Under the pieces are notes generated by a model. It saw only the letters and a list, made by a program, of their open reading frames with translations. It was not told the origin of the DNA and did no database searches. A stretch of 64,000 nt of DNA from Cinnamomum chago (lineage: Eukaryota; Streptophyta; Magnoliopsida; Laurales; Lauraceae), in contig CP142456.1 of the NCBI GenBank assembly GCA_038049695.1, positions 44,186,001 through 44,250,000 on the forward strand, read 5' to 3'. Positions 1 through 64,000 of the stretch are shown piece by piece (the stretch's first letter is position 1; each line of letters begins with the position of its first letter). Both the position numbers and the translations under genes were made by a program.

Positions 1-43
1 CCACAAAGGTCTATGTACAAATTTTATAAAGCTTAGGGGAGTA

Positions 44-82
44 TTAAAAATAAAATAAAATAAAATAAAATAAAATAAAAAA
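44..82. repeat. (TAAAA)n microsatellite
   Basis: About seven tandem TAAAA units are visible directly in the sequence. It is a simple repeat in AT-rich intergenic DNA. Confidence 0.9.
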
Positions 83-1466
83 CTCCTTTTTTAAATGGTA
101 TTTTAGCCTATTTCATGTTTCTGCCAAGGGTGTGCAGAATGCCTTTTTGTTGAATTAAATTGACTTTTGGCCGAAATGTCTCCTATTTGGGTAAAATTGG
201 TTGAATTAAATTGATTTTTGACCAAAATGTCTCCTATATGGGCAAAATACTTGGGATTTTGATCTTTTACCAAAAGAGGAATCAATTTCAGCCCTAAAGG
301 GCATGGTGCACACAGGTAGCTGATAGTGTTCTTCCTTTCTTTCCTTCCTTTTTCAGAATCAGCCTATCCAACCCAAAATAGGTATGGTCCACAATGACAA
401 TGGCCATCATTAGAGATGCAAGTGCCTTACATTGAGTCTTAGTTCTCTTAGGAGAGGACGAGGACTCGAACTCTCTGCCCATCGCTATAAATCCATCAGC
501 CCACCCATTGAAATCTAAACAAAGCAAAATCACCATCCCACCTTGCTCAATCATCAAGGAATGTTTTGCTCCAATCAAAGTCACCAATTATCGGATTTTA
601 TTATTTTTTTATATTAATCACTTTTCTATAATTTTTCATATTTTCGTGATTAACATGCATATAATTTTTCAATATTTTTCGAAAAAAACTCTAAAATCGA
701 ACTTCGGACAGCCAAAACATTCTCAGTTTGTACTTAAACCTTAACAGGTTCAAAAACGAAATTGACAACTATGTGAAACCCCAATCGAATGTTGAGTCTT
801 TCTAAACGATATCTAATAACTCAGCGATTTTCTCACTATCCAGCCACTTGCCCCTCAATAACACACATGCGTAAGGGAGAGAGAGTCCTCTTTCACCGAC
901 TTAGATAGGTACTTGTGCCATTGCATTCATAAAGTTTTGTCGTAGAACTCTATAGCCAAGTAGAGTTTTATTTTAGAGTTTTCAAAGAATGGGATCAGAC
1001 TAAGATGATGATAATGATGAACTTGGTGTTTTCTTTCTGCAGTCTAAACCCTTTTGTTCCATAGGCTATCAATGGATCCCGGACCAGCCCAAAACCAAGA
1101 GCACCTTGAATCTGATAACAAGTAATTTGGACTGTCCAGCAGGCACCTGACTAACCGGGCACACACAGAGAGGCACATCATTTCAACCAATGGTTGCTGC
1201 CACATCATAGCTCATAAACTACCAGACCCAACCCCTCATTGTTTTCATCTGTTTATGCCTTTTGAATATGAAATAGTAAAAGAAATAATTCACATTTGTC
1301 ACATTAACAATAGGCTAAGCTTGATGTCAGAGAACTAATTTACATTCTGGTCACATTAAGTTAAAGGGCTTGGGCTTTTAATGGACCAAGCCTTATCAAG
1401 CAGGCCCAGGCCTCCCATACCATTACTGTTTTGGCCCATAGACCGTGTCCCTTGAGTCCTACCATA
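83..1466. other. intergenic, no gene recognised
   Basis: AT-rich sequence with only short ORFs that show no recognisable domain, no codon-like structure and no splice-linked exons. I see no terminal repeats or transposon ends here. Confidence 0.5.
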
Positions 1467-1830
1467 TTTATTGGGCCCAGACCCCGACACATGTAGTTTC
1501 AGCCCAATTCCAGCCCTATTTGTTCCAAGGGGACATGTGTGTAATGCTGTGGAAAAGTAATCCCACAAACTTATGTTTCCACTTTTCCAAAGAAAAATGA
1601 TTAAAAAAACCCCACCTCCCCCACCCCACCCTTCTTTCTTTTACTTCTATCTTTATTGGGCCGAGCCCCGACCCACGTAGTTTCAGCCCAAGTCCAGCCT
1701 GTTGACAGCCTTATTTGTTCACATACGGGGACATATGTGTAATTATGAGGAAAAGAGCTCCCATGGACTTCAACTTCCCCTTTTCCGAAGAAAAATTATT
1801 CCAAACACCCACGCCTTCCCTTTCCTTCTT
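1467..1830. repeat. imperfect tandem duplication, about 170-bp unit, two copies
   Basis: Copy one (about 1467-1640) and copy two (about 1652-1830) share in order: TTTATTGGGCC, a GTAGTTTCAGCCCAA block, a TATTTGTTC..GGGGACAT block, a GGAAAAG block and a CTTTTCC(A/G)AAGAAAAAT block. They differ by many substitutions and small gaps, so the duplication is old. The Harbinger MITE lies just past the end of copy two. Confidence 0.7.
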
Positions 1831-1855
1831 CGCTCTTTCTCCCATCCTTCTCTAA

Positions 1856-2387
1856 GGGCATGTTTGTGTAACACTTTTTCACGGAAAAGTGAACAGTTTT
1901 CCTCGGAAAACTCATTTTTCCGGTGTTTGGTGCCGAACAATTCCGCGGAAACACTTTCCTACCTCGTCAGCATTTTCCTTGATAATGGCGGAAATGGGTT
2001 TCCTATGGGGGGGGTATGGGAAATGGATTTCCTCAGAAAACTTCTCCTTCTTTTCCTCCCTCGTCCATTTCAACCCAAAACCCTACAACCGTTTCATTTT
2101 TTATTTCTTTAAATAAATTATTATTTGATGTTGAATAAATAATATACATGTTATGTTATTTTTCTTCAAAAATTTATTTCACCAAATAAAAAATTTTGAT
2201 TTTCTATAAGAAATCAATAGCCGCACCAAATAACATTAGCACCAATTCAATGGGAAATTTTTTTTTTGCACCGAACATGAATTTCTAAATTTTACGGAAA
2301 TCCTTTTCCGAGGTTTTCATTTCTATGGAATTTACTGACGTGGCAATTTCCCCTTTCCGCGGAAAGGGTGTGTACACAAACGTGCCC
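1856..2387. mobile_element. PIF/Harbinger-type MITE (non-autonomous)
   Basis: A 532-bp element flanked by the 3-bp target duplication TAA (1853-1855 and 2388-2390), typical of PIF/Harbinger. Its terminal inverted repeats start GGGCATGTTTGTGTAACA on the left, with the complement of GGGCACGTTTGTGTACAC on the right. It has no coding capacity. Its first roughly 150 bp, including the GGAAAA, GTTTGGTGC and GGGGGGGTATGGGA blocks, align with the left end of the larger Harbinger element at 4490. It is therefore probably an internally deleted relative of that family. Confidence 0.85.
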
Positions 2388-2390
2388 TAA

Positions 2391-4486
2391 AGGAAATGTT
2401 CCTCTGCAAACTTGCAGAAAAATATAAGCTTTTATTGTCATTTTTCCTCTCACCGTGCCTATATAGAAAAGGAAATCCCCATCTTCGAAAAAACTATCCA
2501 ACAACATACTAGCTGCAATCATCAGGCCAGAAAAGAGCGAACAAAAAACTACAGCTGCAATCATCACGCTTTATACATCCGCGGAAAACCACTTCCTTGG
2601 ATATTTTCCTCTTCTGCTGTAAAATAATAAATTTCTGACCCTGCCCGAAGGAAAAGCTTTTCCACAAAGAGTGGCCGCACCAAGCGTAGATTTTATTGTA
2701 AGCATTTCCACAAAAACTCACTTTTTCCATGAAAAACCGGCTGCACAACCGTTCCATTAGGTGCATGGGATCATATAACCAATTTGATTAATCATATGTG
2801 AAATAGCAATAGTGATATTTTCTAGACCTGATAAATCCAACAGAGTATTATGGCACTCAAATGAAACTCAGTATACTACCCAAAGAACTCGATTTATCCA
2901 AAAGCGGGGCCGACCTTTGTGTGATCAAGCCCATGTATATGGATCGGTCCATATTTATCTCAATCGGACCGATACAGACCACTGGATTGATCATGTATAA
3001 AACATGCACATGTTATCTGCATGCAATCAATCCAATGGCGTGTGGCACTCTATCTGTACTGAAGCACAGGTCAGTACCCATATACCATAAATCAAGTATT
3101 TGCTCCATCAAAACATCACCTTTCAAGAGAAATAACAATGATTCATCTATTCGTATCTTTGACAAATTAATACAAAAGAAAAAAATTAACAAAATAAACA
3201 ACCATGAAATCAACGAAAGATACTTCTTCCATCACTAAGCTATTTCTGCAATATATCTACGAAACAAACATCGGATCTTATCGATCAGGAGGAAAAAAAA
3301 AACTCAAAGAAACATCAGATCTACTCGATCTACAACACAGATTAATGGAAAGCAGCTATAGAGGTAAGAAAGATGGTACGATCTAGGGTTTTACCTTAGA
3401 GAGAAGAGGAAGTTGGAAGAGCTGCCTCCTTCGTCTCCAAGAAATGAAATGGAAGGGAAATGAGAAAAGAGTGCTAAACCCTAATAAAAAGGTCTTTTAA
3501 GTGAAAGGTGGCCGTTGGATCTCCATGAATCAACGGTGAGGTGATGGATGCTGCGTCTTATTGAACTTGGGTGCAGAAATATGTGCCGTGAGATGCTGTC
3601 AAGTGTCAACGGACCTCTTTTGTGCTGGCCATGCATGTGGTTAGACCGGAGTCCAATTACAACTAGCGAAATGGGACAACGGCGCAGCGGGGAAAAAAAA
3701 AATTTGGATATTGCGTGTAGAACGGTCCTCAGACGCTACGAATTGTTGAAATTTAAGTATTTTTCATATAACTATTTATATAATATTATAGAATTATGCG
3801 ATATCGCACACATGGGACTGTGCGATATCTTAAGGCCGTGCAATATCATTTCATTATTGTACATATAGTCATGTTGGAAATAGTTATACTTCACCGATCT
3901 AAGAAAAATATCAGGTTCAAGGGCATTTGTACATGTAATATTCCAAAAGAAAAAACATATTAAAATTTGATTTTTTAAAATATTATGAATAATAAAATAA
4001 ATAATACAAAAAAATGACACAGAAAGAAATAAAATTTTGATTTGGAAAGCTCTATCACTATGAATATGTGATCATGGCCCGCCAAAGAATTGTTGTTATA
4101 AATCTCTTATAGAAATCCATTCATTTTTGGGTAAAGGAATAGTATTTCTTATCGATTCGAATATTTAGTTGAAGCTAACTGTTGGAAAGAGATTGAAAAA
4201 ATCTCTATTACAATGAATATGTAATCGTGGCCCACCATATGTGACATGAAATAGTGACATGAAATTCTGCTCTTAAAATAATCAAACGGCAATTGGTTAG
4301 ATTTTAGCCATTAACACTGACGTTATTATGAAGCAACAATTGGAGGGATTGGAAAGATGACATTTGATGATGATAGAGAGATGTGGGTACTGGACCTTGT
4401 GATGTCACAACGAAAAAGAAAAGCAGAAGTATATATTGTAGAGATTTTCTTCATCAAGTTCGCGTGCTTTCCTCTAGTAGCTGCAA
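2391..4486. other. intergenic, no confirmed gene
   Basis: Mixed AT-rich DNA without recognisable protein domains. It contains a small cluster of GCGATATCGC-type dyads near 3798-3845 and the possible gene leader noted separately near 3395-3490. The rest shows no clear transposon ends. Confidence 0.4.
3395..3495 (-). promoter_or_regulatory. possible 5' leader of a host gene (telo-box plus splice donor)
   Basis: Read on the minus strand there is a TTTTTATTAG stretch, then AGGGTTTA (a telo-box-like motif common in plant translation-related promoters). A pyrimidine-rich leader follows and ends in CTCTAAG|GTAAAACC, which looks like a 5' splice donor. No coding exon could be recognised further along, so this could be a gene relic or chance. 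It is an inference only. Confidence 0.2.
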
Positions 4487-4791
4487 TAAGGGCATGTTTG
4501 TGTCACACTTTTATGCGGAAAATCCAATTTTCTTGTATTTGGTGTAGGGAAAATTTAGTTTTCTTGTGTTTGGTGCAGAGCAATTCCATGGAAATAGTTT
4601 CCATCCTAGTCAGCTTTTTCTTTGAAAAATGAGGAAATGAATTTCCTTGGGGGGGTATGGGAATTACTTGTCCTCATAAAACTCATCACAACTATTTAAG
4701 CTCATTTCCACACTCTTTTCTTTGCCTCAACCAAAACATTATTTGTTCTCCACTCCCCTGGAGCAACTCCATCTTCGTCGTCCATAACAAA

Positions 4792-5020
4792 CCCCCCCCC
4801 CCCCCCCCGCGGCGGAAACCCTCCCAAACCCCACCCCACCCAACCACCTCGCCAACTCCCACCCACGAAACCCTCCCCTGCAATCATGTCTGAAACCCAC
4901 CCCGCCCAGTCCCCTCGCCCACTCCCTCTCACTTCCCCCATCCCATTTCTATGTACTGTTAACAACCACCCCGCCCCCCCCACCCCCCCCCCCACCCCCG
5001 CTCTAGCACACCCCATTCCC
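4792..5020. repeat. C-rich tract in Harbinger 5' region
   Basis: A run of 17 C at 4792-4808 is followed by CCCACCC-rich sequence to about 5020. The minus strand is correspondingly G-rich. The long ORFs over it, made of Pro or Gly runs, are composition artefacts. Confidence 0.7.
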
Positions 5021-5350
5021 TCGCCTCTAGCACGTCCCAATCAACCCATTTTGTGTATTGTTGCTAACCTATATTGAGGTTTGTTGTATTTCATTGAGGT
5101 TGAGGTGTTTGATTTAATTTCAATTATTGATTAGAGATTACTATTACTACTCATAAAACACTAGGATAAAGGGCTTGTAAAACCAGTTCAGGTTTATTCT
5201 CCAAATGACTTTCCTCGAATTAAATTTTTTGCTTGGATGAGTTTTGGAAAATGGGTTTTTTGTTTGGTCATGCTTTTACATATGATTAGGTTAATTTCAA
5301 TTAAAATGTGTGATTTCCTCAATTTGAATGTCAATGAAGCATGAACCATA

Positions 5351-5430
5351 TTGCTATATTTTGTATTCATTAGATCTCATGTTCTATATTGATTTGGAAC
5401 CCTATTTGAGTGAATTAATTTTTTGATGGG
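5351..5430 (+). repeat. 80-bp direct repeat, copy 1 (copy 2 at 5711-5790)
   Basis: The block containing CTATATTGATTTGGAACCC and TTGAGTGAATTAATT recurs 360 bp downstream with about ten differences. Both copies lie in the non-coding part of the Harbinger element between its left terminus and ORF1. Confidence 0.75.
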
Positions 5431-5947
5431 TTTTGAATGGGGCTATGTTAATCCTAGTTGCTTCATTTCTCATAAAATTTCTATGTCTTAATATTTGGAT
5501 GGGTTTTGGCAAATGGGTTTTTAGTTTGGTGATCATCATCATTATCATCATCACATTGTCCCAAATATATTAGGGTCAACTATAAGAATTTTGGGAATGG
5601 ACTGAGGAGAAGGCCTCACCAATGAACTGCCCAAAAAAAGATGATGATGTTTGCTGGGCATTGTCACAAATTTGGATCACAATGTCTCATATTAGTAAAA
5701 ATGACTCGTGTTACTTTATTTTGGAGCCATTAGATATGATGCTCTATATTGATTTGGAACCCAATTTGATTGAATTAATTCTTTATGGGTTAATCCATGA
5801 GTTCAATTGAATTGCAATTTCTGGGAATTGGATCCATTATTATGTGTGGATCATGTTGAATCATTTTTTAATGTTATTCAATGAATGCAATTCTTTATCC
5901 ATTTAACAGATATATTCTAATATGTATCGTCTTGCTAATTTATAGGA

Positions 5948-6909
5948 ATGGGAGATCAAAGCTTAAACGATAATTCCGGTGTCTTACCAAAGAATTTGAA
6001 ATGGAACCACCCCATGATGAGAAGCTCGTCAAAGTCGTGGTAGATAAATGCAGGGAGGGTCGTGGTATTAAGAGAGATTTCACATGCGAAGGATGGAACC
6101 TATTGACACGGAACATGACATCTGAATTTGGTGAATCACTTACTAAGGATAGGCTTAAGATTAGATTTAAGACTTTGAAGAAAACATATGCAAACATGAA
6201 AGCCATGTTGGATCTTAACGGATTTAGTTGGGATGATACTAGAAAAATGGTCATTGCCGAACCTCAGGTGTGGAAACAATATTTGGCGGTGAGTCATATC
6301 TCATAAGTCTAAAAAAGTTTATTTATTAACATAGTGATACAAAAACTTATTAAAAATATGAATGATTTATAATTATTTGTAGGCACACCCTAAAGTAAAG
6401 GCAAGAGCTTACCGGATTGAGCATCCTTGGCCATCATCTTTGGGGATAGTGTTGCAGATGGTAGGGATGTGTTTGCAAGCAATGATCCTGAGCCAGTGGA
6501 AGCAAAAGCGGATAATGACATAGGGTTGACACAAGCTGGTGAAATGGATAATGTATTTGAGAATGGACTAGAAGATAATGATGCATCAATAGGGAATGCA
6601 AGGAAACAGTTTAGTTCTGTATCTACTTCTCGTCATGTTGCAAGAAATCGGCCCAATACAGGTCAAGTTATAATTGGTGCAGTTGAGATTATCGCAAATG
6701 AATTTTCTAAATATGCTAACAAAAGTTCTAAAGAACGTCCATCTGTCGATAAGTGCATCAACAACCTAGCTGAGCTTGGACTTCCAAGTGGTTTATACTA
6801 CAAAGCACTCTGTCTTTTGGAGAACGAAAGAAAGGTTGAATTTTTTGTGGCGTTGCCTCCAACGGGTCGTGAAGCTTGGGTAATGAATCAGCTTGGATTT
6901 AAGTATTGA
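5948..6909 (+). pseudogene. Harbinger ORF1: Myb/SANT-like DNA-binding protein
   Basis: The most likely start is ATG at 5948 (MGDQSLNDN..PKNLKWN). The reading frame then shifts near 6012 and continues as DEKLVKVVVDKCREGRG. This is a Myb/SANT-like (Myb_DNA-bind_3) domain with the hallmarks FTCEGWNLL, LKIRFKTLKKTYANMKAML and GFSWDD. A GT-AG intron runs 6289-6382. Exon 2 resumes at AHPKVKARAY, contains a second frame disturbance near 6425, and then reads AIIFGDSVADGRD to the stop at 6907-6909. In PIF/Harbinger elements this protein assists the transposase in DNA binding and nuclear import. The C-terminal region (ERPSVDKCINNLAELGL, PTGREAWVMNQL) is the usual conserved end. It is broken by at least two frameshifts. 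Confidence 0.85.
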
Positions 6910-8697
6910 ATGAAACTTCTAATGGGAATGAAGATATTTTGGAATTCAGAGTAGTCTGAATTGTTTTGACGCATGCTCTAACTGTCAGAGTTGACCTATA
7001 TAATTGTCAATAGCTCTAATTTTGAATTGTCACAGTTGACTAATAGAATTGACAATAGCTTGAATAGTCATGACAATAGCTTTACTTTTGGAATTGTCAG
7101 TTGATTTATAGACCTTAAAGAATGTTTAGAAACTGAAATGTAATTGTTGCTATACGAATATGACAATGTTTAACTTTGATATGTCATAGTTGTTTTAATT
7201 ATTTGGAAATCTTTTCTATTTGAGATGTCGTCGTTGCTTATATTTGCTTCATGAGCATAATTTTACATCATTTCACTTAATTATGGTGTTGCAGATCCTT
7301 ACTTTGTTTCAAAATGGATGCGGATATGGAATTCTTTTATTTATGTGCCCAATCTATAGCTCTTATTTGCATCCTTGGATACTACTGTAAGACCCCGACC
7401 CGAGTGAACTCGATTAGTATTGATTAAGATGTGTGTTAGTTCTAAGCTTGATTAGTGATTTTGGCTAAGTTGGCTTTAGAATAGCTTTTGAAATAGTTTT
7501 GGGAATTTTGATTGTCTTGTGATTAGTGGGACCCTATGGGGGTTCCCTTTTTATGACATTGCATGTGTTTGGGGATTTATCGGAGACTTTTGCATTCATG
7601 GTTTTAATCCCGTTTTAATTGTATTGTTAATCCCTACAACTTTCATGTTGATCCCGTCCCCGTTTGAGATCCCGATTTTATAGCCTTGAGGGGAAAACAG
7701 TCATTGTGCACTAAATCTGTACCCAAAACTTGATATTCCCGAAACCCGCGAAACATATACTTTTTGGAAACTAGATATTTCGACAATCACTTTTCTCTTC
7801 TTCGTCGAATTCATTAGAAGCCCCGAAAGCCATGATTTCAGCTCAATTAGATTATGAGTAGTGGAGCCCACTCCCCACTTGTTTATAAGGAAGCCCTTCC
7901 CCTTTCATTTCCCTTTTTCCAACACAAGACTGAAAACCTAGGGTTTCCATTGCCTTCCTTCTTGCTCTTGCCTTCCATCACCAAATCCACCACCAACCTT
8001 GCATAAATTGAGAGGTGGAGATCATCATCTTCTTCCTCATCACTATAGCTCTCTATTGATACCATTGCTAGAGAAAACCCTCCATTCCAAGACTTCCTTT
8101 GAGCTCACCTTGTCCATTAGAGGACCTTACAAGTAAGTAATCCTTCTCTTCTTCTAGATTTGTGTTCCTCTAGCCCTAGAGAAGCTTCACCTTCATTATT
8201 GTAAGGTTCCCTTTTTCTATTTCATTGTTTGACCATTTTAGGGTTTTATTTTGGGATTTTGTTCATAGCTTGGATTCTTTGCTTGGAGAGTAGTAGAGCT
8301 TGATCTCATTGACTAGAAGACCCAAGGCAAGTGGATGATTGATTTTTATAAGTTTTCAATGATTTTAGTATTTTCCACTCATGCCTATTTATTGCTTTGT
8401 TTTGAAATAAATGTTCATGATAGAGTATTAATGGTGCATTTATATCAAAGAGATGTGTTGGTTCATAGCATTTAATTCCTCTTGTTTTGTCCCAAATATA
8501 TCTCATGTGAAATGGTTTCCTTCTTTCTTTCCTTGTATTGAATGTGATATTGATGGATGAGAATGGGATGAATATGGTGAAAGATTTGATGTTATTTGAA
8601 TGAAGTTTTAGACTCCTCATTTGATGTATGAAAGTGGTTAAAAAGAGGTTGGAGAAGGAAGAGATAGAGAGGAGCTGAACTGGCCCGGAATCAGTTT

Positions 8698-8965
8698 CTG
8701 GACAGTTCGCTCGAGCGAACATGACACTTCGCTCGAGCGAAGTGTCCAGAAAAGGGTTCGGAGCATTCCAGTAGCTTGGTCGCTCGAGCGGACATCCCAG
8801 AATTTGTTCTAGAGAGTTGTTTGTTCGAACGCACTAAAAACTTCGCTCGGGCCAATGAGTTCGGTCGAGCGACCTCAACTTCGCTCGAGCGAACCCACCC
8901 AGACAGCCATCCCAGAGAGCCCCTCGCTCGAGCGAACTCTTCGGTTCGCTCGAGCGATGAGCTTT
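8698..8965. repeat. array of CTCGAG-centred palindromes in LTR
   Basis: About eight to nine units of the type TTCGCTCGAGCGAA (some perfect 14-16-bp palindromes, some diverged) are separated by 15-35 bp of unrelated sequence. They lie downstream of the LTR TATA-like box, so they should be in transcribed leader. The array is CpG-rich compared with the surrounding LTR. Confidence 0.9.
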
Positions 8966-9939
8966 GTTGGTTAAGGGTCATGTTTAGGACAATGATTAAC
9001 TATTTAAACGATTGGGACTATTCATTGGGAACCCCTCTATGTCAAGGAGATTTACTAAGCAATGTATGAGGTCATTTGTGGAAGAAACCATATCATGCGG
9101 ATGTCATTTGAAGTTTTGAAAATTCGGAGTGTATAAGGAGTCCGGAATGTCCCCAAACTCAAAGAGTACCAGATTGTTATTAGATTGACATACTGAGTCC
9201 CTATTCACTTCAAATAGATCTTGAACCTGAAATTCCAATTGTTTATTGTACCTTATCGATCCCGAGATTTATACTACATGTCTTTTTTTCCCAAAAGCAT
9301 TGATGTACACTGAAAATGGTTACTTGACCCGAAGTGCATTACACCACATGAAATGACAGTGTGCCCTTGAGCACCCCCGCCTTGCCCGTTTATTTATTAT
9401 ACTTGATTTACTTGCATATGTCTCGATTTGTTATTTGACCTATTAGTCGGCACCACTAAGCTTGGATAACCCTGTTGGTCTGATCCACCGACTTGGAGAT
9501 CCCCCTCTTGTCCCACCAGCTGTAGTTTGGATCCCGCTACCTGGTTATTACCGTGGTCTTGTCCCGATGCCGCAGATTGCTACTGTGGTTCCCGATGCCC
9601 GGCTCGCTACCGTAGTCATGTATAGTATAGTATATGTATATGTTTATGTATTTATAAGATCCATTGTTTCTCCTCACCTCGAGTGACTGAGATCAGTGCC
9701 TACTTATTGCTCTATTGCTTTAGTGATAGAGGACTTAGCTTCGTGTGGTTGTCATCTTGCTTGTTTCCCGTTTCCTTGGTTACCTTACATGTTTTATAAT
9801 GTCTACTTGCATTTGAATAAATGTTTTATCTCGTTCATAGAAATTGTTATTTAAACAGGTTTGCATGTTTTGAAGGTAAATTCATTTATTACCATATTGT
9901 TGTTGCATTTTTACCCATTTGCCAAACTGTGGTTTTTGA

Positions 9940-10050
9940 CCCACTTTTTGGTACTCAGGTCCCGTTGTTGGTTATCCCGAGGAGGAGCACGAGGAGGCGG
10001 TCGGAGAACCGCAGCAGTTAGTTGAGTGGCATGCTGATGACGTCATTTAG
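9940..10050 (+). other. conserved 33-codon frame in LTR 3' region
   Basis: The frame reads from a TTTGGTACTCAGG block through the acidic stretch YPEEEHEEAVGEP and ends VEWHADDVI-stop. The equivalent windows in the LTRs at 19529, 29225, 37740 and 39580 are also 33 codons with no gap and end EWxxDDVI or EWQPNDVM. There is no obvious start codon, so if translated it would be a downstream exon or read from a non-AUG start. Alternatively the block is a cis-element, since it contains the bZIP-type palindrome TGACGTCA. Confidence 0.4.
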
Positions 10051-11046
10051 ACGTTTGGTTGCTATGAGAGACTTAATATTTTGGGAAATTGTTTAACCAT
10101 TCTTTGGATTGGTATTTTTTTTATATTGGCCTTTGTTGGCCTCTATTTTTGGGGAATGTAACTAAATAATCTGTTGTTTAAACTTTAACCTTACTTTTGG
10201 GTAACATGCTAATGATCATTGCTCATTCTGATACGGTACTATACTTGTGTTATTTATCTTTATGATTTGAGATGAATTGAATATTTGATTTGCTACACGC
10301 TTCCGCACTTAATAGAAATGTTCATTTATGGTTGTGATAGCCTCACCACGGACACTTGTGGGAAATTAAATAAATGTATGGAATCATTTAACCGATGTGG
10401 TAACATCATCAATCATCATCAATAGTCCCGATCCCGGATTCCCGGTTCGGGGTCGCGACAACTACTTTTCATATGGTTATAGGGATAGGGTCCACGACTC
10501 TATCCGAAGTGGTGATTCTTTTGTTAATGAATTACTGATTGGACATGAACGTAGTTGCTTTGATTTGATACGGGTGAGCAAAGGAAGTTATATAAATCTA
10601 TCCAATGAGTTAAGAGAAAGAGGTTTACTAGCAGACTCACGAAATGTTACGATGGAGGAACAAGTTACGATATTTTTGTTCACCATAGCTCACAATGAGC
10701 GCAATCGAGTGATGCAGAATAGATTCCAACACTCCGGTGAGACTATTAGCAAGTACTTCAATAGAGTTTTGAGCGCAGTTTTGCACCTTTCTTCTTTTTA
10801 TATTAAACCCGTAGGAGGTGAGACTCCACCAGAAATTGCTACGAATCCTACATTCTACCCTTACTTCAAGGTAAACTTTATGATCATTTATATAACTTTG
10901 TTTATTAAACTTTGTTAGAGATGTTATAATAAATTTAATAGAACTTGTTGACCAATAGGATTGTATTGGAGCAATTGACGACACACATATATCGGCATGG
11001 GTTCGTTTAGAAGACTAGGTGTGTTACTGAAACAGGAAGGGGCTCA

Positions 11047-14000
11047 TGTAAGACCCCGTCCCGAGTGACCTCGATTAGCATTAATTAAGTCTTATTTTAG
11101 TTATAAGCGTGATTAGTAGATTTTGGTTAAGTGAGGATTAGAATAGCTTTTGATATAGCTTTCGGGAATTTTGAGTGCCTTTGTGACTAGTGAGGCCCTT
11201 TCGGGGTTCCTTTTATGACTTTGCGTTTACTTGGGGGATTAACTGAAATTCTTGTGTTTGATTATTTAATCCCGTTTTATTTATATCATTAATCCCTACA
11301 ACGTTTATGTTGATCCCGTGCCCATTCGAGACCCCGAAACCCGACTTTCCTAACATTAAGGGCAAAACAGTCATTGTGCACTAAATCTGTACTCAAAATT
11401 TGATATTCCCGAAACCCATGAAACATATACTTTTTAGAAACTAGATATTTCGACGAGCACCTTTCTCTTCTTCGTCGAATTCGTTTGAAGCCCAGTAAGC
11501 ATGATTTCAGCCCACAAAGGATTCTAGTGGTGGGACCCAACTCAATCTTTTATAAAAAGAGAACTCTCTTCTACCTTTCCCCTTTTCTAGCTCAACTCCA
11601 ATCTTCATCTAGGGTTTCCTTTTCTTCCTTCTTTTCTTGCTTTCCCATCCCCAAATCTCCACCAAACCTTGCACAAATGGAGAAATGCTTGTCTTCACTC
11701 TCTTCCTCTCTTTGAGAACTATCCATTGATATTATTTGTGGAAGAAGATACCCATTCCAAGACCTCCTTTTGAACTAACCTAGCATTTTAAAGAACTCTC
11801 ATGTAAGTAATCCTTCCCCTCTTTTGATATTGTGTTCTCCTAGCCTAAGGGAATCTCCATTTCCATTATGGAAGCTTCTTTCTCCCCATTTTATGTTTTG
11901 ACTCTTTTAGGGTTTTGTTTTGGGGGTTTTTGCTTGTAGCTTGGACCTTTGGCTTGGAAGGCTTGTTAGAGACTCTAAGGCAAGTGGATGGAATGATAGT
12001 TTGAGCATTTAATAGTTTTATGAAGAATGTGGTTGGTTTTGTTATTCTTGTTCATATTTATTAGCTTGCATTGATTTGAAACAAATGCTCATTAAAGAGT
12101 TTTGCTAACTCATTTATTGTCATGAAAATGTGATGGATAGTCTTTCCTTTATCTCTTGATTATAGTTCAAATGAATTTTTATGGTTGTGTGTTTCATTCT
12201 CTCTTCATGATTAAATATAGAAAAGAATGGAGAAAAATGGATGGATTCTTGGTGGATGTTTTGGGGAGTTTGAAGGTGATATTGAGGTGATTATATGCCC
12301 TCTATTGTGTGTAGAAATGGAGCCTCAAATGGACTTGAAAGGAGAAAGAGAGGAGAGGCTGAACTGTCCTAGAATTAGTTCCTGGATAGTTCGCTCGAGC
12401 GAACTTGACAGGTCGCTCGAGCGAAATGTCCAGAATAGGGTTCGTGCCATTCCAGTGGACAGTTCACTCGAGCGGACCCCTTTGTCGCTCGAGCGAACCC
12501 TCCCAGAACTCATTCCAAAGAATGGTTAGTTCGAGCGAACTGAACTTTCGCTCGAGCCAACCTGATACTGGATGAGTTCGCTTAAGCGACCTCAACTTTG
12601 CTCAAGCGAACCCACCCAAACGACCATTCCAGAGAGCTCACTGCTCAAGCGAACCTATAGTCCGCTCGAGCGATAGGTACTGTTCACCTGGGGTTGTTTT
12701 GGGAGCACTAAAGAAATGTTTAAATGATTGAGGAAGGTTTGTTGGGAGCCCTATTGTAATGAGAAGAACCGTTCTAATGATTGAACATCTGTTCGAGAAA
12801 GAAACCACATCACAAAGATTTCATTTGAAGTTTTAAAAATCCTAAGGTATATAAGGAGCCCGGAATGTCCCCAAACTTAAAGAGTACCAAGTTGTCATTA
12901 AATCGACATACGGGACCCCTATTCACCTTAAACAAATCTTGAAACCCGATACTTGTCTTGAGATTTTGAAAGTTCATTTGTATTTCATTATTCCCGAATT
13001 CTTTATGCATTCCCGAGAACATTGAAATAGAAATTGTAGCATTTTTCTAGTCCCGATAAGCATGCCCGGATTGATATGACAGTTGTGCCTTTGAGTACCC
13101 CCGTCCCGTTTATTTATGTACTTGTACTTGATGTATTTCATACATGTTTTAATCTTGTCTTTTGACCTATGAGTCGGTACCACTAAGCTTGGATAACCCT
13201 GTTGGTCTGATCCACCGACTTGGATATCCCACTCTTGTCCTGCCAGCTGCAGTTTGGATCCCGCTACCCGGTTATTACCGTGGTCTTGTCCCGATACCCC
13301 GGATTGCTACCGTGGTTCCCGATGCCCGCTCGCTACCATGGTCATGTCACATATATTATATGTATATGTATATATTTCGTTGTTTCTCCTCACCTCGTGT
13401 GACCGAGATTAACACCTTGATATTGCTATGTCACTTCGGTGATAGAGGACTTAGCTTCGTGTAGTTGCCATCTTGCTTGTTTTCCCGTTTCCTTGGTCAC
13501 CTTTACATGTTTTACAACGCATACTTGTATTTGAATAAATGATTTATCTCTTTTATGGAATTATTATTTAAACAAGTTTTAAATGCCTTTGAAGGTAAAT
13601 TCATTTATTGTTATATTGTGATGTCTCTTCACCCATTACCAAACCGTCATGTTTGACCCACTCTTTGGTACTCAGGTCCGGACATTGTTTATCCCGAGGT
13701 GGAGCTTGAGGACGCGGTCGGTGAACCGTAACGCCTAGTTGAGTGGCATGCTGATGATGTCGTTTAGACATTTGATTGCTTGAGAGACGTAACATTTTGG
13801 GGACGTTTAACCATTCTCTTGGGGATTAGTATTTTGTTTATATTGGCCTTTGTTGGCCTCTATTTTTTGGAATGTAACTAAATGATCTTTTGTATAAACT
13901 TTAACTTTTTTGTTGGGAAAGCACTAATGATCATTGCTCATTCTGATACTTGGTTTATATATATGATTTTATCTTGTGACTAGAATTGAAATTATCAATT

Positions 14001-14150
14001 TGATTTGCTACACACTTCCGCATTAAAAGAAATATTTATGTTGTTGTGATATCCTCACCGCGGACACCTGTGGGAAATGAAATATGGCACACACACAATA
14101 ATTAGTCTCGATCCCGGATTGGTCCCGCGGGCCTGGTCCGGGGTCGCGAC
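11047..14150 (+). mobile_element. solo LTR of the same long-LTR gypsy family
   Basis: A roughly 3.1-kb LTR starting TGTAAGACCCCGTCCC and ending GGGGTCGCGAC, with GGCTC repeated on both sides (11041-11045, 14151-14155). It lies in the Harbinger transposase gene, same orientation as the solo LTR at 7386. It carries a clear TATAAAAA at 11551, a palindrome array at 12387-12690, the CACTAAGCTTGG block at about 13181 and the conserved 3' blocks. There is no internal region. It is a different insertion from 7386, as its target and sequence differ. Confidence 0.9.
12387..12690. repeat. array of CTCGAG-centred palindromes in LTR
   Basis: About nine to ten TTCGCTCGAGCGAA-type units, several with CTCAAG in place of CTCGAG, separated by 15-40 bp. 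It occupies the same LTR position as the array at 8698. The individual intervals have changed, but the motif is kept. Confidence 0.9.
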
Positions 14151-14241
14151 GGCTCCTATCACAAAACGTAATGGATGTTGTCTCCTTTGACATGAAATCT
14201 CAATATGTATTCGCTAGGAGTCAATCAAAAAAGCTTGAAAG

Positions 14242-14590
14242 GGACTCAAGAAACAAGGAAAGAAAGATCCCAAGATCCCTTTGGACGTCCACATGGGACC
14301 CACACACCCCATTGCACAACTAACATAGAAGCTTCCATATGTGTATAATTATTTTCGGATTTTTCAAGGGCAGCAAGATTAAGATTGCCATAACTCTTAA
14401 TCTAATCGTCGGATCGGTGCAATCCACACACCTTTGGAAAGCTCTTTTTGAGTAGATATCTTTATAACCCAAGATTACATCAATTAGAGCTAAAATGAGG
14501 AAGATATGGCATCTGGAAGATAGCGCTACAATTCCTAATCAAGATTGCAATTTTGCACATGGAAAGGATCAAAAATCTCTCACTCAGTAT
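14242..14590. other. unclassified, no gene
   Basis: Sequence between the end of Harbinger transposase similarity and the inverted-duplication arm. It contains a CCATAACTCTTAATC..CGGATCGGTG..GGAAAGCTC block of a kind often seen in plant LTRs, but no ends or duplications could be assigned. Confidence 0.35.
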
Positions 14591-15163
14591 TATGATTAGT
14601 CTATGTGGACTATCTTTGATACATTATTTTTGTTATTTAAAGTCTCTCACACATCTATTATTTTTTCTTACCACAGCTTCTTCTATCTAATCTCGGACTA
14701 GTGGTGAACCATAAGCTATGTGCATCAAAGTTTGCAGGCTTTGAGAGGCCATGACAAGATCAATCTTATGATTGGAGACGTTATCATGACATTGGTCGAC
14801 AAAGAGAAAGGCGGAAGAAGTATGAAGCAAGACAACTCCTTTAAAAGAAGAAAATCCATGATAGTAGACACAACAGTATTGATAGTGAAGGCATCCTTCA
14901 ATCTTTCTTTCTTTTTTTTTTTTTTTTTGCATCTGAAATGACTTAATCTTGTTAAAAAATTATTATACGAGCGCCAATCTAAGAGTGGCCATTTTATGCA
15001 TGGTAGGTGTTCTCTAACCAAGTAGATATGATCCTGTAAGAGTGGCAATCTAAGAGTGACATTTTTATTCTTAGTCAGAATATCGAGGCTTTCACAATTT
15101 GTATGTACCTCAGAAATTGCATATTTGGCATTGGACGTCGACACAAAAAATTGGTACAAAAGC
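14591..15163 (+). repeat. arm 1 of a large inverted duplication
   Basis: Matches the reverse complement of 19100-19528 plus 22635-22768 at roughly 90% identity by eye. Shared blocks include GATTAGTCTATGTGGACTATC, CAGGCTTTGAGAGGCCATGACAAG, TGATTGGAGACGTTATCATGAC and GGTAGGTGTTCTCTAACCAAG. The two arms were adjacent, separated by only a few tens of bases, before a solo LTR (15169-19094) landed in the loop. ORFs on both arms mirror each other and look non-coding. Confidence 0.85.
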
Positions 15164-16729
15164 TATAATGTGAGAACCCGACCCCTAATTTCCTAGATTA
15201 GTGTTGTTTTATTTGTGGATTAGTTTCTTTTTGTGGGATTAGTGTTTGTTGGGTTGAGTTTGTGAGCTAGAATGGTTTTTCACTAGTTTTGGGGAGTTTT
15301 GAGTGCCTTTGTGATTAGTGGGACCCTTTAGGGGGTTCTTTTAGTGACTTTGCGCTTGATTGGGAGATTATTCAAAATTTTTGATAATTCTTGTTTTAGC
15401 CTCGTTTGATTTAGTTTGTTAATCTCTACAACTTTCGTGTTCACTCCATACCCATTCGAAGCTCCGAAAATCAGTTTTTCCAGCCCTGGGGGCAAAATCG
15501 GTCTTTTCACATTGAATTTGGACCCAAATTTCGATATCCCAGAACCATGCCAAAATTATACTTTTTGAAAACTAGATTTTTTGAGAAACATTTTCCTCTT
15601 CTTCGTCGATTGCATCCGAGGCCCAGAAATTGATGTTTTAATCCCGACAAGTTTAAGTGATGGTGGGGCCCACACCCACCCTTTTATAAAAGGGACCAGC
15701 CCCTGTCTTCCTCTCCCATTCGTTCCAGCACACTTGAGGGGGGAGGAACTTCAGCTCCATAGGGCTTTTGCCCTTTTCTTCTTCTCCTTCTTGCTTCCTT
15801 TCACAAAACCCACGTCCAAACCTTGCAAAATGGAGATTGGAGCTCAACTTCTTATTCTCCATCATTCTAGCTTCCCATGGACACCATTATTGTACAAATC
15901 TCAGCTGGGCAACCCCTATTTCAAGCTTCTTCTTGTTGATTGATGGCCCTAGAGGTAAGGACTTTTTTCCATCTTCTATTGTTGAGGCTATGGCTTTCCC
16001 TTAGGTTCTATTTCCTAGTTTGGTTTGAGCCCATTCCTTGTCTTTCATTGTTTGACCCATTTTAGGGTTTGTTTTGGGGGTTTTGCTTGTAGCTTTGGAG
16101 CTTGGATTTAGAAGAGTGTTTAAGCTTGATTTCTTGATTAGAAGACCCAAGGCAAGTGGATGAATGGATCGTTTTGATTATTGACATGTTTTGTGAGAAA
16201 AGCTTGATTCATTAATGGTTTTGATGATTGTAATACTTGTCTTTTGCTATGATTAATATTGATTTCGAAATGTGCTTATTGATGAGTCTATTTCTCTCTT
16301 GTTCATACTTGGAAATGTATGCATCATGTTGTCAAGATTTCAAATGGTTTCACATAAATGAGTTTTCCCTACCTTGAGATTGATTGTGAATGGAAAGAAT
16401 GGAAAGGGAGAAATTTGAAATGAGGAGAATGGAAGTGTTGAATGATGCATTTGAGGAGCTTTTTAGCTCATTTGATGTCTTGAAAACATTGGTTTATAGT
16501 TTTCATTATTTCTTGTTAATAGCTCAATGGATTCTTGTGATTAGTGGGTTTCTTCTCTCTTTGGTGATTGAATGTAAAAAGATGGAGGTGTTTGGGATGG
16601 ATGTTTGTGAAATTTTGATGGTGTATGGGAGGAGGTTTTAGCACATTTTACTGTATGAAGATGAATGGGAATGAAGGGAAATGGTTTAAGGGAGAAAAAA
16701 GGGCTCAAATCTGGTTACAGAAGGGCTTT

Positions 16730-17010
16730 TCCGCACCTGGCGGTTAGCCAGCGATCACCTGTCGGCTAGCCGCCTGGTGACTGGCGGCTAACCGCCAGAT
16801 AACCGCACAGTCGTGGTCACTTTTCCAAAGAACTTGATTTCTTCCCCAAAGGCGCTGTCGGCCACACGGTTAGCCAGCGGCTAACTACCGAACCCATCGG
16901 CGGCTAACCGCTAGCCAACCGAACCATTTCGGTTACTTTTCCAGTAAGCTGCACTTTGTCAGGCCAACCGTGGTCAGCCAGCGGCTAACCACCAGCTGAC
17001 CAAAATCACC
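16730..17010. repeat. array of GGCTAACCGCC-type dyads in LTR
   Basis: Repeated short motifs such as GGCGGTTAGCC, CGGCTAGCCG and GCGGCTAACCGCC, many near-palindromic, sit in the position that holds CTCGAG palindromes in the sister LTRs. Repeats of this same type occur in the solo LTR at 39580. Confidence 0.85.
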
Positions 17011-17954
17011 CAAAAACCCTGAAATGAAGAGAAATGGAAGGGGTTTCTATCCCAATCATTCGTGAACCCTTTTAGAGAATGATGGGGACTGTTCATCGGG
17101 AGATACGTACGAAGCCCGTTTGAGAAGAGAACCATGTCACAAAGATTCATTGAAGTTTTGAATTCACAAAAGTGTATAAGGAGCCCAGAATGTCTTCAAA
17201 TTCAAAGAGTACCAAGTCTATATCTAAATCGACATACGGGACCCCTATTCACCTTAAACAAAGCAGAAAATCTCTATTTTACCCGAAAGTGTATTAGTTC
17301 ATTGTATTTCCTTATTCCCAAGACTTACATTACATGACTTGTTTTCCCGAAAGCATCAAAGTTACACTGGTAACAGTTACTTGTCCCGAAATGTATTGCC
17401 CGACGTGAAATGACAGTTATGCCTTGAGCATTCTTGCCCCGCTCATTTATGTACTTGCACTTGATGTATTTCATATATGTTTGATATTGTCATTTGACTT
17501 ATGAGTCGGCACCACTAAGCTTGGATATCCTCGTTGGTCTGATCCATCGACTTGGAGATCCCCTTCTTGTCCCGCCAGCTGCAGTTTGGATCCCGCTACC
17601 CAGTTATTACCGTGGTCTTGTCCCGATACCGTAGATTGCTACTGTGGTTCCCGATGCCCGGCTCGCTACCGTGGTCATGTATAGTATATGTATTTATAAG
17701 ATCCACTGTTTCTCCTCACATCGAGTGACTGAGATCAGTGCCTAGTTATTGCTCTGTCACTTTGGTGATAGACGACTTAGTTTCGTGTGGTTGCCATCTT
17801 GCTTGTTCCCGATCCCTTGGATACCCTACATATTTTATACTGCTTATTTGTTTTCCGGTAAATGATTCATTTCTTTTATGAAAGTTATTATTTAAACAGG
17901 TGTTAATATTTTCCAAGGTAAATTCAGTTATTGTTATATTGTTTCCCGTTCCTT

Positions 17955-18480
17955 GTACACACACGCTTTAAATGAATACCCGGTTTGTCGAATACTCATG
18001 CTTTTACATATGTTACAAATGAACATTGGTTTTGCTAGATTTCTATGGTTACACACGCTTTAAATGAATACCCGATTTGTTAAATATCCGTGCTTTTAAA
18101 TATGTTTTAAATGACACTTGTTTTGCAAGATCCTTATGTCTACACATGTTTTAAATGAATACCCGATTTGTTAAATATCCATGCTTTTACATATGTTTCA
18201 AATGAACATTTGTTTTGCCAGATTTCTATGGTTACACATGCTTTAAATGAATACCCGGTTTGTCGAATACTCATGCTTTTACATATGTTTCAAATGAACG
18301 TTTGTTTTGCTAGACCTCTATATTTACACATGTTTTAAATGAACACCCGATTGTCAAATATCTATGCCTTTATAGATGATGTAAATGAACATATGTTTTG
18401 TTTGATCTCCATGTTTAACTCATGCTTTAAACGAATACATGTTTTGTTAGAGATCCACGATTTTCCACCCGTTTAATTAT
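17955..18480 (+). repeat. tandem repeat, about 91-bp period, five to six copies
   Basis: Each unit has ACACATGCTTTAAATGAATACCCG followed by a CATGCTTTTACATATGTTTC half, so the unit itself looks like two related half-units of about 45 bp. Copies begin near 17958, 18050, 18142, 18233, 18324 and 18415 and decay toward the right. It is specific to this LTR within the window. Confidence 0.85.
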
Positions 18481-19099
18481 ATGCAGCATTTGATCAAATA
18501 TCATGATTTATCATATGTTTTATTCTTCAGTATATTTTTTATCTTTTGATCCACTTGCCAGACCGTCGTGTCTGACCCACTACTTTTGGTACTGAGGTCC
18601 AGACTTCTTCGTCCCGAGATGAGTGCTTTTGTTGGCTGTGGAGCCATGTTTTACAGGTTGTTTTGTCGGCTACGTCATGTAGACATTGAGCTTGACATCG
18701 GAGTTGCGTCACATTTGGGTAGGGGTTATTAACTTGTTATTGTATGGCTTTTATTAGCCTTTTCTTGGGATTCTTAATTAATGTACATTGATAATTGTAA
18801 CTTGAACATATATGAGAATGTAATATCCTGTTACTGTCAGCTCTGTACTTTGTTGTGATTGTTTACACCAGTCTGATATGGTTCTTGATATAATAGTTAT
18901 ATGCTAGTGGTGGAGTACGACGCGGAATCCGATGGCCATGGACTCCGGGTCGCAACGCCCCGAAAGCTTCCGCAAAAATATTCAGAGTGTATTAGAATGT
19001 GTTGTCTTCACACATGCGGATCTTGGGAGAGAGAAAAATATAATTATCCTTAATCCCATTCGCGCCCCCTAGGTTCCGGTTTGGGGGCGTGACATATAA

Positions 19100-19528
19100 C
19101 ATATGGTAACAATATCGAATATATAATTTCTAAGGTACATACAGATTGTGAAAGCCTCAATATTTTGACTAAGAATAAAAAGTCACTCTTAGATTGCCAC
19201 TCTTACAAGATCATATCTACTTGGTTAGAGAACACCTACCATGCATAAAAAGGCCACTTTTAGATTGGCACTCGTATAATAATTTTTTAACAATATTAAG
19301 TCATTTTAGATGCAAAACAAAAAAGAAAAAGAAAAAGAAAGAAAGACCAAAGGACGCTTTCGCTATCAATATTACTGTGTCTTATTTCATGGATTTTCTT
19401 CTTTTAAAGGAGTTGTCTTGATTTTGATATTCTTCATACTTCTTTCACCTTTCTTTTTGTGAACAATGTCATGATAACGTCTCCAATCATAAGAAAGATC
19501 TTGTCATGGCCTCTCAAAGCCTGCAAAC
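19100..19528 (-). repeat. arm 2 of the inverted duplication (inner part)
   Basis: Reverse-complement match to about 14740-15120. The arm continues on the far side of the chromovirus insertion at 22635-22768 (matching about 14591-14735), with the second copy of that outer part at 32331-32464 produced by the later tandem duplication. Confidence 0.85.
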
Positions 19529-19927
19529 TGTCGCAACCCCGGACCGGGAATCCGGGATAAGAACTAATGAATAATGATTGAAGGATCTACATCACCAATA
19601 TACATACTTATTTAATTTCCCACAGGTGTCCGCGGTGAGGATATCACAACCATAATCGAATATTTCATGTAAGTGCGGAAGCGTGTAGCAAATCAAATAG
19701 TCAACCATCCTTGGTCAAAAAACAATATCACAAGTATAAAGATACTGTATCAGAATGAGCAATGATCTATAGCATATTTACCCAAAGTAAGTTAAAGTTT
19801 ACACAATTATCATTTAATTACATTTCCCAAAAATAGAGGCCAACAAAGGCCAATATAACAAAATACCAATCAAAAGAATGGTTAAACAGTTTCCCAAAAT
19901 ATGAAGTCTCTCATAGCAACCAAACGT

Positions 19928-20038
19928 CTAAATGACGTCATCAGCACGCCACTCAACTAACTGCTGCGGTTCTACGACCGCCTCCTCAAGCTCCTCCTCG
20001 GGATAACCGACAACGGGACCTGAGTACCAAAGAGTAGG
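19928..20038 (-). other. conserved 33-codon frame in LTR 3' region
   Basis: The minus-strand frame ends with YPEEELEEAVVEPQQLVEW then RADDVI-stop. It has the same length and position as in the other subfamilies, and an identical copy lies at 29624-29734. Confidence 0.4.
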
Positions 20039-20989
20039 TCAAACACGACGGTTTGGCAAATGGAGGAAAACCCAATAACAATATGAAAATAAATGAATTT
20101 ACCTTCAAAACATGTAAACCTGTTTAAATAAAAATTTCTCTAAACAAGATAAAACATATATTCCAAATACACGTATGCAATGTAAAACATGTAAGGTGAC
20201 CAAGGAAACGGGAAACAATCAAGATGGCAACCACACGAAGCTAAGTCCTCTATCACTAAGGTGATAGAGCAATACTAGGCACTGATCTCAGTCACTCGAG
20301 GTGAGGAGAAACAGTGGATCTCATATAATTACATATACATATACAATACTATACATGACCACGGTAGCGAGCCGGGCATCGGGACAAGACCACGGTAATG
20401 ACCGGGTAGCGGGATCCAAACTGCAGCTGGCGGGACAAGAGGGGGATCTCCAAGTCGGTGGATCAGACCAACAGGGTTATCCAAGCTTAGTGGTGCCGAC
20501 TCATAGGTCAAATACAATCGAGACATATGCAATTAAATCAAGTACAATAAATAATCAAGCGGGCAAGACGGGGTGCTCAAGGGCACACTATCATATCAAA
20601 TGGTGCAATGCACCTCGAGTCAAGTAACCATTTCAAGTGTATAACAATGCTTTTGGGAAAACAAGACATGTAGGGCAAATCTCGGGATCAGTAAAGTACA
20701 GTAAACAATTGATATTTCGGGAAAATATCTATCTGAAGTGAATAGGGACCCCGTATGTCGATCTAATAACAATTTGGTACTCTTCGAGTTTGGGGACATT
20801 CCGGGCTCCTTATACACTTCGAATTTTCAAAACTTCGGATGAAATCTTCGTGATATGGTTTCTTCCTCAAATGGCCTCATACAATGCCTAATTGAATCTC
20901 CTTGATATAGAGGGGTTCCCAAAGAATAGTCCCAATGCGTTGAAACAATTGAAAATTGTCCCAAACATAGCCTACACCAGACGAACCGC

Positions 20990-21265
20990 ACCGCTCGCGC
21001 GGACTGGAGAGTTCGCTCGAGCGAGTCGCTCGCTGGGATGGTTGTCTGGGTGGGTTCGCTCGAGCGAAGTTAGGTCGCTTGAGCGAACTCATTGGGTTGA
21101 GCGAATATTTAAATGCGTTCGAGCGAACAACTCACTGGAATGAGTTCTGTGATAACCGCTCGAGCGAAAAAGGGTGCGCTCGAGCGACTAAGCTACTGGA
21201 AAGCTCCGAACCCTTCTCTGGACAGGTCGCTCGAGCGAAGTGTAATGGTCGCTCGAGCGAACTGT
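20990..21265. repeat. array of CTCGAG-centred palindromes in LTR
   Basis: About ten TTCGCTCGAGCGAA-like units, identical to those of 30686-30962. The motif is the same as in the 7386 and 11047 LTRs. Confidence 0.9.
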
Positions 21266-22629
21266 CCAGAAACTGATTCCGGACCAGTTCAGCTCCTCTC
21301 TATCTCTTCCTTTTTACAACCTCCTTTTAGCCCTTCTTACACATCAAATGAGGAGTCTAACACCCCATTCCAACCACCTCAAATCTCCAACAACATCCAT
21401 CTCATTCTCCTCCATCAACCATACATTCAATACAAGGAAAAGGGAGAAGGAAATCATTTCACAATACATATATACATTTGAAACAAAACAAGAAAGAATT
21501 AAAAGCTATGATCCAACACATCTTTGTAATCATAATGCACTAACAAGGCTCTTCATGAGCATTTATTTCAAAGCAAAACAATAAATAGGCATGGGAGGAA
21601 ATTAATGAAACCAACCACATTTCTCATAAAAACATTAAAAGCTCTAAAAAGATCATATCATCCACTTGCCTTAGGTCTTCTAACAATGCAATCAAGCTCT
21701 AACAAGTCTCCCAAGAAGGGAATCCAAGCTATGACAAAAATCCCCAAAACAAACAAACCCTAAAAGAGTCAAAACAATGAAATAGCAAGGAAACCTTCCA
21801 ATAATAAAGGTGGAGCTTCTCAAGGACTAGGAGATAACAAATCTAGAAGATGAAGGGGAATACTTACTTGCAAGGTCCTCTAATGGCAATGGTAAACTCA
21901 AAGGAAGTCTTGTGATGGTGGGTTTTCTTCACAAATGATATCAATGGAAAGCTTGCAAGATGAGGAAGAGGATGGTGAGTTCCATTTAGATGTTGGTGCA
22001 AGATTGGTGAGGATTGGAGATGGAGAAGAAAGAAGAAGAAAGAGTTGCTCACAAAACCCTAGGTTTTCGCTCTTGTGCTGGAAAAGGAAATGGAAGGGAC
22101 AAATGAGGAAGAAGGGTTCCCTTTGTTAACAAATGGGGTTGGGTCCCACAACTAAAGAAGATAGTTTGGCTGAAATCATCTCTTTCAGGACCTTGGATGA
22201 ATTCGATGAAGAAGGAAGAAATGATCGTCGAAATATCTAGTTTCCAGAAAGTATATGTTTCGCGGGTTTTGGGAATATCAAGTTTTGGATACAGGTTTTG
22301 TGTGCAATGATTGTTATGCCCTCAAGGCCAAGAATTCGGGTCACGGGATCTCAAACGGAGACGGGATCAACATGAAAGTTGTAGAGCTTATCAATACCGA
22401 TAAAACGACATTAAAACCATGAATGCAAAATCTCCGATAAATCCTCAAACATATATAATGTCATGAAAAGGAACCCCCAAAGGGCCCTACTAACACAAAG
22501 TAAACACAACTCCCCAAAACTAATTCAAAAGCTATTCCAAACCCACTTAGTCAAAATCACTAATCAAGCTTAGTACTAACATGCAACTTAATTAGCACTA
22601 ATCGGGTTCACTCGGGTCGGGTTCTTACA

Positions 22630-23953
22630 CAAACTTTGATGCATGTAGCATATGGATCACCACTAGTCCAGGATTATATAGAAAAAGTCATGGTAAGAAA
22701 AAAATAATGGAAGTGAGAGACTTTAAATAACAAAAACAATGTATCAAAGATAGTCCACATAGACTAATCGTAACAGTCAAATCTAAATAAAAATCACTAC
22801 TCTATGACAATTGTTAAAACACTGTAGATAAAAAGAAAAACAAAGAATTTTACAAAAAATATGAAGAATAGATGGGATAAAGGTTTGGTAAAAACAACTT
22901 ATTTGCTGACCACATATAGATGGGATAAAAGTTTGGTAATGATGGTGGTGTTGGTTGTAATATAACAACTTATCTCTTAACACCATTTTGTTTGGAAATT
23001 TCTGCCTTGTTATGGATTAGAAGTTTCAGATGCAAGTGCCCACCATTTTGTTTTTCCGAAGCATGTGGTTTTTTGTTAGTTCCAAGGAACTCACGTCCAA
23101 ATATATTGCAAAATCAGCTCACTTCAGAATGTCATCTTTTCTTACAACATGTAGTTTATATCTAGAGTCTTGGGAGGCAGAAGACAGGAAGCATGAATAT
23201 TGTGATGTTGGTAAAGCTCACAAAGAGTCACAAAGATACAGAGGCATAATAAGCCAGGCTTGAACTTCTAACTAGACCTCATTTCTTTAGTATGTTATAA
23301 TCTGGACTGGGCCTTAGGGCCCATTGAAGCCCGTAGAGATGTTGGAAGCATTCACAGAGAAGAGGTTTTTAAGTATTCCAACAAAATACTACAATTCTCA
23401 GAATACACACTTACCCCTCAATGACCTTGGCAAATGTAAGATCAAACAGTGTAAGAAGAGAATACAACACCCAATATGTGAGTCATTGCTGATCATTGAC
23501 ACATGGTTTACTTTATATTTCCTTAATTGAAAACATACCTGTCACAGATTACAAACACCAAACCAAAAAAAAAAAAAGAAGAGAAATACCCACCTAAAAA
23601 ATTCCCAATTTAGGACGAGAGTTATGCAACAGATTATTTTCTCTGAATCTTTTGAAAAAATCAAAGAACAAAAGGGAAGAAGTAGAACTATATTACTAGG
23701 GGATAAGCCAGAGTCACCAAAGGCCTACACATCAAACACAGTAACAAAAATGTGGGGGAGAAAAGGAGCACTCAGTCGCAATTTTCAAGAAAATAGGCTC
23801 ACTAAAGTATAATAATAGCTCAGACATTTAATTACTCTTTAACTTCCTCATCCACTGACATAGAAGGATCCATTGATATTCTCTCTAACATCCTCATTGA
23901 CTATCACAGAGATACACACCTAATTAGTCCCCAAAGATGGAAAAAAGAGCTAC
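22630..23953. repeat. duplicated flank, copy A (copy B at 32326-33649)
   Basis: 1324 bp immediately right of the solo LTR is nearly identical to the DNA right of the chromovirus at 32326-33649 (a constant offset of 9696 bp apart from small homopolymer indels; about five or six differences seen). It includes the outer part of the inverted-duplication arm and otherwise has no recognised gene. The identity ends at a TAC shared with the LTR, where the sequence jumps into LTR. Confidence 0.92.
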
Positions 23954-24290
23954 AGGTTTTGTGTGCAATGACTGTTGTGCCCTCAAGGCCAAGAATTCGG
24001 GTTACGGGATCTCAAACGGAGACGGGATCAACATGAAAGTTGTAGAGCTTATCAATACCGATAAAACGACCTTAAAACCATGAATGCAAAATCTCCAATA
24101 AATCCTCAAACATATGTAATGTCGTGAAAATGAACCCCCAAAAGGCCCTACTAACACAAAGTAAACACAACTCCCCAAAACTAATTCAAAAGCTATTCCA
24201 AACCCACTTAGCCAAAATCACTAATCAAGCTTAGTACTAACACACAACTTAATTAGCACTAATCGGGTTCACTCGGGTCGGGTTCTTACA
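23954..24290 (-). repeat. partial LTR of the chromovirus
   Basis: The plus-strand end (TCGGGTTCTTACA) adjoins the polypurine tract. The sequence matches the outer 337 bp of the full LTRs at about 96-97% by eye. It joins the duplicated flank at a 3-bp microhomology (TAC, 23951-23953). Confidence 0.88.
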
Positions 24291-24304
24291 TCCTCCACCC
24301 CTTA
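24291..24304 (-). other. polypurine tract
   Basis: On the minus strand, TAAGGGGTGGAGGA lies directly before the LTR start TGTAAG. The same tract precedes the 3' LTR of the second chromovirus (58242-58255). It is the plus-strand primer in reverse transcription. Confidence 0.8.
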
Positions 24305-27300
24305 GGGCATTTGGTCCTCCAAATGAAACATAAAACTCACCTCAGGTAGAAGATGTGGATACTTCTTCTGAACTTGGTCTCGTAATTCCCACGTTGCCTC
24401 TTCCAGTCCATGATTTTCCCACAATACCTTTACCCACAGAATAGTCCGTGTCCTCAACTCTTGTTCCTTTGTATCAATGACCTCAACTGGCTTCTGAACA
24501 TAGGTAGCATCCTCTCTGATCTCTAATGGCTCATGCCGGAGTACATGTGAAGGATCGGGGACATACTTCTTCAACATAGACACATGGAAGACGTTGTGTA
24601 CGCCGGAAAGATCGGGTGGTAAGGCTAGTCTATAAGCCACGTCACCAATCTTGCTCACAATGTCATAGGGTCCAATGTATCTCCGTGATAGCTTGCCCTT
24701 CTGTCCAAATCTCAATGTTCCCCTTGTAGGTGACACTTTCAGGAAAACCTTATCTCCTTTGAACTGTAGATCTCTGCGGTGGGAGTCTACATAGCTCTTC
24801 TGCCTACTTCGGGACACATTCAGACGCTCTTGAATCAACTTGATCTTGTCGCTCGTCTCACTAACAATAACCGGTCCATGGAAACTGCGAGTGCCGACTT
24901 CTTCCCAACAAACAGGTGTCCTACACCTCCTGCTATACAAAGCCTCAAAAGGAGCCATCCCAATGCTCGAATGGTAGCTGTTGTTGTAAGCGAACTCACA
25001 CAACGGTAGAGTCTCATCCCACTGAGTCTTGAAATCTAACACACAAGCACGGAGCATATCCTCAAGAGTCTGAATCGTTCTCTCTGATTGGCCATCCGTC
25101 TGAGGGTGATAAGCCGTGCTGAACTGTAGTCTCGTACCCATAGACTCATGCAATGTCTTCCAGAACCTCGAGACGAATCTGCTGTCTCTGTCGGAAGTGA
25201 TAGAAACTGGCTGCCCATGTCGACTGACGATCTCGCTGACAAACAACTCTGCCAAAGGTAGCAGGTGCATCTTCTTCCCAGTCTTCATAGCAAGGAAATG
25301 CGCTAACTTGGTGAGACGGTCCACAATGACCCAAATCGCATCGTTGCCTCTACTAGTCCTCGGTAATCCTGAAATAAAGTCCATGGTAATGTGCTCCCAC
25401 TTCCATTCCGGGATTTCTAATGGCTGTAACAATCCTGGAGGCCTTTGATGCTCTGCTATAATCAACTGACAGGTCATACAACGGGAGACAAACGCTGCAA
25501 TCTCTCTCTTCATGTTGTTCCACCAAAATCTGCCCTTCAAATTCTGATACATCTTCGTGCTGCCTGGATGCATAGAGTACTTCGTGCTATGAGCCTCAGT
25601 CATGATATCATTTCTCAAATCTTCAATGTTAGGCACACACAGACGGTCACGGTAGTACAAAACTCCATCAACAACTCGGAAGTCGGGACGTTCTGTTACA
25701 TGTTCTAAAATCTTGGCCAACTCTGGATCTTGCAACTGACTATCCTTGATCTTCTGAATGAAAGAAGGTTCTGACACTGTCATATTAGCTAATAGTACAC
25801 CCTTCCTCAGTGGCTGTAGGTCTATACTCAATTCTTCAAACTGCTCAAAGATACAAGTGCCACTTAGATTTGCCAAGCCTACTGATTTCCTGCTCAGGGC
25901 ATCGACAACTACATTAGCTTTCCCCGGGTGGTACTTGATTGGAAAATCATAGTCCTTGATATATTCCATCCATCTTCTCTGCCTCATGTTCAATTCTTTC
26001 TGCGAAAACAAGTACTGTAAGCTGTGGTGATCGGAGTGGACTTCGAACTTCTCTCCATAGAGGTAATGTCTCCACATTTTCAAAGCGAAAACAATCGCTG
26101 CTAACTCAAGATCATGGGTGGCATAGTTCTTCTCGTGATCTTTCAACTGCCGGGATCCATAAGCAATCACTTTTCCTTCTTGCATCAACACGCAACCAAG
26201 TCCAACATTCGAAGCATCGGTAAAAATGGTAAAACCGCCACTTCCGGATGGCAAGGTAAGGACTGGTGCCGTAGTCAATCTCTTCTTTAGCTCTTGGAAA
26301 CTCTCTTCACACTGTTCTGTCCAAACATATGACACATTCTTCCTTGTCAGCTTCGTCAAAGGTGACGCAATCGACGAAAAACCTTGCACAAACCTCCTGT
26401 AATAGCCTGCCAAACCCAGAAAACTTCTGATCTCTGTAGCATTCTTCGGTCTCTCCCAACTCATAACTGCTTCAATCTTGGATGGATCCACTGATAGTAC
26501 TTCTTTGGAGATGATATGCCCCAAAAATGCTACTTGCTCCAACCAAAAATCACACTTGTTGAGCTTCGCATACAGCTGATTCTCTCTCAAGAGTTGCAAT
26601 GCTATCCTCAAATGCTCTTCATGCTCTTCTCTAGTCTTGGAGTACACCAAAATGTCATCTATGAACACTACAACAAACTGATCTAGATACTCTGCAAATA
26701 TCTTGTTCATCAAAGCCATGAACACTGCCGGTGCATTAGTCAACCCAAATGGCATCACTAGGAGCTCATAGTGGCCATATCTTGTCCGAAAAGCTGTTTT
26801 CAACACATCTGCTTCTCTAACTCTCAGCTGATGGTAACTGGATCTCAAATCAATCTTCGAGAAGTATGATGCACCTTGCAATTGATCAAACAATTCATCT
26901 ATTCTTGGTAACGGGTATTTGTTCTTGATGGTCATTTGATTCAATCTCCTGTAATCTATACACATTCTCATCGAACCATCCTTCTTCTTGTCAAACAAAA
27001 CTGGAGCTCCCCATGTTGAAACACTCGGTCTCACAAAACCTTTGTCTAACAACTCTTGCAACTGAGTCTTCAACTCTCCCAACTCTGCTGGAGCCATTCT
27101 ATATGGTGCAATAGATATCGGAGCGTTCCCTGGTAGCAACTCAATAGTGAAATCAATCTCTTTGATAGGTGGTAAACCTGGAATCTCCTCCGGAAAAACA
27201 TCCGGGAACTCCCAAACAATTGGGATCTCCTCCACCCCTTGGGACCGTTTATCGTCCGTGGTAAACGCTAAATAAGCTTCACAACCACTTCTCAAAAGTC

Positions 27301-27742
27301 TATCAGCCTTCAATGCTGAGACAAACCCTGCATGAGGACTCCTCCTCTCTCCCTGAAACAACACTCCTGCTGGTGTCTCAACCAACTTGAAAGTCAGGGT
27401 CTTATGGAAATAATCCATTGTGGCATGGTATCCTGCCAGCCGATCCATCCCTAGGATGACATCAAAATCGAACATCTCTAACAGAATGAGATCTGCGGTT
27501 AAAACCACTTCTCCTATCTGGACTGTGCAACTAGGATAATATGTACTACAAATAATTTGTTTGCCTATTGGGGTTGCCATAGTCAAAATAAACTCAAGTT
27601 CTCTAGCATGCATATCAATCAACTTAGCAAATTCATGGGATAAGAATGAATGGGTAGAACCAGGGTCAAATAAAATCTTAGCTTTTATCCCACAAACAAG
27701 AAGTGTACCTTCCACTACATTTCCCGCTGCCTCTGCATCCAC
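24302..27742 (-). CDS. chromovirus pol: protease, RT, RNase H, integrase, chromodomain
   Basis: One long frame of about 1146 residues. Aspartic protease (residues ~20-115, motif [11 protein letters not shown]). Reverse transcriptase (~240-415, with [11 protein letters not shown] and [10 protein letters not shown]). RNase H (~500-620, FTDAS, then DALSRK). A zinc-binding HHCC region (~735-780, ending CMTCQ). Integrase core (~800-910, [27 protein letters not shown]). A GPY/F-type module ([22 protein letters not shown]) and a chromodomain near the C-terminus ([16 protein letters not shown]). Together these copy the element's RNA and insert the DNA. The chromodomain in this family is known to guide insertion toward heterochromatin. 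Confidence 0.93.
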
Positions 27743-27749
27743 TCTGTTG

Positions 27750-29067
27750 ACTCCGTAGATTTGGCCTCGCTGTTGGGCCTATTCTGTGCCTATTGTGGTC
27801 TGCCTTGGGGTCCAATTCTATGCTGCTGCGGTGCACGCTGATTTGGGTTGTGTCCCTGCTGACGAGCCTGTTGTTGTTGTTGCGGTCTATGCTGCTGCTG
27901 TGGTGGCGCTTGTTGCTGTAGGGGCCTTGCCTGATTCTGAACAACAATTGCATTCTGTGGTGCTGGTGGTCGCTGTGCCCCTTGCTGCTGCTGCTGATTC
28001 TGCCTATTCTGTCTTGGACAGTCTCTCATCTGATGAGCCATGGAGCCACATCTGAAATATGCTCCTGTGAGTGTACGACACTGTGCACTCTCATGGTTCT
28101 TCCCACAATGGGTACAAACCAATGGACCTTGAGCATTCTGTTATGTCCTCTGTCTCTTGTTCTGATGGTTCCTTTGCTGGTGGTTCTGCTGCTGAGCTTG
28201 TCCCTTGCCTTGGACTCTGAGGATCTTGTTGTGGAAGTTCTCAAACTTATAGGCCCTCTTGACTGCCTCATCAAAAGTTGCAGGTGGTACTACCCCGGTG
28301 GCATCTCTCTCAATGAAGGGATTAAGCCCCTCAAAGAATTTGGCAATTTTCTTCTCCACCGTATCCACCAACTCCGGAGCGTATCTAGACAATCTCTCGA
28401 ACTTAGTGAGATATTCTAAGATTGTCATACTCCCTTGGACAAGCTGTTGAAATTCTATGGCCTTTTGCTTCATGATATGAGCAGGTACATATTTGTCATG
28501 GAATTGCTTCTTGAAGTTTGCCCAAACCTCTGCATCAGCCATGGTTCTATATTCTTCCCTAACCGTTTTCCACCATCTATCCGCTAAACCAACAAAGAGG
28601 GATGATGCTAGCTTCACTCTATCTCCCCCTGTACATTGGAAAATCTCAAAGATGTTCTCCGTGTGTTCCAACCAGTCATCTGCAGCCAATGGGTCTTCTA
28701 TTCCCAGAAATTCCTTCGGAGCTCTCCTCCTGAATCGCTCAAACAAGGCATTAGGATCATGTTGCTTCTGGTTTATGACAATTGCGGGCTGAGGTTGAAC
28801 CGGTTCTGGTCTTCTCTGTAGGACCTCAAGCAATTGCCTTTACATCTCTGCCATTTCCCTAGCATGGTATTCCTCTCTCTTGAGCATCTGCTCTTGCAAT
28901 CTGGCTTGGTTCTCATTGGCTTGACGCTGCTGGTCAAGCATGGCTTGCATCATCTCTTGGAACTGATTAGGTGGGTTGTTCTCAACTATGTCCTTTTCTA
29001 CTGGCTCGGTGTGATCACTGTTACTGCCAGAAGGAATGCCATTCACTGTTCTCTTACGGGGAGGCAT
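27750..29067 (-). pseudogene. chromovirus gag region
   Basis: The start MPPRKRTVNGIPSGSN (ATG at 29067) is followed by a Gln-rich coil. The retrotransposon-gag core comes next (NALFERFRRRAPKEFLG, DDWLEHTENIFEIFQCTG, WANFKKQFHDKYVP). A Gln/Pro-rich stretch and zinc-knuckle-like CxxC repeats (CTHCGKNHESAQC, then CGSMAHQMRDCP) follow. It encodes the particle protein and nucleocapsid. The region contains a small number of breaks but all parts are recognisable. Confidence 0.85.
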
Positions 29068-29209
29068 GATGCTGCAAAACAAATTGTTAACACATAATAA
29101 CATAAAGGGTCACACATTGCTCACACGATACTAGCTACCGAAAGATCTAACGGATCCTCGCCACGTCCTTAGGATTTCTAGTTTCTTTTAATTGCTTGAA
29201 ACAAGTGTC

Positions 29210-29221
29210 GCTCTGATACCA
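29210..29221 (-). other. primer-binding site (initiator tRNA-Met)
   Basis: The minus strand reads TGGTATCAGAGC three bases after the 5' LTR end, complementary to the 3' end of plant initiator tRNA-Met. The identical site is found in the second chromovirus at 53373. Confidence 0.9.
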
Positions 29222-29224
29222 GTC

Positions 29225-32200
29225 TGTCGCGACCCTGGACCGGGAATCCGGGATCGGGACTAATGAATAATGATTGAAGGATCTACATCACCAATATACA
29301 TACTTATTTAATTTCCCACAGGTGTCCGCGGTGAGGATATCACAACCATAATCGAATATTTCATGTAAGTGCGGAAGCGTGTAGCAAATCAAATAGTCAA
29401 CCATCCTTGATCATAAAACAATATCACAAGTATAAAGATACTGTATCAGAATGAGCAATGATCTATAGCATATTTACCCAAAGTAAGTTAAAGTTTACAC
29501 AATTATCATTTAATTACATTTCCCAAAAATAGAGGCCAACAAAGGCCAATATAACAAAATACCAATCAAAAGAATGGTTAAACAGTTTCCCAAAATATGA
29601 AGTCTCTCATAGCAACCAAACGTCTAAATGACGTCATCAGCACGCCACTCAACTAACTGCTGCGGTTCTACGACCGCCTCCTCAAGCTCCTCCTCGGGAT
29701 AACCGACAACGGGACCTGAGTACCAAAGAGTAGGTCAAACACGACGGTTTGGCAAATGGAGGAAAACCCAATAACAATATGAAAATAAATGAATTTACCT
29801 TCAAAACATGTAAACCTGTTTAAATAAAAATTTCTCTAAACAAGATAAAACATATATTCCAAATACACGTATGCAATGTAAAACATGTAAGGTGACCAAG
29901 GAAACGGGAAACAATCAAGATGGCAACCACACGAAGCTAAGTCCTCTATCACTAAGGTGATAGAGCAATACTAGGCACTGATCTCAGTCACTCGAGGTGA
30001 GGAGAAACAGTGGATCTCATATAATTACATATACATATACAATACTATACATGACCACGGTAGCGAGCCGGGCATCGGGACAAGACCACGGTAATGACCG
30101 GGTAGCGGGATCCAAACTGCAGCTGGCGGGACAAGAGGGGGATCTCCAAGTCGGTGGATCAGACCAACAGGGTTATCCAAGCTTAGTGGTGCCGACTCAT
30201 AGGTCAAATACAATCGAGACATATGCAATTAAATCAAGTACAATAAATAATCAAGCGGGCAAGACGGGGTGCTCAAGGGCACACTATCATATCAAATGGT
30301 GCAATGCACCTCGAGTCAAGTAACCATTTCAAGTGTATAACAATGCTTTTGGGAAAACAAGACATGTAGGGCAAATCTCGGGATCAGTAAAGTACAGTAA
30401 ACAATTGATATTTCGGGAAAATATCTATCTGAAGTGAATAGGGACCCCGTATGTCGATCTAATAACAATTTGGTACTCTTCGAGTTTGGGGACATTCCGG
30501 GCTCCTTATACACTTCGAATTTTCAAAACTTCGGATGAAATCTTCGTGATATGGTTTCTTCCTCAAATGGCCTCATACAATGCCTAATTGAATCTCCTTG
30601 ATATAGAGGGGTTCCCAAAGAATAGTCCCAATGCGTTGAAACAATTGAAAATTGTCCCAAACATAGCCTACACCAGACGAACCGCACCGCTCGCGCGGAC
30701 TGGAGAGTTCGCTCGAGCGAGTCGCTCGCTGGGATGGTTGTCTGGGTGGGTTCGCTCGAGCGAAGTTAGGTCGCTTGAGCGAACTCATTGGGTTGAGCGA
30801 ATATTTAAATGCGTTCGAGCGAACAACTCACTGGAATGAGTTCTGTGATAACCGCTCGAGCGAAAAAGGGTGCGCTCGAGCGACTAAGCTACTGGAAAGC
30901 TCCGAACCCTTCTCTGGACAGGTCGCTCGAGCGAAGTGTAATGGTCGCTCGAGCGAACTGTCCAGAAACTGATTCCGGACCAGTTCAGCTCCTCTCTATC
31001 TCTTCCTTTTTACAACCTCCTTTTAGCCCTTCTTACACATCAAATGAGGAGTCTAACACCCCATTCCAACCACCTCAAATCTCCAACAACATCCATCTCA
31101 TTCTCCTCCATCAACCATACATTCAATACAAGGAAAAGGGAGAAGGAAATCATTTCACAATACATATATACATTTGAAACAAAACAAGAAAGAATTAAAA
31201 GCTATGATCCAACACATCTTTGTAATCATAATGCACTAACAAGGCTCTTCATGAGCATTTATTTCAAAGCAAAACAATAAATAGGCATGGGAGGAAATTA
31301 ATGAAACCAACCACATTTCTCATAAAAACATTAAAAGCTCTAAAAAGATCATATCATCCACTTGCCTTAGGTCTTCTAACAATGCAATCAAGCTCTAACA
31401 AGTCTCCCAAGAAGGGAATCCAAGCTATGACAAAAATCCCCAAAACAAACAAACCCTAAAAGAGTCAAAACAATGAAATAGCAAGGAAACCTTCCAATAA
31501 TAAAGGTGGAGCTTCTCAAGGACTAGGAGATAACAAATCTAGAAGATGAAGGGGAATACTTACTTGCAAGGTCCTCTAATGGCAATGGTAAACTCAAAGG
31601 AAGTCTTGTGATGGTGGGTTTTCTTCACAAATGATATCAATGGAAAGCTTGCAAGATGAGGAAGAGGATGGTGAGTTCCATTTAGATGTTGGTGCAAGAT
31701 TGGTGAGGATTGGAGATGGAGAAGAAAGAAGAAGAAAGAGTTGCTCACAAAACCCTAGGTTTTCGCTCTTGTGCTGGAAAAGGAAATGGAAGGGACAAAT
31801 GAGGAAGAAGGGTTCCCTTTGTTAACAAATGGGGTTGGGTCCCACAACTAAAGAAGATAGTTTGGCTGAAATCATCTCTTTCAGGACCTTGGATGAATTC
31901 GATGAAGAAGGAAGAAATGATCGTCGAAATATCTAGTTTCCAGAAAGTATATGTTTCGCGGGTTTTGGGAATATCAAGTTTTGGATACAGGTTTTGTGTG
32001 CAATGATTGTTATGCCCTCAAGGCCAAGAATTCGGGTCACGGGATCTCAAACGGAGACGGGATCAACATGAAAGTTGTAGAGCTTATCAATACCGATAAA
32101 ACGACATTAAAACCATGAATTCAAAATCTCCGATAAATCCTCAAACATATGTAATGTCATGAAAAGGAACCCCCAAAGGGCCCTACTAACACAAAGTAAA

Positions 32201-32325
32201 CACAACTCCCCAAAACTAATTCAAAAGCTATTCCAAACCCACTTAGTCAAAATCACTAATCAAGCTTAGTACTAACATGCAACTTAATTAGCACTAATCG
32301 GGTTCACTCGGGTCGGGTTCTTACA
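29225..32325 (-). repeat. 5' LTR of the chromovirus
   Basis: A 3101-bp LTR, followed on the right by CAAAC (32326-32330), the same 5 bp that flanks the solo LTR at 19529. It contains the palindrome array 30686-30962 and the 33-codon conserved frame 29624-29734. Confidence 0.92.
30686..30962. repeat. array of CTCGAG-centred palindromes in LTR
   Basis: Same array as 20990-21265. The many CTCGAG cores make it CpG-dense in otherwise AT-rich LTR. Confidence 0.9.
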
Positions 32326-33649
32326 CAAACTTTGATGCATGTAGCATATGGATCACCACTAGTCCAGGATTATATAGAAAAAGTCATGGTAAGAAAAAAA
32401 TAATGGAAGTGAGAGACTTTAAATAACAAAAACAATGTATCAAAGATAGTCCACATAGACTAATCGTAACAGTCAAATCTAAATAAAAATCACTACTCTA
32501 TGACAATTGTTAAAACACTGTAGATAAAAAGAAAAACAAAGAATTTTACAAAAAATATGAAGAATAGATGGGATAAAGGTTTGGTAAAAACAACTTATTT
32601 GCTGACCACATGTAGATGGGATAAAAGTTTGGTAATGATGGTGGTGTTGGTTGTAATATAACAACTTATCTCTTAACACCATTTTGTTTGGAAATTTCTG
32701 CCTTGTTATGGATTAGAAGTTTCAGATGCAAGTGCCCACCATTTTGTTTTTCCGAAGCATGTGGTTTTTTGTTAGTTCCAAGGAACTCACGTCCAAATAT
32801 ATTGCAAAATCAGCTCACTTCAGAATGTCATCTTTTTTTACAACATGTAGTTTATATCTAGAGTCTTGGGAGGCAGAAGACAGGAAGCATGAATATTGTG
32901 ATGTTGGTAAAGCTCACAAAGAGTCACAAAGATACAGAGGCATAATAAGCCAGGCTTGAACTTCTAACTAGACCTCATTTCTTTAGTATGTTATAATCTG
33001 GACTGGGCCTTAGGGCCCATTTGAAGCCCGTAGAGATGTTGGAAGCATTCACAGAGAAGAGGTTTTTAAGTATTCCAACAAAATACTACAATTCTCAGAA
33101 TACACACTTACCCCTCAATGACCTTGGCAAATGTAAGATCAAACAGTGTAAGAAGAGAATACAACACCCAATATGTGAGTCATTGCTGATCATTGACACA
33201 TGGTTTACTTTATATTTCCTTAATTGAAAACATACCTGTCACAGATTACAAACACCAAACCAAAAAAAAAAAAGAAGAGAAATACCCACCTAAAAAATTC
33301 CCAATTTAGGACGAGAGTTATGCAACAGATTATTTTCTCTGAATCTTTTGAAAAAATCAAAGAACAAAAGGGAAGAAGTAGAACTATATTACTAGGGGAT
33401 AAGCCAGAGTCACCAAAGGCCTACACATCAAACACAGTAACAAAAATGTGGGGGAGAAAAGGAGCACTTAGTCGCAATTTTCAAGAAAATAGGCTCACTA
33501 AAGTATAATAATAGCTCAGACATTTAATTACTCTTTAACTTCCTCATCCACTGACATAGAAGGATCCATTGATATTCTCTCTAACATCCTCATTGACTAT
33601 CACAGAGATACACACCTAATTAGTCCCCAAAGATGGAAAAAAGAGCTAC
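32326..33649. repeat. duplicated flank, copy B
   Basis: Partner of 22630-23953. Beyond 33649 the sequence continues as unique DNA (CTTTGCAAAGC...), whereas copy A switches to LTR there. Copy B is therefore the ancestral junction and 33649 the right edge of the duplicated unit. Confidence 0.9.
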
Positions 33650-34695
33650 TCTTTGCAAAGCAATGGCAAATAGAGCGCTCAGTGTTATGCCAAATGAAGT
33701 TAACAATAAAAGTTGCAAGAAACCCAAGTAAAATGAAAGATAAATATTGTCAATTCTAAGAAAGAGAAGGCTTTTTCATTTTTTGGTAAAAAGAAAAGGG
33801 AATACATAGTTTAGAAAATCTTATGGAAACATAATATTTTTACAAGAATCGTAATTTCACAATCCAATTCATAACAACCATCACAACAATAGATCTCCAA
33901 TCATTTAATTCTAAAGAAACTTCATTGATTTAAAAAAAACCCAAACACTTCAAATCAGGTGAGGGAATGATATTGACAGCGCCATTAATTTCTCTCATGA
34001 TTTTACTGATTTCGGGAGCATGAAAAAGATCTACAAGCGTTAATTTTCTCATTCAAAGACCCGATCATATAAAGAAGCCTAGAAATTTTGGAAATGCACA
34101 TAAAAACAAGTGAAAAGAACATAATTATAAGTGTATTAAGCTGCAAATGAGTATTTATCCATTTCTACATGGTGATAAGCCATAAACCAACTAATAAAAA
34201 GAACAAAAGGAAAAAAAGAGGATTTTTACAATATGTAAAAATCATCTTCAAAACATTACTTGAAAGCAGGAAGAGAGAAAAAAAAATTGTGCCCTAACTC
34301 AGTGGAGAATTCCATCAAACACTGAGTAGGCATGATGAAGTGCATAAAATTAAAAGAAAACAATAATAAAATATCAATAACTAAACATCAAAATGGTAAC
34401 AACAAATTATAAATAAGAAACCAAAGATGCAATTTTTGTGGAAAACAGTGGATGTTGACCTAGGATCCGAGACAAAACAAAACTCATTGAAGCTTAAATC
34501 TCTCAAATTTCAACTAGGAACAGATGATACCAATAGAAAAACTAGGAATAGATGATAATCGAATTTAATGGAATTACGGATAAGAAGAAGATAAGGTGAT
34601 TACCTGCAAGATTGATGAATGAGAATTAAGGTTTCATTTTCATCGAGAGAATGCATGCTTGTTGAGATGGCAGGGTCTTTCATACTCGACGATTT
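33650..34695. other. intergenic, no gene recognised
   Basis: AT-rich DNA with no domain-bearing ORF. On the minus strand near 34605-34670 there is a leader-like sequence ending CTTGCAG|GTAATCACC that resembles a splice donor, but no exon could be linked to it. Confidence 0.4.
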
Positions 34696-34699
34696 TGGA

Positions 34700-36315
34700 A
34701 AAAAAAAACTAGACTCGACTGCTTATTGATCGACACTTATATGTGCAACATTTAACCACAAGAGTATTGTGTCGTCAAGTAGTAAAGGACTACAGAGTCT
34801 GGATTATCGATCCCACGAAGAGAGGATGAAACAAACAATGAATCCAATTAAAGTAGAATTGAACTAAGATATAGCTAATATAAACAATTGAAGTGAGTAA
34901 TTGAAACTAACAAACTACGCAATGTAAACAACTAATTAACAATAAAAAAATATTAAATTAATAAGATCTAAGATAATCTAACAAGCTACACTAAACTAGT
35001 GGATGAATGGTGGTGGAAATAAAAGATTTAATATGAAGATGTGGTGTGAAATGTATAGAATTTCTAAAACAAGTTGTATGAAATGTGTATGATTAAAAAA
35101 AAAAGAATTCAAATTAACAATAATAAAAATAAGAGATTAGGCAATCCAAAATCCACTAAGTATGTATTTAATCCAATCAATGCATGTTCTAATTCAACTC
35201 CCAAATCTACAATCCAATTAGCAATCTCTTGCCTGATTGGATTAGATGATATAACAATGAAGATCAAAGTAAAAGAAAATCAAAAGCCAATATCCTAGAT
35301 CATCATCTAGCACCCTAACAATAATTCATCAAAATCAAGTTCCAAAAGATCAAAGATAAGTGATTTAGAGCATGCTATGTGAGAGAATTAATCCAACTAC
35401 AAAACATCAATTGAGAGAGATTAGCATAATTAGATCTAAAATCTACTAATCAATCAAGGCAAAAGTAAGGAATTTAAATTAAAACATGCATGTAATTAAA
35501 CTAATCACATTACTTAGCTTAAGAGAGCCTAATTCAAGAGCTTTAGCCACTAAACATTAAGAAAGAGCCCCAAATCTTCATTAATGATCTTGAATTACGC
35601 ACACACTCTCTACATTATTTACAAATAAGCTCCTAATTATAATCTAAAAGTATAGAGAAGGTAAATAAAATTGCTAAAAGACTAATTTGCCAAAAGTTTT
35701 TTTTTCACTCTACAAATAGATTCCAATTTATAGAAACATTGAAGACATTTGATTGACTTATTTCATTTCACAAGGATTGTTTTCATTTGATTGGCTCATT
35801 TGCTTTAAAATGGATAGCTTTAATTTGATTGGTTGTAACAAACTTTCCTTCCTTCCAAAAGGATATGTGATTTTTGCTTTTTGTGGTTCTTCAATTTGGA
35901 GGCTTTTGATTGTTGGGATTTGAACCCATAACCTATTTCATACCAACCCAAGTTCTAACCAATACACCAACCAATCATTTGTGTTAGAATATGACTTCTT
36001 TTATCCGTAAAGTCTTTTCCTCTTACTTTGGAATTCTTCAACTTTTCCCAAGATTTCTTCAATAACTTCTTTATTGAAATCTCTTCTTGATGCCTTGGGA
36101 CTCTAGCTGGAAGGTTGGGGTAGTTGTGGGGTCCACCTACACAAGAGAAATTACATAAAAATGTACTATAAATAATCGGATATGCATGATAATCCGATAA
36201 TCCGTTAATGTGATAGAATGATAAAATCTTGGTGTAAATCAAATGATATGCATATGAGAAGCCGATAAAACTCGGACTAATGAGGTGTAAAAATATGCAA
36301 TATTTAACACTCATC
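34700..36315. repeat. unclassified non-coding repeat, about 1.6 kb
   Basis: Begins with a GTGTCGTCAAGTAGTAAAGG..ATCGATCCCACGAAGAG block that resembles a motif widespread in plant repeats (recognised from memory, not searched). It ends near a TATGCAATATTTAACACTCATCAC stretch. A short direct similarity (GTGCAACATTTAAC near 34743 versus ATGCAATATTTAAC near 36294) brackets it. No coding domain is present, and the family could not be named. Confidence 0.4.
35909..35975 (-). other. tRNA-like segment (SINE head or tRNA pseudogene)
   Basis: The minus strand reads GATTGGTTGGTGTATTGGTT..., then GGGTTCAAATCCCAACAATC. It has a perfect B-box (GGTTCAAATCC), an A-box-like TTGGTTAGAACTTGG, a T-arm of four clear pairs, and an acceptor stem with about six of seven pairs. 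The anticodon arm is not convincing, so it is probably a tRNA-derived relic inside the surrounding repeat and not a working tRNA. Confidence 0.35.
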
Positions 36316-36319
36316 ACTT

Positions 36320-36528
36320 ATAAAACATCACGTAGAAGATTGATAACCAGAAAGTTTTGTGTGTTGAGAGAGTTGTGGACCGATAGCGGCATAAATGAAT
36401 ACTAGCTGTTAAAGAATTATAAAAAAATAGCAACGGTTTTATTGAACCATCGCTAATGATTATATTTAGCGGCTCCTTATCAAAATCGTCCCTAAACAAC
36501 CGCCGGCAAAGCCCTTTTTCTTGTAGTG
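36320..36528 (-). mobile_element. CACTA transposon end fragment
   Basis: On the minus strand the sequence starts CACTACAAGAAAAAGGGC at 36528, the canonical CACTA/EnSpm terminal inverted repeat. It is followed by subterminal GCCGGCGG and AGCAACGGTTTT-like motifs read in either orientation. The element body would lie to the left, but no opposite terminus was found, so only an end fragment can be supported. Confidence 0.6.
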
Positions 36529-37739
36529 ATAGAACTTGGCTGAATCCATCAAACCAAGCACTAGAAGATTGTGGTGTTTCGGATCCATTCGGCTTTCACC
36601 AAGAGGGAGAGCAAGAGAAAGAGGAAGAGGAGAAGCTCCCACTTTTCTATTTTAAGGTGGTGATTGGAAGAAGAAGTACCGAAAAGGAATCAAGAGGAGA
36701 GGAAACATCAAGAGATTTATTTTTGGAAGCAGGAGGATACATGAGGAGAAACTGCTGTTTTTAATTCTGCGTTGGGATGACGATGTTGTTTGCATAGATG
36801 AAAGGGTAAAATTGTCCAAAATGCTTGTACGAACCACAATCTCGATGTTTTTATGTCTTCATAAAGTAATCTGTATAATTAAGATTTAGAAACAATTATT
36901 TGGTAAAAATCCACTTTTGTTTTTTCCTTTTTTCTTTCTTTCTTTTTATTTTTACTAGGTTGATCTACTGTTAGGAGTGATGTACACATTTTTTTTTCTG
37001 ACTTCATTTTTGTGTTGTTTTTTTATTTTATGCTTATATTTGATTATGCTGAGCTTGTGCTATGCAAAATTTGTTTGACAATATTTTAATAAAGTATTTG
37101 ATTGAAAATATGCTTGGTGGAACTTGCTTGGTAACATTATAATAATTTAGTTCTAAGGAACGGAATCAAAAGAATTATATATGTTGGGAAACAACTTATT
37201 ACCATCTTTTTCATAGTGACCATCTTCTCAATGTGTTGATTCAAATAAATAAATAAATAAAATTACAGTAAGATCAATAATCTAATTCAAGCTTTTTAGC
37301 TATTGAGTTCTAAGTTATGTTTGGCACAAGGATCATCATAATTCAACTAGGCATTACAAGGCTCACTAGAAATCATGCAAGTGGTGATAAATGTAAAAAA
37401 TACATGTAATTTCCAAAACGAGCCAAATGGTGGGTCTTATATTGTAATCTTTAGAAGGTGGGCCCTAATTTCTATAACTATTAACGATGGTCCCATGTTC
37501 ACAATCACAAAAGGTGGCCCCACTTTATAATTTCTAAAGGTGGGTCACATGTTTACATCCATAAAAGGTGGGCCCACATTGTAAATCATATGAGGGGGGG
37601 GGGGGGGTTGGGATTGGGGGGTTAATCATTTTTAATTCTTTACTCTAGACTTGGGACACATTTTTAGGGATCATTCAAGCAAGAACAAAATTTGGAACAC
37701 TAATTAAACTTACTAAACACTGTTATTCACAATCTTATA
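36529..37739. other. intergenic, short degenerate repeats
   Basis: No gene recognised. Between about 37425 and 37585 there are four to five degenerate copies of AAGGTGGGYCC spaced about 30-60 bp apart. They are followed by a run of 14 G (37594-37607) and a second G-run (37615-37621). Confidence 0.5.
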
Positions 37740-40700
37740 TGTTAGGCCCCGACCTAGGTTTAGTATATATTATTATTGTTTTAACTGTGTTCAGTCTCTA
37801 AGTGGGATTAGGGGACGATTAGCTTGGATTTTTAGTTAGATTAGAATTTTAGATAACATTGGGAAATTTTGAGCGCGTTGAGTTTGGTTTGACCGGGCCC
37901 GGGGTGGCCCGTGTGTCACGTGTTAGTATGAGAATTTGATTTATTAGATTTATTTGATCTATGAAAAATATGGATTTCGACATTTTTGAATTTGTTATTT
38001 TGATCCCAATAACTTTCATGTTTGCTCCGTTTGCATTTGAAACCTAGAAATCGTGTTTTTAGAGAAAAATGGGCAAAACAGTCTTTTCACACCCAAATCT
38101 ATGCATAAATTTCGAGATTTGAAAATCATGAGAAAAATATACTTTTTGAAAACTAGGTTTTTCAACGATCATTTTTGTCTTCTTCGTCGTCTCCATTCGA
38201 GACCCACAAATGATCGATCCAGCCACTTGAAGATTTGGGGCCCCACCTTTCACAACATAAACCCATTTAAAACCAAGACCGATCAGTCCACTCCTTCTTC
38301 TTCATTCTTCATTTCTGTAGCAACGAGCCAGGGAGAGAACTCCCTTCTTCATGTCATCTCTCTCTTCTTATATGTCAAGAAAACAAACCCAAATTGAAAA
38401 ACAAAGTATACCACCCTATTCCTCATCTTCCAAGCTTGCTATTAATACTGTTTTTGGAGAAATTCCAGCTGAAACCAACTTCATTTCTCAAGCTTTTGTT
38501 GCTGGTTTTTACATCTACGGGTAAGGTTTTGTTTCTCCTTTTAGATACGGATTTTTCACACCCTTTGGAAGCTCTTCTACTTGCATGCAAGGAGGCTCTT
38601 TGAGAGCTCATTCTCTTTTCAAAATATTGAGTTTTTGAATGGGTTTTTTCCCATGGGTTTTGGTGTAGGTTTGCAGCTGGTTGTAGGAGTTCTTTTGGGT
38701 GTGTTTGAGACCCTTTCCATTGGACTAGATGCAAGTGAATAATCAGATTATGTGGTGCATGTTATGAAAAATCTATTCTTCTTTAAATTCCTTGTTTGCA
38801 ACTCTAATGCTTTTAAATGGGTTCTTTATCACTGAGATTTGAATTAGAAATGTTTTGAGTGATGACTAATACTATGTTTTCACATATTGTTTGTTACAGC
38901 AACATGAACCTCTCTCATTAAAGTTTCTGTTTTGTTTTAAGATAGTGAGGATGCATTTCAGAATTGATATCTTTATGATTCTATTATGTTAAATTCTGGT
39001 TTGAAAACATTAGTTCATTTGAATGATTATTTGAGCAGTGTATGGTCATGTAAGTGCCTAAAAATTACGGACTTGGTTTTTGGAGGGGATTAACCTCTTA
39101 ATTTGATGATTCTGGGAAAGGATCAACCTCCGGTGACCTGAAAAGAAGAACAAAGGTTAGAGCCCCTGGCTGTGGGTAGCCGAGGGCACTCCGATGGCTA
39201 AGTTAGCTTGGCAACTGAGAGGAGAATCAGGAAGAAGAAGTATGGGTCGGGCTTATTGCTTACCTCCTGTCGTTTTTCTCCATGCACTATATAGACGTGG
39301 GAGTCTTGTTGGAGTGGACCCTTAGGGAGAGATGAAAGTCCCATCAGCATGTACTTTCTCTCCTGAGTGGGGGTAGGTAAAAAGGGAATGTCCCGTCGGG
39401 CCATCCCCTATGCCTGTAGATGTGACCCTGAGATAAGGCGTGCCACTTATCGAGGCCCAGCGTTCCCACTCTACTTGTCAGTCTGCCGTCCACCGTCACG
39501 GCAGCGCATTTATGGTTGCATTTATGGTTGAATGACAGGAGACCGAGATCAAGTTAGGACAGAGACCAGGGTGGACACCTGTTAGACCCCGACCCAGACC
39601 AAGTCGATTAGTGTGCGATTAGTGTGTGTTTAGTTCTAAGTGGGTTTAGTTGTTGTTGGGTTTGAAGTGATTAGTTAGTTTTGGGCATAGCTTTGGGAAT
39701 TTTGAGAACGTCTAGTATTAGTCAGACACACTCAGGAAGGCCTGAGTGCACGTGTAAGCTTGGGAAGATCGTATCGATTTCCGTGTGAGTATGATTTTGA
39801 TTTCATTTGAATGATGTTTCGACATGTTGCAACTTTCGTTTTAAGCACATTCTTGTTTGAAGCCCAAAAACCCATGTTTTGGCCCAAAGAGGGTAAAATT
39901 GTCCTTTATGCATAAATCTGGACACAATTTTCGAAATCTCAAAACCATGTCAAAATTATACTTTTTGGAAAGTAGATATTTCGACGATCGTTTTATCCTT
40001 CTTCGTCGAAGTCATCCGAGGCCCACAAGACCATGTTTTAGTCATTTCAAGTTCAAGCCAAATGGGGCCCATGAGTCATCACTTAAGCCTCCCTTTCCCT
40101 CTTCTTCCACTCACTTTACCAAATCTCTGAAATTTCTTAACCTAGGGCAAGGAAGAGTCTCTTTTTCTCTCCATCTTCCCCACCTTGCTTGATCTAGCTA
40201 GAGAACTCCAAAGAAGATTTCAAGACTACCAAATTCTTCCTCTTGCCCTAAGCTTTCTATTGGTACAATTTTCTTAAGGTTTCAAGTTGGGAAAGCTCTC
40301 CATTCTCTTCCATCTCTCTTGTTTGAGTTTCTCTAGGTAAGAGCTTCAAGCCATGTTTTCCATAAAGTCTTGTTAGCTCCTTAAGATTGTGTTTTTCTTG
40401 TTCACAAACCCTTTTGTTAAAATGGGTTCTTGTTTCCATTTTTGAGTGAGTTTTGTGTGTTTTCTTGGTTTTTGCTTGTAGTGTGGGATAGGCTTGTGCG
40501 AAGTGCTTGAGGAGGAGTGTTTAGCATTTGGGCAAGGCAAGTAATCTCTATAGGATCATTGTGCTTGTTATTTTAAGCTACATTGTTGTTTTGGAAACTT
40601 TGCATATGAATGTGTTTACAAGCTTCATGATTGTGTTTTGTTGGTTTTGGATGTGTATTCTACCCTTGAAGAGCCTATATGCTCTGGGAATACAAGAGGA

Positions 40701-40749
40701 ATGAGAATGAATGGAAAGGATGAAGGAAAAATGTGAAAATCTGCACTGA

Positions 40750-41190
40750 ATCGCACACCCGTGCATTGGCGGTCAGCTCCACGGTCAGCTCGCGGCTAGC
40801 CGTCTGTGTCCACTGCGGCTAACCGCAGGCTGACCGAACTCAGAGGTTACTTTTCCAGAAGCTAGCATTTTCATCTGGGATCAGCGGTCAGCACCACGGT
40901 CAGCTCACGGCTAACCGCCAGTCTCGCTCGCGGTTAACCGCAAGCCAACCGTGGACTGCGGTTTCTTCTCCAGAAGCTGGCATTTCGATTGTGGTTCACG
41001 GTCAGCTCCGCGGTCAGCTCACGGCTAACCGCCAGTCCCACTCGCGGTTAACCGCAAGCCAACCGCGCAAATACGGTTCCTTTTCCCGAGAGCTAAGTTC
41101 GATTTGCTCTCTAGCGGTCAGCCTGGCGGTCACCTTACGGCTAGCCGCCATGTCCCAGTTCGGCTAGCCGACACCTGACCGCGAGGTGAC
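40750..41190. repeat. array of GGCTAACCGCC/GGTCAGC dyads in LTR
   Basis: A longer version of the 16730 array. Units such as GGCTAACCGCC, CGGTTAACCGC and GCGGTCAGC recur a dozen or more times. There is also higher-order repetition: a roughly 115-bp block containing CGGTCAGCTC and CCAGTC..CTCGCGGTTAACCGCAAGCC occurs at least twice. Confidence 0.88.
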
Positions 41191-42078
41191 CGAAATTCAC
41201 TGTTTGTGTATTTTGAAGAGTTTTGCAAGAATGAAAAACTAGAACACGTTAAGTGACCTTTAGCTTGATATTGTGCACTCGAAACCCAAGATGTCTTTAA
41301 ACGTCTGGGGCACCAATTTTATTTAATTTCCAACATCGGGGCTTCGATTTCACAACGACCATCCAAAGGTCATTACGTGTGCTTGATAAGCCTTGTGTTC
41401 GTGCTTTAGTTTTGATAAAATGAATATCATCGTGAACTTGTTTTGAAGTGTTAGTACAAGCTTGTTTTGGGAGTTTTGTTTCAAGAAAAAAAGGGGATCT
41501 CTTCCTAAGCGTGTTATGCATAATTATTATGCCCGTGCTAGTCGTGCTCGTCGTGATTTGATAAGTGATTTCCCCCTTTCTATCTCGACGTGCTTTGATC
41601 GTGCTTCGCGTGTTTTGTGCATTCATGAATTAAGAAAACACCACTGAGCTTAGACTGCCCTTTCAGTTTGATCCACTGTCTGGGGGTCTTTAAACATGTG
41701 GACTGTCTGCAGACTGGTCGTGTATTTATTACACATCGTGCGTGTCCGGTTCCGCGGCCGGAATTCCCGTCTTTGTGGGAAATCGTGTCGTTCTTATATT
41801 ATGTATATCGTGCTTGTCGTGCGTGCTTGCTCTTTTCATTATATAAATGATAGAGAAAGGATGGGCTCTTTGTGGATTGTAACTATTCATGATATATTAT
41901 GTACTCATGCTAGTTTATTTTGTATCTCAGCTTTGTTCGTATTCTTAAAAATATATCTCAGTTTTGATAGTACTTCATACCAAAGATTTGCTCACATGTT
42001 TTCTCTAAATGTTATGGTTCATGTTCATGCCTACATTGATTACCTGCCAAACCGTCGTGTTTGACCCTTGTTTGTTGG

Positions 42079-42177
42079 TGCCCAGGTGCAGGAGACGTTG
42101 CCTTTGAGGAGGAGCGTCAGGAGGAGGCTTGTGAGCCAACTCCCGTGAGAGAGTGGCAGCCCGACGATGTCATTTAG
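42079..42177 (+). other. conserved 33-codon frame in LTR 3' region
   Basis: Reads through AFEEERQEEACEPTPVREW and ends QPDDVI-stop. It aligns without gaps to the frames in the 7386 and 37740 LTRs although the surrounding DNA has diverged. Confidence 0.4.
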
Positions 42178-42726
42178 ATGTCGGACTGGTCCTCGAGTTT
42201 CGTCACCTTTAGTCTTGGGGTTTCTTTTGGTTATTTTGAGATTGTATTGACCTTTATCGGTCTCTTATGGGTTGTACTAAACTTATTCACTTTCATGTTA
42301 AACTTATAACTTGAACTATGTTTGGGAATGCCATGGTAACTCTTTTCTTTGATGCTATGTCTTGTTTATTATTGTGATAGCACCTAAATATTTTATTGGT
42401 GCTTATATTGGTGTGTTTTGCTACACGCTTCCGCAATCGTGTACGTGTGAGTCAGATCCCGTGTCTTTGGGAATCCTCACCGCGGGAACCTGTGGGAAAA
42501 CAAAATCTTCAATAGTAGTAATCATCACCAAACCAAACCAACGTTGCGGGCCCGGGGATCCGTTCCGGGGTCGCGACAACACCCGCAGGCATGACCACCG
42601 AGACGGACTCCGTGCTTCCCCGAACTGGCGCTTCCACCGAGCTGGCTCAACACCGAGACCGGGGATAATCCTGGAATTTGAGGAGCGGTCCCACACAAAT
42701 CCGTAATCATGAAATGACCCCACACA

Positions 42727-43363
42727 ATTGCCCCTAGCTCTCGACCTCTTAGAGTTCTCTCTGAGGTCAGGAGCTAAGACGGAAAGGACGCGCTGGCCCC
42801 CTGTCTTGTCGTATCTTGTTGTCGTGCGATCCTCATCATGACACCTTTTCGTTTGCCCTAGGTAATAAATGTGGTATCATAATTGCTTCACCAAGGTGGG
42901 CACGCGGGCGTCGTTCCGTATGCCCGAGGTGATAAGTATTGTACCAGAGGCATGGCGGGGGATGGGCCGACGTTGCCACGTGTAACCCTTCGTTTGGTCG
43001 TTCACCGGGATCGAAGCGGGGCGTGGTGAGCCCTAGGCGTTGCTTCGCGTGCGTGGCAATCAAGAGGGGCGTCCCTCTATAAAATAGGGACGCTCCCTTC
43101 CCTATCTCCTCTTACCTTAGCTTTCGTCTGAAGGAGATCCTGCTGAAGGGGATTTTCTGCCAAAAACAGAACCTCAAAGAACCCGGAGTTTTCTCGCTTT
43201 TCACTCTTTGCAATCCGTCACACCTTCTCTGTGAGTTTTCCTCTCTGTTTCTTTCTTTCTATCTCTTTTTCCTTTCGTCCAAAGGTTTTCCATCCCTTAG
43301 GTTTTTCTAGGTCTTGTTCCTTCTTCTTTGCTTTCTGTTCCCTTTCCCTTTAGCCTTTAGAAA
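42727..43363 (+). promoter_or_regulatory. promoter and leader of the antisense ORF in the Tat element
   Basis: The plus strand carries a strong TATA box, TATAAAATA at 43078-43086, followed by a pyrimidine-rich leader (TCCCTTCCCTATCTCCTC) and the ATG at 43364. This places an independent promoter inside the element, reading opposite to gag-pol. The left edge also holds the complement of a GGGGCAATT polypurine-like tract next to the LTR. Confidence 0.6.
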
Positions 43364-44800
43364 ATGGGGATCTACAACCATTGGTTAGAGGGTCCCGCAA
43401 CCCTGGAGGGATTCAGGGAGGCGTATGAAATACTGGCTGACGTTATGGTGAAGCCCAATGACTTCCAGGGCCTCTTTGATGGCTTCATCACTTTCAAGGA
43501 TTGGATGCCCTTCCCTCTGGTATCGGTATGTGAGGGTGGGGTTAGGTTCCCAATCCACCCGCTCCTCCGATCCTGCCTCAGCACATGGCAGATCTGCCCC
43601 TTCCAACTGATGCCTAATGGGTTCAAATAATAATGGGTGTAGCGGAGTTGAACCAGATCCTAGATGTCAACCTCGGGGTGTCTGATATAGAGGATGTTTA
43701 TGACATCTGTAAGTCCGCGGGGGGCGAGGATTCTTACTATCTTCGGGTGAAGGCTAGGCGCCGGCCCTTGATTATCGCCCTGGAGGACTCAAGCAAATAC
43801 GCTGGGGATGACCGTTTGCTGGTTTCGGGGAACTGGGAGTTCGGGGCGTCCGAGACCGAGGTGGCGCGGAGAACCCAGGTTCCACGCAAACCCGGGACTC
43901 CTCCGAGTAAATACTCGCCATGATTCTCGGGGGCCGAGTTCCCCCCGCCCCGAAGCGTACCCCCAGCGGGCTTGGCACTGCTCAAGGCTTTTTAGCCAGC
44001 GCCCCCTCCGGTTCTTCGGGCGCAGCAGGGACCTCCTCCTCCGCTAAAGGCAAGAGCGCGCGAGGCCCCCCGCAGGAGAAGAGGGGGAGGTCGGAAGAGC
44101 CTTCCAAGGATGCCCGGCTGCCCAAAGACTTTCGGCCGCCTAAGGAGACTCAGCCACGGGCAGCGGAGGCCGAGAAGGAGACTTTGCTGCCAAGAGAAAC
44201 TCGGCCACGGGCAGCGGAGGCTGAGAAGGAGGGTGAGGGGCCCCCACCCGAGAAGAGGCCCCGCATGGGGGGCGAAGAGGAGCGGGTCCAGGAGGCCGAT
44301 CTAGAATCCCGGCCTCACAAGCCGATGCCCTGGAGGCCCAACTTCGACATCAACCCCTGCGAGCCCATGACCGTGGAGGATCGGATGGGGACCTCCACTA
44401 GGACGCTCTCGGCAGTTGCCCGGGTATGTGCTCTCCCTTTGGACATGGAGAGGCATAATAAATCCGGGACAATGAGCCTGCTCTACTCGACGATGAAGGC
44501 GTTGCTCGAGATGATTCCCGCTTCTTTTGCCTTTGTACTTTAAACTTTATGCCTTGGTTGTCCGATCTGACCCCTTGCTTCTTTTGTCCTCTTGCAGAAT
44601 GTACAGAGGCTCCAAATAATACTGGAGAGGACGGAAACGACAGCCACGCAAGTTCTCGAGGTGGTCGCCGAGAAGAAGAAGATGGGGGACGCCCTGGAAG
44701 CCAGCGCGGCAGAAATAAAGAAAGCGGAGGAGAAGATCACCGAATTCACGACGGTACAACAAGCGGCGAAGGCCGAGATAGTCAAGTTACGAGACTGAGA
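43364..44800 (+). pseudogene. antisense additional ORF of the Tat element (putative gypsy-type transposon domain plus coiled coil)
   Basis: The N-terminal part has WMPFPLVSVCEGGVRFPIHP and STWQICPFQLMPNGF, resembling the plant 'putative gypsy type transposon' domain (Transposase_28). The middle part is a low-complexity Pro/Arg/Glu region with a 33-bp direct repeat (44148-44180 and 44199-44231). The end part (NVQRLQIILERTETTATQV ... AKAEIVKLRD) is a predicted coiled coil. The layout suggests at least one intron before the coiled coil. A few breaks are present. Function is unknown; antisense ORFs of this kind are known from Tat-group elements. Confidence 0.65.
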
Positions 44801-44828
44801 ACTTCCTTTCTTTGACCCTCTGATTGTA

Positions 44829-45950
44829 TCATTTGGATAGCTGCTGCTGGTAGGAGGCCAGGCGCACGGATGCTGCTTCTCTTCGTTCCTCGGCCAAATC
44901 AAGCTCTTTGGCGAGATTTACTTCATTCTGCCCCTGGTCGAAGAGATCCGACCTCAAGGTCGGAAGGCCGACCTCGAAAGGGATTACAACTTCCATTCCG
45001 TAGGCCAAGGAGAAAGGAGTTGCCAAAGTGGACCGTCTCGGGGTGGTTCTGTACGCCCAAAGCACACTTGACAGTTCTTCCACCCATCTGCCCTTAGCTC
45101 TATCGAGCCTCTTCTTGAGTCCGTCCAGCATCACCTTATTCGAGATCTCAGCCTGTCCGTTGCTCTGGGGGTAGGCCGGAGTTGCATAGAGGTTCCTTAT
45201 ACCTAGCTCCTGGCAGAAGTTCTTAAAGAAGTTGGAGTCGAATTGGGTCCCGTTGTCCGAGACCAGAGCTCGGGGAATCCCAAATCTTGTGACAATGCTT
45301 TTCCACACAAAATTCTTTGTGTCTTGCTCGGTGATGGAGGATAAGGCCTCTGCCTCTATCCACTTGGTGAAGTAATCGGTGGCCACTATCAGCCATCCTT
45401 TATTTCCTGGAGTTTGGTGAAGAGGTCCTACGATGTCTAGCCCCCACCGAGCGAAGGACCATGGGCTAGAGAGAGGACTCAAGTCCTGTGCCGGTTTGTG
45501 CAGAGAGTGGGAGAACTCTGACATTTTTCATACTTCCTGGCATAGAGCTGGGCATCCTTCTGCATATAGGGCCACCAATAGCCTTGACTGATGGCTCTGT
45601 ATGCCAGCGACCTTCCTCCGATGTGGCTTCCGCAGATTCCTTCGTGAGTCTCGAAAAGGAAGTCCTCTACTTTGCTCGGATGAACGCATTGGAGATATGG
45701 TCCCGTGTAGGACTTTCTGTAGAGCTTCTCATCTGGGGATAGCCAAAAGTGAGCCGCTTTTATCGTGACCTTGTGAGCTTCACTCTTGTCTTTGGGGAGC
45801 TTATCCTCATTTAAAAATGCCATGATTGGATCTATCCAGCTTGGACCGAGATCAATGCACAGAACTTGCTGAGATGGGAGGAGTTCTATGCTTGATTTTT
45901 CCAATGTTTCTACATCGACCGTCCTCCTTTTCCCTGCTTTTACAGCCAAG
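44829..45950 (-). pseudogene. Tat element integrase region
   Basis: Zinc-binding region (GICGSHIGGRSLAYRAISQGYWWPYM, CQSS), then the integrase core with WGLDIVGPLHQTPGNKGWLIVATDYFTKWIEAE, SDNGTQFDS and YPQSNGQAEISNKVMLDGLKKRL. It continues to the LWAYRTTPRRSTLATPFSLAYG block typical of Tat/Athila integrases. It inserts the cDNA into the genome. Confidence 0.9.
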
Positions 45951-46004
45951 GCTAAGTTGGCGAGGGCATCTGCATGGCAATTGGATTCTCTGCCGATTTG
46001 CTTG

Positions 46005-46980
46005 ACTTATACTTTCTCAAACTGGGAGAGGAGCTGCTTCGTGTGGGTTAAGTAGACTGCCATCCTTTCATCTCTGGCTTGATAGTCTCCACTCAGCTGG
46101 TTCGTTACCAATTGGGAGTCGCTGAAGACTACTAGCCGACGTGCCCCCAGTATTCTTGCGCTACCGAGACCCGCAATCAGTGCTTCGTATTCCTTTTCAT
46201 TGTTGGAGGCTTTGAAATCAAGGTTCAGGGATTGCTCGATGACGAGGCCCTCTGGAGATTGGAGGACTACGCCGGCGCCAACCCTTTTGGATGTCGAAGA
46301 ACCGTCAATGAAGACCTTCCAGGCCGACTCGAGGAACTGTTTCCAAGATCGGTCTTGCTCAGTCTCGGCTGTCTCATTGTCCCTGCTGCCCCCCAGTTCG
46401 GTATCGAGTAAGGTCGATGTCGAACTAGGAGAGGTGAATTCGACGATGAAATCTGCCAGAATCTGTGCTTTGATCGCCGTTCTGGGTTGATATTGGATAT
46501 CGAATTGCCCCAGTTCGACGGCCCACTTGGAGATTCTGCTAGAAAAGTCCGCCTTCCGGAAAAGGGATTTGAGCGGGTGCTCTGTGACAACCGCCACCAT
46601 GTATGTTTGGAAGTAGTGGGAGAGCTTGCGAGAGGCACTGATGAGGGCTAGCGCCAGTTTCACGAGTGGAAGGTACCGGGTCTCGGCGTCGAGCAGGATC
46701 TTGCTAGTGTAGTAAATGGGTTGCTGCTGCATGTCGTTCTCCCGAACTAACACCGAGCTCACTGCGTGGTCCGAGATTGCCAGATAGAGATAGAGGAGGT
46801 CACCCTGGGTTGGCGTGGACAACAGTGGTGGCGAGGAAAGGTACTCTTTGAGCTTCTCCAGCGCTTGATCACATTCATGAGTCCACTGAAATTTGGAGCT
46901 CTTTTTCAGGAGCTGAAAGAAAGGGCGACATTTGTCCGAAGCTCGACTGATGAAGCGATTGAGTGCAGCAACCATCCCTG
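46005..46980 (-). pseudogene. Tat element RNase H and second archaeal-type RNase H
   Basis: The amino-terminal half is the retroelement RNase H (KCRPFFQLLKKSSKFQW, YYTSKILLDAETRY, VVTEHPLKSLF). The carboxy-terminal half is an archaeal-type RNase H (FIDGSSTSKRVGAGVVL, NNEKEYEALIAGLGSA, VVFSDSQLVTNQLSGDYQ). The double arrangement is diagnostic of the Tat lineage. Confidence 0.88.
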
Positions 46981-47009
46981 TGAGTCTTTGGACTTGCTTG
47001 GCTGAGGTC

Positions 47010-47840
47010 GGGCTTTGAATTGCCCGGATAGCCGCGATTTACTCTGGGTTAGCCTCGATTTCTCTCCGGGTCACCAGGCTTCCTAGGAATTTGCCAGACC
47101 CGACGCCGAATGCACACTTGGAGGCATTTAGCTTGAGCTGGAACTTTTTGAGGATGGCGAACGCTTGGCGTAGGTCTGCCAAATGGTCATGCGACTTCTT
47201 GGACTAGACCACCATGTCATCAATGTAGACCTCCACTGTCTTCCCGAGCTGGGCGCGAAACATCTTGGTGACCAGCCTCTGGTATGTCGCCCCGGCATTC
47301 TTTAACCCAAAGGGCATCACTCTATAACAGTAGATGCCTCGGGGGGTTATGAATGCTGTTTTCTCCTCATCAGGCTTGTGCATGGGGATCTGGTGGTAAC
47401 CTTGGTAGGCGTCGAGGAAGCTCATTCTGTCTTGCCCCGAGGTTGCGTCGATCATCTGGTCAATTTTTGGGAGGGGGAAGCTGTCCTTCGGGAGATCGGT
47501 GAAATCCACGCAGACCCTCCATTTGTCGATCTTCTTCTTGACCACCACAATGTTGGCCAGCCACTTTGGATAATGCACCTCGCGGATTGCTCTTGCCTCG
47601 AGGAGCTTGTCTACTTCTTCGATGACAGCCTTTGTCTGCGGGACACCTGTTCTTCGGGCCTTTTGTACTACGGGCTTGTGTCCAGGGTCAACATTCAGCT
47701 TGTGGCACATGACTTCGGGTTCGATCCCGGGCATCTCATATGGAGTCCAAGCGAAGACATCCTTGTTCTGCAGCAGGAAGTCGAGCAGTTCGGACTTCTC
47801 ATTGCCGCGAGCTGACCCCCCAGCAGGAAATACCAATTGG
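47010..47840 (-). pseudogene. Tat element reverse transcriptase region
   Basis: Contains IREVHYPKWLANIVVVKKK, RVCVDFTDL, DAYQGYHQIPMHKPDEEKTAF, VMPFGLKNAGATYQRLV and the catalytic VYIDDMVV. The sequence style (GYHQI, KNAGATYQRLV) is that of Tat/Athila elements and differs from the chromoviruses in this window. Confidence 0.9.
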
Positions 47841-48380
47841 GGTCATCGGCATCGATCCTGACCTCGGTGAGCTCTTCTACACTCTTCTGTTCTGCTGAGC
47901 GACCGACGTCCTCGAGTTCGGCCTCGAGTTCGGTCATAAGCACTTGCTGCGGCTCCGTGTCGCCAGGCACTATGGCCGTGAGGCACTCCCAGGCCATCTG
48001 CTGATCTCCCTGCACGGTTACTATCTCGAACACCCCTCCGGCCCTCTCTAGTGGAAACTTGAGCTTCTGGTGAAGGGTGGAGGGTACTGCCTCCATGGCA
48101 TGCAGCCAACTCCATCCCATTATTACATTGTAAGGAGACGGGGCGTCCATTACCATAAAGTCGACCATCCTCGTGGCGCCCCTTACTCTGACTTCAAGCG
48201 AGATCCTCCCCTTGGGGTATACTGGCTTGGCGCTGAAGCCTACTAAGGGGACGCGGGCTTCCTGTAGGTCAGACTCGGTCAGGTCGATCTGCTTGAAGCA
48301 ACTGAAGTAGAGGATCTCGGACGAGCTTCCTGGATCTATGAGGACGCGCTTCACGGTGTAATTGTTCAGCCGCAAGGTGA
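47840..48380 (-). pseudogene. Tat element protease region
   Basis: Aspartic-protease-like sequence with VLIDPGSSSEILYF near its start and YNVIMGWSWLHAM further on. It lies between gag and reverse transcriptase as expected. Confidence 0.8.
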
Positions 48381-48423
48381 GGGTGAGTGCGTCATTGTGG
48401 GGGAGCTGGACCCCTCCCAGGTC

Positions 48424-50540
48424 CTAATCCGAGAACCAGATCTTGGGCTTTTCCTTCCTAGCGTTCTTTGGTGCAGATTCCAGCTCGGCCGACATCACTT
48501 GTTTGCCATGGGCAGTCCTCCTGGCTTCCGACCGAGCTTGGTGACTTCTTTTATTGGGAGCGGGGGCCAGGTGAATGACGTTGACGATTCCCGCCGGCTC
48601 GTCGCTGTCTTGATCATCATTGGGTGGAGGCGGTGGAGCGCGCTGCTGAGCCTGGTTGATCCTCTCTCCTTCCTTGATGTACTCCCGAAGGTGTCCATCC
48701 CTGACGAGCTTCTCGAGGTGGGACTTCAGGGCCATGCAGTCCTCAGTCATGTGCCCGTGCTGCTTATGGTAGGAACAGTTCTTGCTCCGGTCTCGAGTAG
48801 ACGGGTCGCCCCTCATCGGCTGCGGCCACTGGAAGTAGGGCTCTGTCTTGATCTTGCCTAGGAGTCTGTAGATGGGCTCTTTAAAGACGACATTGACGGC
48901 CCTGTAAGGATCTCCGACCGGTCTGGTAAGCTTGAACTTTGGTCTCTTGCTGCTGCCCGAGATTGAGGTGGAGAAGGTTGCCGAATTGGCGGCGGCCCTT
49001 CTCTTATCTGGCCTCTGTTTGGGGAACATCCCTTCTCCTTTGGAGGTTTGGCCTCTTTGCGAGAGGCCGAATCGCTCCTTGCCATGAGCTTCGTCCTCTT
49101 CCTCTTCCTGTTCGATGTACTGATTCACCCTGGTCATTAGCGCCTTCATCGTGGTCACGGGGGTCCGGACCAGGTCTCTGCGGAGCTCATTACCTTGGAG
49201 CAACGCCTGCCGAAAACACATGATGGTGATGTCGTCCTTAGCGTCCGTGATCTGGCTATAGATCGTCCAGAATCTCCTGGCGAACGCAGTAATGCTCTCA
49301 CTGTCCTTCATACGGATCGCCATGAGGTTGCCACCCGTCTTCGGGATGACACGGTGCGCTTGGAACTTCTCAACAAAGGAGCTTCGGAGCTGCCGCCAAC
49401 TCGAGACCGATCCAGGGGGGAGCGCGAAGAACCATCGGAGTAGGAGGTCGCCTAGACTGAAGGAAAAGACCCTGCAGTTAAGGTGGCCGACATCTCCCCA
49501 CACCCACATCCGCTGAGTGAAATGCCGTAGGTGCGCGTCTGGATCCGAGGTCCCGTCATAGAGGAAGAACCTCGACACGCTAAATCTCTCGGGGAGAGAG
49601 AAGTCTTTTATCTCCTGGGAAAAGGGGGACATGCCCTGGTCATCTTCATCGCATGTTTCTACTTGATCTCGGGCGAAACCGATCTCGGCCAATCGGGCTT
49701 GGACCTCATGCTTGACGTAATGGTCTAGTAGTTCCCTCAGGCCCATCACGTTCTCTGTCCTCGGGGATTCTGGCTCGCGGTGCGATCCCCCGTGGTGGCT
49801 AGGTAGGTGGCTGCTGCTCGAGCCTTTTTCTTCACGGCGATCTCTCCTTCTGTCGTTGAGGACCTGCCTCAGGTCTTGGCTGCTCGGACGGTTCTGCTGT
49901 CGCCTGGGGGGTGGAATACGAGACCTCCTTCCATTTGCTTTGAGCCGCTCCTGGAGATGATGAATCAACTCCTCTTTTTCTTGGAGGACCCGATTCTGGG
50001 CATCGAGCTCCTCAAGCAGGGGGTCGTCTTCTCCTCCATGGGCCCGATGAAAGGGCCGATCGTCATTGTGAATGTGATGATGAGAGTGATGGGATTTTGC
50101 CCGGACAGGGGTTTTGCCTCGTCGTCGAGGATCCGGTGGGGAGACATTCCGCTGTGAACCCCTGGGTGGCTGACCATCTAGGGAGTGAGTAGCCTCATGG
50201 CGGTCATTACGCCGGGGGAGTGTTGTTGTAGGTTGAGATGAGGAATCTGACTGAACAACACCCTCTGTGTACATGGGGCCGGATTTTCCTCTGGACTTTC
50301 TCTGGCGGGGAATCCCTGGCAGCTTCTGTTGGACGGGGGGGAACCTCCGCTGGACCCAGAGGGGGAAGAAGAGCAGAGCGAACGCCAGTGGGCAGCACTG
50401 GAGGTACTGGTTGGCGGCTGAGGTTGCGACTCCGGTTGCGAAAACGGTGGAAATGGGGGTTGTTCTGGCGGGGGAAAGGATGACGCTCTCTGGGACTTTG
50501 ACGATCCCTCGCCGCCGTATCTGGTTTTTGGAGGCATGAC
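48424..50540 (-). pseudogene. Tat element gag region
   Basis: N-terminal Pro/Ser/Arg-rich segment, then the retrotransposon-gag core (LPERFSVSRFFLYDGTSDPDAHLRHF, LLRWFFALPPGSVSSWRQLRSSFVEKFQAHR). A zinc-knuckle-like CSYHKQHGHMTEDC motif follows near the C-terminus. The frame is open for over 600 residues. Confidence 0.88.
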
Positions 50541-50571
50541 TTTTGCAGGTTTGGTTTTGGTAGAGATCCTG

Positions 50572-50589
50572 TCCCCACAGACGGCGCCA
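50572..50589 (-). other. primer-binding site, tRNA-Asp-like
   Basis: The minus strand reads TGGCGCCGTCTGTGGGGA just after the LTR end. The first nine bases match the TGGCGCCGT start of primer sites used by Tat/Athila elements (tRNA-Asp type). Confidence 0.65.
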
Positions 50590-50591
50590 AC

Positions 50592-51261
50592 TGTAAGTGC
50601 CTAAAAATTACAGACTTGGTTTTTGGAGGGGATTAACCTCTTAATTTGATGATTCTGGGAAAGGATCAACCTCCGGTGACCTGAAAAGAAGAACAAAGGT
50701 CAGAGCCCCTGGCTGTGGGTAGCCGAGGGCACTCCGATGGCTAAGTTAGCTTGGCAACTGAGAGGAGAATCATAAAGAAGAAGTATGGGTCAGGCTTATT
50801 GCTTACCTCCTGTCGTTTTTCTCCATGCATTATATAGACGTGGGAGTCTTGTTGGAGTGGACCCTTAGGGAGAGATGAAAGTCCTATCAGCATGTACTTT
50901 CTCTCTTGAGTGGGGGTAGGTAAAAAGGGAACGTCCCGTCGGGCCATCCCCTATGCCTGTAGATGTGACCCTGAGATAAGGCGTGCCACTTATCTAGGCG
51001 GCGCCCACTCTACTTGTCAGTCTGCCGTCCACCGTCATGGCAACACATTTATGGTTGCATTTATGGCTGAATGACAGGAGACCGAGATCAAGTTAGGACA
51101 GAGACCGGGGTGGACACCCGCATGCATGACCACCGAGATGGACTCCGTGCTTCCCCGAACTGGCGCTTCCACTAAGCTGGCTCAACACCGAGACCGGGGA
51201 TAATCCTGGAATTTGAGGAGCGGTCCCACACAAATCCGTAATCACGAAATGACCCCACACA
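50592..51261 (-). repeat. 5' LTR of the Tat element
   Basis: 670 bp with TGTGTGGGGTC and CTTACA ends on the minus strand, followed on the right by GGTC. It matches the distal LTR with a couple of dozen differences by eye. Confidence 0.9.
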
Positions 51262-51639
51262 GGTCTGATTTATAGAAGTTTTCTAGCAATGAATTTATGT
51301 TCAGCCCTTTTATATGGTTTTGTTTATATTAATATGAAGATCTCTGGTTTACTAATGTTTTAAGAATGCTGGAAATCCTTCTCTAAATCTCTGTTTTCAG
51401 CTTAGTTAATGTCCGAATTTCTGCAACAATTCTATGCATGGAGAGGCCAATTGGAGCTTCTATGTTTTCCTCTAATTAGTGTTTAAATTCTGTATCAAAC
51501 TTGTACATGGAATGAGATATTTTTAGAGTTGAATGGATGATATATTGAGGCTTGAGATAACTCAGCTGTAGAGGTTGAAATTGGTTTGAAAAGGGGGGAA
51601 GGAGATGCTGAAAATAGTGCAGGAAACCTGCACAGAACT

Positions 51640-51950
51640 GGGCGTGCAAAGCCCAGTCCGAGTGGGCCTGGGCCGTTTCAGGCCCAATTTCTGGGCAGTT
51701 TTCAGGCCTATTTCAGGCCCAATTTCTGGGCAGTTTTCAGGCCATTTCAGGCCCAATTTCTGGGCAGCTTTCAGGCCCATCCTTGGGCTGGTTTCAGGTC
51801 CATTTCTGGCCCAATTTCAGGCCTGTTTTCCAGCCCATACCAGGCCCATTCTAGTGCTGTTTTCTCCCCAATTTCAGGCCCATTTCTGGGCTGTTTTCCA
51901 GCCCATTTCAGCCCCCATTCCAGCCAATTTCCCCCATTATTTGAAGCCCA
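51640..51950. repeat. array of GGCCCA/TGGGC dyads in LTR
   Basis: Tandem-like repeats of TTTCAGGCCCAATTTCTGGGC with a roughly 30-34-bp period, about ten units. Within units GCCCA and TGGGC form small dyads. The TGGGCC core resembles site II/TCP-type binding motifs. The partner array in the 3' LTR is 59960-60145. ORFs of the FQAQFLGSFQA type over it are repeat artefacts. Confidence 0.9.
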
Positions 51951-52878
51951 TTTAAACCCCATGGGAGCATAGTAGTATGAGATGTATACATTGAATCGAA
52001 TTACCTTGAATCGTGAAATTTAAATGGGAAAAATGATGGAGTTGTTTGATGTTAGAATTGCCCGGGAAATTTAATTAAGTCTTAATACACACTTTATATC
52101 CTTAATTGTCGGAGACCTTCAGTGACACTAAGCTCCGCATATATTATCGACATTAATGGACAAAGTGTATGTCAAGACGACCCGTGGTAAGCCAATAAAC
52201 CACTATACATTAATTCATTCCAAGTTAAGAAAATTTGTATACTTTCTACAAATTGTTTTGAAATAGATTTCAGTGGTTTGCGACATTTGGAAACATCGGT
52301 AAGGCTACTCATCTGATTCGTTCGAATTTTTCAGTATGTATTTGTCTGGAGTAGTTCTGTTTATCAATTTTGGAAATGTATTACTATGATTTGATTTGTA
52401 TTAATTCAGGTTTTGGTTTTGAATGGCACCACTAAGCTTAGGTCACCTAGTTGGGTTGATCACCCGGCTTGGGATCTTAAAATTATTTGCCAACTGCAGT
52501 TTGGATTCTGTTTGTTTGCTCCGGCCATGGCAACGGTTCTGTATTCCGGTCCCACGAGTAGTGGCAACGGCTTCTGTCTGTCTGTTCCGGCCATTTTATA
52601 TGGCAACAGTTATTTGTCTGTGTGCTCTTGTTACTTCAGTAATAGGAGAATATAGCTACCTGTGGTTTGCCAATATTTCGATTATTTGTCAGTTAGTTTG
52701 AAACATTTGAACTTTGAAATTCTTTCATTTGTATAGATTTGGTTCATTTGGTTTACTCTTTATATATGTTTCGTTTCAATTGTATTTTTATGATTTTATA
52801 TATGACATTTATAAAACTTGTATACCTTTTCTGCTTTATTCACTTGCCAGACCGTCGTGTCTGATACTCTTTTGTTTG

Positions 52879-52977
52879 GTGTCAGATGTCGGACCCGCAT
52901 ATTTTGAGGCAAAGCGTGCGGTTGTGGCGGTAGAGCTGCCAGTGGAGCGCGAGTGGCAGCCCAACGATGTCATGTAG
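52879..52977 (+). other. conserved 33-codon frame in LTR 3' region
   Basis: Runs from GTCAGATGTC to ...LPVEREWQPNDVM-stop. It is the most diverged member of the set but has the same length and the same EWQP.DV ending. Confidence 0.4.
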
Positions 52978-53372
52978 ACGTCGTGTTGGAATTTGAGCTG
53001 GGATAACATTTTGGGAACTTAGTTTATGACCTCATCTGGTCTTCTTTTGGGGTCTATAAATTAAATATACTTTTGTGATCCTCACAACTTTAACTAACTT
53101 TGGGTTATAGCTTTTATATATTTCATTTTTGATACAGAGTTTGTGCAATTATCTTATATCTCATTTGGTTTCTATTTTGCTACAAGCTTCCGCATATTAT
53201 TATTTATTGTGAATTCGATTAATTGGTTTTGATGGATCGTCTGGAATCCTCACTGCGGAATCCTGTGGGAAAATAAATAACGTGTGCGGGCGGAATTTTC
53301 TGACCCGTCGCGCCACGTCCCCCGGATTAAGGGCTTGATTTTCAGGGTCTCGGTCCTGGGGCGTGACAGGCT

Positions 53373-53384
53373 TGGTATCAGAGC
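53373..53384 (+). other. primer-binding site (initiator tRNA-Met)
   Basis: TGGTATCAGAGC, four bases after the 5' LTR end of the second chromovirus. Identical to the site at 29210-29221. Confidence 0.9.
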
Positions 53385-53531
53385 GAGAAATATGTTGGAC
53401 AATTAAAAGACATTAGAAACATAGGGACGTGGAGAGGATCCGTTAGAATTTTCGTTAGTTAGTATCGCGTTGGGATTATGGGTGCTTTTTTCTTTATATA
53501 TTTATTGTACTAACAAATGGTTTTGCAGCAA

Positions 53532-54800
53532 AATGCCTCCACGTAGGAATCACTCCAACACAAATCCTTCTTCCAGCAATGCTCATGCTGCAGGTTCCTC
53601 TGGAGATAGCCAATTTCAGAACTTTATGCAAATGATGATGGAACAGCAACATAAAACAAATGAGATGATGATGGAACAACAGAGGAGAGCCAATGAGAAT
53701 CAAGCCAGATTACAGGAGCAGATGGCCAAGAAAGATGAGGAATTAACACAGGTACAAAGGTAGTTGTTAGAAGTGTTGTGCGGGAGACCAGAACAAGAAC
53801 AACCTCAAAACATGGGTCCTCAGATTATTATCAATAACCGTGATGACAACCCAAATACATTATTCGAACGCTTCCGAAAGAGAGGTCCTAAAGAATTCAC
53901 TGGAAATGAGGATCCTTTGACAGCAGATGACTGGTTAGTCCACACCGAGAACATCTTCGACCTTTTTCAGTGCACAGGCAGACAACGAGTTCTTCTAGCA
54001 GCCTCTATGTTTATCGGGTTGGCTGACATTTGGTGGAAAACACTCAAGGATGGATATTAGGATATTGCTAATGATATCGCGTGGGCTACTTTCAAGAAGC
54101 AGTTTACTGAGAAGTATGTGCCCACTCATATTAAGAGACAGATGGCAGTGGAGTTTCAGTTACCCACACAAGGAGACATGACGGTTCTCGAATATGTTAC
54201 AAAATTTGAGAGACTGTCTCGGTATGCACCAGAGCTTGTCGATACTGAGGAGAAAAAGATTATCAAATTCCTAGAGGGACTCAACCCTATAATTGAAAGA
54301 GATGCTTCAGGTGTTGTCCTACCAGCTACATTCCAAGAGGCAGTCAAATGAGCTTATAAATTTGAAAACATCAATAACAAGATTATTAAGGATGCCCAGA
54401 GGAAACGTCAGCAACAAGGACAGAAATCCTATCAAGGTAAGAAGTCAAGGCCAAATCAGAACACCCAAAGACAAGGTGGATGTGAGCATTGTGGCAAGAA
54501 CCATCCTTCCCACCTATGTTATAGAGTCATGAGTAGATGCTTTAAGTGTGGTCGTACAGATCATTTGATGAAGGATTGTCCAAACAATAGAAACCAGGGC
54601 AACAAGCCACCTCAGCAGAATCAACAAGTAGCTCAGAACCAACCCATGCAGCCACAGCAGCAGAACCAGCAACAGCAGCCCCGCCAACAACCTAAGAATC
54701 ATAACGCTTGTCCACTTCAGCAGAATAGGAATGCACAGCAAGGAAGACCGAACCAGAATCAGAACAGACCTCAACAGCGAGGTCAAGTGTATCATCTGAA
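53532..54800 (+). pseudogene. second chromovirus gag region
   Basis: Starts MPPRRNHSNTNPSSS and has a Gln/Met-rich coil. The gag core (NTLFERFRKRGPKEFTG, DDWLVHTENIFDLFQCTG) is followed by a zinc knuckle CFKCGRTDHLMKDCP and a Gln/Asn-rich tail. It is clearly homologous to the gag at 27750-29067. Several breaks. Confidence 0.85.
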
Positions 54801-57800
54801 CCAAGTGGACGCAGATGCAGCGGGCATCGTAGTTGAAGGTATACTTCTTGTTTGTGGAATAGAAGCTAAAGTATTATTTGATCCTGGATCTACACATTCA
54901 TTTCTATCTCCTATGTTTGCTAAATTGATTGATGTGCCTATTTGCGAACTAGACTTTATTCTAACTGTCACAACACCGGTAGGGAAACAAGTTGTTTGTA
55001 GCACATATCACCCTAACTGCACAGTTAAGATAGGTGATGTCACATTTCCAGCAGACCTTATTCTGTTAGACATGCATGATTTCGATGTCATTTTGGGGAT
55101 GGATTGGCTGTCTGGACATCATGCCAGTATGGATTGTTTCAACAAAACTATTTCCTTCAAGTTGAATGGAACATCATCAGGGGTCGAATTCCATGGAGAG
55201 AAAAGGGTTTCACAGGCTGGTGTTATTTCAGCAGTATCAACAATTAAGCTATTGAGAAGCGGATGCAAGGGATTCATAGTATTTATTACGGAGGACAAAC
55301 AGTCCTAAGGGGTGGAGCAAATTCCTGTAGTGTGTGAATTTCTAGATGTATTTTCGGAAGAAATTCCAGGATTGCCACCAGTCAGGGAAGTGGAATTTAC
55401 CATAGAGCTTATGCCAGGAGCAACTCCAATTTCCATTGCACCTTATAGAATGGCTCCAACAGAATTGGGTGAATTGAAACTTCAGTTGCAAGAGTTGTTA
55501 GAAAAAAGGTTTTATTAGACCAAGCATATCACCGTGGGGAGCTCCAGTGTTGTTTGTTAAGAAGAAAGCTAGAAGCTTGAGAATGTGCATAGATTACAGA
55601 AGATTGAACCAAGTGACCATAAAAAATAAATATCCATTGCCAAGAATAGATGAACTATTTGATCAATTGCAGGGAGCAGAATATTTCTCGAAGATAGACT
55701 TGAGGTCCGGATATTATCAGCTGAGGGTAAGAGAATCGGATATACCGAAGACAGCCTTCCGGACAAGATACGGGCACTATGAATTTTTAGTAATGCCTTT
55801 TGGACTGACTAATGCACCGACAGTGTTCATGGCACTAATGAATAAAATTTTTGCACCTCACTTAGATCAGTTCACAGTTGTCTTCATTGATGACATATTA
55901 GTATACTCCAAGTCTAGAGAAGAGCTTGAGCAGCACCTAAGGACATCGTTGCAGTTATTAAGAGATAACCAATTGTATGCAAAGCTCGAGAAATGTGATT
56001 TTTGGCTAACACAAGTTTCTTTCCTCGGTCATATTATTTCCAAAGAAGGTTTAGCAGTTGATCCGGCAAAGATGGAAGCAATCATCAATTGGGAGAGGCC
56101 AATGAATGTAACAGAAATCAGGAGTTTTCTGGGTTTAGCAGGCTACTATAGAAGGTTTGTGCAGGGATTTTCATCTATTGCAGCGCCTTTGACCAAACTA
56201 ACCCGGAAGAATGTGCCATTTGTGTGGACCGAACGGTGTGAAACAAGTTTTAAAGAGTTGAAAAAGAGATTGACCACAGCTCCAGTTCTCACCTTACCTT
56301 CAGGTAGTGGTAATTTTGTAGTTTATACAGATGCTTCGACTGTGGGACTTGGATGTGTGTTAATGCAAGATGGCAAAGTCATAGCGTATGGCACGAGGCA
56401 GCTGAAGGAGCATGAGAAGAATTATGCAACGCATGATTTAGAATTGGCAGCAGTTGTATTTGCACTAAAGATGTGGAGACACTATCTGTATGGAGAAAAA
56501 TTTAAAGTTCACTCAGATCACCGTAGTCTCCAGTATTTGTTCTCACAGAAGGAATTGAACATGAGACAAAGGAGATGGATGGAGTATATTAAAGACTACG
56601 ATTTTCCAATTAAATACCATCCAGGAAAAGTAAATGTCGTGGCAGACGCATTAAGCAGAAAGTCTGGGAGCATGGCTAGTTTGCGAGGAATGGGTATTCT
56701 CCAACAGGTTGAAGATTTGGGAGTTGAGTTTCAACCGTTGAGACAAGGCTTTATGCTAGCAAACATGTCAGTGTTTGAGCCTATATTCATTCAAAAAATC
56801 AAGGAGACTCAGCTACAAGATCCAGACTTGGCAAAAATTGTGGAGCACATTTCAAATCGCCTAGATTTCAGAGTCGAGGATGGAGTTTTGTACTTTCATG
56901 ACCGATTGTGTGTTCCAAACATTGATGATTTGAGAAATGAAATCATGGCTGAAGCTCATAGCACCAAGTATTCTATGCACCCGGGGAGTACAAAGATGTA
57001 CCATAATTTGAAGGACAGATTCTAGTGGAACAATATGAAGAGAGAAATTGCAGCATTTGTGTCCCGATGCATGACCTGTTAGTTGATTAAAGCAGAACAT
57101 CAGAAACCAGCAGGTCTTTTGCAGCCGTTGGAGATTCCATAGTGGAAGTGGGAACATCTTACGATGGATTTTATCTCGGGTTTACCGACAACTAGCAAAG
57201 GGAACAATGCCATATGGGTTATAGTTGATCGACTGACGAAGTCTGCACGTTTCATTCCATTGAAGACAGGAAAGAAGATGCAAATGTTATCACTGGCACA
57301 AACATTCGTTAACGAGATCGTCAGCCAACATGGTCAACCAGTCTCCATCACATCGGACAGAGATAACAGATTTGTCTCGAGATTCTGGAAGACTCTGCAT
57401 GAATCCATGGGTACAAAACTTCAATTCAGCACGGCGTATCACCCACAGACAGATGGATAGTCAGAAAGGACCTTTCAGACATTGGAGGACATGCTTAGGG
57501 CGTATGTGCTTGACTTCAAGACTCAGTGGGACGAAAGTCTACCTTTTTGCGAATTCGCATATAACAACAGCTACCACTCGAGTATAGGAATGGCACCTTT
57601 CGAAGCACTATATGGAAGAAGATGTAGAACTCCAGTGTGTTGGGAGGAAGTTGGAGAACGTAGCTTCCATGGACCGACATTGATTGGTGAGACCAATGAG
57701 AATGTTAAACTCATCCATGAGCGTTTGAAGACTACGAGAAGCCGACAGAAAAGCTACGCTGATGTTAGAAGAAAGGATCTACAGTTTCAAGTAGGAGATA

Positions 57801-58261
57801 AAGTGTTTTTGAAAGTGTCACCGGTCAGAGGGACATTGAGATTCGGTCAGAAGGGTAAACTGTCAAGAAGATTCATTGGACCGTATGAAATCCTGAGTCG
57901 TATTGGTGAAGTGGCTTACAGACTGGCCTTACCGCCAGAACTTTCGGGTGTGCACAATGTGTTTCATGTATCGATGTTGAAGAAATATGTTTCAGACCCC
58001 TCACATGTACTAAGACATGAGCCATTAGAGATTCGGGAAGATGCCACTTATGTTGAGAAACTGGTCAGAATCATTGATACGAAAGAGCAGGAATTGAGAA
58101 ATCGGACAATTCACTGGGTAAAAGTGCTTTGGGAGAACCACGAGCCAGAAAAAGCTACTTGGGAATTGCATGATCAGGTTCAGAAGAAGTACCCGCACTT
58201 GCTACCAGAGGTTAGTATTCATTTGGAGGACCGAATGCCTTTAAGGGGTGGAGGATGTTAG
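54800..58261 (+). pseudogene. second chromovirus pol region
   Basis: Protease ([11 protein letters not shown]). Reverse transcriptase ([30 protein letters not shown]). RNase H ([24 protein letters not shown]). Integrase ([33 protein letters not shown]). Chromodomain-type end ([19 protein letters not shown]). Domain order and sequence parallel the minus-strand chromovirus. Multiple breaks. The last codons run into the start of the 3' LTR. Confidence 0.9.
58242..58255 (+). other. polypurine tract
   Basis: TAAGGGGTGGAGGA immediately before the 3' LTR start TGTTAGG. Same tract as at 24291-24304. Confidence 0.85.
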
Positions 58262-60145
58262 GCCCCGACCCAGGTTTAGTATATATTATTATTGTTTTAA
58301 CTGTGATTAGTCTCTAAGTGGGATTAGGGGACGATTAGCTTGGATTTTTAGTTAGATTAGAATTTTAGATAACATTGGGGAATTTTGAGCGCATTGAGTT
58401 TGGTTTGACCGGACCTGGGGTGGCCCGTGTGTCACGTGTTAGTATGGGAATTTGATTTATTAGATTTATTTGATTTATGAAAAATATGGATTTCGACATT
58501 TTTGAATTTGTTATTTTGATTCCAATAACTTTCATGTTTGCTCCATTTGCATTTGAAACCTAGAAATCGCGTTTTTAGAGAAAAATGTGTAAAACAGTCT
58601 TTGCACACCAAAATCTATGCATAAATTTCGAAATTTGAAAATCATGAGAAAAATATACTTTTTGAAAACTAGATTTTTCAACGATCATTTTTGTTTTCTT
58701 CATCATTTCCATTCAGGACTCACAAATGATCGATCCAGCCACTTGAAGATTTGGGGCCCCATGGGCCCCACCTTTCACAACATATAAACCCATTTAAAAC
58801 CAAGACCCATCATTCCACTCCTTCATTCTTCATTTCTGCAGCAACGAGCCAGGGAGAGAACTCCCTTCTTCATGTCATCTCTCTCTTCTTGCATGTCAAG
58901 AAAACAAACCCAAATTGAAAAACAAATTATATCACCCTATTCCTCATCTTCCAAGCTTGCTATTAATACTATTTTTGGTGAAATTCCAGCTGAAACCAAC
59001 TTCATTTCTCAAGCTTTTGTTGCTGGTTTTTACATCTACAGGTAAGGTTTTGTTTCTCCTTTTAGATATGGATTTTTCACACCCTTTGGAAGCTCTTCTA
59101 CTGGCATGCAAGGAGGCTCTTTGAGAGCTCATTCTCTTTTCAAAATATTGAGTTTTTGAATGGGTTTTTCCCATGGGTTTTGGTGTAGGTTTGCAGCTGG
59201 TTGTAGGAGTTCTTTTAGGTGTGTTTGAGACCCTTTCCATTGGACTAGATGCAAGTGAATAATCAGATTATGTGGTGCATGTTATGAAAAATCTATTCTT
59301 CTTTAAATTCCTTGTTTGCAACTCTAATGCTTTTAAATGGGTTCTTTATCACTGAGATTTGAATTAGAAATGTTTTGAGTGATGACTAATACTATGTTTT
59401 CACATATTATTTGTTACAGCAACATGAACCTCTCTCATGAAAGTTTCTGTTTTGTTTTAAGATAGTGAGGATGCATTTCAGAATTGATATCTTTATGATT
59501 CTATTATGTTAAATTCTGGTTTGAAAATATTAGTTCATTTGAATGATTATTTGAGCAGTGTATGGTCTGATTTACAGAAGTTTTCTAGCAATGAATTTAT
59601 GTTCAGCCCTTTTATATGGTTTTGTTTATATTAATATGAAGATCTCTGGTTTACTAATGTTTTAAGTATGCTGGAAATCCTTCTCTAAATCTCTGTTTTC
59701 AGCTTAGTTAATGTCCGAATTTCTGCAACAATTCTGTGCATGGAGAGGCCAATTGGAGCTTCTATGTTTTCCTCTAATTAGTGTTTAAATTCTGTATCAA
59801 ACTTGTACATGGAATGAGATATTTTTAGAGTTGAATGGATGATATATTGAGGCTTGAGATAACTCAGCTGCAGAGGTTGAAATTGGTTTGAAAAGGGGGG
59901 AAGGAGATGCTCAAAACAGTGCAGGAAACCTGCACAGAACTGGGCGTGCAGAGCCAAGTCCGAGTGGGCCTGGGCCGTTTCAGGCCCAATTTCTGGGCAG
60001 TTTTCAGGCCTATTTCAGGCCCAATTTCTGGGCAGTTTTCAGGCCATTTCAGGCCAAATTTCTGGGAAGCTTTCAGGACCATCCCTGGGCTGGTTTTAGG
60101 TCCATTTCTGGCTCAATTTCAGGCCTGTTTTCCAGCCCATACCAG
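58256..60145 (+). repeat. 3' LTR of the second chromovirus (left part)
   Basis: Matches 37740-39048 and then 51266-51846 of the 5' LTR, a few percent diverged by eye. It includes the beginning of the GGCCCA/TGGGC array. The match stops at ..CCATACCAG where a CACTA terminus begins. The rest of the LTR is expected beyond the window. Confidence 0.9.
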
Positions 60146-60254
60146 CACTACAAGAAAATGTGCATTTACCGTCGAAGTTACACCGACGACCACTTAAATG
60201 AGACGGTATAACGCTAAAAAATATACGAACCCGATGAAGCACGATCTGTTTTAA

Positions 60255-60545
60255 TTGATCGTTCCCTCTCTCGCCCTCTCTCACTCATGCGTTCCCTCTC
60301 TCACTCATCGTTCCCTCTCTCGCTCTCTCCTGCTCACAGACTCTCCCTGCTCAAGTCTCGGCGACGTCGAAACTTCCTCATCGATCCCTCTCGCTCTCTC
60401 CCTGCTCACGCCATCCCTCTCTGCTCTCCCTGCTCACGCATCGCTCTCTGCTCGAACCAGATCCTTCTCTTCCTCATCTCTCTGCAGCGCCTTCCAAATC
60501 TCTCTCAGTCCCTTCTCTTCTAGAAGCAAATAGAAGAAGAGCGGT
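60255..60545 (+). repeat. CT-rich low-complexity leader
   Basis: Repeats of CGTTCCCTCTCTC and CCCTGCTCAC. It is typical of a plant 5' UTR or promoter-proximal region, and ends near AGAAGAAGAGCGG. ORFs rich in Ser/Leu here are compositional. Confidence 0.6.
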
Positions 60546-60894
60546 TTTTAGGTACGGAAGAGCGGTTTTACCACTTCCTTGTTTCTTCTCTCTCTCAATC
60601 TATCACCATTCCTTTCGTTTCTGCTTAGATCTGTTGAGTTTTCGAAGGTTTTGTGGTTTGATCTTCTTCATTTTGTTTATGTATTCCATCCATTGATGTT
60701 TTCTTCTTCTTCTTTGCTTGTTTTGTTCCCGTTTTTCAGTTAGTTTTTCGGGCTTAGATTCCGGTTTTCCTCAGTTTGTTTGTGTTTTATTGAGTTTTGG
60801 TTGCTTAATCCGAACTGAGTCTTTGATTTTTGCTTCATACATTTGCGATTGGGGGTTTTTTTTTGGAAGTTTAGCTCAGTTGTTTTTTTGCATT

Positions 60895-61390
60895 TTCTTT
60901 GTTTCTAGGGTTTTAGATCTTGTTGTTGCAGTGTAAGTGAGATTGGTCAGCGTATGTTGTGCTGATCATGATTTTAGTGAGATTAATGAATGTGATTAGG
61001 TTTTTCCTTCTCACGTTTTTCTGTTTTCTTCCTTACTAGGGTTTTAGATCTAGTTGTTGTTGATTAGCCTCTGAAATGATATTCTGATTGTTGTTTAAGT
61101 GAGATTAATACATATGGTTCCGGTTTTTCTGCGTTTTGATTCTGCAATTTCTTCCTTACTAGGGTTTTAGATATTGTTGTTGTATTGTAAGTGGGATTAG
61201 TCCCTGAAAGGATCTTCTGATTGTTGTTTAAGTGAGATTAACAGATATGGTTCTGGTTTTTCTGCTGTTTCGTTTCTGCATTTTCTTCCTTACTAGGATT
61301 TTAGACCTTCTTGTTGTTAATGTAAGTGGGATTAGTCTCTGTAGTACTCTGCTGATGATTGTTTAAGTGACATGAACACATAGGGTCTGA
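60895..61390 (+). repeat. tandem repeat, about 125-130-bp period, about four copies
   Basis: Units contain CTTCCTTACTAGGGTTTTAG, TTGTTGTT..GTAAGTG(A/G)GATTA and TCTGATTGTTGTTTAAGTG. The TAGGGTTTTAGA blocks sit at about 60907, 61038, 61161 and 61292. It lies between the CT-rich leader and the response-regulator exon, most likely in a 5' UTR intron. Each unit contains a GTAAGTG, so it duplicates a splice-donor-like site. Confidence 0.8.
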
Positions 61391-61828
61391 GGAATGCTCC
61401 TATTTTTTTTTCCATTTTCAATGGATAGGGCTTCTTATTTTTATGTGATATGGGATGTAGGGTTAAGGTTGCAGTACATTTTCCAATGTCTCTTTTTCAT
61501 GCCATGCCAGCTGCATTCTGTTGTTCTTCCATTGGTTACGGGTTATTTAAGGGCATCAATTGTTTTGGGCTTTAATTCTAGTATATGGTTTTATCATAGT
61601 TGTTTTGTTCTTCGTAAATATACATATATTCGTGGCACCTCGTGAGCTGGTTTTCAATGATGTCGTTGGAAAGAGGAAATAAAGGGAAGGTTGGGGTGCA
61701 TCTGTAATTGTATAGAGTAGGAGTGAGTCTCTAAGTCTCTAGTCTCTAGTCTCTACTCTACTTCCCAGAAGAATTTTTTTTTTTTGTTTTGGGTGTGTTT
61801 GGGACTTTGGGGAAGGGGAAGGAAAGGA

Positions 61829-61955
61829 ATGGGTGCAGAGGCCAGTCCTATTTCTAGTCCATGCATTGAAGATGTTTATGTTTTGGTGGTGGATGACTGC
61901 CCGGTTGACCAGAAAATTGTTGAGAAGTTGCTACTAAAAAATGGCACCTTCAAAG
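61829..61955 (+). pseudogene. first exon of a type-A response-regulator gene (captured fragment)
   Basis: The ATG at 61829 opens MGAEASPISSPCIEDVYVLV and continues VDDCPVDQKIVEKLLLKNGTFK. It ends in AAAG|GTTTGT, a phase-1 splice donor. The VLVVDD with paired Asp is the acidic pocket of a receiver domain, and the boundary after ..FK(V) is where type-A response regulators have their first intron. Such proteins take a phosphate from histidine phosphotransfer proteins and damp cytokinin signalling. The remaining exons (with the phospho-accepting Asp and the Lys) were not found to 64000. With its position inside a CACTA element, it is best read as a captured 5' gene fragment, although a host gene with a very long first intron cannot be excluded. 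Confidence 0.6.
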
Positions 61956-64000
61956 GTTTGTAGTTGCCTCTTTTTAAAAAAAAAAAAAAAAAAGAAACTA
62001 ATTCTTTTGGGTTCCAATTGAATTGGGTTTTGGGTTTTGAATTTGTATGTGTGTTGGTATGTTTGGATGTTGATTTTTTTTATGTGGAACTATGGATTTG
62101 TTTTGGGATTATATATCCATCTTGTTCTGTGGGTAAGCTTGATGTTGGATCATGAAATCCATTTGTTAGTTCCAGTTGCTTTTTCTTTATGTTGGATCAA
62201 TAATTTTGACTGAATAATGTGTTCCAGTTCTTTTTTTTTTAATTTATCTTTTGAGATGGGATTTGGAAGCTTCTTATGATATTACTCTAGTAGGAGTAGA
62301 AAAGACAAGAAGGGGAGAGGATCCTTTTTGGCACTATCCAGAAGTGGTCAGGTGATCACGGGTTTCCCTTGACTTTATTGGTTTCACATCTGCACCATCT
62401 CTACAGTAGTCTCTGTGTTGTTGTTTCCTGTTTCTTCACTCTGTTTCTTCATTGGAAGGTGAGTGATACTATTAGCACAAGTAATAGTATTTCTTGCTTT
62501 GTTAGTAGTTTTTATGCTTATCTAAGTATAACAACTTCACCCAATCTTCCTCATCTTATTCTCTCACAAACCCAAATGAGGAAACATGCCCATATGTAAT
62601 GAATTGAGTTTCACTCACCCAAATGAGAATATAAGCCTACAATCGTAATATGAGTGAATTGCCTTATTCTTCTTGTTCTGCTGCTGCTATTACTAATTAC
62701 ATATCATCTGTTCACTTAGTTTCTAGTGTTTCGAATCATCGAGATGTGACAAGTTTGTTACAAATACACAAAAGAAAGAAGACTGTATATGTGACAAGTT
62801 TCCATAGTAGATAAGTGAGGCAGCTATCTCAAAACATTTACAATTCATTTTTATAATCATTTTGAGTTCTCTAGTTTTAAAAACACCAAGTGAATAAGAA
62901 GTTAGGGGGGGGGGGGGGTTAAAAGATAAACTACTTTTTCCATTTGAACAAGAGAAATGAATCCACAAAGTCTGTGTTCACATGGACTGACTTCTGATTA
63001 TATTAAGCCAATGTGTCTTTATCCAAGTTATTCTCAATGATAAACCAATTGGCTTCATATGACACCTTTGATACAAAGCAATAATGAAAAAAAGGCACAT
63101 ACGATCGATTGTCGACAATTTCTATAAAAATCTCCATGTAGAAACATATAACTTTTGGCTCATTTCTTATTTTTGAGTAATGGCTCCACCAAATGTTCAA
63201 TCCTAACTCAATAACAGTCATTACCCTTTCAAGGAATTGATGGTGACTCCATTTTTACACTGATCTGGTCATTACATATATACTTTGATTGAGATTTTTG
63301 AAAATAATGTTTGTAGTAAACAACAATAAATTAAGAATGACTCATTTAAGATGATTCAAACATGTTCAATGTATGCTAACAACAACCAAAAATGAAGAAT
63401 TTCAGAATTATCCTTCTCTCGTCTCTTGGTTTTTGTTTTAACCCTATTCCATCTTAATTTCATTTGGGGTTGTGGGTTTCTGTTATTTGTTTGAAGGTAT
63501 GTGTCTATTGATGAGAATCAAAGGAAGAATCTCTTCTACTTCCATCTCTTATTTATTTATTTTTATGATCTCTCTCCCTCTCTCTTAAATTTTATTCATT
63601 TCAATGTTACCTTGTATTTGTGTTGTTTGTTTGGAGGATTTTTTTATTGACCATAGTTTTACTTTGGGGTTGTGTTCTTTGTAATTATTTTACTTGGAGA
63701 AGCACTGTTGTTTGCATGCAATTGAATTCCTATAAGTTCACGGTAAAATGAGTTCCATCGATGGAATATTGAAGAGCTGAGATTTGATGGATATGAGGTG
63801 ATGATGAAGATTGGAACCTGACTTCCCTAGGATTTGATTTACTAGAGTGATGGTTGGGTATTCATTTACCACCAAAGGACATATTATTTGATGGCCATTT
63901 GTGGTCTTCATCCTCAGTTTTCTTAAGCTCATAAGGAATTGAATTTCATGCAAAGAAAAAGACCCTTTGAGTTTTTGTTGTTTGTTTAAACTTGTGTTTT
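61956..64000 (+). other. intron-like or captured non-coding DNA, no gene recognised
   Basis: T-rich on the plus strand with poly-A/T runs and a 14-G run at 62905-62918. No receiver-domain exon, transposase or other domain could be recognised in either strand. A donor-like GGAAG|GTGAGTG lies near 62456. Confidence 0.4.

Follow-up and report, generated by a model that had tools for sequence, protein, structure and literature searches.

The closest precedent for the arrays considered here is, by analogy, provided by the repeated-motif 'RM boxes' of Sireviruses, which are palindromic, lie in CpG islands and are found in the LTRs of this Ty1/copia group (Bousios 2010, PMC2829016). The accessible part of that Ty1/copia survey gives such palindromic LTR boxes as Sirevirus-specific, and it also describes box I of Tnt1 as symmetric (PMC2829016). 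The BII boxes of Tnt1 bind defence-induced factors (PMC1838419, PMC3316501), the RNA of yeast Ty3 dimerises via a short palindrome close to the 5' terminus (PMC11381356), and the words TGGGCY and GGCCCAWWW both belong to the Site II/Up1 class (PMC3390389), in each case according to the available portions of these reports. For dyad arrays in LTRs besides those of Sireviruses, the titles and abstract openings among the literature matches listed contain no example, which is no proof of absence.

What, then, is to be made of comparable arrays in another superfamily? An initial annotation of 64,000 nucleotides of the Cinnamomum chago genome (contig CP142456.1; this whole stretch is referred to as the window) described short self-complementary motifs at one fixed LTR position, in three different vocabularies. 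These arrays probably serve to bind host regulatory proteins.

The elements and the array slot

All eight annotated arrays are present as GC-rich repeats, each in one and the same slot of a Ty3/gypsy LTR of 3.0-3.9 kb, starting ~1.2-1.7 kb inside the LTR. LTR A (7386..10460, plus strand) is a solo copy recognised by its TG..CA ends, a target-site duplication (TSD, ACTAC) and block HMM matches, and its array (8690..8963, plus) consists of nine CTCGAG-type dyads with the consensus GTTCGCTCGAGCGAAC. LTR B (11047..14149, plus), also solo, has an approximate 3' end and no clear target duplication, and carries 10 CTCGAG-type dyads (array B, 12374..12678, plus). LTR D1 (29225..32325, minus), with a further 10 in array D1 (30681..30973, minus), is the 5' LTR of an element in which a PBS-like TGGTATCAGAGC follows 29224 and the pol frame is open (27778-24302). 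The solo LTR D2 (19529..22629, minus; TSD GTTTG) shares a duplication with D1, and array D2 (20985..21277, minus) is a near copy of array D1. In LTR C (15169..19094, plus; solo, TSD TATAA) an A/B/D-like backbone surrounds an array of E-like sequence (16727..17023, plus) with six matches to CGGCTARCCG-type dyads, and LTR E (39580..42578, plus; solo, TSD ACACC) has an array of four ~115-bp units bearing paired CGGYTARCCG dyads 23 bp apart (40763..41187, plus). LTR F5 is interrupted by another LTR element and lies in two pieces (37740..39048 and 51262..53368, both plus), the second of which holds array F5 (51638..51957, plus), made of direct repeats rich in GGCCCA/TGGGCY, and is followed by a PBS-like TGGTATCAGAGC. 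LTR F3 (58256..60145, plus) is cut by a CACTA-like element at 60145/60146, within its array, which is thereby truncated (59936..60145, plus).

The D and F elements share the pol order protease-RT-RNase H-integrase, which is diagnostic of Ty3/gypsy, and for a C-terminal chromodomain the Pfam Chromo model gives E-values of 9.5e-4 and 2.1e-4, with scores of 19.5 and 21.6 bits that do not reach the curated threshold of 25.1. The elements may thus be chromovirus-like, and their long LTRs and PBS would fit a Tekay-like placement.

The claim that every long LTR has an array is borne out in the eight of eight copies detected by the block-L HMM, a model built from six of the same LTRs, with the LTRs of the window's other, unrelated element left out; a ninth match (24290-23951) belongs to an LTR that breaks off at 340 bp and does not reach the slot. 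The common relative position stands equally, as the 3' ends of the arrays lie 154 (A), 157 (B), 137 (C), 156 (D1), 86 (E) and 153 (F5) bp before a conserved block M. A splice-donor-like GTAAG is invariant in six of six aligned LTRs. The arrays at 20990 and 30686 belong to one 4.4-kb duplication of 99.7% identity and those at 51640 and 59960 to the 5' and 3' LTRs of one element, so that the eight cases, all of them real, reduce to six independent insertions; A, B and D are moreover related and thus do not constitute three independent tests. Searches further afield gave one relative, a 3.8-kb contig among 251 pattern matches in genome contigs, which matches LTR A over its first 465 bp and stops before the slot. 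Viral contigs gave no match to the array, leader or pol patterns and no relative among 90 pattern matches taken to pol alignment, and plasmids gave no match to the array A region.

Palindromes, words and spacing

The window has 37 exact palindromes of at least 12 bp, and 20 of them fall in the arrays, which make up 3.8% of the sequence. At a length of at least 10 bp there are 6 in A, 5 in B, 6 in D1 and 5 in E, against means of 0.27-0.45 in 300 dinucleotide shuffles and a highest single shuffle of 4. Array C has one (shuffle mean 0.35) and none of at least 12 bp, and F5 and F3 have none of at least 10 bp. Clustered palindromes are exact in A, B, D and E, are represented in C by weaker word symmetry only, and are missing from F. 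The dyads that had been described as ubiquitous are thus in excess in A, B, D1 and E; position is kept throughout, and symmetry in two of the three vocabularies, the second mainly through E, but not in the GGCCCA vocabulary.

The words themselves differ by family, with CGCTCGAGCG in A/B/D, CGGCTARCCG in C/E and Site II words in F. TCP factors bind Site II elements, which are active in cycling cells. Within its 320 bp, array F5 has 15 of the 69 TGGGCY matches in the window and five of GGCCCAWWW. The F array is strand-asymmetric (TTTCAG 10:0) and its word pairs (k=5, spacer up to 60) are direct in 250 cases versus inverted in 77, with short gapped inverted pairs nonetheless in excess (22 vs a shuffle mean of 7.1). 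Mostly composed of direct repeats and lacking exact palindromes, the third vocabulary does not form dyad arrays as the other two do, and the description of the GGCCCA/TGGGC motifs at 51640 and 59960 as dyads needs correcting to that extent.

Conservation is strongest at the centre of the dyad. Of 29 CTCGAG dyads taken from A, B and D1, 24-28 retain each of the inner four pairs; the two pairs flanking these are retained in 20 and 22 copies and the outermost two pairs in 10 and 13. Double changes number 7, five of them complementary, against 8.2 expected if half-sites were independent; across the six inner pairs there are 3, all complementary, against 1.6, numbers too small to decide. Dyads diverge less than spacers between A and B (0.146 vs 0.246) and between B and D1 (0.19 vs 0.252), and are almost equal to them between A and D1 (0.125 and 0.134). 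In the A-B and B-D1 comparisons the adjoining flanks diverge by 0.34-0.43, and the divergence of the far 3' part of the LTR comes close to that of the dyads (0.184 and 0.182, respectively).

The short gaps between dyads are 18-22 bp in A/B/D, apart from a single 30-bp gap in B; in C/E they are 22-23 bp. In B the dyad spacing fits a period of 10.4 bp better than any of 3000 random-gap sets; the fit is weaker in A (10.4 bp, p 0.029) and D1 (10.2 bp, p 0.022), and C/E fits 11.5 bp, not 10.5. A higher-order spacing of ~115 bp is seen in B, C and E, where array E is a tandem array of 115 bp x 3.4; a lag of 114-116 bp is weak in A and absent from the top lags of D1. A TTCCAG-type spacer motif, spotted by eye ahead of testing, recurs in A/B/D and C/E, although by count it is not significant in B, nor in D1 with three mismatches allowed. 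A heat-shock-element reading of the spacers was dropped, since TTCNNGAA occurs only once in six arrays, in E. The GCC-box word AGCCGCC is found three times in array C and once in E, out of five in the window, and a GCC-box reading of C/E is retained as no more than a lead.

The arrays of C and E align over most of the length of C (z 42), unlike their right flanks (z -0.2) and their block M, which does not align, so that in C/E the sequence itself is preserved. The view that the motif is not conserved between subfamilies consequently fails for this pair. Selection on dyad structure rather than on sequence is also not demonstrated, given the sequence kept in C/E and the near independence of the half-sites. 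The mixed make-up of LTR C, with its A/B/D-like flanks and E-like array, and the spacer motif common to A/B/D and C/E imply that one frame may carry different words, and paired dyads with a TTCCAG-type spacer are suggested as that common frame.

TATA-like boxes and CpG islands around the slot

An upstream TATA-like box is present as TATAA in A, B, C and F3, as TTTAAAA in F5 and F3 and as TTAACAAA in D1/D2, and none was found upstream in E. In A, B, C and D, a second box starts 152-171 bp past the array, which is 46-142 bp past the end of the scanned CpG island; that of LTR A (TATAAGG, 9132..9138, plus) lies at 169 bp. Other TATA[AT] matches occur at 76 (D) and 196 (C), and in F5 at 138 and 183, and in E the 400 bp past the array are free of TATA-like matches. 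The placement of the arrays downstream of a TATA-like box is thus correct except in E, but incomplete, as in A-D they sit between two boxes, the upstream one near LTR position ~500 and the downstream one at ~1750-2010. CpG islands cover arrays A, B, C, D1, D2 and E, six of the seven copies tested, with F5 lacking one, and each of LTRs A-E has a second island further 3'.

Explanations for the arrays

The preferred explanation, to which we give a probability of about 0.5, is that the slot acts in Ty3/gypsy LTRs as a module for transcriptional control, built of repeated and mostly palindromic sites for dimeric host DNA-binding proteins. Such a cluster, CpG-rich in five of the six families, would be occupied by these proteins in a role analogous to that of the palindromic RM boxes of Sirevirus LTRs. 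The subfamilies would retain the slot, and A/B/D and C/E also part of the frame (dyad pairs 18-23 bp apart with a TTCCAG-type spacer), with each word answering to a different host factor. Protein binding, the identity of the host factors and the effect on transcription are what we infer from sequence.

The dyad pairs might instead form hairpins in LTR transcripts, leading to small-RNA production and silencing or to some RNA function; a link between siRNAs and the palindromes of maize Sireviruses was reportedly drawn by Bousios in 2016. Folding is indeed stronger than in 60 shuffles: over the two strands, z lies at -5.9 to -13.0 for arrays A, B, C, D1 and E and at -4.3 to -4.7 for F5. Some pairing also extends outside the dyads, by 10 bp beyond the first pair in A, by 9 plus a G-U in D1 and over 8-10 of 12 positions in the four units of E (averaged across 21 pairs, 6.5 of 12 positions, vs 5.0, sd 1.4, for mismatched flanks). 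Yet folding has no consistent strand preference, Rfam gives no match at the gathering score, and hairpin covariation is not above controls: there are no covarying pairs in A2 and two in A3, where 273 of 500 shuffles are as high, the covariation score is reached by 60 of 500 shuffles, and the alifold covariation term is unfavourable (+0.81). Selection on RNA through a G-U bias was rejected, as the non-Watson-Crick cells have no such bias (inner, 15 G-U vs 25 A-C; outer, 18 vs 36). On the LTR strand the C/E unit hairpin has 14 A-C cells and one G-U, from few independent events, so that antisense RNA would pair better. The helix-phased spacing of A/B/D, together with the match to the RM boxes described in Sireviruses, favours dimeric protein sites over RNA hairpins, which we consider unlikely. 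A related idea, that any palindromic word allows two element RNAs to pair and that differing words keep subfamilies apart, has its precedent in the Ty3 palindrome (PMC11381356) and would suit both the invariant GTAAG and an array lying in the leader, provided that the TATA-like box upstream acts as promoter. This form of dimerisation is nevertheless the least probable of the explanations, as F lacks exact palindromes, half-sites do not clearly co-vary, the CpG islands and the Sirevirus core match are left unexplained, and Ty3, in the text available, needs one of six short palindromes and not an array of 14-16-bp dyads (PMC11381356).

Could the arrays simply be functionless, each palindrome having arisen once per lineage and spread by slippage or unequal exchange in a tolerant stretch of LTR? 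The tandem structure of E, the direct repeats of F, the roughly independent change of half-sites and the fast-changing LTR sequence around the slot would all agree with such neutral turnover. Against it, the arrays diverge no more than the flanks next to them and in two of three pairs the dyads diverge less, the similarity of arrays C and E outlasts that of their right flanks, the spacer motif recurs across two vocabularies, and neither the helix phasing of A/B/D nor the core match to citrus Sirevirus is expected; neutral turnover is accordingly judged as doubtful as the hairpins.

A more specific and tentative possibility is that the slot acts as an exchangeable socket, in which the frame stays the same and one dyad word gives way to another between the C/E and A/B/D states. 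The frame would comprise dyad pairs 18-23 bp apart, the TTCCAG-type spacer and a fixed distance to the next conserved block, with a unit, where present, of ~115 bp or about 11 helical turns. In this way sister families might switch to another host factor, or evade a sequence-specific repressor, with no rebuilding of the promoter, and the same word core may have been taken up by a Ty1/copia Sirevirus. Three words and one frame offer concrete probes for binding proteins and for the effects of word swaps on expression or silencing, the word-swap point resting on six insertions in one window.

Comparison with known systems

As far as the accessible texts go, array F5 resembles Site II/Up1 elements in its many TGGGCY and GGCCCAWWW words and differs in being a dense LTR array, where those lie in host gene promoters (PMC3390389). 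The Ty3 dimerisation site is also a short self-complementary word of a Ty3/gypsy-type element, but is a single 6-nt site in yeast RNA rather than an LTR array of 14-16-bp dyads (PMC11381356). With the U3 modules of Tnt1 the arrays have in common that one regulatory LTR segment mainly separates subfamilies, although Tnt1 is a Ty1/copia element for which the portions available describe neither a dyad array nor a common spacer frame (PMC1838419, PMC3316501).

The likeness to Sirevirus RM boxes goes further (PMC2829016, from the parts available). It includes palindromic boxes clustered in the LTR with element-specific words, at least eight copies in A, B, D and E (six matches in C), CpG islands, and a downstream TATA-like box in A-D. 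The present elements differ in being Ty3/gypsy by pol order, in an array start ~1.2-1.7 kb into the LTR vs 200-400 bp in Sireviruses, and in a TATA-like box 46-142 bp after the island in A-D vs a mean of 37 bp (PMC2829016). The A/B/D words are also without the CGG-CCG core of the RM boxes (PMC2829016), and F is without exact palindromes. CGG-N0-6-CCG occurs three times in array C (once in the rest of the LTR) and nine times in array E (five in the rest), and not at all in arrays A, B, D1, D2 and F5; the CTCGAG-type arrays match none of 12 published Sirevirus words over at least 8 bases. The C/E core CGGCTARCCG, however, equals the citrus Sirevirus RM core CGGCTWRCCG despite the difference in superfamily (PMC2829016). 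What is new here is therefore that Ty3/gypsy LTRs have an RM-like anatomy in which sister families use different words, one word core being common to both superfamilies. This suggests that plant retrotransposons repeatedly recruit a few dimeric host regulators.

The nested LTR insertions

The window consists of nested plant-type Ty3/gypsy retrotransposons, in which protease, RT, RNase H, integrase and SH3_Tf2-1 domains were found together with a weak chromodomain match under the Pfam cut-off. Self-comparison and inspection of ends resolve six LTR insertions (A to F) with LTRs of 3.0-3.9 kb. Insertions A, B, C and E are solo LTRs, with clear target duplications in A, C and E, while D comprises one element and one solo copy (D1 and D2) and F is an element in which another LTR element divides the 5' LTR (F5) and a CACTA-like insertion cuts the 3' LTR (F3). 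A primer-site-like TGGTATCAGAGC follows the LTR in D and in F.

The 4.4-kb duplication at 19528-23953 and 29224-33649 (99.7% identical) links a full element, whose 3' LTR is truncated to 340 bp, with a solo LTR that derives from the same insertion; this arrangement suggests unequal exchange with a break inside the LTR. Host sequence at 14729-15133 and 19110-19529 is present as inverted copies that are 87% identical, and the first of them apparently retains element D's target site in its unoccupied form. The element within LTR F5 (39049-51261), in turn interrupted by LTR E, has frames on its reverse strand that match gag, RNase H and RVT_3, the last of which we take as a hint of a Tat-type element. 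The CACTA-like terminus CACTACAAGAAAA runs from 60146 onward within array F3, so that one array itself became a transposon target. TRF reports a 92-bp tandem repeat of 5.2 copies in LTR C (17959-18438), one that it does not report in the other LTRs. A 3816-bp contig filed as Streptomyces clavifer JCM 5059 (BMWJ01000031.1) holds a pol that is 89% identical, in its best segment, to the window retrotransposon; it stops about 465 bp into a matching LTR and apparently represents contaminating plant DNA in a bacterial assembly.

One slot with different words

HMMs of the LTR blocks flanking the arrays, built from six of the eight long copies they recover, find these eight and a ninth copy that breaks off at 340 bp, and an array is present in all eight long copies. 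The words are CTCGAG-type dyads in A (8690-8963), B (12374-12678), D2 (20985-21277) and D1 (30681-30973), CGGCTARCCG-type in C (16727-17023) and E (40763-41187), and GGCCCA/TGGGC (Site II) in F5 (51638-51957) and F3 (59936-60145). The distance from the array to the 3' block M is 154 bp in A, 157 in B, 137 in C, 156 in D1, 86 in E and 153 in F5, tighter than the 218-676 bp that separates the 5' block L from the array, which indicates a single slot anchored 3'. The fixed position proposed by the initial annotation is therefore borne out, at 86-157 bp before block M. The eight arrays that it counted separately are real, but their independence was overstated, since 20990 and 30686 lie in the duplicated D repeat and form a single observation, and 51640 and 59960 belong to the two LTRs of one element.

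Similar LTR backbones hold different words in this slot. In local alignments against 40 shuffles, array C matches array E (z 42) and not A, B or D1 (-0.2, 1.2 and 0.8), whereas the right flank of C matches A/B/D (29-66, against -0.2 for E), as does its block M (202-264, against 0.1), and its left flank is nearer A/B/D (15-20, against 6). Two histories would fit: an old C/E array that outlived its flanks and gave way to another in the A/B/D line, or a transfer of the array between families. E and F stand apart from A, B, C and D in the LTR tree with 100% support, but the tree is unrooted, so the order of the words cannot be read from it.

Symmetry and spacing

Twenty of the window's 37 exact palindromes of at least 12 bp fall inside the eight arrays, which occupy 2,417 bp (3.8%): five in A, four each in B, D1 and D2, three in E and none in C, F5 or F3, or 16 when the duplicate D2 is left out. 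All six arrays tested hold more inverted 5- and 6-mers than their dinucleotide shuffles, and more than pair under mirror symmetry or under either of two false complements, with narrow margins in C at k=5 (17 vs 12-13) and in F5 at the wider spacer (77 vs 51). Direct repeats predominate in array F. The claim of dyads in every array thus holds for the CTCGAG arrays and E, is weak in C and is largely wrong in F.

Consensus scans give 9 dyads in A, 10 in B, 10 in D1 and 6 in C; of the 12 hits in E, 8 are full dyads and the other 4, mainly of GGTCA type, are weaker. Adjacent dyads are 18-22 bp apart in A/B/D, except for a single 30-bp gap in B, and 22-23 bp apart in C/E; longer spacers lie in between. 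The spacer motif TTCCAGWRAGCT, defined from C/E and likened by eye to the other arrays ahead of testing, occurs at up to 2 mismatches three times in A, once (perfectly) in B and twice in D1 (p 0.000, 0.163 and 0.007, 300 shuffles) and not in array F5, with at most one occurrence per array on the reverse strand and at most one elsewhere in each LTR (2.6-3.6 kb); at 3 mismatches p is <0.05 in A alone. B, C and E show strong repeat lags of 114-116 bp; these lags are weak in A and F5 and fall outside the top ones of D1. The dyads of B fit one helix face at 10.4 bp (0/3000 random sets equal it), those of A and D1 do so more weakly, and C and E fit at 11.5 bp (p 0.011 and 0.001), although E is a tandem array.

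What selection may act on

Between A and B, and B and D1, dyads change less than spacers and far less than adjoining flanks; the difference is negligible for A-D1, and conservation in the far 3' part of the LTR roughly equals that of the dyads. When the eight pairs of the CTCGAG dyad are taken together, there are 7 double changes against 8.2 expected; the six inner pairs have 3 against 1.6 expected, and all 3 are complementary. Both strands fold strongly as RNA, as a palindrome array would anyway, and the counted hairpins carry no covariation beyond controls. On balance, these patterns in the sequence favour dyads acting as protein sites on DNA. In the C/E unit hairpin (40766-41215, 16735-16956), 14 of 15 non-Watson-Crick cells, from few independent events, read A-C when taken from the LTR strand, and antisense RNA would therefore pair better.

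CpG islands cover arrays A-E, each of these LTRs having a second island further 3', and none covers array F5. An upstream TATA-like box (TATAA or a weaker form) lies near LTR position 500 in all LTRs but E, and a downstream one 152-171 bp past the array in A-D. Splice-donor-like GTAAG at about 750-790 is invariant in the six LTRs aligned and GCAAGT at 934-996 is in all eight copies; GTAAG, a T-rich stretch ending TAG, and GCAAGT occur within about 750-996 in every copy and resemble the splice sites of introns in a leader. Depending on where transcription begins, the array may act as an upstream enhancer or form part of the transcribed leader.

Comparison with known systems

The feature first described is real, though over-described in its third class (F) and in the independence of its cases. 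The closest known kind is the RM (repeated-motif) box of Ty1/copia Sireviruses, where element-specific palindromic LTR words with a CGG-CCG core lie in CpG islands with a TATA box shortly after (PMC2829016). The citrus Sirevirus RM ten-base core given there is present at three places in C and six in E, and A, B, D1, D2 and F5 show no match over 8-10 bases to any of the 12 distinct published RM words. Being Ty3/gypsy, the element here is not a Sirevirus RM box by membership, though it would probably resemble an RM cluster in its working. Tnt1 U3 modules are the known case where subfamilies differ in one regulatory LTR segment (PMC1838419, PMC3316501). Sirevirus RM boxes are a direct precedent for the array in another superfamily, and three points are possibly new: the Ty3/gypsy setting, a frame that is shared in part but carries different words, and a core common to both superfamilies.
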